Below, one piece after another: positions 1-46,892 of a stretch of DNA of 46,892 bases (the first letter of the stretch is position 1; every line of letters begins with the position of its first letter). This stretch comes from Pseudomonadota bacterium (lineage in GTDB: Bacteria > Desulfobacterota > JAPLJL01). The DNA is taken from positions 1-46,892 of the forward strand of contig JAPLJI010000058.1 of NCBI GenBank assembly GCA_026388655.1, written 5' to 3'. The position numbers and the translations under genes are program-made. The notes under the pieces were generated by a model. The model made no database searches. It had not been told where the DNA came from and saw nothing but the letters and a program-made list of their open reading frames with translations.

Positions 1-132
1 GACCTTTTTCTCGCCTTGACCAAAGGCAAGGCCCAGGCCGCCCTGGCCGCCTCTATCTTCCACTTCCGCGAGGTTACCATCCGGCAGGCCAAGGAATACC
101 TGAAGAGCAAAGGGGTTTCGGTCAGGATTTAA
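1..132 (+). CDS. hisF: Imidazole glycerol phosphate synthase subunit HisF, C-terminal end (5' truncated by window)
   Basis: Frame 1 reads ...[34 protein letters not shown]; the LAASIFHF..xTIxxxKxYLxxxGxxVR ending is typical of HisF. Confidence 0.85.
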
Positions 133-133
133 A

Positions 134-185
134 GGGTTCAAGGCTTCAAGGCTTCTAGGCTCTTAGGCTTCCAAACTTCCTAGCT
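134..185. repeat. Short-period intergenic tract (about 7-9 nt)
   Basis: ggttcaa ggcttcaa ggcttcta ggctctta ggcttcca between hisF stop and the FAD oxidoreductase stop. Confidence 0.75.
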
Positions 186-188
186 TTT

Positions 189-1697
189 TTACCGATGATA
201 ATCCGGAAGGAGCTGGAGATAATCTTCTCCGGTGATCCGGCTGGCGCAGATTATGCCCGCGTGGATGGCGGCGTCGTTGGCCGCCGCCCAGCATTCCGCC
301 GTATCCGAGGCAAAAAACAAACCTTCCACCCAGGGGCATTTCGCCCGCGGGCGGGCTTCCCCTACCTGGTCCGGGGCCTGGGCCACCGGGATCAGGCTGT
401 CGGTAACGGTCACGATCGCGAATGCCAGGTTTTTCTCGAACCCCGGATAGGACTGGCGGAAAAATCTATCCATGGCTATGTACGCGTTCCGGACCAGGTC
501 TTTCTGGTAAGTTTCCTGGTCGGTCAGGGAGCAGTAAGCGTCGATCAGCTGCATCCCCTCCGGCGCCCGGGAGGGATCCATGTTTGAGCTGGCCCAGAAA
601 CCGAGACGGACATCCCCGGTATATCCATCCTCCGCCCCCAGGACCCGGGGAACGAAGGTCATATCTTCCTTGATCACCCTGTCCTTGAGCCCGTAATAGA
701 TGCAGATCGCCCCCGCCGACCAGAAAGATTTCACCCGGCTGACAAAATCAACCGGAAAATTTTCTTCCGGGATGATCCGGAAGACATCCTTGACAGGCAG
801 GCTGCTCACGACCACGGGGGCGGGGATAAACTCGGGGTTTCCTTCCAGAAGCGCCTGCACCCCCTTGATCCGGCCCTTTTCGACCACCACCCGCATGACC
901 GGGGAGGAAACCCGGACCGCCCCCCCGTTTTCGGTCACTACCTGGGCGAGTTTCATCGGGATCTGCTGGAAGCCGGGGGCCGGAACCGTGGAGCACCCTC
1001 CCAGGGAAAACCGCTTGCCCGAGCGCGCCACCCCCCGGTTCATCAGGATATGGTCGCCGGCCGAGATCTGGTCGGGATCATTGATAGTGGCGTTCAAGGT
1101 GGCAATGACCGCGTGAAGTTCAGTCACGCCGGGACTGGCGGTTTTCATTTTCAACCACTCGGAAAAAGGCAGGATATTCATTTGGAAAGCTTCTTCAGTG
1201 GAAAGAACCACCATTTCCCGGTTTAACCTGGCCGTTTCTTCCTGGTCCCGGGCCGACATCCAGGGAAAATTGCCGCCCCGTTCGCTGCCGTTTTCCATCC
1301 GGTAAAGCCTGCCCTCGTGGAAATAGCCGGCGCTCTTAACCGGGAAGAGTTCAATCGGTTTTCCGAGTTTCTCAAGTAGGATGGCGGTCCGGCCTTTCTC
1401 GGAATGGGGCAGAACGTGGATCCCGGCCTCCAGGGTGAAACCGTGGAGAAGCTTTTCCTTCACGATCTTCTCCAGGTGCGGTTCGGAATGGAAAAACCAG
1501 GTCTTGGCCGCGCCGCGGATTAGCCTTGGGTATCGTTCCGTATCAATGCCCTCGCCGGGGAAAGAGATATCCCGGCCCCCGATCTCTTCCTCTTTTTCCA
1601 GGATCAGCACCTTTTTCCCGGCCTTCCGGGCCAGGAGCGCCCCCGCGGTTGTCCCGGCCACCCCGGCGCCGATGATGATCACGTCATAGTTTGCCAT
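189..1697 (-). CDS. Phytoene dehydrogenase-like FAD-dependent oxidoreductase
   Basis: N-terminal dinucleotide-binding motif YDVIIIGAGVAGTTAGALLARKAGKKVLILEKEEEIGGR; CrtI/retinol saturase-like C-terminus. Confidence 0.85.
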   Translation of the reverse strand: MANYDVIIIGAGVAGTTAGALLARKAGKKVLILEKEEEIGGRDISFPGEGIDTERYPRLIRGAAKTWFFHSEPHLEKIVKEKLLHGFTLEAGIHVLPHSEKGRTAILLEKLGKPIELFPVKSAGYFHEGRLYRMENGSERGGNFPWMSARDQEETARLNREMVVLSTEEAFQMNILPFSEWLKMKTASPGVTELHAVIATLNATINDPDQISAGDHILMNRGVARSGKRFSLGGCSTVPAPGFQQIPMKLAQVVTENGGAVRVSSPVMRVVVEKGRIKGVQALLEGNPEFIPAPVVVSSLPVKDVFRIIPEENFPVDFVSRVKSFWSAGAICIYYGLKDRVIKEDMTFVPRVLGAEDGYTGDVRLGFWASSNMDPSRAPEGMQLIDAYCSLTDQETYQKDLVRNAYIAMDRFFRQSYPGFEKNLAFAIVTVTDSLIPVAQAPDQVGEARPRAKCPWVEGLFFASDTAECWAAANDAAIHAGIICASRITGEDYLQLLPDYHR

Positions 1698-1767
1698 TCA
1701 TTCCTTTCTTCGCAGCCCAGGAACGGGCCGGTTATACGCCCTGATTTGTATTCCGTTATTTTTTTTC

Positions 1768-1823
1768 GTAGGGGAGGGCTTAATGCCCTCCCTTTCGCGG
1801 GCGGGGACAAGCCCCGCCCCTAC
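1768..1823. repeat. Compound palindromic intergenic repeat
   Basis: GTAGGGGAGGGCTTAATGCCCTCCCTTTCGCGGGCGGGGACAAGCCCCGCCCCTAC: terminal GTAGGGG/CCCCTAC plus two internal hairpins. Confidence 0.85.
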
Positions 1824-1847
1824 AAATAAACTAATTGATAATTTTTT

Positions 1848-1926
1848 CCCCCTCACCCCAACCCTCTCCTTCAGGACGAGCCTTCAGGATGAGCCTTCAG
1901 GACAAGTCCCACGAGGGGAGAGGGGT
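1848..1926. repeat. CCCCTCACCCCAACCCTCTCC...GGGGAGAGGGG repeat with short tandem units in the loop
   Basis: Loop holds cttcaggacgagc cttcaggatgagc cttcaggacaagt. Confidence 0.8.
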
Positions 1927-1934
1927 TTTATTGT

Positions 1935-3608
1935 TTAAACGAACGGGTTTTTAACCACTTCGAACGGGTCGTAGGGATAGCCGTAAACCTGGCGAACCGT
2001 GCCGAGGACCTCGCTCAGGGTGGCCTTCGCCCTGGCCGCCTCGATCATCGCGGGAATCAGGTTAATCTTTTCCCCCTCCTCCGCCCGGCTCTTCAAATTC
2101 CTGATCGCTTCCCGGGTTTTCTTGAAATCTCGCTCGGATTTAAACCGTTTAACCCGGTTAAGCTGGATCTCCTCCGCGCCGGAAGAGATCCGGTGCACCC
2201 GGGCCTGGAAATCCTCTTCCGGGGGGATCTGGAAGGCGTTGGCCCCCACGATGATCCGTTCCCCGCTTTCCACTTCTTTCTGATACCGGAGGGCGGCTTT
2301 CTCCAGTTCTTGGTCGATCCAGCCGTTTTTTAAAACCTCCATCATCCCGCCGCGGGATTCGATCTCCTCAATGATTTTGACCGCCTCTTTTTCGATCCGG
2401 TCGGTCAATTCCTCGACATAATATGAACCTCCGAGGGGATCGGAAACGTTGGCCACCCCGGTTTCATAGGCCAGGATCTGCTGGGTGCGGATGGCCACCC
2501 GGACCGCTTCCTCGGTCGGCAGGGCGATCGGTTCGTCAAAGGAACAGCAATGGAGGGACTGGACTCCGGCCAGAACCGCCGCCAGGGCCTGATAGGCGAT
2601 CCGGACGATATTGTTCAGGGGCTGCTGGGGGACCAGGGAACAGCCCGCGGTGTGCACCCCGAAACGGAACTGGAGTGACTTTTCATCCCTGGCCCCGAAC
2701 CGCTCTTTCATGATCCGGGCCCAGAGCCTCCGGGCGGCCCGGAGCTTGGCCACTTCCTCGAACAAATCCATATGCGCCGAACAGTAAAAAGCGAGCCGGG
2801 GGCCGAATTCATCAATCTGCAAATCCCGGTCCAGCACGCCCCGGATGTAAAGCATGGCCATGGAAAAACCGAAACCGATTTCCTGGGCCGCGTTGATCCC
2901 CTGCTCCCGGAGATCGTAAAGGTTGATATTGATCGGATACCAGCGGGGCAGGTTCCGGGTGCAATATTCGACCGTATCCACCCCGGTCTTGTAAGCCAGG
3001 TCCAGGGGAGCGCTCATCCTGATCCCGCAGAAACGGGTATGGATCGGATCGTTCTGGGTGGTGCCGGAGAGTTTTCCGATCTCCAATCCCCGGGATTCCG
3101 CCATCGCCAGGTACTGGGCCAGGACCACCGGGGTAATACAGGAACTGATAATCAGGGAAACGCTGATCTTTTCAACCGGGATTCCGGAGAAAATATCCTC
3201 CACGTCCGAAATGGAAGAGATCGGCACCCCCTGGACCCCGATCTCCCCCCGGGCCCGGGGATGATCCGAATCCAGTCCCAGGTTGGTCGGGACATCAATG
3301 ATTACGTTAAGCCCCCCCGAACCCTCAGTGATCAGGAACTTGAGGCGCTCATTGGTATCCATCGGGGTTCCGAACCCGGTCACCTCCCTCCGGGTCCAGT
3401 AACGCCCCCGGTACATATCCCGGTATATCCCCCGGGTAAAGGGAAACCTCCCCGGGTCGGCTATATCGCGTTCGTAATCGAGCCCGGCCGAGTCCTCCGG
3501 ACGGTAGAATTCCTTGACCGGGAAACCGGACCAGGTCTCGGGTTTTTTATGTTTCTCCCGGTAGGATTCCTCAATCTTTTCAATGTTTTTTTTGTGAGAA
3601 TCTGCCAA
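1935..3608 (-). CDS. Methylmalonyl-CoA mutase family large (alpha) subunit, divergent paralog without B12-binding domain
   Basis: Colinear with the MCM TIM barrel ([49 protein letters not shown]), ends before any cobalamin domain; several active-site positions differ from its paralog at 28250-29941. Confidence 0.88.
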   Translation of the reverse strand: MADSHKKNIEKIEESYREKHKKPETWSGFPVKEFYRPEDSAGLDYERDIADPGRFPFTRGIYRDMYRGRYWTRREVTGFGTPMDTNERLKFLITEGSGGLNVIIDVPTNLGLDSDHPRARGEIGVQGVPISSISDVEDIFSGIPVEKISVSLIISSCITPVVLAQYLAMAESRGLEIGKLSGTTQNDPIHTRFCGIRMSAPLDLAYKTGVDTVEYCTRNLPRWYPININLYDLREQGINAAQEIGFGFSMAMLYIRGVLDRDLQIDEFGPRLAFYCSAHMDLFEEVAKLRAARRLWARIMKERFGARDEKSLQFRFGVHTAGCSLVPQQPLNNIVRIAYQALAAVLAGVQSLHCCSFDEPIALPTEEAVRVAIRTQQILAYETGVANVSDPLGGSYYVEELTDRIEKEAVKIIEEIESRGGMMEVLKNGWIDQELEKAALRYQKEVESGERIIVGANAFQIPPEEDFQARVHRISSGAEEIQLNRVKRFKSERDFKKTREAIRNLKSRAEEGEKINLIPAMIEAARAKATLSEVLGTVRQVYGYPYDPFEVVKNPFV

Positions 3609-3687
3609 AATATTTTCCTTAATTATCAGTATTTTAACTGATATTATCTAATTACATATATTAACTTTTTATTCGAGACTATTACGG

Positions 3688-4533
3688 TCAAAGATTGAAA
3701 ACCTTCTTGGCCGAACTGAAGAGATACTCATCCCGGGCTTTATCCTTCAAATTCAAGCCGGCGATGGCGGGAAGAGCATTCTCGTATAGCACCACCGGGT
3801 GGGTCGATCCGAACATAACTTTTCCTATCCCCCGGGTGTTCATAAAACGGACCAGGGAGGGATCAAGATACTTTGGATGGTGGCCGGCGGTACCGATATA
3901 TACGTTCGGATGTTTCCAGGCCGCCGCGATCGCCTCCTCCACCCAGGGCCACCCGGTATGGGATGCAACAATCTTGAGCTCCGGAAAATAAAGGGCGATA
4001 TCATCCACCAGGACCGGCTGGGCGTACTTGCTCGGCAGAAATTCCGCCGAATGCCCGACCTGCATTACCACCGGAACCCCGAGCTCAGCGCACTTGGCGT
4101 AAAAGGGATAATATTCCCGATCGTTCAGGTAAAGCTCGAATCCATAGGTATGAAGGTGGGCCCCGATAAAACCGTATTTGGTCACGGCTTTTTCCAGCTC
4201 TTTTACCCCTTCCATCCGCATCTCCGGGTTTATCCCGTAAAGACCCTTAAGGCGATTGGGATAGGCGCCGACCGCTTCGGCCATCTCCTCCACCGAAAAG
4301 TCCCACATGAGCTTCTTCCGCTTGAAAGACTTCATCCGGAAAGCAGGGACAATTACCACGTCCATCCCGGTTCTGTCCATCATCGCGACGAAATCTTTCG
4401 GGGAAAGCCCCTTGATCCGATCTTCCATCCGCCACCACCTGACGAGATCGTGCATCTCGGGGTCCTCGATGAACCCCTTGTGCCTCATCTCCGGGGTAAA
4501 AGGGTTGCACCAGTAATCAATCGCTCCAGGCAT
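3688..4533 (-). CDS. Amidohydrolase family 2 (TIM-barrel metal-dependent hydrolase/decarboxylase-like)
   Basis: GLYGINPEMRMEGVKELEKAV, KIVASHTGWPWVEEAIAAAWKHPNVYIGTAGHHPKYLDPSLVRFMN, VMFGSTHP; architecture of the ACMSD/amidohydrolase-2 family. Confidence 0.8.
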   Translation of the reverse strand: MPGAIDYWCNPFTPEMRHKGFIEDPEMHDLVRWWRMEDRIKGLSPKDFVAMMDRTGMDVVIVPAFRMKSFKRKKLMWDFSVEEMAEAVGAYPNRLKGLYGINPEMRMEGVKELEKAVTKYGFIGAHLHTYGFELYLNDREYYPFYAKCAELGVPVVMQVGHSAEFLPSKYAQPVLVDDIALYFPELKIVASHTGWPWVEEAIAAAWKHPNVYIGTAGHHPKYLDPSLVRFMNTRGIGKVMFGSTHPVVLYENALPAIAGLNLKDKARDEYLFSSAKKVFNL

Positions 4534-4610
4534 TGTTATCCTCCATCTGTAAATTCAAAACCCCAATGACCAAGCACCTACAGTTAATTTCAAATTTCTA
4601 ATTTGGTATT

Positions 4611-4735
4611 TTGGTTATTAAGTTATTCGGTTGCGGTTACGCAGCTCGTTTCGGTTGAGTTTTACGGTTGCGGTTTAAAAGCCGAAAGACGTAACCGATT
4701 GACTAAACGAGCAGCGCAACCTAATAACGCAACCC
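4611..4735. repeat. Imperfect long inverted repeat between amidohydrolase and acyl-CoA dehydrogenase genes
   Basis: ggttgcggttacgcagctcgttt ... aaacgagcagcgcaacctaataacgcaacc are near reverse complements with A/T-G rich spacer. Confidence 0.6.
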
Positions 4736-4761
4736 GCAGATTTTAAACTCTTCATGAGAAT

Positions 4762-5916
4762 TCAGATGTTTTCCTGGTAACGTTTTAACAAATCCTTAGC
4801 CACGATGACCCGCTGGATCTGGTTGGTTCCCTCGAAGATCTGAATGACCTTGGCGTCCCGCATCATTCGCTCCACCGGGTAATCCTTGGTATATCCGTAT
4901 CCGCCGAGGATCTGCACCGCGTCGGTGGTCACCTGCATCGCGGTATCCGAGGCCAGGCATTTGGCCATGGAGGCCATCGGGGTCAGCCCGGTTTTCCCCT
5001 CGTCCATCTCCAGGGCCGTCCGGTAAATGAGGGACCGGCTGGCTTCGATCCCGATCGCCATGTCCGCCAGGATGAATTGGATCCCCTGGAAACCGGCGAT
5101 GGCTTCCCCGAACTGCACCCTCTGGCTCGCGTACTTGACGGAATACTCCATCGCCCCCTGGGCCAGTCCGAGAGCCATAGCCGCCACCAAAATCCGGGTG
5201 TCAGTCAGCCCGGAGAGAACCAGGTCCCAGCCGGTGTCTTCGTCGCTCAGCTTGTTATCAAAAGGAACAAAGGCGTCTTCCAGAACCAGGTCGGTGGTGG
5301 GCGAGCCCCTCATGCCCATCTTTTTCTCCACCTTCCCCACCGAAAGACCCGGGGTATTCTTCTCTATAAAAAAAGCGATTATTCCCTTTTTCTTTTTCTC
5401 GGGATCGATTGTACCGAAAATGGTAAAACCATCGGCAACACTCCCGCTGGTGATGAAGCACTTCCTGCCGGAGAGAAAATAGCCGTTTTTCCCCCGGGTC
5501 ACCCGGGTCTTGATCGCGGCGGCGTCCGAACCGGCTTCCGGCTCGGTCAGGGCGAACCCGATCAGGTAATTCCCGGCCCCGACCTGGGGGAGAATCCGCT
5601 GGCGGACCAGCGGGCCGGCCCCGTTAAGAAATGGTGTAAGACCCGCCTGGTGATTGGCCAGGAGCAGGGCCGCGCTGGCGTCCACCCGGGAAACCTCTTC
5701 GATTACCCGGCATAAAAGCGCCATCCGGGAGGGAATCCCTCCGAAACTCTCAGGGACCCGGAGGCGGAAAAGGCCGTTTTCCGCGAAAAGTTTACGGATA
5801 TCTTCGGGAAATTCCTGGGCTTCGTCCACCGCGGCGGACCGGGGCGCGACCTTTTCCGCGCAAATCCGGCGGACCGTGTCCAGGATCAGCTTTTCGGTCT
5901 CGGAAGGTTCAAACAT
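4762..5916 (-). CDS. Acyl-CoA dehydrogenase
   Basis: [67 protein letters not shown]. Confidence 0.95.
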
Positions 5917-5921
5917 TTACA

Positions 5922-6034
5922 AGTCTCTGGTCTCTGGTTTCCGGTCTCTGGTCTCTGGTTTATGTTTTGGAACTTTGGTCTTTGAGCTTTAAACCTTGAA
6001 CCTTGAACCTTGAACTTTGAACCTTAAACCTTTT
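5922..6034. repeat. Period-7 intergenic tract (two unit types in succession)
   Basis: gtctctg gtctctg gtttccg gtctctg gtctctg then aaccttg aaccttg aaccttg aactttg aacctta; fills almost the whole spacer. Confidence 0.92.
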
Positions 6035-6040
6035 CATCGT

Positions 6041-6787
6041 TCATCCCGCCATCGTCAGCCCGCCGCTGACGCTCATCACCTGGCCGGTAATGTAATTGGA
6101 CAGCGGCGAGGCGAAAAACAGGACCGCGTCAGCGATCTCTTCCGGCCTGGCCACCCGCCGGAAAGGAATAGCTTTTTCCAGGGCCTGGACCACCTTGTCC
6201 GGCTGGGCCCGTAGAAGCGGAGTATCCGTCGGGCCCGGGCATATACTGTTCACGTTGATATTGTATCTGGCCACTTCCCGGGCCAGGGACTTGGAAAATG
6301 CGATCACCCCTCCCTTGGCCCCGGCATAAACGGTTTCCCCCAGGCTTCCCACCCGTCCGGCGTCGCTGGCGATATTCACGATCTTCCCCGCCTGTCTCTC
6401 GATCATCGGGTCCAGAACCGCCCGGGAGCAATGGATCACCCCCATCAGGTTGATCGCGATAACCTTATTCCAGAATTCCGGCTTGGTCTCGACAAAAGGC
6501 TGGATCTGGTCCCAACCCGCGTTATTCACCAGGATCTGAGCGTTACCCAGGGATTCCGTTGCTCTCCTGGTCGCTTCCTCCACTGACTTCCATTCCGCCA
6601 CGTCAACCTTGAAGGCCTCCGCTTTCCGGGAAAGCTTCCGGATTTCCTGGACCGTGGCCTGGGCATTCTCAAAATTCAGATCAAAAACGGCCACCTCCGC
6701 CCCGGATTCCGCCAGTTTCAAGCAAATCGCCTTCCCGATCCCCTGCCCTCCGCCGGTCACGATTGCTACTTTACCTTTTAAGTCCAT
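6041..6787 (-). CDS. Short-chain dehydrogenase; resembles 2-hydroxycyclohexanecarboxyl-CoA dehydrogenase (BadH)
   Basis: VTGGGQGIG, NNAGWD, YAGAKGG; NIASDAGRVGSLGETVYAGAKGG, ICPGPTDTPLL and SVSGGLTMAG recall BadH (from memory, not searched). Confidence 0.85.
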   Translation of the reverse strand: MDLKGKVAIVTGGGQGIGKAICLKLAESGAEVAVFDLNFENAQATVQEIRKLSRKAEAFKVDVAEWKSVEEATRRATESLGNAQILVNNAGWDQIQPFVETKPEFWNKVIAINLMGVIHCSRAVLDPMIERQAGKIVNIASDAGRVGSLGETVYAGAKGGVIAFSKSLAREVARYNINVNSICPGPTDTPLLRAQPDKVVQALEKAIPFRRVARPEEIADAVLFFASPLSNYITGQVMSVSGGLTMAG

Positions 6788-6866
6788 ATGTCCCTCCCGC
6801 TGAATTTCTTGTTTCGGTTTTCTGGTTTTGGGTTTAGAGTTTGCTTTGAACTTTGGGCTTAATTAT

Positions 6867-7661
6867 TTATTTTCCTTTAAATTGAGGTTTTCTTTTGTTC
6901 ACAAAAGCGTCCAGTCCTTCCCGGGCGTCCCCGGTCCGGAGCACCTCCAGGAATTCCTTAAGTTCAAGCTTCAGCCCGTCCTGGATGGGCAGATCCAACC
7001 CGATGCGGACGCATTTTTTTATCGCCGCGATGGCCAGGGAAGCCCGCCCCGCCAGTTCGCCGGCGAATTTCAGACTCTCGGCCCGGAGCGCCTCCGGCTC
7101 GTAAACCCGGTGGACCAGGCCGACCGCCAGGGCCTCGTCCGCGGAGAGGGCCTTGCCCATAATCATAAGTTCCAAAGCCCTAGCCTTGCCGATCACCCGG
7201 GAAAGGCGCTGGGTCCCACCCGCCGCCGGGAAAAGGCCGATGTTGGCCTCGGGCAGACCGACCGTCGCTTTCCCCCGGGACATGAAGCGGAAGTCACAGG
7301 CGAGGGCGAATTCCAGACCCCCTCCCAGGGCGTGGCCGCTGATCACCGCGATGGTCGGCTGGGGCAAAGCCTCGAAACGGCTGGTAACCTGCTGGAGGCG
7401 GGAATCGTAATTATCCATAAATTTTACCAGTTCCTCTCCCTCACGGGCATGCATCATTTTTATATCCGCCCCGGCGATGAAGACCTTCTCCACTTCGCTT
7501 ATGATCGCCACGGCCCGGACATCCTTGTTCTTCTCCAATCGGTCCAGGACCCGGTGAAACTCCTCCACCAGCTCCAGGTCCAGGGCATTGGCCGGCGGCC
7601 GGTTCAGGATCAGCCTGGCCACCGCCTGTTCGGTTTCCACCCGGATATAATCTTTAGTCAT
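6867..7661 (-). CDS. Enoyl-CoA hydratase (crotonase family), both catalytic Glu present
   Basis: GHALGGGLEFALACDFRFMSRGKATVGLPEANIGLFPAAGGTQRLSRVIG aligns to the crotonase motif with Glu at both catalytic positions. Confidence 0.92.
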   Translation of the reverse strand: MTKDYIRVETEQAVARLILNRPPANALDLELVEEFHRVLDRLEKNKDVRAVAIISEVEKVFIAGADIKMMHAREGEELVKFMDNYDSRLQQVTSRFEALPQPTIAVISGHALGGGLEFALACDFRFMSRGKATVGLPEANIGLFPAAGGTQRLSRVIGKARALELMIMGKALSADEALAVGLVHRVYEPEALRAESLKFAGELAGRASLAIAAIKKCVRIGLDLPIQDGLKLELKEFLEVLRTGDAREGLDAFVNKRKPQFKGK

Positions 7662-7760
7662 GGCTGCGCCTCTTACAGTGTCGGTGTCGGTGTCAGTGTC
7701 AGTATTTTCACTCGAGACTCGCAGGCTAAAGCCTGCGGTTACCCTTTTTTTCCCTTCCTT

Positions 7761-7800
7761 CTAACCCTGAACCTCTGAACCGTGAACCTTGAACCCTGTT
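7761..7800. repeat. Period-7 intergenic tract
   Basis: aaccctg aacctctg aaccgtg aaccttg aaccctg, adjacent to the stop of the 7801-8610 gene. Confidence 0.88.
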
Positions 7801-8610
7801 TTATTTAAATTTTCCGTCCCGCCATTTAATGGCTTCCTTGATGCCTTTTTCGGCCAGGATCTTCCAGAACTCAATCACCGGGGGAGAGAAATGGGAGATG
7901 GAATCCAGCTCGCAGGCCGCTTGCACAACATTTTTCCATCCCATCTCTTCAACCACCCTGTTGATCAAGGCCTTGTTCAGGGCCAGAAGCTCATCCGGAA
8001 CCAGGGCCATCCGGCCGGCCAGTTTTATCACCTCTTCCTCGAGTTTGTCGGCCGGGAAAGCCTTGAGCGCCAGGCCGATCCTCTCCGCCTCCCGGCCGTC
8101 AATCTGGTCGCCGGTGAAAAGCATCCGCTTGGCCCACTGGGGACCGACGAGGTAGGCCCACATCGGGGTCAACGGCAGGCCCAATCCCCGCACTCCGGGA
8201 TGACCGAACCTGGCGTCCTCGCTCGTGAGGATGATATCGCAGGCCAGGGCGAGATCGGTCCCGCCGCCCAGGCAGTAGCCGTGAACCTGGGCGAGGACCG
8301 GCTTCTTCAGGTTCCAGATCTTCATCCAGCGTTCCGAAACTTTTTCCAGCCGGGATTTGTCTTCCAGAATCGTCCGCTGGCGGGTGGCCACTTCCCCCCC
8401 CGGTTCGATATCGTATCCGGAGGAAAAGCCCCTTCCCGCCCCCTTGATCACGCAAACCTTGACCCGGGGATCATTTTCCCCTTCTTTCAGGGCGCGGACG
8501 AGTTCTTCCTGGAGATTAATACTCAGGGCATTGAGCTTGTCGGGGCGGTTCATCGTAACAACCAAGACCCCGTCTGGATTCGCGTTGCAGATGATATCTT
8601 TGTATTCCAA
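7801..8610 (-). CDS. Crotonase-superfamily protein lacking the canonical catalytic Glu pair
   Basis: GYCLGGGTDLALACDIILTSEDARFGHPGVRGLGLPLTPMWAYLVG: family motif present, GGGxE is GGGTD and PE is PG. Confidence 0.87.
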   Translation of the reverse strand: MEYKDIICNANPDGVLVVTMNRPDKLNALSINLQEELVRALKEGENDPRVKVCVIKGAGRGFSSGYDIEPGGEVATRQRTILEDKSRLEKVSERWMKIWNLKKPVLAQVHGYCLGGGTDLALACDIILTSEDARFGHPGVRGLGLPLTPMWAYLVGPQWAKRMLFTGDQIDGREAERIGLALKAFPADKLEEEVIKLAGRMALVPDELLALNKALINRVVEEMGWKNVVQAACELDSISHFSPPVIEFWKILAEKGIKEAIKWRDGKFK

Positions 8611-8681
8611 TCAACCTCCAAAGATAAGTTTACCCATCAAATAATGTTGGCAGCAAAGCATGGGTCAAAAAAAAGAATTCC

Positions 8682-8784
8682 GTCATCCCTGCGAAAGCAG
8701 GGATCCAGGAAATTCTTAGAAACTCTGGATTCCCGCTTCCCTCCGGGCAGTAGGCCCTACTGGGCCGGAGGCCGCGGGAAAGAC
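8682..8784. repeat. GTCATCCCTGCGAAAGCAGGGATCCAG...TCTGGATTCCCGC palindromic repeat with a nested 30-bp palindrome
   Basis: Nested ctccgggcagtaggccctactgggccggag at 8741-8770 inside the second hairpin. Confidence 0.8.
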
Positions 8785-8890
8785 AACACATAACAAATTG
8801 GTTCCCAAATAACGAATAATTCATTGAAGAATCGAGAGCAAAAAGGATTCCCAGGTTCGAGGGTCATGTGTTCCAGAATTATTTTTTTGA

Positions 8891-8930
8891 AGAATCCTTG
8901 AACCCTTGAAACCTTGACCCCTTGAACCCT
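8891..8930. repeat. Period 7-9 intergenic tract
   Basis: aatccttg aacccttg aaaccttg accccttg aaccctta, ends at the metH-like stop. Confidence 0.88.
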
Positions 8931-11326
8931 TACTTATTCAATCTTTCTTTGATTTTGCTCGCCGCTTCAATCGCGTCCTTCGCATAAAGATCAGCCCCGA
9001 TTTTCCTGGCGAATTCCTCGTTTACCACCGCCCCGCCGACCGCGGTCACGAGTTTTTCCCCCTGCTCCCGGAGGAGTTTAACCACTTCCTCCATCCTTCC
9101 CATCGTGGTGGTCATCAGCGCCGACAGGCCCACGGCCTCAGCTTTTTCCGACCGGGCGGCATCCAGGATCTTTCCCGCCGGCACGGATTTGCCTAGGTCG
9201 ATTACCTGGAAACCATTGGCTTTCAGCACCGCGCCCACCAGGTTTTTCCCCAGGTCGTGAATATCACCCTCCACGGTCGCGAGAATGATCTTCTGTTTTT
9301 TCGCCATTTTATCCGCGGGCAGATGTTTTTCCACCATCTCCAGGGCGGAAGCCATCGCCTCCGCGGCCAGCATCACCTGGGGGAGAAAGATCTCGTTCCG
9401 GCCGAAACGGTCGCCCACCTGCTTCATGGCGGGGAGGAGCTTTTCCTCCACCACTTTCAGCGGTTCCATTCCCGAGCCGACCAGGCGTTTCACCTCTTCA
9501 TTTAATTTGTCTTTTTCCCCGGAGGCCAAATAACGGTAAAAAATATCCTCGATTTTCGCTTCCTCCCGGGACCCCGCGAAAAATCTTACGTATTTACCCG
9601 CGGCCGGGTCCTTGCCCAGAAGCAGTCCGGAGGCGGCCAGGACCCCCCGGGTTTCCCGGTTGGCGGGATTGGCGAAAAACGCCTCGGCGCCCTGGGCTAA
9701 AACCATCGCCAGGAAATTCGCGTTTAACACGGTCCTTTCGGGAAGACCGAAGGAAACATTGTCCACCCCCAGGATCACCGGCAGTTTCAGCCGGTTCCGG
9801 ATCAGGGAGATCGTCTTCAGCGTGGCCTGCGGCCCTTCCGGGGCGGCCGAAACCGCCAGAACCACCGGGTCGATGATCAGGTCCTCGGCCGGGAACTGGT
9901 GCTGGCGGAAATACGCCTTGATCCTCCGGGCCAAGCGGAGCCGGCCCTCGGGTTTTTCCGGGATCCCCTTCTCGTCCAGGGCGATTCCCACCACCGCGGC
10001 CCCGTATTGGCGGGCGAGTTTCAGGATCGCGGAAAGTTTCCGCCGGTCGGCCGAAACCGAATTGATCAGGGCTTTGCCGTCCACAGCCTGCAAGCCGGCT
10101 TCGATCACCCGGGGATCGGGGGAATCAATCAGGACCGGAAGCGTGCTGGCTTGGTTGACCGCGAAAACCGCCTTTCCCATCAGCCGGGAATGGTCGGTCG
10201 AACCTTTAATCCCCACGTTCACGTCCAGGAGATCCGCGCCTTCTTCCTCCTGCTTCCTGGCTTCCTGCCTGACCTCCCTGAACTCTTCCCGGGCCAGTTC
10301 CTCCGAAAGTAATTTCTTCCCGGTCGGGTTGATCCTGCTCCCGGCGAGAAAAGGAGCGTTCTCCCGGTTGATTACCAGGATCCGGGTGCGGCTGGCCAGT
10401 TTGAGCCCGGGGACAACCCTTCGGGAAGCGGCTCCGGGTTTAAATTTCTTAACCGACTCGGCGATCTTCTGGATATGTTTGGGGTTGGTTCCGCAGCATC
10501 CCCCGAAAACCCTGATCCCGAGCGCGAAGGCTTCCGGGACTACCTCGGCCATTTCCTCCGGGGCGGCGGGATAAACGGTCACTCCGTTCTTCAGCACCGG
10601 GATACCCGCGTTGGCCTGGAAGATGAGGGGCAGGCGGGTATAAACCGACATTCGTTTCAGAATTCCCAGCATTTCTCTCGGCCCATACCCGCAATTGGAA
10701 CCGACCACATCCACCCCGATTGATTCGAGAATGATCGCGGCCGCCTCGGGAGAGGTGCCGAGAACAGTTCTTTCCCCTTCGCTGAAGGTCATCATCGCGA
10801 CGATCGGCTTCCGGGTCAGGCTCCGGACGGCCACCACCGCCGCCTTCAGCTCACGGATGTCGGAAAAGGTTTCCAGGTGAAATAGATCGGCGCCTCCGGC
10901 CAGCAGGGCCCGGGCCTGTTCAGTGAAGATCTCCACCGCTTCGGTGAAGGTCAGTTCTCCCAGGGGTTCGACGAACTTCCCCGTCGGCCCGATGGAAGCC
11001 GAAACCAGGGAGATTTCCTTCCCGAGCACTTCCCGGGCAATCTCGACCGACTTCCGGTTTATCTCTTCCAGTTTGCCGGTCAGACCGTATTGGGAAAGCT
11101 TGACCCGGTTGCCTCCGAAGGAGTTGGTAACCATTATCTCCGCCCCCGCGTCGAGATAAGCCCGATGGACCTTCGCCACCAGCTCGGGCCGAGCGAGGTT
11201 AAGTTCCTCCGGAAGTCCTCCCGGCTGGAGGCCCAGTTCCTGCAACATCGTCCCCTTGGCCCCGTCGAGAATCAGGATCCTCCGCTTAATCTCTTTTCGG
11301 AAATCCAGCGTTTTCCTTGCCTTCAT
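8930..11326 (-). CDS. MetH-type cobalamin-dependent methionine synthase: homocysteine, pterin and B12-binding domains, no C-terminal AdoMet reactivation domain
   Basis: LDGAKGTMLQELGL, GSNCGYGPREML, GGCCGTNPKHIQ (Zn Cys motifs), RINPTGKKLL (pterin), EGDIHDLGKNLV (DxHxxG B12 motif), ends at 798 aa. Confidence 0.9.
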   Translation of the reverse strand: MKARKTLDFRKEIKRRILILDGAKGTMLQELGLQPGGLPEELNLARPELVAKVHRAYLDAGAEIMVTNSFGGNRVKLSQYGLTGKLEEINRKSVEIAREVLGKEISLVSASIGPTGKFVEPLGELTFTEAVEIFTEQARALLAGGADLFHLETFSDIRELKAAVVAVRSLTRKPIVAMMTFSEGERTVLGTSPEAAAIILESIGVDVVGSNCGYGPREMLGILKRMSVYTRLPLIFQANAGIPVLKNGVTVYPAAPEEMAEVVPEAFALGIRVFGGCCGTNPKHIQKIAESVKKFKPGAASRRVVPGLKLASRTRILVINRENAPFLAGSRINPTGKKLLSEELAREEFREVRQEARKQEEEGADLLDVNVGIKGSTDHSRLMGKAVFAVNQASTLPVLIDSPDPRVIEAGLQAVDGKALINSVSADRRKLSAILKLARQYGAAVVGIALDEKGIPEKPEGRLRLARRIKAYFRQHQFPAEDLIIDPVVLAVSAAPEGPQATLKTISLIRNRLKLPVILGVDNVSFGLPERTVLNANFLAMVLAQGAEAFFANPANRETRGVLAASGLLLGKDPAAGKYVRFFAGSREEAKIEDIFYRYLASGEKDKLNEEVKRLVGSGMEPLKVVEEKLLPAMKQVGDRFGRNEIFLPQVMLAAEAMASALEMVEKHLPADKMAKKQKIILATVEGDIHDLGKNLVGAVLKANGFQVIDLGKSVPAGKILDAARSEKAEAVGLSALMTTTMGRMEEVVKLLREQGEKLVTAVGGAVVNEEFARKIGADLYAKDAIEAASKIKERLNK

Positions 11327-11373
11327 TGATTTTCCCCGAAGGAAATTTTGTTTGTTACTCCTTAATATATTTC

Positions 11374-11426
11374 CCTCTCTACTATCTACTATCTACTCTC
11401 TACTATCTACTCCGTGCTCCCTACTG
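11374..11426. repeat. Period-7 intergenic tract
   Basis: tctacta tctacta tctactc tctacta tctactc cgtgctc cctactg, 3 nt from murI stop. Confidence 0.92.
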
Positions 11427-11429
11427 TTT

Positions 11430-12275
11430 TCAGCGGAGCGAAACCTTGCTGACCTTCGGGATGTCTCTCTGGAAAAATCTTTGGCCGACCCGACGGAATT
11501 TTTCCGGGTTGTCGGTCACATAAAAACGCAACCGGCCGGAATCCTTTTCCCGGGCCAGGCCGGTCCGGTCCAGGAGTTCTTTCACCTCCTGGGCGGTCTC
11601 CACCGCCGAATCAATCAACCGCGTTTTTTTTCCCATCACTTCCTGAATTACCCCCTTGAGCAGGGGATAATGCGTGCAACCCAGGAGCACCGTGTCCGGG
11701 GTCCGGGCCTTTAAATCCCGGAGATAATGCTCGGCCGTGAGCCGGGCCACTTTGTCTCCCACCCACCCTTCTTCCGCCAGCGGGACAAAAAGTGGACAGG
11801 GAACGGAGGTAACCCTGGCCCGGGGATTCAGGGAAAGGATGTATTTCGAGTAAGCCCCGCTCCGGACGGTAGCCTCCGTTCCGAGCACCCCGATCCGGCC
11901 GGATCGGCTGGTTTCCACCGCGGCCCGGGCACCCGCCTCCACCACCCCCAGGATGGGAAAGGAAAATTTCTTCTGCAACTTGGGCAGGGCGATCGCCGAG
12001 GAGGTGTTGCAGGCCACCACAATCAGCTTGACCCCGAAGTTCATCAGGAAAAGAACGTTCTCCTCGGAATAGCGGACAATGATCTCGGGGGAGCGGACCC
12101 CGTAGGGAACCCGGGCGGTATCGCCTAGATAAATCATCTCCTCTCCCGGGAGGAGCTCCACGAGTTCCTTGAGCACCGTGAGCCCCCCGATCCCGGAGTC
12201 GAATACTCCGATCGGCCGGTTCGGTTTTATTGCCGGAATTGAAATCATCATTTTCTCCTTAAAAAGATTGCCCAC
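11430..12275 (-). CDS. murI: Glutamate racemase
   Basis: PIGVFDSGIGGLTVLKEL, YLGDTARVPYG, VACNTSSA, LLGCTHYPLL. An AAGGAG before the internal ATGATG suggests the real start is near 12251. Confidence 0.94.
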   Translation of the reverse strand: MGNLFKEKMMISIPAIKPNRPIGVFDSGIGGLTVLKELVELLPGEEMIYLGDTARVPYGVRSPEIIVRYSEENVLFLMNFGVKLIVVACNTSSAIALPKLQKKFSFPILGVVEAGARAAVETSRSGRIGVLGTEATVRSGAYSKYILSLNPRARVTSVPCPLFVPLAEEGWVGDKVARLTAEHYLRDLKARTPDTVLLGCTHYPLLKGVIQEVMGKKTRLIDSAVETAQEVKELLDRTGLAREKDSGRLRFYVTDNPEKFRRVGQRFFQRDIPKVSKVSLR

Positions 12276-12278
12276 AGC

Positions 12279-12767
12279 TCATCGCGAACGGCATTTTTGG
12301 ATTTTCTTTATGACCTCACTGGTGGATTTTCCCTTCACCACGGGAATCCGGCGTACCCTGCCTCCAGATGACTTGACCAGGTCCGCGCCGACAATCCGAT
12401 CGCTGGGCCAGTCCGCCCCTTTCACCAGCACATCCGGTTTGAGCAATTCGATCAACCGGATCGGCGTGGGCTCCGGGAACATCACCACCGCGTCAACAAA
12501 CTCAAGTGCCGAGAGCAGTTCCGCCCTTTCCCCCCCGGGAAGAATCGGCCTCCCTGGCCCCTTGATTTTTCTGACTGAACTGTCGCTGTTTAACCCGACA
12601 ATCAGAAAATCCCCGGCCTCCCGGGCCCGGCGCAGATACCGGGTATGCCCCACGTGAAGAAGATCGAAGCAACCGTTGGTAAAGACAATCTTTTTCCGCC
12701 GCTTTTTCAGTTCCGCCACTATTGATTTGATGGCCCGGCGGGATTTTATTTTATTTTTTCTTTTCAC
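12279..12767 (-). CDS. rfaE2: D-glycero-beta-D-manno-heptose 1-phosphate adenylyltransferase-type nucleotidyltransferase (RfaE domain II)
   Basis: [67 protein letters not shown]. Confidence 0.9.
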
Positions 12768-12772
12768 TGTTG

Positions 12773-13675
12773 TTAAATCAGCGAAGTGGAAAAGTATCGC
12801 TCGGCGCGGTCGGGAAGCACCGTCACGATATTCCCCTTCACCTTTTTCGAAAGCTTTTGCGCCCCCCAGACATTGGCGCCGGAAGATGTCCCCACCAGGA
12901 GCCCCTCCTTCCGGGCCAGTTTCCGGGTGGTAGCGATGGCGTTATCGTCCGACACGGTGATCACCTCGTCAATCAGCGAGATATCGAGAACCGGGGGAAT
13001 GAATCCGTCCCCGATCCCCTGGATCCGGTGAAATCCCGGCTCCCGCCCCAGGAGCGCCGCGCTGTTTTCCGGCTCCAACGCTACGATCCTGATGGATTTT
13101 TTCTTTTCCTTGAGAAATTTTCCCACGCCCCCCAGGGTTCCCCCGCTCCCCACCCCGGCAATGAAGGCGCTCACTTTTCCGTCCATCTGTTTCCAGATCT
13201 CCCGGGCGGTGGTTTTATAGTGGATCTCCGGGTTCCGCGGATTCTCAAACTGCTGAGGGACATAGATCCGTCGGTTTTTCCGGGCCAGTTCCTTAACCTT
13301 TTCGATGCACCCGTCCACGCATTGCTTGGCCGGGGTCAGGATCAACTCCCCTCCCAGGGCCTTGATTATCTTCTTCCGTTCTTCGCTCATATCCTCCGGC
13401 ATCACGATAATCACGCGGTATCCCTTCTGCACCCCGACGAACACCATCCCGATCCCGGTGTTGCCCGAACTCGGTTCCATGATGATGGAACCGGGCCGGA
13501 GTTCCCCCGTGCGCTCCGCTTCCTCAATAAGATACTTGGCGATTCGATCCTTGACTGAACCGGAGGGGTTGAGAAACTCCGCCTTGGCGAAGACCCTGCC
13601 CCCACCGATGTTCCGGAGTTGAACCATCGGGGTATTGCCTACATAATCCAGAACGCATTTGCCTTTCATATCCAC
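12773..13675 (-). CDS. cysK: Cysteine synthase family PLP enzyme
   Basis: [72 protein letters not shown]. Confidence 0.92.
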
Positions 13676-13807
13676 AAATCTCCTTTCGAGAAAAAATATT
13701 CCTTATCTTCCACGATTATGCAACTTTCAATATGAAAATATCTTCATCCTCCCCTTTATCCCCTCCCCTCAAGGGAGGGGATTTTCAATTCAACTGACTT
13801 TTAAAAT

Positions 13808-13905
13808 TCCCCCTCTCCCCCTCGTGAGACTCGTCCAGAAGGCTCGCCCTGAAGGAGAGGGCGGCCTGCCCGCCATAGCCTTGGCGGAGGCGGGGGGTGA
13901 GGGGG
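13808..13905. repeat. CCCCCTCTCCCCCTC...GGGGGGTGAGGGGG repeat with nested palindrome
   Basis: Nested ggcctgcccgccatagccttggcggaggcggg at about 13863-13893. Confidence 0.78.
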
Positions 13906-13919
13906 CCAAGCAATTGATA

Positions 13920-16661
13920 TCATTTAATCAGAACCGTCTTGATCCTCCGATCCATTTTCACCTGGAATTGCTCCGGTGACCCGTCCAGCTTGACCGGATC
14001 CATTTCCGCGGCATTCACCGAGTAAACCTTTTTCCCTCCGGCCAGGCTGGTTTTTACCTCCACCTCCAGGGTTTCGGTCCCGGAACGGAAAAGCCGGATG
14101 ATTATCCCTTTACTATCCTCCGCCGGCTTCACCGCGGTCACCAGGACCCGGGGATCGGAGATCTGGATCAGGCTGAATTCGGAGGGCAGGCCTCCCGGAT
14201 GCGAGGTGGTCTCCGCCGCCATCAGCGGGGAGTTGAAACCCACTCCCTCCCGCCACAGGTTCGCCTCCCGCCATCCCTGGCCCGGGTGCGGGAAAATCGC
14301 GTAGGCCAGGGTATGTTCGTCCGGGTCCGTCCCCCTCGCCCCCAGCAGATCCCAGGTTTCCATCGGGGTGTTCCGGAGGAGAATCAGCTCGACCTCCCCG
14401 TCCTGATCATAATGCCAGGCGCTGGCCGCCCGGGAAAGAAATCCGAGGGCCAGGCTCGAGTTGGCCAGGTCAAACCATTCCAGCCCCGGCCAGAAGGTGG
14501 GGGTGAAAAGATACTGGTATGGCCGGCTGATTTCCCCGTAGGGGATCGCCATGGTGGCGCTCCCATCGGTAACCGCGGTTTTGAACCTCACCGTCAGGCT
14601 GTGTTTCTCCTGTGACATCTTCGCCGTCAGGAAACAAACCAGCCGGGAGCTTCCCGCCCCGACCCGGTATTCCCGGGTCACTTCCTCCCCCCCGACGGTC
14701 GAAGATACCTTCACCCTTCCCATGACCGGCCCGGTGGCCAGGATCTCAACCTGGGACGGACTCTGGCTTCCCCGGGCCAGTTCCCTGAACTGGGCCTTGC
14801 CCTCCGACTCATTCCCGAGCCGCCAGAGCCCCCCCTCATCATAATAAAGCACGGGATCACCCGAGGACCCGGTCAGGAGATTTTGTCCGCCGGCCTTTTC
14901 GACCAGCTCGGTAATCGCGTATCCCTGGCCGGCATCCAGCCGGGCGAGGATCTGATCGTTCTCCAGAACCAGGTTGTTGCCCTCCTGGCGCACCAGCGTG
15001 GTGCCCGCGCCGGCCCCGGAACAGGCCGCCACCCGGTAGGAACGGTAACCCATCGAGGGAACATCTTCAGCCCGGAAGACGAGCTGGGTCGTTCCTGTCT
15101 CCGTCCAGGTCTGGCCCCGGATTTCCTTCCCGGTGGAATCGACCAGGCAAACCGGATCCGGGGGAGTTCCACTGATGGTGGTCATTAACAGATCGGTGCG
15201 TTCAAAACTTTCCGGGTTAAAAACCACGATTAGGTTCCCGGTCCCCCAGGACGTATCGATATTCTGGCCGAGAGAGGCCAAAACCTGATCCAGAACCGTT
15301 CCCGATTCGGCCAGGGCTTTTTCCAGCATCGGGATCTGTTCCCCCTGGTAAACCGAGTCCGGGGCGGTTCCGGTGATAAAGTCATGGTGGTTGGCGAAGC
15401 CGACGGTTTGCCAGAGCGCTTTCAGTTCGTCCTCCGGGTAGGCTATCGCCTCTTTCTGCCCGACGAGGGCGAGTTTTTCCATGGCCGCCAGCCGGTAGGT
15501 CAGTTTCCGATGCATTTCTTTCAGGGCCGGACGGGAAGCGTAAAACCCCATGAAATAAGGATTGGGATCGAGTTGGAAATGCTGGAGTTCATCCCGGTGA
15601 AAACCCACCAGCCGGATGTAATCCTCAAAGGTGGCCTGGACCGCGTAAACCCCGGTGCCGGGATAACGGTCCCGGTTCCAAGCCTCGAGGTAATCCGGGA
15701 GGCCCGGCTTAGGCGGCTGGAAATCCGTCCCCACCGGGACGAAGAGATAATTGGTCGGGCTGATCGGCTCGAGGGCGTCGATATATTTTTGAATCTGGGC
15801 GTTGGTGTCCTCCGGATCGGAGTAGACCGCCCCCATCCCGCCCGGAAGCGAGATCGTCCCCCGGGTATCGATCGAATCGCCCTGCCCGTAGGAGTTGGGC
15901 ATCCAGTGGACCAGAACTTCCGACCCGTCATCCGCCTCCCAGACAAAATCGATCGCTTTGTCATTCCGCAGCTTTTCCGCGGTCGAACCGGGCAAAGGGT
16001 TTTGGAGACCCTGGAAGCGCGTGTTGGTTTCATTTCCATCCACCCGCGCGAAGCTGACCGCCTCGTAGCCGAGAGCGGCCAGAATGGCGGGCAGGGAGGG
16101 GCTATGACCGAAACTGTCCGGCTGCCAGGCCGTCACCGGGCGGATTCCGAAAGTGTTCCGCACATAACGATTGCCGAGAAGCCAGTCCCGGACCAGGGCC
16201 TCCCCGGTGGGAAGCAAGGTATCGGGGCTGGAGATTCCCCCGCCCACGATCCTTAACCTTCCCTCCCGGACATAATCCCCGGCGGGCTGGGCAAGCTCCG
16301 GATGATCGTTGAGAAAAAACTTTAACTCGTACATTTCTCCGAGCGAATAGAAATAACGGGGATCGCCTTTCAGCAACTCAAAAGCCTTAAGAAATACTTT
16401 TTCAAGCCAGGTATCGTAGTACTGCTGGTGGGTCATCTGCCAATCGAGATCGATGTGGACCGACTGGCTGAAAATCACCACTTTCTCCGCCGCGGCCGGG
16501 ATTCCCAGGATCTGGCGGAGATCCGTCTCGCTTTTCGGATCCAGGATCTGGGCCTTCCCCTTCCCTCCGGAACATGCGCTCAGATTCAGGAAAAGTACCC
16601 CCAAAATCGAGAGGAGAATTATTCGAGAAAATCGAATGGTCTTTGATGTTTTCTTAACCAT
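13920..16661 (-). CDS. Lipoprotein with GH38-type alpha-mannosidase domains
   Basis: Lipoprotein signal RIILLSILGVLFLNLSACSGG; HIDLDW, AWQPDSFGHSPSLPAILAALGYEAVSF (GH38 D-x-F-G-H-S region), VLVHWMPNSYGQGDS. GGGGAGGAGGAT precedes the ATG at 16661; the ORF track extends to 16694. Confidence 0.85.
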   Translation of the reverse strand: MVKKTSKTIRFSRIILLSILGVLFLNLSACSGGKGKAQILDPKSETDLRQILGIPAAAEKVVIFSQSVHIDLDWQMTHQQYYDTWLEKVFLKAFELLKGDPRYFYSLGEMYELKFFLNDHPELAQPAGDYVREGRLRIVGGGISSPDTLLPTGEALVRDWLLGNRYVRNTFGIRPVTAWQPDSFGHSPSLPAILAALGYEAVSFARVDGNETNTRFQGLQNPLPGSTAEKLRNDKAIDFVWEADDGSEVLVHWMPNSYGQGDSIDTRGTISLPGGMGAVYSDPEDTNAQIQKYIDALEPISPTNYLFVPVGTDFQPPKPGLPDYLEAWNRDRYPGTGVYAVQATFEDYIRLVGFHRDELQHFQLDPNPYFMGFYASRPALKEMHRKLTYRLAAMEKLALVGQKEAIAYPEDELKALWQTVGFANHHDFITGTAPDSVYQGEQIPMLEKALAESGTVLDQVLASLGQNIDTSWGTGNLIVVFNPESFERTDLLMTTISGTPPDPVCLVDSTGKEIRGQTWTETGTTQLVFRAEDVPSMGYRSYRVAACSGAGAGTTLVRQEGNNLVLENDQILARLDAGQGYAITELVEKAGGQNLLTGSSGDPVLYYDEGGLWRLGNESEGKAQFRELARGSQSPSQVEILATGPVMGRVKVSSTVGGEEVTREYRVGAGSSRLVCFLTAKMSQEKHSLTVRFKTAVTDGSATMAIPYGEISRPYQYLFTPTFWPGLEWFDLANSSLALGFLSRAASAWHYDQDGEVELILLRNTPMETWDLLGARGTDPDEHTLAYAIFPHPGQGWREANLWREGVGFNSPLMAAETTSHPGGLPSEFSLIQISDPRVLVTAVKPAEDSKGIIIRLFRSGTETLEVEVKTSLAGGKKVYSVNAAEMDPVKLDGSPEQFQVKMDRRIKTVLIK

Positions 16662-16834
16662 ATCCTCCTCCCCTTCAATCCTTGGATATATCATTGTCTT
16701 GCGGAAGGAATTTTACCCCATTATTTATAGTTTTGTCTTGCAGAATTTCCGGATTCCAAAACTGAGGAGATGCAAAAAACATACAAAAACAGGCGAGAAA
16801 AATCGAACTGCTCTGGGGAAAAAAGAACGATCGG

Positions 16835-17674
16835 TCAGCTCAGCATTTGTTTGAGAAAAGAGTAGATCTTCCCAATCCGGGGATCGCGGTTGTTTACGGA
16901 TATGGTTTCGACTATTTCCAGCATGGATGAACCGGCGAGTTCGGGATAATTATTGGATACCGAGCTAATGATTTTCGACCATTCCGAGAGGCCCAGCAGG
17001 GCGCATTTTGAATCCAGGCTGAAACCGGAAAATTGGGGCAGGTTTTTCTTCACTTCTTCCTCGATCCCGGCCAGGACCTCGTTTAAAATCTGCAGGTTCC
17101 TCCCCCCGGGCAATTTTCTCTTCGCCCCCTCCCGGGGGCTCGGCCCGGAATCAACCGGGGTTTTTCCGGCCGGGGCCGGGGATGAAGCCGCCGGTTTTTC
17201 AGCTTTTGGTTCCAGAAGCTCTTCCCGATTTAATTTCTCCAATCTCTTCACCAGTTCGGCCGGGCCAAACACTTTGCCTTCGGGAAAATCCTCCGGGAAT
17301 TGCTTGGAAACGTGAGGCAGGATCTTTTCGCTGAATTCCGGAAAATTCTCGACCAGCTTCGCGATCAACCGGCTGTATTCCAGGATATTCGCCGCCCGGA
17401 TTATATCCATGTCAACCTTGCCGGACTCCCGGATCTTTAAATATCTCCAGAACTTGGGAACCCGCTTTTCCAGAAAATCGGCCAGCCACTGGTAATTGTC
17501 ACCGATTATATACGGGTCTTCGATAACACCCTGCAGGGTCAGGTATTCCCGGGATTTCCGGGCCGCTTCCACCGCCGCCTCGTAGGTGATATTCGTAGGT
17601 CCGGCGACGGTCAGGCCCGTTCCTAACCCATTGATCGTCATAGGTTTTACGGTTGGTGTTTTCGTATCCGCCAT
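16835..17674 (-). CDS. Hypothetical protein (two predicted domains joined by a Pro/Ala/Ser linker)
   Basis: 279-aa ORF in coding-like composition; linker PKAEKPAASSPAPAGKTPVDSGPSPREG; no family recognised. Confidence 0.65.
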   Translation of the reverse strand: MADTKTPTVKPMTINGLGTGLTVAGPTNITYEAAVEAARKSREYLTLQGVIEDPYIIGDNYQWLADFLEKRVPKFWRYLKIRESGKVDMDIIRAANILEYSRLIAKLVENFPEFSEKILPHVSKQFPEDFPEGKVFGPAELVKRLEKLNREELLEPKAEKPAASSPAPAGKTPVDSGPSPREGAKRKLPGGRNLQILNEVLAGIEEEVKKNLPQFSGFSLDSKCALLGLSEWSKIISSVSNNYPELAGSSMLEIVETISVNNRDPRIGKIYSFLKQMLS

Positions 17675-17888
17675 CGGTTGTTAACCTATTGATAACTCTA
17701 AAATAATTCAGGTTCGGAAATAAGAATAGAAATTGAATCAGACGGGGAAAAACCTAATCATTTTCACTAACACCCTCCGTTTTTATGATTAGGCTTTCCC
17801 GAATTTTTGTCAATCGGGCAGACACATCATTTGCCTTTGAAAAATTATAAACGGCGGAAAGAAAACCAAAGAAATTAAGTCGGGGTAA

Positions 17889-17944
17889 ACGCTTTGCGCT
17901 TTGCGCTTTGTCCTTTAACTTTTAACTTTTAACTTTTCACCCTT
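17889..17944. repeat. Period-7 intergenic tract
   Basis: cgctttg cgctttg cgctttg tccttta acttttaa cttttaa cttttca. Confidence 0.9.
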
Positions 17945-17993
17945 CGACTCACGAGCGTTCGCTCAGGGCTTGCAGGGCAAGCTTTTCACTTCT

Positions 17994-19019
17994 TTATGGC
18001 GGGCCGGACATCGGTTCGACCACCTCGACCTGGATCTCCGCCACGGTCTGGCCCCCCTTGGGCTCTTTCTCAACCTTGTCTCGGACAACGAGATAAACCG
18101 GATAAAAACCGGGATCCTTGGGAGTAGTCCATTGCACTTGATCCAGGTTGTCATCCTCCAATCTGCCCTTGAGTATCCACCAGCGGTAGGAAAGCAGATC
18201 AACTTCATCCGGATCTATCGCTTGAGCTATGAGGGTTACCTTTTCTTCGGGCTTGGCCCGGAATCTTCCGGGAGTACCTTCCGGAACCGCGGGGGGCGCG
18301 GAGATCGTCTGGATGATGGGATTGTGATTCACGGTTGGATTTTCACTCGCCTTGACCGACTTGGCCGCGAGGTCATATTTCCCGGGCACATCCTGCCCCT
18401 GGATCACTGCGGCCAGGGTGGCGGCGGAATCGGCCGCCAGCAGGAATACGCTGTAAGGAATAAATTTCCCCTCCGGTGGCTTCCGGTCCGGGAGCTGAAT
18501 CGTCCAGGGATTTCCCTCTCCGATCATAATCTCGCACCCCGGGGTCTCGGGACACTGGGCCAGGAAACCAACCAGGTCCGAGAGGTTGAAATTGTTTAAA
18601 TCAATATTGAGATCGATCGCCGCGCTGGGATCCAGGTAGAAAAAAACCCAGTAATAAACCATCTGGTCATTCCCGGTTCCCCAGGTTTCGGGATCCACGG
18701 CGGTAGCCTGAAAGGTTACCGAGTTTCCGGGACCGGCCTCCGGGGGATCGGCCACGATGGAGATTATCTGCACCCTCCGGATCTTCCCGAGGGTGTCCCG
18801 GATATCCGCCCCGCAGGCCATCAAAACCAGCAGACCGCAGGCAACGCAAAACACCCCGCGGACCGCCCAACCCCGGCAGCCAATTATTATCCGGTCTAAA
18901 AGGGTTCGAGGGGGAAAAAGATATGGTTCAAGGACTCCGTCCCGTAGGACTACGTCCCGGAGAGGTTCGATGGTTCGCTCACGCTTTTGATTCTTCATTT
19001 CTAACTTCTCACTTTTCAC
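17994..19019 (-). CDS. Hypothetical lipoprotein with Ig/PKD-like repeats; true start uncertain
   Basis: CVACGLLVLMACG lipobox; two modules resembling VTFQATAVDPET...YYWVF and VTLIAQAIDPDEVDLLSYRWW. Confidence 0.68.
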   Translation of the reverse strand: MKSEKLEMKNQKRERTIEPLRDVVLRDGVLEPYLFPPRTLLDRIIIGCRGWAVRGVFCVACGLLVLMACGADIRDTLGKIRRVQIISIVADPPEAGPGNSVTFQATAVDPETWGTGNDQMVYYWVFFYLDPSAAIDLNIDLNNFNLSDLVGFLAQCPETPGCEIMIGEGNPWTIQLPDRKPPEGKFIPYSVFLLAADSAATLAAVIQGQDVPGKYDLAAKSVKASENPTVNHNPIIQTISAPPAVPEGTPGRFRAKPEEKVTLIAQAIDPDEVDLLSYRWWILKGRLEDDNLDQVQWTTPKDPGFYPVYLVVRDKVEKEPKGGQTVAEIQVEVVEPMSGPP

Positions 19020-19036
19020 TTCTAACTTCTAACTTC
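18997..19036. repeat. Period-7 tract between the lipoprotein start and TonB receptor stop
   Basis: ttctaac ttctcac ttttcac ttctaac ttctaac ttcctca. Confidence 0.92.
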
Positions 19037-19037
19037 C

Positions 19038-21371
19038 TCAAAACTCCGCCTTCATCCCCATGAAGGGAAGGATCGGGATCCAGTATATCTCCCGGGGATC
19101 GGTCCAATCATCCGCATAGATAATCCCGATGACATTTTTATGCAGGTAAACGTTCTGGATCTCGAGATAACCCGAGAGTTTCCAGGTCTGGTAGAGCCAT
19201 TGCCTTTCAATCCTCACGTCGAGGCGCTGGTAATCCGAAAGCTTGGCCGAGTTGAGTTCGCCGTCCGGCCTGGGGTACCAGAGGTCCCAGTCGGCGTCGT
19301 AGAAGCCGGGCTTGAGCGCCGTGTAATGCATCCCCGACTGGTACCGCCACTGGGCTCCGACGTTCCACTTGGAGGAAAGCTGGTAATTCAGCACCAGGGC
19401 GATCGAGTGGGGCTGTTCAAAGGTGGAGGGTGACCATTTCCCCTGTCCCGGCCACCAACGCTTGGAATGGGTGTAGGAATAGGTCAGCCAGCCGAAGAAT
19501 CTCTGGGAAAGCCGGTGCCGGAGAAAAACCTCAACGCCGGTGGCGTAACCTTTACCCCGGTTATTGAATTTCACCACGGGATCCTCGGCCACCATGTTCT
19601 GGTAATCTTTGTAGTAACCCTGGATATCGAGGGAAAGGTTTTTCCCGAACTCCTTCTCCGCCCCGAATACGTAATGGACGATCCGGGTGGGATCGATCTC
19701 AGGATTCCCCACCGGGTCGAAAAACTGCGCCGGCAGGGGGGTCTGGTAGTAAAACCCGAAGGCCCCCTTGAGCTTGAGGCCCGGGATGATCTGGTAATGG
19801 AAGCGGAAGCGCGGGGAGAGATTCAGTTCGTCGAGGATCTGGACATAATCCATCCGGAACCCGGGAATGAGCTTGAATTTCCAGAGGCTGATTTCATCCT
19901 CGAGCCACACCCCGCCGGCCGCGGTTCCATCGTTGTAATTGGTGGGAAGCCGGTTGGCGAAGGTGGCGTTGGGAGGAATCGTATCCTCCTCCGTCGGCAC
20001 CTGGATCACCTGTCCCTCCACCCAGTAATCAATGTAAATGAAATCCACCCCGATCCGGAAACGGTTCCGGGCCGGGAGATCCCACTCCAGGCATCCCCTC
20101 ATCCCGGGGGTCCGGAACCGGGAATCGATATAGATATCGCGATTGAGGTCAATGTAGGCGCGGTCAACCGAATTGAAAGCGGCCAGCCGGAGGGAAAGCC
20201 GGGGGGTAAGCAGTGAACGCCAGTTGAGAACCTGGACATGAAAATCCAGCTCGGTGTTCATGTTCCCGGTCAGGACCGGGTCATTCCGGTTTTCCAGGTT
20301 GGTGCGGGCAATCATGGTATCCGCCGAACCGTAGGAGAACAGGCTCAGCTTGTTTCTCTCGTTCAGATCCCAGGTCACCTTGGCCTGGTAATCCCAGAAG
20401 CGGGGGTAAATCGAGAGTTCATCGCTCGAAGGCAGCGGGAAAACGTCCAGGTAGCTTCTTCTTCCGGAGAGGAAAAACGAGCCTTGTTTGGAAATCGGGC
20501 CTTCCACCTGGCCGCTGGCCAGGAAAAAGTTCACGTCCGCCTTGGCCCCGATTCGGTCCCGCCTCCCCTCCCGGGTGGTGATATCCAGCACCCCGCCGCC
20601 GACAAAACCGTAATCCGGCCCGAACCCCCCGGCGAAAAAGCGGATGTCTTCGATCATGTCCGGGTTGATCGTGCTGTACCAACCCCCGAAGTGGAAAAGA
20701 TTGGCCACCGGGGCCAGGTCCATGATGATGAAGTTTTCATCCGGGCCTCCGCCCCGCACGAATAGCGCCCCGGAAAGGTCCACCCCCCCGCTGGTCACCC
20801 CCGGAAGGGTTTGCACGGAGCGGATGATGTCCCCGGAGGTGCCCGCCACCCTCTCGGCCTCGACCTTCTGCAGGACCTGCTCGCTGACCTGGCGCTCCCG
20901 CCGGGATTCGACCACCACCTCCATCAGGGAATAGAAACTTTTCTCCAGGTAAACCGTGAGAGTCTTTTCCTCCCCCGGTTGGAGTTTGACCGCGGCCGGT
21001 CCCGGTTTCTTGAAATCCACCATCACCACGGAGAGCTGATAGTCCCCGGCCGGAACGGTTAACGAAAAAACGCCTTTTTTGTCGGCCAGGGTGTATTCAC
21101 CGGTGGGCAATAAAAAAACGCTCGCCCCTTCGATCGGTTTCCGGGTGCCTTTTTCCAGGATCCTTCCCCGGATTACCCCGGTCGGGATCGCCTGGGTCGG
21201 AGCCGCCGGATAGGCGGGAATAATCCCGGAGGTTTCCGGAACCGGGTAGGTTTCCGGAACCGGGTAGGTTTCCGGGCTGGGATAGGTTTCCGACCGCGCC
21301 GACAAGCTGGCCGCGGCCACCAACCCGGCGGCCAGGGCAAAAACCGCGATCCGGGAGATCAGGCTTTTCAT
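19038..21371 (-). CDS. TonB-dependent outer membrane receptor with N-terminal carboxypeptidase-regulatory-like domain
   Basis: Signal peptide; GVIRGRILEKGTRKPIEGASVFLLPTGEYTLADKKGVFSLTVPAGDY; plug DIIRSVQTLPGVTSGGVDLSGALFVRGGGPDENFIIMDL; beta-barrel ending in aromatic-rich strand. Confidence 0.93.
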   Translation of the reverse strand: MKSLISRIAVFALAAGLVAAASLSARSETYPSPETYPVPETYPVPETSGIIPAYPAAPTQAIPTGVIRGRILEKGTRKPIEGASVFLLPTGEYTLADKKGVFSLTVPAGDYQLSVVMVDFKKPGPAAVKLQPGEEKTLTVYLEKSFYSLMEVVVESRRERQVSEQVLQKVEAERVAGTSGDIIRSVQTLPGVTSGGVDLSGALFVRGGGPDENFIIMDLAPVANLFHFGGWYSTINPDMIEDIRFFAGGFGPDYGFVGGGVLDITTREGRRDRIGAKADVNFFLASGQVEGPISKQGSFFLSGRRSYLDVFPLPSSDELSIYPRFWDYQAKVTWDLNERNKLSLFSYGSADTMIARTNLENRNDPVLTGNMNTELDFHVQVLNWRSLLTPRLSLRLAAFNSVDRAYIDLNRDIYIDSRFRTPGMRGCLEWDLPARNRFRIGVDFIYIDYWVEGQVIQVPTEEDTIPPNATFANRLPTNYNDGTAAGGVWLEDEISLWKFKLIPGFRMDYVQILDELNLSPRFRFHYQIIPGLKLKGAFGFYYQTPLPAQFFDPVGNPEIDPTRIVHYVFGAEKEFGKNLSLDIQGYYKDYQNMVAEDPVVKFNNRGKGYATGVEVFLRHRLSQRFFGWLTYSYTHSKRWWPGQGKWSPSTFEQPHSIALVLNYQLSSKWNVGAQWRYQSGMHYTALKPGFYDADWDLWYPRPDGELNSAKLSDYQRLDVRIERQWLYQTWKLSGYLEIQNVYLHKNVIGIIYADDWTDPREIYWIPILPFMGMKAEF
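21232..21292. repeat. Three 18-bp coding tandem repeats in the TonB receptor N-terminus
   Basis: tttccggaaccgggtagg x2 and tttccgggctgggatagg encode ETYPSP ETYPVP ETYPVP just after the signal peptide. Confidence 0.9.
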
Positions 21372-21396
21372 GTTATTTCAATTCGGTCAAACCCAA

Positions 21397-22086
21397 TTAA
21401 TCCACCAGACGGAAGTGAAACGGGATCTGCACCTTCACCGCCACCGGCTGGCCATCGTCCGCCCGGGCCGGGTAAAAACGGGCCTTCCGGACCGACTCCA
21501 GGGCGGATTCGTCGCACCCGTAGCCCAGTCCCTGCTTGACCACGGCGTCGATAACTTTTCCCTCCTCGTCAATCGAAACCTCGAGGACCACTGTCCCCGC
21601 TATTCCCATCCGGCGGGCCAGATCCGGATAGACTGGCTTGATATTCTCCCGGAACCGGGGCAGTTCGGTCACCCGGAAAAGGGGGGCGTAATGCACCTCC
21701 TGGACCTTGTTCTCCGGGGTCCCCATCAGGGTATTGCCAACGGGGACGGAGAAGTCCCCTTCCCGGGCCAGCGAATCCTCGGTCACCCCGACCACCGGTT
21801 TGATCTCCTCTACCTGGATCACCTTAGAGCTCCGGTGCATCTTGAGGTCCTCGATTTTTTTCAGATCCCGGGCCTTGGTCAGGTCCACAATTTTTTTCTT
21901 AATTTCCTGCTTTTTTTCTTCTACCTTGGGCGGGCTGGTCCGGTGAATCTCAAATTCCACCGGCTGGGGCAGGCGAATGTTCCGGGGGGCGAGGTATAAA
22001 AGCACTGCCACCAGCAAACCGTGGAAAGCCAGGGACAGGGAAAAGGCGAGATGGATGCCGGCACGGGCCTGGTTCCGGGAAGCCAT
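21397..22086 (-). CDS. tonB: TonB family energy transducer
   Basis: N-terminal TM; C-terminal YPDLARRMGIAGTVVLEVSIDEEGKVIDAVVKQGLGYGCDESALESVRKARFYPARADGQPV. Confidence 0.9.
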   Translation of the reverse strand: MASRNQARAGIHLAFSLSLAFHGLLVAVLLYLAPRNIRLPQPVEFEIHRTSPPKVEEKKQEIKKKIVDLTKARDLKKIEDLKMHRSSKVIQVEEIKPVVGVTEDSLAREGDFSVPVGNTLMGTPENKVQEVHYAPLFRVTELPRFRENIKPVYPDLARRMGIAGTVVLEVSIDEEGKVIDAVVKQGLGYGCDESALESVRKARFYPARADDGQPVAVKVQIPFHFRLVD

Positions 22087-22095
22087 GCCTAAACT

Positions 22096-22506
22096 TCATT
22101 CCCCTTCGACGTTGATGGCAAACTTGGCGACGCCTTCTTTTTTCAGGAGATCCACGATATGAATCACCCGGCCGTGATAAACCATCTTATCCGCCCCGAT
22201 GATCGCGTTGAGCCGGGACCCCTCCTCCCTCTTGGCCCGGACAAAAGTGGCCAGTTTCTCCTCGTCGATGGGTTTGCCGTTCAGGAAAAGTTTCCCCTGC
22301 GCGTCAATCACCACCGCGATGTTGGAGATGGGGGTCGGCTCGCCGGTGGTGGCTTTGGGCAGATCGACGTTGATCGAGGGAGACATTAGAAAGGTAGCCG
22401 TCACCATGAAGATGATCAAAAGCACCAGGATGATATCCACCAGCGGGGTGATGTTTATCCCGGTAATGGGCTGGTCCAGTTCGTTGAGTTCTCCGTTGAC
22501 CTTCAT
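22096..22506 (-). CDS. exbD: ExbD/TolR family biopolymer transport protein
   Basis: INITPLVDIILVLLIIFMVTATFLMSPSINVDLPKA. Confidence 0.93.
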   Translation of the reverse strand: MKVNGELNELDQPITGINITPLVDIILVLLIIFMVTATFLMSPSINVDLPKATTGEPTPISNIAVVIDAQGKLFLNGKPIDEEKLATFVRAKREEGSRLNAIIGADKMVYHGRVIHIVDLLKKEGVAKFAINVEGE

Positions 22507-22571
22507 GGATAATGCCGGTTGGCTCTAGGGAACGGTTCTGGCTCGAGGTGAGTTGCGGGGAAACTCCCCGG

Positions 22572-23216
22572 CTACCGGGAAATCTTTCCTTTCTCCCCGG
22601 CTTCGGAAAAATTGATTATCACCTGGGAAATCCTCTCCAGGTTTCCCGCCGCCCGCCTGACCTTGCCGATAAATATGTTGTAAGCGATAACCGCCGGGAT
22701 CGCGACGAATAACCCGATCGCGGTGGCCAGCAGGGCCTCGGAGATACCCTGCATCACCACGCTCGGCCCCCCCACCTGGCTGATCGCCAGGTCGTGGAAA
22801 GCCCGGATGATCCCCAAAACGGTGCCGAACAGTCCGATGAAGGGAGCGTTATTGCCCAGGGTCCCGAGAAAAGCCAGGTACTTCTCCATCCCGATCCTCT
22901 CCTCCACCCTGGCCCCGGCCAGTCTCTCTTCTAACACCGCCTGTCCCCGGGACATGTTGTGGAAGCCGGCCAGGGCCACCCGGCCTTCAAAGCCACCATA
23001 GCGCTCGGCCAGTTTTCGCGCCGGCTCGACTTCCCCTCTGGACAGATAATCGGAAAGCTCATCCAGGAAAGGGTTGATTCCCTTGGATTCCTTCCGGAAA
23101 AAGAGATGACGCTCGATCATCACCGCGATCGAAAACACGCTCAGGAAAAGCAGGAGATACAATACCCACTTGCTTCCGACCAAAGTGATTGCCAGCAATA
23201 TCTGCGTGATGCTCAT
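22572..23216 (-). CDS. exbB: ExbB/TolQ (MotA-type) proton channel protein
   Basis: LAFLGTLGNNAPFIGLFGTVLGIIRAFHDLA, GISEALLATAIGLFVAIPAVIAYN. Confidence 0.94.
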   Translation of the reverse strand: MSITQILLAITLVGSKWVLYLLLFLSVFSIAVMIERHLFFRKESKGINPFLDELSDYLSRGEVEPARKLAERYGGFEGRVALAGFHNMSRGQAVLEERLAGARVEERIGMEKYLAFLGTLGNNAPFIGLFGTVLGIIRAFHDLAISQVGGPSVVMQGISEALLATAIGLFVAIPAVIAYNIFIGKVRRAAGNLERISQVIINFSEAGEKGKISR

Positions 23217-23364
23217 ATAATTTATTTTATCTTATTTCCGGAAAGCTTAAACCCCGTGTTAGTATACGGCAATATCTTAACTGACGGAATATCAGGTCCT
23301 GATCTGTTTTTTAGCCTTGACAAACACCCGGTGAGGGTAATATTACAAGTAATCAGGGAAGCAT

Positions 23365-23712
23365 ATGGCCATCAACCAGAAGAAATACATCAAGCTTTTT
23401 CGAACCGAATCCCTCCCCCACCTGCAAAGGATCAAGGATTGCGCCGACAAGTTATCCCGGGGCGAGGGAGAAGCCGCGGCCTGTTTTAATCACCTGGGGA
23501 AAAGCTACCATTATTTAAAGGGAGCCCTCGGGCTGATCGGCCTGAAAGAACTCCGGGATGAAGCGGTCCGGATGGATAAAATCCTGAAGGAAATAAACTC
23601 CGGCAGCCGCCCGGCCACGCCGGAAGATATCAGCGAATTTTCCCGGGTGGTGGACCTGATTCGGGAAACGGTGGAAAAAGCCGCCCAGGCCCCCGATAAT
23701 CCTCCGGCCTGA
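23365..23712 (+). CDS. Small stand-alone HPt-like (histidine phosphotransfer) protein
   Basis: FNHLGKSYHYLKGALGLIGLKELRDEAVRMDKILKEI contains H-x-L-K-G followed by G-L..L pattern as in HPt/CheA P1 domains; divergent from exbB. Confidence 0.6.
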   Translation: MAINQKKYIKLFRTESLPHLQRIKDCADKLSRGEGEAAACFNHLGKSYHYLKGALGLIGLKELRDEAVRMDKILKEINSGSRPATPEDISEFSRVVDLIRETVEKAAQAPDNPPA

Positions 23713-23745
23713 AAAAGACCATGGAAATCTGGTTACCAGGATAAT

Positions 23746-23794
23746 GAAAATCCCCCTTCACCCCCCTTTTGACAAAGGGGGGCCTGGGAGGATT
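23746..23794. repeat. Palindromic repeat aaatcccccttcacccccctttt-gac-aaaggggggcctgggaggattt
   Basis: Inverted repeat between two convergent genes; could also act as a bidirectional terminator. Confidence 0.75.
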
Positions 23795-23825
23795 TAGAAT
23801 TTAGAATGTTGAACCTTGAACTGTC

Positions 23826-25643
23826 TTATCCCTTTTCGCTTTTAAACAGCTTAAGCTGTTCCTGCACCTCGGGATAATCGGGCTGAAATTCCAGGGCCTT
23901 GCGGAAATAGGATTTGGCTTTTTCATTCTGTCCCTGGGACTTGTAAATCACGCCCAGGTAATAATAGTTTCTGGCGTTTTTAGGCTCGAGCTTGATGGCC
24001 TGCAGAAAACAGCTCTCCGCCTTGGGGATATCGGGCTTGTGCCGGGAAAATTCCAGCGAATGCACCAGGCCCATGCCGGTATAAAACTCGGACCGGGAAG
24101 GGTCGAGCTTCAGGGCCTCCTCGAAAGCCGCCAGGGCCTTGGCATACTGTTGTTTCCCGAACAACTGCTTGCCTTTCTTGAAATGATCCTGGGCCCGGTT
24201 CAGGGCCTCCTCCGCGTCCTCGGTCTTCGGCTGGGCATCCAGCTTCTCGCGCACGTCTTTCTGGGTTTCCCAGGCCGCGTCCAGTTTCTTCTGGACCAGG
24301 TTCTTTTCTTCTTCCACGGCGGTCAATTTCTGCTTGAACTCGTCCTGCTTGGTCTCCGCGCGCGCCACGGATGATTTCAGCTGGTTGATCTCCTGGGCCT
24401 TGGTTTCCCGCTCGACAATCACCGCCTCCAGGTCCCGCTCGATCTCCTTGAGTTTCCGTTCGAAACCCTCGTTCAACACGCCGATTTCATCCATCAGCGC
24501 CTCTTTCTCGGCAATCAGGGACACGCCGTAATCGGACGATTTCCGGAGCTCAAACTCGAGGTCATCCAGCTGCTTCTGCAGGGCCTGGTTTTCTTCCTTT
24601 AACTTCGCCGTCAGGGCTTCCTGGTTTTTTAGTTTATCCAGGGTGGACCCGATTTTTTCCAACAGGGCCTCGTTTTCCCCCACCTCCAGCCCCGAGGACT
24701 GCGCCGTTTTTTTCAACTCTTCCTCGAGCCCCTGCTTGGAGATCAGCGACCTCTGCGCCAGCTGGGACAGGTTCTCCTTGTCCTCCTCCTGTTCCCGGAT
24801 TCTATCCTGGAGTTCATTCATCTCGGCCCGTAAAAGCTTGTTCCGGACTTCCTCGTCTTGAAATCTCTTCTGCAGGCCTTCCCGCTCGCGGTTCCAGTTT
24901 TCCTCTTTCTGGGACTGCGATTCCTTTAATTTATTGATGGCCTGCAGGGTTTTTTCCCGGAGTTGGTCGAATCTCTGTCCCAGGTCCCGGTTGTGCTGCT
25001 TCTGCCGCTCCAGTTCCTCCCCGGAAAGTTTCCGTTCGCTCTCCCATTCCTCTTCCCGGCGGCGGAAATCCCGGGCTTGCTTGTCCAGCTCGGCCTTGTC
25101 TTTCTCCACCTGGGCCAGGCTTTTCTTGAGCTCGTTGATTTCCCCGGTGACGATCCCCCGCTCGTAGGCAAAGGACTCTTCCAGCTCGGCGATCCTTTCC
25201 TCTTTCTCCTTGGCCTTGGTCTTCCACTCCTCCGCTTCCGTTTCTTTTTCCTTGCGCTTCTGGATCTCCTCTTCCAGGGCGGTTTCCTCCGAGAGCTTCT
25301 TCTCGATTTCCTTACGCTTGCGGGCCTCCTCCTCGAACTCTTTCTCTTTTCCCTTCCGGAAGGCGGTCTCCTCCGAGAGCTTCTTCTCGGTTTCCCTGCG
25401 CTTGGCGGTTTCCATGTTCAGGGTCCGGGCATTCTCGGCGAGTTCTTCCTCCAGCTTGGCCAGCATCCCCTTTTCCGTCTCCAGCTCGGCCGTGAGCTTC
25501 TGGGTCTCGCCGGTCAGCGCCTTCAGCTTCTCTTCGATCAGGTTTTCTTCGGCCTGGTGAAGGTTCTTGAATCTTTTCAGGAAATTGTCGGAGGCTTCCG
25601 AGATCGACTGCGGTTCTTTTTCTTTATCCGCCTTGGCGGGCAT
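23826..25643 (-). CDS. Long coiled-coil protein with C-terminal TPR repeats
   Basis: About 450 aa of Glu/Lys-rich heptad sequence followed by AEEALNRAQDHFKKGKQLFGKQQYAKALAAFEEALKLDPS and ARNYYYLGVIYKSQGQNEKAKSYFRKALEFQPDYPE. Confidence 0.85.
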   Translation of the reverse strand: MPAKADKEKEPQSISEASDNFLKRFKNLHQAEENLIEEKLKALTGETQKLTAELETEKGMLAKLEEELAENARTLNMETAKRRETEKKLSEETAFRKGKEKEFEEEARKRKEIEKKLSEETALEEEIQKRKEKETEAEEWKTKAKEKEERIAELEESFAYERGIVTGEINELKKSLAQVEKDKAELDKQARDFRRREEEWESERKLSGEELERQKQHNRDLGQRFDQLREKTLQAINKLKESQSQKEENWNREREGLQKRFQDEEVRNKLLRAEMNELQDRIREQEEDKENLSQLAQRSLISKQGLEEELKKTAQSSGLEVGENEALLEKIGSTLDKLKNQEALTAKLKEENQALQKQLDDLEFELRKSSDYGVSLIAEKEALMDEIGVLNEGFERKLKEIERDLEAVIVERETKAQEINQLKSSVARAETKQDEFKQKLTAVEEEKNLVQKKLDAAWETQKDVREKLDAQPKTEDAEEALNRAQDHFKKGKQLFGKQQYAKALAAFEEALKLDPSRSEFYTGMGLVHSLEFSRHKPDIPKAESCFLQAIKLEPKNARNYYYLGVIYKSQGQNEKAKSYFRKALEFQPDYPEVQEQLKLFKSEKG

Positions 25644-25768
25644 TTTCCCCTCCTAAAAAAATCTCATGACGATTTACGCGGGCGATTGGATTCCGGTACA
25701 TTATATATATGGTAATCTTTTTACGAAAATGATCAAATATTCAAGGATTAACAGCTAAGTAAGCTCAG

Positions 25769-27205
25769 ATGGAAAAAATTGTCACCCGCTTCGCGCCCAG
25801 CCCCACCGGCACCCTCCACCTGGGAGGAGCCCGGACGGCCCTGTTCAATTTTCTCTTTTCCCGGCACCACCAGGGCAAGTTCATCCTCCGAATCGAGGAT
25901 ACCGACCGGACCCGGTCCACCGATGAGTATATCCAGGATATCCTTGAAGCCCTCACCTGGCTGGGAATCCAGTGGGACGAAGGGCTTTATTACCAGAGCC
26001 AGCGGATGGAGCTTTACCACCAGAACGTCGAGCGCCTGCTTTCCGAAGGCAAGGCCTACCGCTGTTACTGCACTACCGAGGAGCTCGAAGCCCGGCGGCA
26101 AATCGCCCTGGAAAGAAAGGAAAACACCCGCTACGACGGTCACTGCCGGGACCGCCAGGACCGTCCGGATCTGCCTTATGTCGTCCGGTTCCGGACCCCC
26201 CAGTCCGGGTCCATCTCCTTTACCGACCTGATCCACGGCCCGATCACCTTCGTCAACTCCGAGCTGGACGACCTGGTCATTATCCGGGCGGACAAAACCC
26301 CGACCTACAACTTTTCCGTGGTGATCGACGACGTGGACATGGGAATCACCCACGTCATCCGGGGCGATGATCACATCAACAACACCCCCCGGCAGGTCCT
26401 GATTTACCAGGCCCTGGGTTTCTCGCCTCCCCTTTTCGCCCACCTCCCGATGATCCACGGCGCCGACCGGACCAAGCTTTCCAAACGCCACGGGGCCACC
26501 GCAGTCATCGAATACCGGAAAGACGGCTATCTCCCCCAGGCCATGGTCAATTACCTGGCCCGCCTGGGCTGGGGCTTCGGCGACCAGGAGATCTTCTCCC
26601 CAGACGACCTGATCGGGAAATTCGATCTGAAAGATGTGAGCAAGTCCGCCGCCATCTTTAACCCCGAGAAACTGGTCTGGCTCAACCACCAGTACCTGAT
26701 GAAGGAATCCAATGAGGGGCTGATCGAGCTGGCCCGTCCCTTCCTCGACCCGGCCGCGGGCAAGCTTCCCGGCGAATCCCTGCTTAAAGTCGCCGAAATC
26801 TTCAAGCCCCGGGCTAGAACCCTGGTCGAATTCAACGAGCAATCCCGTTTTCTTTTCTTGGACACGGTCGAAACCGATCCGGAGGCGGCTCAGAAATTCT
26901 TTACCCCGGATGTCAAAAACCTCTTTTACGAGCTGATCCGGAAATTAAAAGAAGTCCCGGCCTGGAAAGAAAAGGAAATCGAAGATGTCTTCCGCAATAT
27001 CGTCCAGGCCCGGGGGATAAAAATGGCCAAAATCGCACAGGCGGTGCGGGTCGCCCTGACCGGCAAAACCGTGAGCCCGGGTCTTTTCGAAATCATGGGG
27101 ATCCTGGGCCAGGGAAAAACCCTCCAGCGGATCGAATCTGCGCTGGACAAAATCCCTTCTGCACCCCCCTCCCCCTCGGAGGGGGGAGCGCTGGGGAGAG
27201 GGTGA
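25769..27205 (+). CDS. gltX: Glutamyl-tRNA synthetase
   Basis: VTRFAPSPTGTLHLGGARTALFN, LRIEDTDRTRS, KLSKRHGA (KLSKR motif). Confidence 0.95.
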   Translation: MEKIVTRFAPSPTGTLHLGGARTALFNFLFSRHHQGKFILRIEDTDRTRSTDEYIQDILEALTWLGIQWDEGLYYQSQRMELYHQNVERLLSEGKAYRCYCTTEELEARRQIALERKENTRYDGHCRDRQDRPDLPYVVRFRTPQSGSISFTDLIHGPITFVNSELDDLVIIRADKTPTYNFSVVIDDVDMGITHVIRGDDHINNTPRQVLIYQALGFSPPLFAHLPMIHGADRTKLSKRHGATAVIEYRKDGYLPQAMVNYLARLGWGFGDQEIFSPDDLIGKFDLKDVSKSAAIFNPEKLVWLNHQYLMKESNEGLIELARPFLDPAAGKLPGESLLKVAEIFKPRARTLVEFNEQSRFLFLDTVETDPEAAQKFFTPDVKNLFYELIRKLKEVPAWKEKEIEDVFRNIVQARGIKMAKIAQAVRVALTGKTVSPGLFEIMGILGQGKTLQRIESALDKIPSAPPSPSEGGALGRG

Positions 27206-27269
27206 TTGAACCTCCTCGCGGCAGAGACCGCGGGATATCTTTCTTAAAACGATTCTTAGGCTCTGGGTT

Positions 27270-27362
27270 GTCATTCCCGCCCTTCGACTACGCTCAGGAT
27301 AAACTCCAGCGGGAATCCAGGCGAACAAAAAATACTAGATTCCGCATCAAGTGCGGAATGAC
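27270..27362. repeat. GTCATTCCCGC...GCGGGAATCCAG...TAGATTCCGCATCAAGTGCGGAATGAC palindromic repeat with nested insert
   Basis: Terminal GTCATTCC/GGAATGAC; first hairpin loop contains CCCTTCGACTACGCTCAGGATAAACTCCA. Confidence 0.82.
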
Positions 27363-27410
27363 GGGACAAGGTAACCCCGTGGCAAAACTATGAGGAATTA
27401 CAAGTTAAAA

Positions 27411-28094
27411 ATGATTAACCGATTACTTGCTGCTTGTTGCTTGCTACTATCTGTTTTCCTAATCTCCGCTTCTCCCGCTGAAGTCCCGCGCTGGCTTGAC
27501 CAGTTCCAACCCCGGGACGAAGGCAAATTCCCATCTAATTGGAAAAAAATTCAGGGGCGGGCCGACATCTACACCGTCCAGGTCGAAGCCGGAAACTCAT
27601 ACTTGGCCGCCCGGGCCGACCATGCCGCCGGAATGATCCTCACCGAGGCCAAGGTCAGCCCGAAGGATTTTCCGAAATTAAAATGGCGCTGGCGGGCCAA
27701 AAAACTCCCGACCGGCGCGGATGAAACCGGCAAGAACGGAAAGAATGACTGCGCCGCGAGCGTCTATGTCGTTTTCGATAAAGGGATGACCAAGTACACC
27801 AAGGATACCTTGCGATATGTCTGGAGCGCGTCTTCCCACCCCCGGGGGATGATCCTCAAGATGAAGAATTACGTTTACTATGTGATCCAGGAAAACCGGG
27901 AAACGCCCTTCGACCAGTGGGTCGAAGAGGAGGTCAATTTTCAGGAAGATTACCGGAAACTATTCGGAAAAGATCCGCCCCCCGTCATGGCCATTGGGGT
28001 TCAATCCGACGCCGACGACACCAAATCACAGTCCTGGGCCGATTACGACGATTTTGTTCTGATCCCCGCTGATAAATCCAATTCCAAACCATAA
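27411..28094 (+). CDS. DUF3047 family secreted protein
   Basis: Signal peptide MINRLLAACCLLLSVFLISASPA; LKWRWRAKKLPTGADE...DCAASVYVVFDKG...LRYVWSASSHP...AIGVQSDADDTKSQSWADYDDFVL. ORF track starts at 27390. Confidence 0.78.
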   Translation: MINRLLAACCLLLSVFLISASPAEVPRWLDQFQPRDEGKFPSNWKKIQGRADIYTVQVEAGNSYLAARADHAAGMILTEAKVSPKDFPKLKWRWRAKKLPTGADETGKNGKNDCAASVYVVFDKGMTKYTKDTLRYVWSASSHPRGMILKMKNYVYYVIQENRETPFDQWVEEEVNFQEDYRKLFGKDPPPVMAIGVQSDADDTKSQSWADYDDFVLIPADKSNSKP

Positions 28095-28180
28095 TTTTGC
28101 TTCCGTTGTTGCCCAATTTATTGGGCGAATTGTAAGCCACCAGTCATAACCGTTATAGAACAAATATATCGGCAGACAGA

Positions 28181-28249
28181 TTGTAATTTGTTTGGAATTT
28201 GGGATTTGGGATTTGTTTGGTAATTGGAGCTTGGTAATTGGAATTTGCT
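28181..28249. repeat. Period-7 intergenic tract
   Basis: aatttgg gatttgg gatttgtttgg taattgg agcttgg taattgg aatttgc, ends at the stop of the 28250-29941 mutase. Confidence 0.9.
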
Positions 28250-29941
<1,692 letters not shown>

Positions 29942-29996
29942 CTTCTCATCCTCAAATATCTTTCCGGCAATTCCGGCCGGCGCGATCGCTAATCCC

Positions 29997-31919
29997 TTAA
30001 CCCAGTCCTAAATCCTTATCCTTGGCGGACAGGGAAACATTTCCCGCGGATTTTAGCAACGCCCAGACCTCTTCCACAATGCCATTGGCGTCAATCCCGT
30101 AAATTGAGCGCAGGCGGTCCTGGGGACCGTGCTCGACAAACTCGTCCGGGATCCCGAGCCTCCTGACCTTGAGGTGCCGGATCCCCATGATTTCCAGCTC
30201 TTCCAGGACGGCGCTCCCAAAACCGCCCCCGAGCACGTTGTCCTCCACCGTGACCAGGACCCGGTGCCGGCGAGAGAGCTCCTCCAGCAGGGCCCGGTCC
30301 AGGGGCTTGGCAAAGCGGGCGTTGACCACGGTTACCCGCAAATCCCCGGCCTCCAGCTTTTCGGCCGCCTTCAGCGCCGCCGGAACCGTGGAACCGATCG
30401 CCAGCAGGCAGACCTCGCTTCCCTCCCGGAGGATCTCGGCCTTTCCGACGGGAAGAATCCCGATCTCGGCTTCCAGGTCCGCCCCCAGCCCTTTCCCCCG
30501 GGGAAAACGAATCGCCGCCGGCCCGGGAAGGGAAAAGGCGGTTTTCAGCATCCGCCGGAGTTCATTCTCATCCCGGGGAGCCATGAGGACCAGGTTGGGA
30601 ATAAAGCGCAGGTAAGAGAGGTCGAAAAGACCGTGGTGGGTGGGCCCGTCGGCCCCGACGATTCCGGCCCGGTCGAGCGCGAAGACCACCGGCAGGTTCT
30701 GGAAGCAGACATCATGCAGGATCTGGTCAAAAGCCCGCTGGAGGAAGGTGGAATAAATCGCCACCAGGGGGCGCAGGCCTTCGCAGGCCAAACCGGCCGC
30801 GAAGGTCACCGCGTGCTGCTCGGCGATCCCGACATCGTAAAAACGGTCGGGAAAAGTTTCCCGGAAATAATTCAGCCCGGTGCCTTCCGGCATGGCCGCG
30901 GTAATGGCGACAATCCGCCGGTCCTCCCGGGCCAGGTCCACCAGGGTTTTCCCGAAAACCTCGGTGTAGGAAGGGATCTTGCTCTTCTCCTGGCTCTCCC
31001 CGGTTTCCACCGCGAACGGCCCCACCCCGTGAAAATGCTCGGGGTTCTTCTCCGCCGGCAGGTAGCCCTTGCCCTTGGTGGTGCAGACGTGAACCAGGAC
31101 CGGGCCATCCCAGTTTTTCACGTTTCCGAAGGTTTCGAGCAGGCGGTCCATCCGGTGACCGAGGATCGGCCCGACATAATAAAACCCCAGGGCCTCGAAA
31201 AGAATGCCGGGGGTGATGAAACCCTTCAGGGCGTCCTCGAACTTGCGGATCACGGCGACCAGGGTTTCCCCGATTACCGGAATCTTCCGCAGGTAATATT
31301 TCAGGGTCCGCCGGAGACTGAGGAAAAAACTGCCGGTCATCTTCCGGGAGAGAAACGAGGAAAAAGCTCCGACCGAGGGCGCGATCGACCAGTCGTTGTC
31401 GTTCAGGACCACGATCAGGTTGCGTTCCAGATGCCCGACCTGGTTCAAGGCCTCGAAAGCCATCCCGGCGGTCAGGGCCCCGTCCCCGATTACCGCGATC
31501 ACCTTGCCCGCCTGGCCCTTCCGGGCGATCGCCTCGGCGATGCCCAGGGCGGCGGAGATGGAGGTCGAGCTGTGCCCGACGCTGAAACAGTCATGCTCGG
31601 AATCCCCCCGGCGGATGAAGCCCGACATCCCGCCCAGCTGGCGGAGATTGGCGAACTCCTCCTTCCGGCCGGTCAGGAGCTTGTGGGCGTAGGTCTGATG
31701 GCCGACATCCCAGACCAGCCGGTCCTGGGGGGAGTCAAAAATATAATGGAGAGCCAGGATCAGCTCCACCGCCCCCAGGGAAGAGGCCAGGTGGCCTCCG
31801 GTCCGGGAAACCGTTTGGATGATCTCCTCCCGAATTTCTTGCGCTAGTTTTTCGAGGTCCGGCAGGGAGAAATTTTTCAGGTCCCGGGGATGATTAACCC
31901 GCTTCAGGAGTTCGCCCAC
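29997..31919 (-). CDS. dxs: 1-deoxy-D-xylulose-5-phosphate synthase
   Basis: [89 protein letters not shown]. Confidence 0.97.
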
Positions 31920-32643
31920 CTGGATTGCCTCCGTCGTAAAAGATGATCCGCTGGCAGTTGGGACACTGGTAGAGGCTGTCGCTCCGGATGACTTCGTTAA
32001 AAAGCTGGGGCGGAACGTTGACGAAGCAACCCTGACAGATTCCGCCCTTAACTTCGATAACCACGTTCCAGGAAACCCGGTCGCGGATCCGTCGGTAACG
32101 CTCCAGCATCGTTTTCTGCAACCCCACGGTGATTACGGCCCGCTGCGCCTGGAGCCGGTCAATCTGGACCTCGATGCCCTCAACATCCTGCTGCAGTTTC
32201 TGGATTTCGGCCAGGACCTCCACTTCCCCTTTCTTCAGGGCCTCTTCCTGGCCGACCAGACCCATCCGGATCTGTTCCAGCTCCTCCATCCGGCGGATCA
32301 GCTGCTCCTCGATCTCGTTGTTTTCCTTTTTGGTCAGGGCAATCTCCCGGAGCAAGGCCTGGTATTCCTTCCCGGTCCGGACCGCCCGGATCTTGGCTTC
32401 CACCCGCTTGGTCTTATCCTCGCGGTACTTGAGGTCGTTTTCCTTCTGGTGCTGTTCCAGCTCGAGATTCTTTAAAAGCTCCTTCTCGCTCTCGATTTTT
32501 TCCCGCTGGCTGCGAATTTTCTCCTCCAGCTCGGAAACCTTCCTCGGATTTTCCCGGTGCTTTCTTTCGGACTCCACCAGTTCCCGGTCCAGTAACTGCA
32601 GCTCGATAAGTTTTTTAATAATTATCTGGACATTTGGATCCAC
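31894..32643 (-). CDS. Coiled-coil protein with C-terminal C4-type zinc ribbon
   Basis: N-terminal coiled coil; [38 protein letters not shown]; overlaps dxs start by 26 nt. Confidence 0.88.
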
Positions 32644-32685
32644 TCTCGACTCTCTCCTCGGGTTTGTTTCAATCCTTTTTCGTCA

Positions 32686-32758
32686 TGGGCCCACCAGGGT
32701 TCGAACCTGGGACCTTCCGGTTATGAGCCGGTGGCTCTACCAGCTGAGCTATGGGCCC
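32686..32758 (-). tRNA. tRNA with CAT anticodon (elongator Met or lysidine-modified Ile2)
   Basis: Reverse complement GGGCCCATAGCTCAGCTGGTAGAGCCACCGGCTCATAACCGGAAGGTCCCAGGTTCGAACCCTGGTGGGCCCA folds as a cloverleaf: 7-bp acceptor, GCTC/GAGC D stem, CTCATAA anticodon loop, CCAGG-TTCGAAC-CCTGG T arm; CCA not encoded. Confidence 0.95.
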
Positions 32759-32802
32759 TTCAATCCTGTCCGCCCGGTTCGGGATGGGTTTTTCCCCGTT
32801 CA

Positions 32803-34578
32803 TCAAGCCTCGGCAAAACTTTTCAAAGTCTTGCACCGGGAGGGATGCCGCAATTTCTTGATCGCCTTGGCCTCGATCTGGCGGATCCGCTCCCGGGTGA
32901 CCGAGAAATTCCGGCCCACTTCCTCCAGGGTATGATCGCATTTCTCCCCGATCCCGAAACGCATGCGCAAGATCTTTTCCTCGCGCGGCGAAAGCGTGGA
33001 CAGGATCCGCTGCGTATGCTCGGAAAGGTTGCAGGAGCTGACCGTCTCCAGGGGGGAGACGATGTTCTTGTCCTCGATGAAGTCGCCCAGATGGCTGTCT
33101 TCCTCTTCCCCGATCGGGGTCTCCAGGGAGACCGGTTCCCGCGCGATCTTGAGCACATTGCGGACCTTGTCCTGGGGCAGCTCCATCTGCTCGGCGATTT
33201 CCTCCGGGGTGGGTTCGCGCCCGATCCCCTGCACCAAGTAGCGGGATGTCCGGATCAGTTTGTTGATCGTCTCGATCATGTGTACCGGGATCCGGATAGT
33301 CCGGGCCTGGTCGGCGATCGCCCGCGTGATCGCCTGCCGGATCCACCAAGTGGCGTAAGTGGAAAATTTATAGCCGCGCTGGTATTCGAATTTCTCGACC
33401 GCTTTCATCAGGCCGATGTTCCCTTCCTGGATCAGGTCCAGGAACTGCAGGCCCCGGTTGGTATATTTCTTGGCGATACTGACCACCAGGCGCAGGTTGG
33501 CCTCCACCAGCTCCCGCTTGGCCTCGCGCACGATTTCCTCCCCGGTCTTGACTTCCGAGAGCACCGACCGGAGCTCCCGGGCCCTCGAACCCGCGGTTTT
33601 CTCCACCTTGCGGATCCGGCCCTCGACCGCTTCGATCACCCGCTTCATTTCCCGCCCCCACTCGGGGGTTAAAAGCGTTCCGGTCTTGAGGTCCCGGATC
33701 CGCCCGTTCTTCTTGCTCTGGCCCCGGGAGACCCGGCCCAGGACCTGCTTGAGCTCCGGGACCCGGATCCCCATCCGATCCTCAATCCCCCGGATCTCTT
33801 CCTCCGCCTTGTCCACCCGGGAGACCAAGCTGTTCAGGCGGATGATAATCCTTTCAATCTGCCGGTCGGAAAGATCGATTTCCTCCAGGACCCCGAGCAG
33901 GAGCTCCTGGACCTTCTTCAACCGGCGGCGGTGTTTTTCCCGGCCTTTCCGGGAAAGCTGGGCGGCGCGCAGGGCCTGCTGAACCTCGAGTTTTTCCCGG
34001 TTCAGGCGGCGGGCTTTCTTGATCAAAGCCATAATCCGCTTCCGGCGTTCCTCGATATTGGCCGGGTCGATTTCCTCCTCGTTATTGTCGCGGTTGATCT
34101 CCCGCACCCGCACCCGTTTCTGGACCAGTCTCTCCCCCAATTCAATGATTTCCGGGATCGCGATGGAGGAGCCCAGGATCGCCTTGCGAACCCGCTGGAT
34201 CCCATCTTCGATCCGCTTGGCGATTTCCACCTCCCCCTCCCGGGTCAGAAGATCAATCCGCCCCATCTCCTTGAGATAGAGCTTGACCGGGTCGTTCACC
34301 GATACTTGCAGAGTCAGCTCGGGTACGATCTCTCCTTCCTCTTCCTTGCCCTCGAGCCCGGCGACGGGATACAAACGCACGTTGGGAACGGCATCGGTCA
34401 CCTCGATATCCATCTCCCCGAGCATCATCATCATGTTATCAAGCTGGTCCGGGGAAATCAGATCCGGCGGGAGCAGGTCATTAACCTCGTCGTAGGTCAG
34501 GTAGCCTTTTTCCTTCCCCATCCGGATCAACTTCTGGATTTCCTGGTTATGCAAGTCTTCCTTAAACTCTTCTGCCAT
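32803..34578 (-). CDS. rpoD: RNA polymerase primary sigma factor RpoD
   Basis: [78 protein letters not shown]; region 4 [32 protein letters not shown]. Confidence 0.98.
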
Positions 34579-36430
34579 TTTGCCCCTCCCCCTTCCGCTG
34601 CAGATCTATTTCCAGCGTCTTTTCCTTTTGGATCAGGTTTTTCTTCTCCAAAAGCAAGCCGTGGATTTTCTCCGCGTCCCCCTTTCTTTCGGCATCGGCA
34701 ATCTGCCCAGAAATATTTAGCTGAGCTTCCTTAAGCTTAACCAAATGGACTCGGAGAAAACAATCCCGGACCACTTTCTCCCGTCCCGACGGAGTCAGGG
34801 ACTCCAGTTCGCTCCCTTTGACCGCCCAGAGCGAAAGCCACGCTTTTACCTCCTGGTCCAAAAGTTGATCGGCCAGGATCGCCGCTTCCACCTTGGCCCC
34901 TTCCTTTAAAGTGTCTCCAATCATCCGGGCCAGCTCCTGGAGACCCGGATGGGAGAAGAATTCTTCAATCTCGTCGGCCATCTTCCCGATCCGGAAGGGG
35001 TCCAGCAAAACAATCTCCATCAGCAATCTCTCCTCCACCGGCAGCTGGGCCCCGGGTTCGGCCGAAACCCGGCCGGCCGTCGCGGGTCCCCCCCCGGTGC
35101 GGGAACGGTTCTGGCGGCGCAGGATCTCCGCCTTTTCCCTGACCCGGGTCTCTTCCACCCCGATGCGCTCGGAGATCTCTTTCAGAAAAAGGCCCTGGGT
35201 CACCGGGTCGCCGACCTTGACGATATAAGACAGGGATTCCTCCAGGGTTTTCATTCTCCCGGCGGTGGATCGGCCGTTCCGGCTCTCCAGGTGCTGGAGA
35301 AAAAGTCCCAGCAAGGATTCCGAATGGCTGATCAGCGTCTGAAACTGCTCCGGCCCGCGCTTTCGGACAAAATCGTCGGGGTCCAGGCCCTCCGGGAGCA
35401 GGACCCCTTCCGCGGACAAACCTTTTTCCAGAAACAAGCCCAGAGACCTCCAGGCCGCCCTTCGCCCCGCCTCATCGCCGTCATAAATGGCCACCACCTT
35501 TTCTCCCATGCCCTGGAGCATCCCCACCTGGTCCAAGGTCAGGGCCGTTCCCAGGGTAGCCACGGTATAGTTCACCCCGGCCTGGTGCAGGATGATCAAA
35601 TCAAAATATCCCTCCACCAGGACGACGGTTCCTTTCTCCCGGATCGCGGAGCGGGCCTGGGTGAGCCCGTAGAGGTTCCGTCCCTTTTGATAAATCGGGG
35701 AATCGGAGGAATTAAGAAATTTCGGTTCGAACCTTTCCCGGTCTCCGGTCCCGCCTTCACCCCGTAAAATCCGTCCCCCGAAGCCTACCACCCGGCCGCG
35801 CGGATCCTCGATCGGGAAAATTATCCGGTCGCGAAACCGGTCCAGGCCTTTCCCCCCACCCCGGCCCGGGATCACCAATCCCAGTTTCTCGACCAGGGAC
35901 AGGTTTAAACCCTGCCGGGCCAGGTCATCCCGGAGGCCCGAGCCTTCCGGCCGGGCGTAACCCAGGGAAAACGCGATCCACATTTCCCGGCCGACTCCGC
36001 GGGAAAGCAGGTATTCCCGGGCCGGTTGACCCTCTTCTCCCTGGATATTTTTCAAATAATGCTCCCGGGCCTTGGTATTAATTTCCAGGAAGAGTTCCTT
36101 CTCCTCCCGGTATCTGCGCGCCTCTTTGGTATCGCGCAAGGGGGTTAATTTGATGCCGGCGCGGCGGGCCAGGAGTTCCACCGACTCGGGAAAAGTCAGG
36201 GACTCCTTCTTCATCAGGAAATTAAAAACCGTCCCGCCTTCTCCGCACCCGAAACAGTAATACATCTGTTTTTCGCGGCTGACCGAGAAAGAGGGGGTTT
36301 TTTCGGAATGGAAGGGGCAGAGGCCGGTAAAATTACGGCCGGCTTTTTTTAAACGGACATACTCGGAGATTACCTCGGCAATATCAGTCCGGTTCCGGAC
36401 TAACTCAATATCGGCCTGAGAAAATCCCAA
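34562..36430 (-). CDS. dnaG: DNA primase
   Basis: CHC2 zinc finger [69 protein letters not shown]. Confidence 0.97.
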
Positions 36431-36662
36431 TGGGAATCCTCTCCTCTGAAGTTGAGGTTGATTTCCTCCAGAAAGGAGAACAAGACATCTGAATTAAGAT
36501 TAAAAAAAACGGAAAAACAAAATCTTCAGGATAATTTTTGATTGCTTTCTCTTATCCCGGGTGAGAATCCGACGCCCGCAACTTCACCGTTTCCGGCTAT
36601 CTATTTTGCGAATTCGTCCCTGCGAAAACTGGTTATTTTTATTGGTCAAACTCAAATCGCGA

Positions 36663-36860
36663 TTAAGCCCGAGAAATTCTGATCCGCTTGGCCGCCCGTT
36701 TTCGGGCCGCGATCGCTTTTTTCTTTCTCTTGACGCTGGGCTTTTCGAAATGCTCGCGCTTGCGGATCTCGGACAGAATGCCTTCCCGCTCACATTGCCG
36801 TTTAAATCTTCTTAGCGCGCTTTCAAATGACTCGTTCTCTTTAACCCGAACATATGTCAT
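36663..36860 (-). CDS. rpsU: Small ribosomal subunit protein bS21
   Basis: [48 protein letters not shown]. Confidence 0.96.
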
Positions 36861-36919
36861 TCAATATCACCCCTTTCATAAGGAAGTAATTATATAGGTC
36901 AAATGCCGTTCGTCAATGC

Positions 36920-37717
36920 TCACCACTTGATTAATTTTCTCAAATCCCGGGCCTTTCTCCGGCTCAAAGGGACGGATTTGCGGTTGTCCATGATCAATTC
37001 ATAGCTCCCCAGCTTGGTCCGGTTGATCTGGTCGATCCGGTTCAAATTGATCAGAAATCCCCGGTGAGGCCGGAAAAATTTCCCGGAGCCGAAATCCCGC
37101 TCGATTTCTTCCAGGGTTCGGTAGTTTACCATTCCCTTGAAATCCGATCCGTAAGCGTTGACCACCCCGTCCTCAATGGCAAAGCAGATGATATCGTCCG
37201 GGTTGATCAGCACGGCGCTCCCCGCCTTGCGGATCGAAATCCGCTTTTTCTCCATCTGTTCCAGGGGCGCGCCCAGGCGGCGGATGAGGTCTTCCCAGGG
37301 CGGGGCCTGGGCCCGCGACCTGCCGGCGATTTCCTTCCGAACCCTCTCCACTACTTCCCGCAGGCGGTTAAAATCCACCGGCTTGAGGAGGTAATCCAGC
37401 GCCCAGGACTCAAAGGCCTTCAGAGCGTATTTATTATAGGCGGTGACAAAAACCACCTGCGGACGCTCTTCCAGGTCTTTCAGGCGCTTGGCCACCTCGA
37501 TCCCGTCGAAGCCGGGCATCCGGATGTCCAGAAAAGCCAGGTCCGGGCTGACCTTCTCAATCGTTTCCAGGGCTTCCTTGCCGTTGCTGGCCTCGGCCAC
37601 GATCTCCACCCCCGGGATCTGGTCGAGAAAATAACGCAAACCTTCCCGGGCGGGCGATTCATCATCCGCGATTACCACCCTGAGCTTTTCGATCTCTCCC
37701 ATGTTCACCTTCCCCAT
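36920..37717 (-). CDS. LytTR-family response regulator
   Basis: Receiver VVIADDESPAREGLRYFL...DLAFLDIRMPGFDGIEVAKRL; C-terminal LytTR NYRTLEEIERDFGSGKFFRPHRGFLINLNRID. Confidence 0.95.
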   Translation of the reverse strand: MGKVNMGEIEKLRVVIADDESPAREGLRYFLDQIPGVEIVAEASNGKEALETIEKVSPDLAFLDIRMPGFDGIEVAKRLKDLEERPQVVFVTAYNKYALKAFESWALDYLLKPVDFNRLREVVERVRKEIAGRSRAQAPPWEDLIRRLGAPLEQMEKKRISIRKAGSAVLINPDDIICFAIEDGVVNAYGSDFKGMVNYRTLEEIERDFGSGKFFRPHRGFLINLNRIDQINRTKLGSYELIMDNRKSVPLSRRKARDLRKLIKW

Positions 37718-37739
37718 TTTTGGGATAACCAGACGGTCA

Positions 37740-39083
37740 TCACCGGAGCAAAGCCTCGTGAATAAATCCGTATCCGGGGACGAACACCTCGACCTCGGTT
37801 CCTCCCCCGGGGCGATTTTTGATCACCAGATGATAGTCATTTCCGTAAATCGTCCGCAGACGCTCTTCGACATTTTTCAAGCCCCCGCCCTCACCCAGCC
37901 GGGTCTCCCCGATATCCTCGGCGAAATCCTCGCTGCTTTCGATCCCCACCCCGTTGTCCCGGACCCGGATGATCACCCCCCCATCCTGCGGGGCGGTATT
38001 GATCTCCACCGTGCCCCCTTTCGGACTGGGGGCGATCCCGTGGTTGACCGCGTTCTCCACCAGGGGCTGTAAAACCATGGTGGGAATCAGCGCGTCCTCG
38101 GTGTCGGGATGAATTTCCTTCTGGATCTGCAGGCGCGACCCGTAGCGGGCCTGCTCGATGTTAAGGTAATCATCCACGAATTCCAGCTCCTGCTTCAGGG
38201 GGATGATCTCCCGGGGATCGTCGAAAAGCCGCCGGAGCATCCCGGAGAGCTCCCCGATCAGAAAGCGGCTGCGCTCGGGGTTGGTCAGGGACTGGGTGGA
38301 GATGGTATTGAGGGTGTTAAAGAGAAAGTGGGGGTTGATCTGCCGCCGCAGGGCTTCCAGGCGGGCCTGCGCGAGCTTGGTGTTGCTCTGGGAAAGGTGC
38401 TCCTCGATCCGGACATGGTTCCAGATCCAGAGCGGAATCCCCACGCAGGAGGCATTAAAGAGCAGGATAAAAAAGACCGCCACGGGATTGGTGCTGGTCA
38501 ATGCGAATACCATTCCGGGGAAGAAGGAAAAAATCATCCGCAGGGAATCCAGCAAAACAAAGGTTAACAGGGGATAGGTTTCGAAGGGCACGCTTCGATC
38601 ACGCAGATAACTCCACACCAAGCGGTAAGCCACGACCGGGGGCAGCGGGAATGTTTTGTAGGGATGGATTTTTTCCGGCCGCGCTTTAAAGATCATTCCC
38701 CCGGCAATCCCCGCCAGGATAAAAAACAGGAGGTTAAGGTGCTCGCCCGTGAGTAGGGAAAAGATTCCGATGATGGAGCCCAGCATGACCCCGGCCGGCC
38801 AGCCCTCGGTCAGGCCGATTAAAAAAATCCCTTCCATCGTTAAATCCGCGGGCTGGTAACCGTAAATCAGGCGGGAAAAGAAACCCAGCAGCAACAAACC
38901 GCCAAAACTGAAATTGAACGCGAGCCACTGGGTCCGGTTCTTTTTTTCCTGCAGCAACAGCCGGCGGAAACGGTGGCTCAACGCCACCACCGCCGCGAAG
39001 CAGGCCATGATGCCCGCTTTAAGGGTCAGGGTGACCAGCAGGCCCTGGATCCGGTTTAAATCCACAAAATCGATTGGAAACAT
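37740..39083 (-). CDS. LytS-type multi-TM sensor histidine kinase
   Basis: Multiple TM segments; LEALRRQINPHFLFNTLNTIS; PLVENAVNHGIAP; RVRDNGVGI. Confidence 0.95.
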   Translation of the reverse strand: MFPIDFVDLNRIQGLLVTLTLKAGIMACFAAVVALSHRFRRLLLQEKKNRTQWLAFNFSFGGLLLLGFFSRLIYGYQPADLTMEGIFLIGLTEGWPAGVMLGSIIGIFSLLTGEHLNLLFFILAGIAGGMIFKARPEKIHPYKTFPLPPVVAYRLVWSYLRDRSVPFETYPLLTFVLLDSLRMIFSFFPGMVFALTSTNPVAVFFILLFNASCVGIPLWIWNHVRIEEHLSQSNTKLAQARLEALRRQINPHFLFNTLNTISTQSLTNPERSRFLIGELSGMLRRLFDDPREIIPLKQELEFVDDYLNIEQARYGSRLQIQKEIHPDTEDALIPTMVLQPLVENAVNHGIAPSPKGGTVEINTAPQDGGVIIRVRDNGVGIESSEDFAEDIGETRLGEGGGLKNVEERLRTIYGNDYHLVIKNRPGGGTEVEVFVPGYGFIHEALLR

Positions 39084-39201
39084 AGCCTATATTTAACCCC
39101 CCCTTTAAGTTAAATTCAATGTTCGGTTATACCCTGATAATGGAAGTCACCAATCACCAAATCTCAATGACCAAATAATGCAGTTATTATTTCCTAATGC
39201 T

Positions 39202-39350
39202 TCGTAGTCGCCCGATTTACTTGTCCCGACTTCAGAGGGATTTATCCCGACATCGGAGGGATCGGACGCTTTTGAAAACCGCCGATCCCCTCAGCGAAGG
39301 GACAAGTGAATCGGCAGGCTACAAAATAATCCGCCCGCGAAAGACGGAGG
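39202..39350. repeat. Copy 1 of a palindromic element flanking the efflux cassette (expanded loop)
   Basis: TCGTAGTCGCCCGATTTAC...GTGAATCGGCAGGCTACAAAATAATCCGCCCGCGAAAGACGGAGGAA. Confidence 0.82.
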
Positions 39351-39457
39351 AATGGATTCAATCGCATTTTTCGAGTTTAATTATTTAAGACTTGACAACT
39401 CGAATCCTTACTATTATTTTTGAACCATTGTTCATTTTTTGAATATTTATTCCAAAT

Positions 39458-40096
39458 ATGCCTAACTCAGGTCGAAAAGAACGAGAGCAAACCCGTCACC
39501 GCCAGGAAATCCTGACCGCCGCCGAAAACGTCTTTGTCCGCAAGGGTTTTTTCAATACCACCATGAACGAGATCGCCCGGGCCGCGGAATTCGGGGTCGG
39601 AACCATTTATCAGTATTTCTCCAGCAAAGAAGAGCTCTATGCCACCCTGATCCTGGAAAGGACCGATGAAATCATGGATGCCCTCATCCTCTCCGCCCGC
39701 AAAGCCCCCGATCCGATCGGCAAAATTAAAACGCTGATTAATGAACAGCTGAAAATCTTCGATGCCAACAAGGGATTTATCCGCCTGATGGCCGCGGAAA
39801 TAGATACCCCCACCTCTCCCGAGGAAACCCGGAGCCGGCTCCGGTCGGAAATAGACTCAACCTACCAGCGTTTTCTGGAAGCGATCGAAAAAATATTTTC
39901 CGAAGGAATCAAGCTGGGGGTATTCCGGAATTTTCCCCCGAGAAAAATGACTGTCGCCCTCCAGGGTATCGTCACCGGATTCGTCTCGGAATGGTATCGC
40001 TCCGGCTTCCAGGAAAAATTATCCGATAATTCCGACCTCATTCTGAAAATCTTTTTTGACAGCCTGGAAATCCCGCCGGGCCGCGAAAATAAATGA
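39458..40096 (+). CDS. TetR/AcrR family transcriptional regulator
   Basis: ILTAAENVFVRKGFFNTTMNEIARAAEFGVGTIYQYFSSKEELYATL. Confidence 0.95.
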   Translation: MPNSGRKEREQTRHRQEILTAAENVFVRKGFFNTTMNEIARAAEFGVGTIYQYFSSKEELYATLILERTDEIMDALILSARKAPDPIGKIKTLINEQLKIFDANKGFIRLMAAEIDTPTSPEETRSRLRSEIDSTYQRFLEAIEKIFSEGIKLGVFRNFPPRKMTVALQGIVTGFVSEWYRSGFQEKLSDNSDLILKIFFDSLEIPPGRENK

Positions 40097-40139
40097 AAAT
40101 AATCCGATCCTTGAAGATCCCCGCCCCGAGGAGGCCAAA

Positions 40140-41465
40140 ATGAATCGATATTTATCAAAATCCCTCTTCCTTATATTAATAAGCATCTCCTTTTATCTAA
40201 TCCCTCTCTCCCTGCCCGCCTCCGTCCAGGCCTTCACCCTGAACGAAGCCATCCGCATCGGCCTGGAAAAGAATCCCAATATCCTGAGGGCTCAGGAGGA
40301 TATTAATGTTGCCAAAAGCCAGACCCTCCAGGCCCGCTCAGCCCTTATCCCAAAAATTGATGCCAAGGCCACCTACATGCCTAACAGCCTCGAAAAAACC
40401 GCTGTTCCTGAAGCATTCAAGAGTGTTATGCCTGACCTCGATATGACCAATGAATACTCACTGGAATTAAATTTCGTACAACCTCTCTTTTCCGGGGGTA
40501 AAATCTGGTATGCCAATCAGCAAGCCTCCCTCAATGTCTCGGTATCCAGGGAGAAGCTCCGCCAGACGCAGAACGAACTGATCCTTTCGATCACCCAGGC
40601 CTTCGACGGGGTAATCCTGGCCCGGGAATACATCCAGGTCATGCAGGAAGCGATCAACCTTACCGAGGAAAATCTTCAGGTCATCCGGGCCCGCTATCGC
40701 AACGGGGAAACCCTGGAGTTCGAGGTCCTCCGCGCGGAGGTCGAGCTCCTGAATCTCAAACCCCAGCTCATCGAAGCCAGGAATAAGCTCGAACTGGCCA
40801 ACTCCGGGCTGAAATTCCTTCTCGGAATGGATCCAAGCGAAAAGATCGAGGTCTCCGGGAGCCTGACCCCGTCGGAATTCAACCCCGATCTTAACTCCTG
40901 CCTCCAGACCGCCCTGGAAAAACGCCCGGAAGTGGCGCAGTTGAATTACCAGAAAAAAATCGTTCATCACCTGGTCAAATACGCTCAGGCCGGTTACAGC
41001 CCGGACCTGGCCGCGGTTTTTCAATTTACCGAGCAATCTTTCAACCATATTAATAAAGGATGGGAGAAAGGATATAACGGCCTCCTGGTCCTCTCGGTCC
41101 CGATTTTCAACGGCTTTTACACCCATGGTAAAATCAAAGAGGCCAAGGGGCTTCTGGCCTCGGTTTCCATCGGCTTGAACCAGCTCAAGGACGGGATCCG
41201 GCTCGAGGTGGAGCAGGCCTATTTAAACCTCAATCAGTCCCGGGAAATCGTCGCCGCCAGCCAGGAAACCGTCAAGAAAGCCGAGCGGAGCGTGGAAATC
41301 GCCAAGGCCCAGTATGCCGTGGGTTACATCACCAGCCTGGACATGATGGGGGCCCGGCTGGCGCTCACCCAGGCCCGGACCAGCTATTTGAAGTCACTGT
41401 ATGATTTCATCGTCGCCAAGGCCCAGATGGAAAAAGCCATGGGCACGATCGGGGAAAAGAGTTAA
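40140..41465 (+). CDS. TolC family outer membrane efflux protein
   Basis: Signal peptide then FTLNEAIRIGLEKNPNILRAQEDINVAKSQTLQARSALIPKIDAKATY; long helical domain; the tracked ORF start at 40056 overlaps tetR, ATG at 40140 preferred. Confidence 0.93.
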   Translation: MNRYLSKSLFLILISISFYLIPLSLPASVQAFTLNEAIRIGLEKNPNILRAQEDINVAKSQTLQARSALIPKIDAKATYMPNSLEKTAVPEAFKSVMPDLDMTNEYSLELNFVQPLFSGGKIWYANQQASLNVSVSREKLRQTQNELILSITQAFDGVILAREYIQVMQEAINLTEENLQVIRARYRNGETLEFEVLRAEVELLNLKPQLIEARNKLELANSGLKFLLGMDPSEKIEVSGSLTPSEFNPDLNSCLQTALEKRPEVAQLNYQKKIVHHLVKYAQAGYSPDLAAVFQFTEQSFNHINKGWEKGYNGLLVLSVPIFNGFYTHGKIKEAKGLLASVSIGLNQLKDGIRLEVEQAYLNLNQSREIVAASQETVKKAERSVEIAKAQYAVGYITSLDMMGARLALTQARTSYLKSLYDFIVAKAQMEKAMGTIGEKS

Positions 41466-41504
41466 TCAGAAAACTGAAATCGGATAAATATTCCGGAGGG
41501 GAAA

Positions 41505-42425
41505 ATGGGGAAAACGAAGAAAATCTTAATCATTGTCGGAATCATCGTGGCCGGCATCGTCCTATTCCGCGGATACCAGGTCATTAAAGCCCGGAAGGTT
41601 CAAAAATCCGATGAAGTCCGGAAGATCCCGGTGACCGTTGAGCCGGTGCAACAGGGGAATATCCGCGACATTATTTATTTTAATGGTGACATCAAAGCCC
41701 AGGATGAGGTGGACGTGTTTCCCAAGGTGCCGGGCAAACTCGTCGAGAACCGGGTCAAGGAAGGTGATCAGGTCAAAAAGGATCAGATCGTCGCCATGGT
41801 CGACCGGGACATCACCGGGATGAAATATGAGCTTTCGGAGGTCGCTTCCCCCATCTCCGGAATCATCGCCAAGGTATATAACGATCCCGGCGCGGGCCTG
41901 AGTCCCCCCACCATGAGCATGTCCATGGGCACCCCGATCGTCCGGATTGTGAGAGTAGACAAGGTCAAAGTCCTGATCGACATCCCCGAGTACCAGACCT
42001 CCAAGCTCAAAAAAGACCTCCCGGCGAAAATTAGGGTTGATGCCTTTCCCGACCGGGAATTCCCCGGCAACGTCTCGATGATCACTCCGGTGGTTGACCC
42101 CCTCACCCGGACTACCCGGGCCGAAATCGAGATCCCCAACCCGGACCATCTGCTCCGGCCGGGAATGTTCGCCCGGGTCAACTTAATCGTGAGCGAAAAA
42201 AAGAACCTGGTGATCGCCCCCGTGCGCGCACTTCTGAAAATTGAATCGAAAGACTATGTTTTTGTGACCGAAAACGGGATGGCCAAAAAAAAGGAACTGA
42301 AGCTGGGAATCCGAGAGGAAGAAAAAATCGAGGTGATCTCCGGCCTTTCCCGGGGGGAAGATCTCGTCATAGTCGGCCAGGAAATGCTTACCGATGGGCT
42401 GCCGGTGGAAATTGAAAAAGAATAA
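41505..42425 (+). CDS. RND efflux periplasmic adaptor (membrane fusion protein)
   Basis: GDIKAQDEVDVFPKVPGKLVENRVKEGDQVKKDQIVAMVDRDI...SPISGIIAKVYNDPGAGLSP. Confidence 0.93.
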   Translation: MGKTKKILIIVGIIVAGIVLFRGYQVIKARKVQKSDEVRKIPVTVEPVQQGNIRDIIYFNGDIKAQDEVDVFPKVPGKLVENRVKEGDQVKKDQIVAMVDRDITGMKYELSEVASPISGIIAKVYNDPGAGLSPPTMSMSMGTPIVRIVRVDKVKVLIDIPEYQTSKLKKDLPAKIRVDAFPDREFPGNVSMITPVVDPLTRTTRAEIEIPNPDHLLRPGMFARVNLIVSEKKNLVIAPVRALLKIESKDYVFVTENGMAKKKELKLGIREEEKIEVISGLSRGEDLVIVGQEMLTDGLPVEIEKE

Positions 42426-42533
42426 GCAGGTAATAGGTCAAAGTTGAAGGGTGAAAAGTTCAGAGGTTCAACATCCAAAGCAGGAGGCCGGGCGTCCCGC
42501 CTGGCAAATAGATAATAGAAAGGTAATTGATCA

Positions 42534-45500
42534 ATGAAGCTTCCTGAAATGAGCGTGCGCCGGCCGGTCCTGGTCACGATGTTTTTCATTGCTCTGACTT
42601 TGCTGGGAACGATGAGTTTTTACCTCCTCCCGATCGACACGATGCCCGACCTGGAAGTGCCGAATCTCGTCGTCATCACCCAGTATCCGGGTGCGGCGGC
42701 GGTGGACGTCGAGCAGACCGTGACCAAAACCCTGGAAAACGCCCTGGCCGCGGTCTCGAACCTGGATGAAATCAAGTCCACCTCGACCGAGGAATATTCG
42801 GTCATCAATCTCAAATTCACGTGGGGCACCAACATGAACACCGCCCTGGTGGACGCCCGGGATAAAATTTCGTTCGTCCAATCCTACCTTCCTGCCGACG
42901 TCAAAGACTCCATCTTTCTCCGGATCGACATGTCCATGTACCCGGTTTTGATTTACGGCGTCAGCGCCCAGCAGAACTACAACAACCTCAGCGACATTCT
43001 CGATAATCAGGTTTCCCCGGCCCTCAAACGCCTCCCGGGCGTGGCCCTGACCCAAACCATCGGCGCTCCCGTCCGGGAAATCCGGGTCAGCCTGAACCAG
43101 GATCGCCTGGCGGCCTACAAGATTTCCCCCTCCAAGGTGGTGCAGGCCATCCGTTACGAGAACCTGAACATCCCGGCGGGAAATATCAAGTTCGGCAAGA
43201 CCCAATACATTCTCCGGGTCCCGGGGGAATTCAAGAGCATCAAAGAGCTTGACACCGTAGTGGTGGATATCCGGAACGGAGTCCCCATTTATCTTCGCGA
43301 CCTGGCCCAGGTGGAGGACACTTTCAAGGAAGCGGAACGGGTTTTGCACATCAATCAGATGAACGGCACCCTCTTCATGGTCCAGAAGGCCTCGGGGGCC
43401 AACACCGTCCAGGTCGCCAAGGAAATAAAAAAAGGAATGGAACAAATTCGGAAAATCGTCCCCGCGGACGTTTCCTTTATGGAATTGATGGACACCTCCG
43501 AGTTCGTGATCCAATCCATCAATAACCTTTATCACGTGGTGTTATTCGCCGGTCTCTTCGTCATCCTGGTGGTCCTGGTTTTTCTCCGGAACATCCGGGC
43601 CAGCGTCATCATCGCCCTTACTATTCCGTTTTCCCTGGTCGTTTCCTTTATTTTCCTCTACGCCATGCACTATTCCCTCAACACCATGTCGCTTTCCAGC
43701 CTGGCCATCGCCATCGGCCTGGTGGTGGATGACGCCATCGTGGTTCTGGAAAACATCTTCCGGCATCGCCACCAGGGTATGCCCCCCCGCCAGGCCGCGG
43801 TCTTTGGAGCTTCCGAAGTGGGCCTGGCCGTGACCGCCTCCACCTTAACCATCCTGGCCATCCTCCTGCCGGTGATCTTCGTCCCCGGCATCACCGGCGT
43901 CATGTTCAAGCAATTCGGCCTGGTCACCGCCCTGGTTATCGGCATGTCCCTCCTGGTTTCCCTGACCATCACCCCCATGCTCGCCTCCAAGCTTTTTACC
44001 CGCCTGCCCGATCCCAACGCGCCGCCGGCCAACGCTCTGGAAAAAGCTTTCCGGGTATCCGAATCCTATCTCCATCTGATTGAGAACAGATATGCCGATC
44101 TCCTGGGCTGGGCGCTGGCCCATAAAAAAACCGTTATTTTCGGCGGGATCGGGATTTTCCTCGGCAGTCTCCTCCTGATGCCGCTGATCGGAACCGAGTT
44201 CTTTCCCACGGTGGACCAGGGATTTTTAAGCGGCAATTTCATACTTCCCACCGGAACCCGGATCGAGGAAACTGAAAAAGTCATAAACAAGCTGGAAGCG
44301 ATAATCGTGAAGGAGGTCCCGGAAAGGAAAATGGTCTTTGCCCGGGCCGGGAAATCAGAAAGCGGAATGGGGATCGCCTTCGGGCGCCAGGAAGACACCA
44401 ATATCATCTCTTTGGGGGCCCGACTAGTTTCGAAGAGCCATCGCTCCCGATCCCAGTTCGACATCGCCCATTCCCTCACGGCTTCATGTAATAAAATCCC
44501 CGGGATCGACACCATTGATTTTACCCTGCACGATCCCTTCGCCGAGCTCATGACCGGTGGCGGCAAGGCCATCCAGATCGAGATTTACGGGCGCGACTTT
44601 GACAAATCCTATCCCCTGGCGCAAAAGATTGAAAAAATCATCCGGGAGGTCCCGGGCACCGTAGACTCGGATATTTCCATGAAAATGGGGAGCCCCGAGC
44701 TCTGGGTGAAGGTGGACCGGGAAAAAGCCTCCCGCCTGGGCCTTCCCTTCGCCCTCATCGGCAGCACCGTCAGGACCAGCTTCTACGGCGAGATCGCCTC
44801 CCGCTACCGGGACAGAGGCAACGAATACGATATTTTCGTCAACCTCGACCCGCGTTACCGGCAGAGGGTCGAAGACGTGCAGAACCTGAAAATCCCGGTT
44901 GGGCTCTCCCTGCCGATCCCGATCGCCATCCCCGGAATGGAAAGCGGCACTGTTTCCCTCAGCAACCTGGCTCGGATCGTCCCCGCCACCGGCCCCCTGG
45001 CCATCGAGCACAAGAACCAGGAACGGATCATCAAGGTCGGGGCCTCCCTCTATAAACGCCCGCTGAGTGACGTGGTCTCGGACGTGAAAAAAGGCCTGGC
45101 CAAGCTCCCGGTCCCGGAAGGGATCAGCGTGGTTTTCGCCGGTTACGCCCAGACGCAGAAGGAATCCTTCGCCCTGCTGGGCATCGCCTTCATTCTCGGC
45201 ATGATCCTGGTCTACATGGTGATGGCCTCCCAGTTCGAATCCCTGATCCATCCCTTTGTCATTCTTTTCTCGATTCCTTTCGCCATTACCGGGGTCATCT
45301 GGGGGTTCCTGCTTTCCGGCTTCACCTTCGGCCTGATCGCCTTCATCGGGTTAATCATGTTGGTCGGGATCGTGGTTAAAAACGGCATCGTCATGATTGA
45401 CTACACCAACATTCTCCGCTCCCGGGGAATGGAAATCGAAACCGCCATCAAGGAGGCCTGCAAGATCAGGCTTCGCCCCGTCCTGATGACCTCCCTGACC

Positions 45501-45716
45501 GCCATCCTGGCCATGCTCCCGATGATCTTCGCCAAGGGCGAGGGCACGGAGATCTGGGCCCCGATGGGGGTAACCGTCGCCTGCGGCCTGACCGTATCCC
45601 TGCTGGTCACGCTGGTTTTCGTCCCGACCATGTATTCCATCCTGGAACGGAAAACCGATTTGAAAGGATACGAGGAAAGGGTTACGGGAACGACCATAGA
45701 GAAAGTGGAAAAATGA
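42534..45716 (+). CDS. RND efflux transporter inner membrane permease (HAE-1-like)
   Basis: 1060 aa; SVRRPVLVTMFFIALTLLG, LAIAIGLVVDDAIVVLENIFRH (paired Asp), FIGLIMLVGIVVKNGIVMIDYTN (Lys in TM10). Confidence 0.96.
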   Translation: MKLPEMSVRRPVLVTMFFIALTLLGTMSFYLLPIDTMPDLEVPNLVVITQYPGAAAVDVEQTVTKTLENALAAVSNLDEIKSTSTEEYSVINLKFTWGTNMNTALVDARDKISFVQSYLPADVKDSIFLRIDMSMYPVLIYGVSAQQNYNNLSDILDNQVSPALKRLPGVALTQTIGAPVREIRVSLNQDRLAAYKISPSKVVQAIRYENLNIPAGNIKFGKTQYILRVPGEFKSIKELDTVVVDIRNGVPIYLRDLAQVEDTFKEAERVLHINQMNGTLFMVQKASGANTVQVAKEIKKGMEQIRKIVPADVSFMELMDTSEFVIQSINNLYHVVLFAGLFVILVVLVFLRNIRASVIIALTIPFSLVVSFIFLYAMHYSLNTMSLSSLAIAIGLVVDDAIVVLENIFRHRHQGMPPRQAAVFGASEVGLAVTASTLTILAILLPVIFVPGITGVMFKQFGLVTALVIGMSLLVSLTITPMLASKLFTRLPDPNAPPANALEKAFRVSESYLHLIENRYADLLGWALAHKKTVIFGGIGIFLGSLLLMPLIGTEFFPTVDQGFLSGNFILPTGTRIEETEKVINKLEAIIVKEVPERKMVFARAGKSESGMGIAFGRQEDTNIISLGARLVSKSHRSRSQFDIAHSLTASCNKIPGIDTIDFTLHDPFAELMTGGGKAIQIEIYGRDFDKSYPLAQKIEKIIREVPGTVDSDISMKMGSPELWVKVDREKASRLGLPFALIGSTVRTSFYGEIASRYRDRGNEYDIFVNLDPRYRQRVEDVQNLKIPVGLSLPIPIAIPGMESGTVSLSNLARIVPATGPLAIEHKNQERIIKVGASLYKRPLSDVVSDVKKGLAKLPVPEGISVVFAGYAQTQKESFALLGIAFILGMILVYMVMASQFESLIHPFVILFSIPFAITGVIWGFLLSGFTFGLIAFIGLIMLVGIVVKNGIVMIDYTNILRSRGMEIETAIKEACKIRLRPVLMTSLTAILAMLPMIFAKGEGTEIWAPMGVTVACGLTVSLLVTLVFVPTMYSILERKTDLKGYEERVTGTTIEKVEK

Positions 45717-45765
45717 TCAAAAAGTAGGAAAGCCTTTTTCCTGAAAATATATTTATTTCCCCCTC

Positions 45766-45800
45766 AAGCACCCTTCTCCCCCGTCAGGAGAAGGGTGCTT
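45766..45800. terminator. Perfect 14-bp stem hairpin 3' of the RND permease (terminator or repeat)
   Basis: AAGCACCCTTCTCC CCCGTCA GGAGAAGGGTGCTT; no U tract follows. Confidence 0.55.
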
Positions 45801-45815
45801 GGTATTTCAAAGCTC

Positions 45816-45905
45816 TTTGTAGTTGCCCGATTTATCGGGCGTTTTTAAAAAACGCCGATTAATCGGCAGACTACAAAAAATAATCCACCCGCGAAGCACG
45901 GAGGA
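45816..45905. repeat. Copy 2 of the palindromic element flanking the efflux cassette (compact)
   Basis: TTTGTAGTTGCCCGATTTATCGGGCGTTTTTAAAAAACGCCGATTAATCGGCAGACTACAAAAAATAATCCACCCGCGAAGCACGGAGGAA. Confidence 0.85.
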
Positions 45906-46013
45906 AACGGAACCCTTCCCGGAATCTGTTAAAATAGATTGCCAGGCACCGCCCAAATTGGGGCCATTCAATAATGGCGTATTTTTATTGTTAAATTTCG
46001 CGGATATATTCCA

Positions 46014-46892
46014 ATGGCCTTAATCCGTTTTCTTAAACTTCTCACTTTCCATTTCGTTATGCTTGTCATCCGGGTCCTCCCCTTTCCCGCGCTCAAGCCC
46101 CTGGGAACCCTGGCCGGAGAACTTTATGTCTGGCTGGCCCGGAGACCCCGCCTGATCGGGATCAAAGCCATCGAAAGATGCCTTTCCCTTTCCCCGGCCG
46201 CAGCCCGGGAAATCTTCCGGCGTTCCAGCCGCAATTTCGGCCGGGCCGCCCTCCTCGCCGGCCGGCTGCCCGCCTTCACCCGCGCCCGGATGGAAAAACT
46301 GATCACGATCGAGGGCGAGGAGGAACTCCGCCGCATCAGGCAATCCGGTTCCGGGGCCGTGATCGTCACCGGCCACTTCGGGCCTTTCACCCTGATCGGA
46401 TCGCGCCTGAGCCTCGCCGGTTATCCCTCCGGTTACATCATCCGGATTTCCCGCGACCTCCCCGTCCGCAACGCTTTCATCAAAAAGGGCCGGGAAGGCC
46501 GGATCGAGCTGATTCCCAGCCGTCCGGGGGTTCAGTGTATCCGCGAATCAACCGATTACCTGAAGCGGGGCAACTTCCTGGTGGTTACCATCGATCATTC
46601 CGTGCATTACCGGGGCCAATCAGTCCGGCTTCTCAATCAGGACCTGAGATTTGAAACCGGGGCCATCTCCCTGGCCCGGAAGCTCGGGGTCCCCGTGGTC
46701 CCCGCTTTTATCGTCAAGGAAGGCGATCGTTACCGTTTGAAAATCTTCCCCGCGCTCTATCCCGCCGCGGAAAAATCCCCGGAACCGGTCGTCCGGAAGG
46801 TGGTCTCCCTCCTCGGGGAAATGATCCAGGCCCGCCCGGATCACTGGCTCTGGGACGAAAACCGCTGGCAGAGAATTCTCCCGGATGAGGAC
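46014..46892 (+). CDS. LpxL/HtrB-like lysophospholipid acyltransferase (3' truncated by window)
   Basis: My translation from ATG 46014: MALIRFLKLLTFHFVMLVIRVLPFPALKPLGTLAGELYVWLARR...GAVIVTGHFGPFTLIGSRLSLAGYPSGYIIR...TIDHSVHYRGQ...FETGAISLARKLGVPVVPAFIVKE...ARPDHWLWDENRWQRI; open to window end, therefore missing from the supplied ORF track. Confidence 0.85.
   Translation, partial: MALIRFLKLLTFHFVMLVIRVLPFPALKPLGTLAGELYVWLARRPRLIGIKAIERCLSLSPAAAREIFRRSSRNFGRAALLAGRLPAFTRARMEKLITIEGEEELRRIRQSGSGAVIVTGHFGPFTLIGSRLSLAGYPSGYIIRISRDLPVRNAFIKKGREGRIELIPSRPGVQCIRESTDYLKRGNFLVVTIDHSVHYRGQSVRLLNQDLRFETGAISLARKLGVPVVPAFIVKEGDRYRLKIFPALYPAAEKSPEPVVRKVVSLLGEMIQARPDHWLWDENRWQRILPDED

Follow-up and report, generated by a model that had tools for sequence, protein, structure and literature searches.

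Stop-anchored heptanucleotide arrays with strand polarity and changing units in the intergenic spacers of a Desulfobacterota genome

Introduction

The intergenic spacers of the bacterium studied here, a member of the Desulfobacterota (JAPLJL01), carry tandem arrays of degenerate 7-nt units which crowd at stop codons, are rich in purines in the sense of the adjoining mRNA, a bias that weakens farther from the stop, and persist at the same gene ends in congeners while their units are replaced. The units recur as words at many loci and in places form near-perfect block runs. The explanation that we prefer, with a probability of about 0.45, is that the arrays are born by slippage and their units continually turned over, with a bias of placement and strand that would be tied to the untranslated RNA beyond the stop codon; this last link we infer.

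To our knowledge, no cause has been accepted for the bacterial excess of seven-base repeats, on record since 2007. The STRRs of heterocystous cyanobacteria are heptad arrays in spacers. According to the accounts in PMC4679880 and PMC4692102, Mrazek et al. (2007) found the prokaryotic heptanucleotide excess to be mostly intergenic and patchy across taxa, and proposed slippage, with the 7-nt length set by polymerase contact. The repeat class is thus known already, as is stop-proximal placement in Xanthomonas.

Materials and methods

The window, the whole 46,892-nt stretch with which the analysis began, is contig 19 of a genome of 3.56 Mb in 194 contigs (estimated completeness 94.4%). With 59 further stretches (L009-L067) it makes up a source-genome sample of 60 stretches, 0.93 Mb. 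Two congeners were sampled, G002 (0.97 Mb) and G001 (pieces only). Genes were called with a simple ORF and 3-periodic Markov scorer, which places stops exactly and starts approximately. Dinucleotide-preserving shuffles of the spacers served as the null for periodicity, and tracts were counted at each lag as segments by score. Some source-genome stretches had been picked because they matched the first tract; tract density was therefore estimated on contigs selected purely by their number, where 249 kb contain 39 tracts, and from this we extrapolate to about 560 heptad tracts per source genome.

Results

The 7-nt period is real and intergenic

An earlier note on the window, drawn from its sequence alone, had claimed that spacers show an excess of 7-nt periodicity and had proposed autocorrelation as the check. 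The claim proved right. In 544 source-genome spacers, 172 kb in all, the identity of letters 7 nt apart is 0.304, where shuffles reach 0.259 (z = 41); harmonics appear at lags 14 and 21, and adjacent lags have much smaller excesses. Counted as tracts, lags 5, 6, 7, 8, 9 and 10 yield 0, 1, 152, 20, 13 and 0, and the shuffles yield none at lag 7; chance is excluded as their origin. Predicted coding sequence of the source genome, about 0.72 Mb, holds 17 lag-7 tracts. About a quarter of spacers of at least 60 bp carry a tract. Tandem 7-nt units above expectation and mainly intergenic place these tracts in the class of heptanucleotide long simple sequence repeats. Spacers of G002 contain 188 lag-7 tracts, plus 63 at lag 9, and 50 kb of Escherichia coli K-12 contain no heptad tract. 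The presence of tracts in congener assemblies disposes of the outcome that the earlier note had said would refute it, their confinement to this one assembly; three separate assemblies of the same genus, together with Nostoc plasmid records, rule out an assembly artefact.

Tracts in the window

The tracts of the window, listed on the minus strand, were all returned by Tandem Repeats Finder. Two share the first spacer. One, at 5923-5968, has the unit GTCTCTG on the plus strand (mRNA sense CAGAGAC; array 5923-5959) and lies 6 nt from the start of the acyl-CoA dehydrogenase gene (4762-5916), with no stop adjoining; the other, at 5973-6032, consists of GAACCTT/GAACTTT (mRNA sense AAGGTTC; array 5992-6032, AACCTTG) and lies 8 nt past the stop of the SDR gene 6041-6787. 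Behind the crotonase gene 6867-7661 a weak tract (TTTCGGT, 6812-6835), continued by degenerate units to about 6860, comes to 6 nt from the stop; the tract in the orthologous spacer of G002 is longer and related. The second crotonase gene (7801-8610) is followed at 2 nt by AACCCTG/AACCTTG units with one 8-nt step, an indel (7763-7798), and a related tract of period 8 (GAACCCTT, 8892-8931) overlaps the stop of gene 8930-11326, which encodes homocysteine S-methyltransferase and B12-binding domains. Further on, TCTACTA/TCTACTC (mRNA sense TAGTAGA) occupies 11375-11425 (array 11378-11411), 4 nt past the stop of the Asp/Glu racemase gene 11430-12275; two adjoining tracts, the first of CGCTTTG and the second of TTTAACT, occupy 17890-17945 (arrays 17890-17910 and 17914-17937), 48 nt from the stop at 17994; and CACTTCT/TAACTTC (mRNA sense GAAGTTA) occupies 18987-19036 (array 18999-19036, TTCTAAC), 1 nt past the stop of gene 19038-21371, with CarboxypepD_reg domains. 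A short tract in which AATTTAG turns into GAACCTT (23789-23821; array 23792-23807, ATTTAGA, 2.3 copies only) lies 4 nt past the stop of the TPR gene 23826-25643. The degenerate ATTTGGA/ATTTGGG tract at 28181-28249, with several indels and a weak array (28191-28247, 69% matches), adjoins at 2 nt the stop of the second methylmalonyl-CoA mutase gene, 28250-29941. Finally, a weak tract of period 8 (AAGGCTTC) at 132-161 is followed to about 185 by degenerate units that end about 4 nt from the stop at 189.

The 7-nt period claimed for these sites therefore stands for all except 8892-8931 and 132-161, both of period 8. Their placement at minus-strand stops likewise holds at seven stops (tract ends 8, 2, -1, 4, 1, 4 and 2 nt away) and fails for the GTCTCTG half of the first spacer, which sits at a start. 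The genes flanking the window tracts have no common theme, and Rfam matches none of the tracts, its sole match in the window being a tRNA-Met.

Tracts crowd at stops and not at starts

Codirectional spacers of the source genome hold 108 tracts. No more than 15 nt separates 44 of these from a stop, where uniform placement would put 19.9 (SD 3.9), and 16 from a start, with 19.6 expected and hence no excess. G002 replicates the enrichment next to stop codons that had been predicted from the window: 58 tracts within 15 nt of a stop (21.4 expected) and 9 within 15 nt of a start (21 expected). In convergent spacers, where both neighbouring genes end and neither begins, 21 of 26 tracts (source genome) and 21 of 36 (G002) fall within 15 nt of a stop, compared with expectations of 10.1 and 9.9; in divergent spacers 4 of 25 and 4 of 23 are as close to a gene. 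Tracts are nearer to the upstream ORF end than to the next start by 67 to 41 in the source genome (p = 0.016) and by 93 to 45 in G002. In this they resemble the GGGAATC repeats of Xanthomonas, which are intergenic and lie on average 28 nt from the 5'-neighbouring ORF and 160 nt from the downstream one (PMC4692102). Stop crowding is absent from a Candidatus Aminicenantes genome (L075, L244-L273), with 16 tracts near a stop and 19 near a start.

Starts that are unenriched or, in G002, avoided are compatible with a neutral account, in which heptamers slip where the spacer is under least constraint and the arrays merely survive at gene 3' flanks because neither promoters nor ribosome-binding sites lie there. 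In many prokaryotes, moreover, no long repeat is commoner than the heptamer (Mrazek 2007, as related in PMC4679880 and PMC4692102). Tolerance nevertheless fails to explain why tracts cluster near stops at twice the expected frequency in convergent spacers, where neither side is a promoter side, and leaves strand polarity, described next, without a cause; we rate this account as decidedly unlikely.

Polarity fades with distance from the stop

Pooled over the source genome and G002, 36 of 38 tracts that overlap a stop and 49 of 55 at 0-10 nt from one are purine-rich in mRNA sense; these 85 of 93 tracts are G-skewed as well. Farther out the fractions are 12/15 at 10-30 nt, 13/17 at 30-60 nt, 20/32 at 60-100 nt and 16/45 at 100-200 nt, so that the bias weakens with distance. 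Gene-end tracts of the two genomes have GC skews of +0.32 and +0.34 and AT skews of +0.20 and +0.34; over the 60 nt past stops without tracts, skew is about 0 to +0.06. One reading of a purine-rich sense bias immediately beyond the stop is that uncovered nascent RNA may re-pair with its template there.

In convergent spacers the purine strand goes with the nearest gene, on whichever side it lies (34 of 47 tracts within 40 nt, p = 0.003), and the chromosome strand is therefore not the cause of the bias. We also rejected replication-strand bias, the tracts having no link to the majority gene strand. A left/right asymmetry in convergent spacers (44 vs 18) flips when the sequence is reversed and is thus no artefact of the detector; contig direction being arbitrary, we take it as chance. 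Outside the genus, polarity was followed in one Candidatus Aminicenantes genome with few tracts, where the switch recurs: 8 purine-rich tracts against 3 on the stop side, 2 against 9 on the start side (p = 0.03).

Neighbouring tracts of opposite polarity form inverted pairs, in the order purine then pyrimidine in 70 cases against 20, divergent spacers included. Since this order is alike on both strands, the polarity may stem in part from the spacer itself and not from transcription. Neither the strand polarity nor these inverted pairs figured in the earlier note.

Predicted folding of single tracts does not differ from that of shuffles. Ten of 22 inverted pairs fold with z below -2, and a T-rich stretch follows 6 of the 22. 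Intrinsic terminators, a hairpin with a T run, were accordingly rejected as the identity of the tracts: single tracts fold like shuffles and the T-rich stretch follows only those 6 pairs. Stop codons within the units follow no clear rule.

Sites are kept while units change

Comparison of orthologous spacers between strains had been proposed from the window, and we carried it out with the congener G002. Where both spacers are at least 60 bp long, a tract is present in both in 19 cases, in the source genome only in 12, in G002 only in 16 and in neither in 46; presence is thus kept (odds ratio 4.6, p = 0.0014). The unit usually differs: in the first set of pairs, unit distance between orthologous tracts is no smaller than between random pairs. 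All seven pairs at the same gene end keep their polarity, some with clearly related and others with wholly different words. At one extreme, the tracts of L058 6554-6635 (source genome) and L165 (G002), 82 and 75 bp long, differ by exactly one 7-nt unit; at the other, the pair of L024 8490-8698 sets CAATCGT against GAACGTT, wholly different words. Behind the racemase gene the source genome has TCTACTA, G002 GCCCTTT/GCCCTAT and G001 GCTCTTT/GCTCTCT. Length differences between tract-bearing orthologous spacers are multiples of 7 in 2 of 8 cases, no excess.

A kept tract with a changed unit fits an ongoing process and not the decay of one element. To this extent the data sustain the earlier proposal of an active process in place of the spread of a single element; the variety of that process which it named as templated synthesis has lost its footing. 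Telomerase-like or diversity-generating synthesis of heptads on a template would explain a constant step with variable content, but no RVT_1 match, whether of telomerase, DGR or retron type, was found in the source genome, estimated to be 94.4% complete (3 of 14 control genomes do have a match), and we regard such synthesis as very improbable.

A limited vocabulary

No single unit is shared by all sites, as had been claimed, but the further claim that units are free at each locus does not survive. In 188 tracts there are 75 distinct units where random draws of the same composition predict 171, the commonest, regardless of rotation and strand, being AATCGTC, AAAGTTC, AACCTTG, AAAGGTC and AAAGCGC. 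Exact sharing of units with other families of the phylum reaches 45%, against 7% for letter-shuffled units, so the word list is one that families of the phylum share; the stretches sampled from them span 43-71% GC, and many lack tracts, the distribution being patchy. Sharing with other phyla is weak (16% vs 8%). Few recurring units contain GGG, TTTCGGG being an example. Within a tract the unit may change stepwise, as in L060 3569-3677 (GACCTTT, GAGCTTT, GCCCTTT, GCGCTTT), or run in near-perfect blocks, as in L011 3278-3373, where (GAGACCA)7 is followed by (GAGACAA)6. A rotation- and strand-free profile gives a weak common consensus, TGMNCTY (AAGNKCA-like in sense), with a log-likelihood ratio of 38 against 15.6 ± 3.6 for letter-shuffled units.

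A limited, shared word list could also arise if transposition or gene conversion carried copies of arrays, often as inverted purine-pyrimidine pairs, from locus to locus. Multi-unit strings such as AAAGCTCAAAGGTGAAAGGTCAAAG are common to different loci, the purine-then-pyrimidine order of the pairs agrees with copying, and opposite-strand pairs are reported from Xanthomonas and Geobacter (PMC4692102, PMC2700814). Units nonetheless shift inside single tracts and orthologous sites bear different words; neither defined ends nor target-site duplications were seen, nor was a reverse transcriptase found. Dissemination of this kind strikes us as improbable.

The consensus bears on the chief rival of our preferred explanation, that the tracts are a selected 3'-UTR element: a letter-tolerant, purine-rich and weakly structured array whose period, place and polarity are kept by selection while its letters drift, serving perhaps to protect mRNA 3' ends, to bind a protein or to act as a buffer against read-through. 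Besides the consensus, this would account for the polarity gradient from the stop and for the presence and polarity kept at orthologous gene ends despite changed units. Its difficulties are that a tract occurs in only about a quarter of spacers of at least 60 bp, that the window genes beside the tracts share no theme and the distribution in the phylum is patchy, and that single tracts fold as shuffles do. We think it unlikely.

Discussion

The lag-7 excess with its harmonics, the block runs, the shifts of unit within tracts, the single-unit difference between L058 and L165, stop anchoring in two genomes, the polarity gradient, the skew, the lack of a link to the majority gene strand and the kept presence with changed units at orthologous spacers all speak for the explanation that we tentatively prefer. 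In it, slippage by 7 nt, together with local copying, would create arrays, lengthen them and overwrite them, so that the site stays and the unit changes. Past the stop codon the nascent RNA would no longer be covered by ribosomes; where its sense is purine- and G-rich, the bare RNA could re-pair with the template as an R-loop, which would free the sense strand from its partner and make it liable to re-pair out of register at the next round of copying. The 7-nt step would be set by the replication machinery, as in the heptamer proposal of Mrazek and colleagues; for the exact step of 7 we draw on that argument from the literature.

Several observations run against this explanation. The polarity also fits a rule free of transcription, the purine-then-pyrimidine order seen in divergent spacers too (70 vs 20). 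The word list is common to genomes of 43-71% GC, unlike what slippage from random seeds would give. The Candidatus Aminicenantes genome keeps the polarity trend without stop anchoring (16 at stops, 19 at starts), and among spacer length differences multiples of 7 are not over-represented (2 of 8). More doubtful still is the wider proposal that transcription-linked mutation at purine-rich RNA past stops continually makes and overwrites arrays, yielding a polarised, fast-evolving 'heptad script' with a lineage-specific vocabulary.

The tracts differ from the long simple sequence repeats of Mrazek in being degenerate mosaics of many words, stop-anchored and strand-polarised. With cyanobacterial STRRs they share the form of heptad arrays in spacers, in an unrelated host lineage; none of seven Nostoc units matches a source-genome unit, and six of the seven are one letter away, as are letter-shuffled units to a similar degree. 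The earlier note took STRR units to be fixed, which is incorrect: the Nostoc plasmids carry mixed, locus-specific heptads, one tract beginning at a stop codon (L242 12387-12419), and a mixture of repeating heptamers has been reported for Microcystis (PMC4679880). A BLAST search of plasmids for a heptad string of cyanobacterial type returned no match, a likely effect of the low-complexity filter. GGGAATC of Xanthomonas and GGGGA(C/T)T of Nostoc also form inverted pairs, at sites common to species where length and sequence vary; each, however, is one G-rich unit with G-quadruplex potential, in Xanthomonas with no strand preference (PMC4692102), whereas the present tracts draw on many units, of which few contain GGG, and strongly prefer the purine sense at stops. 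TAACTGA of the Beggiatoaceae, in many intergenic sets, some split with a related 7-mer and some with other heptads mixed in locally, lies, in the Beggiatoaceae genome, immediately upstream of start codons, and heptads one base off are rarely repeated there (PMC4679880); our units differ from it and show no excess within 15 nt of starts. The tandem heptads of Geobacter metallireducens, some of them likewise in opposite-strand pairs, fall into a few families of fixed consensus that have been read as regulator sites or RNA elements (PMC2700814). In the searchable literature, outside which Mrazek 2007 lies, we found no report of polarity by stop distance or of unit replacement at kept sites, and absence from earlier work is not thereby proven.

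Three quantitative rules emerge: anchoring at stops, a purine-sense polarity that weakens with distance, and the same site with a different unit in relatives. Together they separate transcription-linked mutation from selection, tolerance and mobile spread. If they hold in cultivable hosts such as Nostoc and Xanthomonas, they become directly testable, and would reveal one way in which 3' untranslated regions can be rapidly rewritten.

Other repeats in the window and in related genomes

At L056:18538-18784, in one of the further stretches of the source genome, a predicted ORF contains a tandem repeat with a 42-nt unit, each unit holding several heptads of the ATTGACG type, and in a long spacer of another stretch (L055:6116-6485) the 28-nt heptad string CATTCGTCATTCGTCAATCGTAATTCGT is present in four identical copies, spaced for the most part about 119 nt apart. 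A second class of spacer tract, with period 9, is seen in the same-genus genome G002, where it numbers 63 tracts, at locus L168 and others (e.g. CTATGGACA), as against only 13 in the source genome.

The window also carries dispersed repeats. The spacer at 4534-4761 includes one of about 120 bp (4618-4736; GGTTGCGGTTACGCAGCTCG... type), of which more than 25 additional copies or part copies are found across G002 and the other same-genus genome, G001. A separate repeat of about 50-60 bp lies between the second crotonase and methyltransferase genes (8679-8740), and has numerous copies in both genomes. C/G-rich, palindromic-looking dispersed repeats at 13737-13781 and 13854-13905 (CCCCTCCCCTCAAGGGAGGGGA; CTCGCCCTGAAGGAGAGGG) likewise recur in G001 and G002, and modules resembling them are present in many spacers.

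On a larger scale, a segment of about 4.2 kb, present once in the source genome (L024:10305-14576), forms two tandem copies in G002 (G002:C41:7528-16511).
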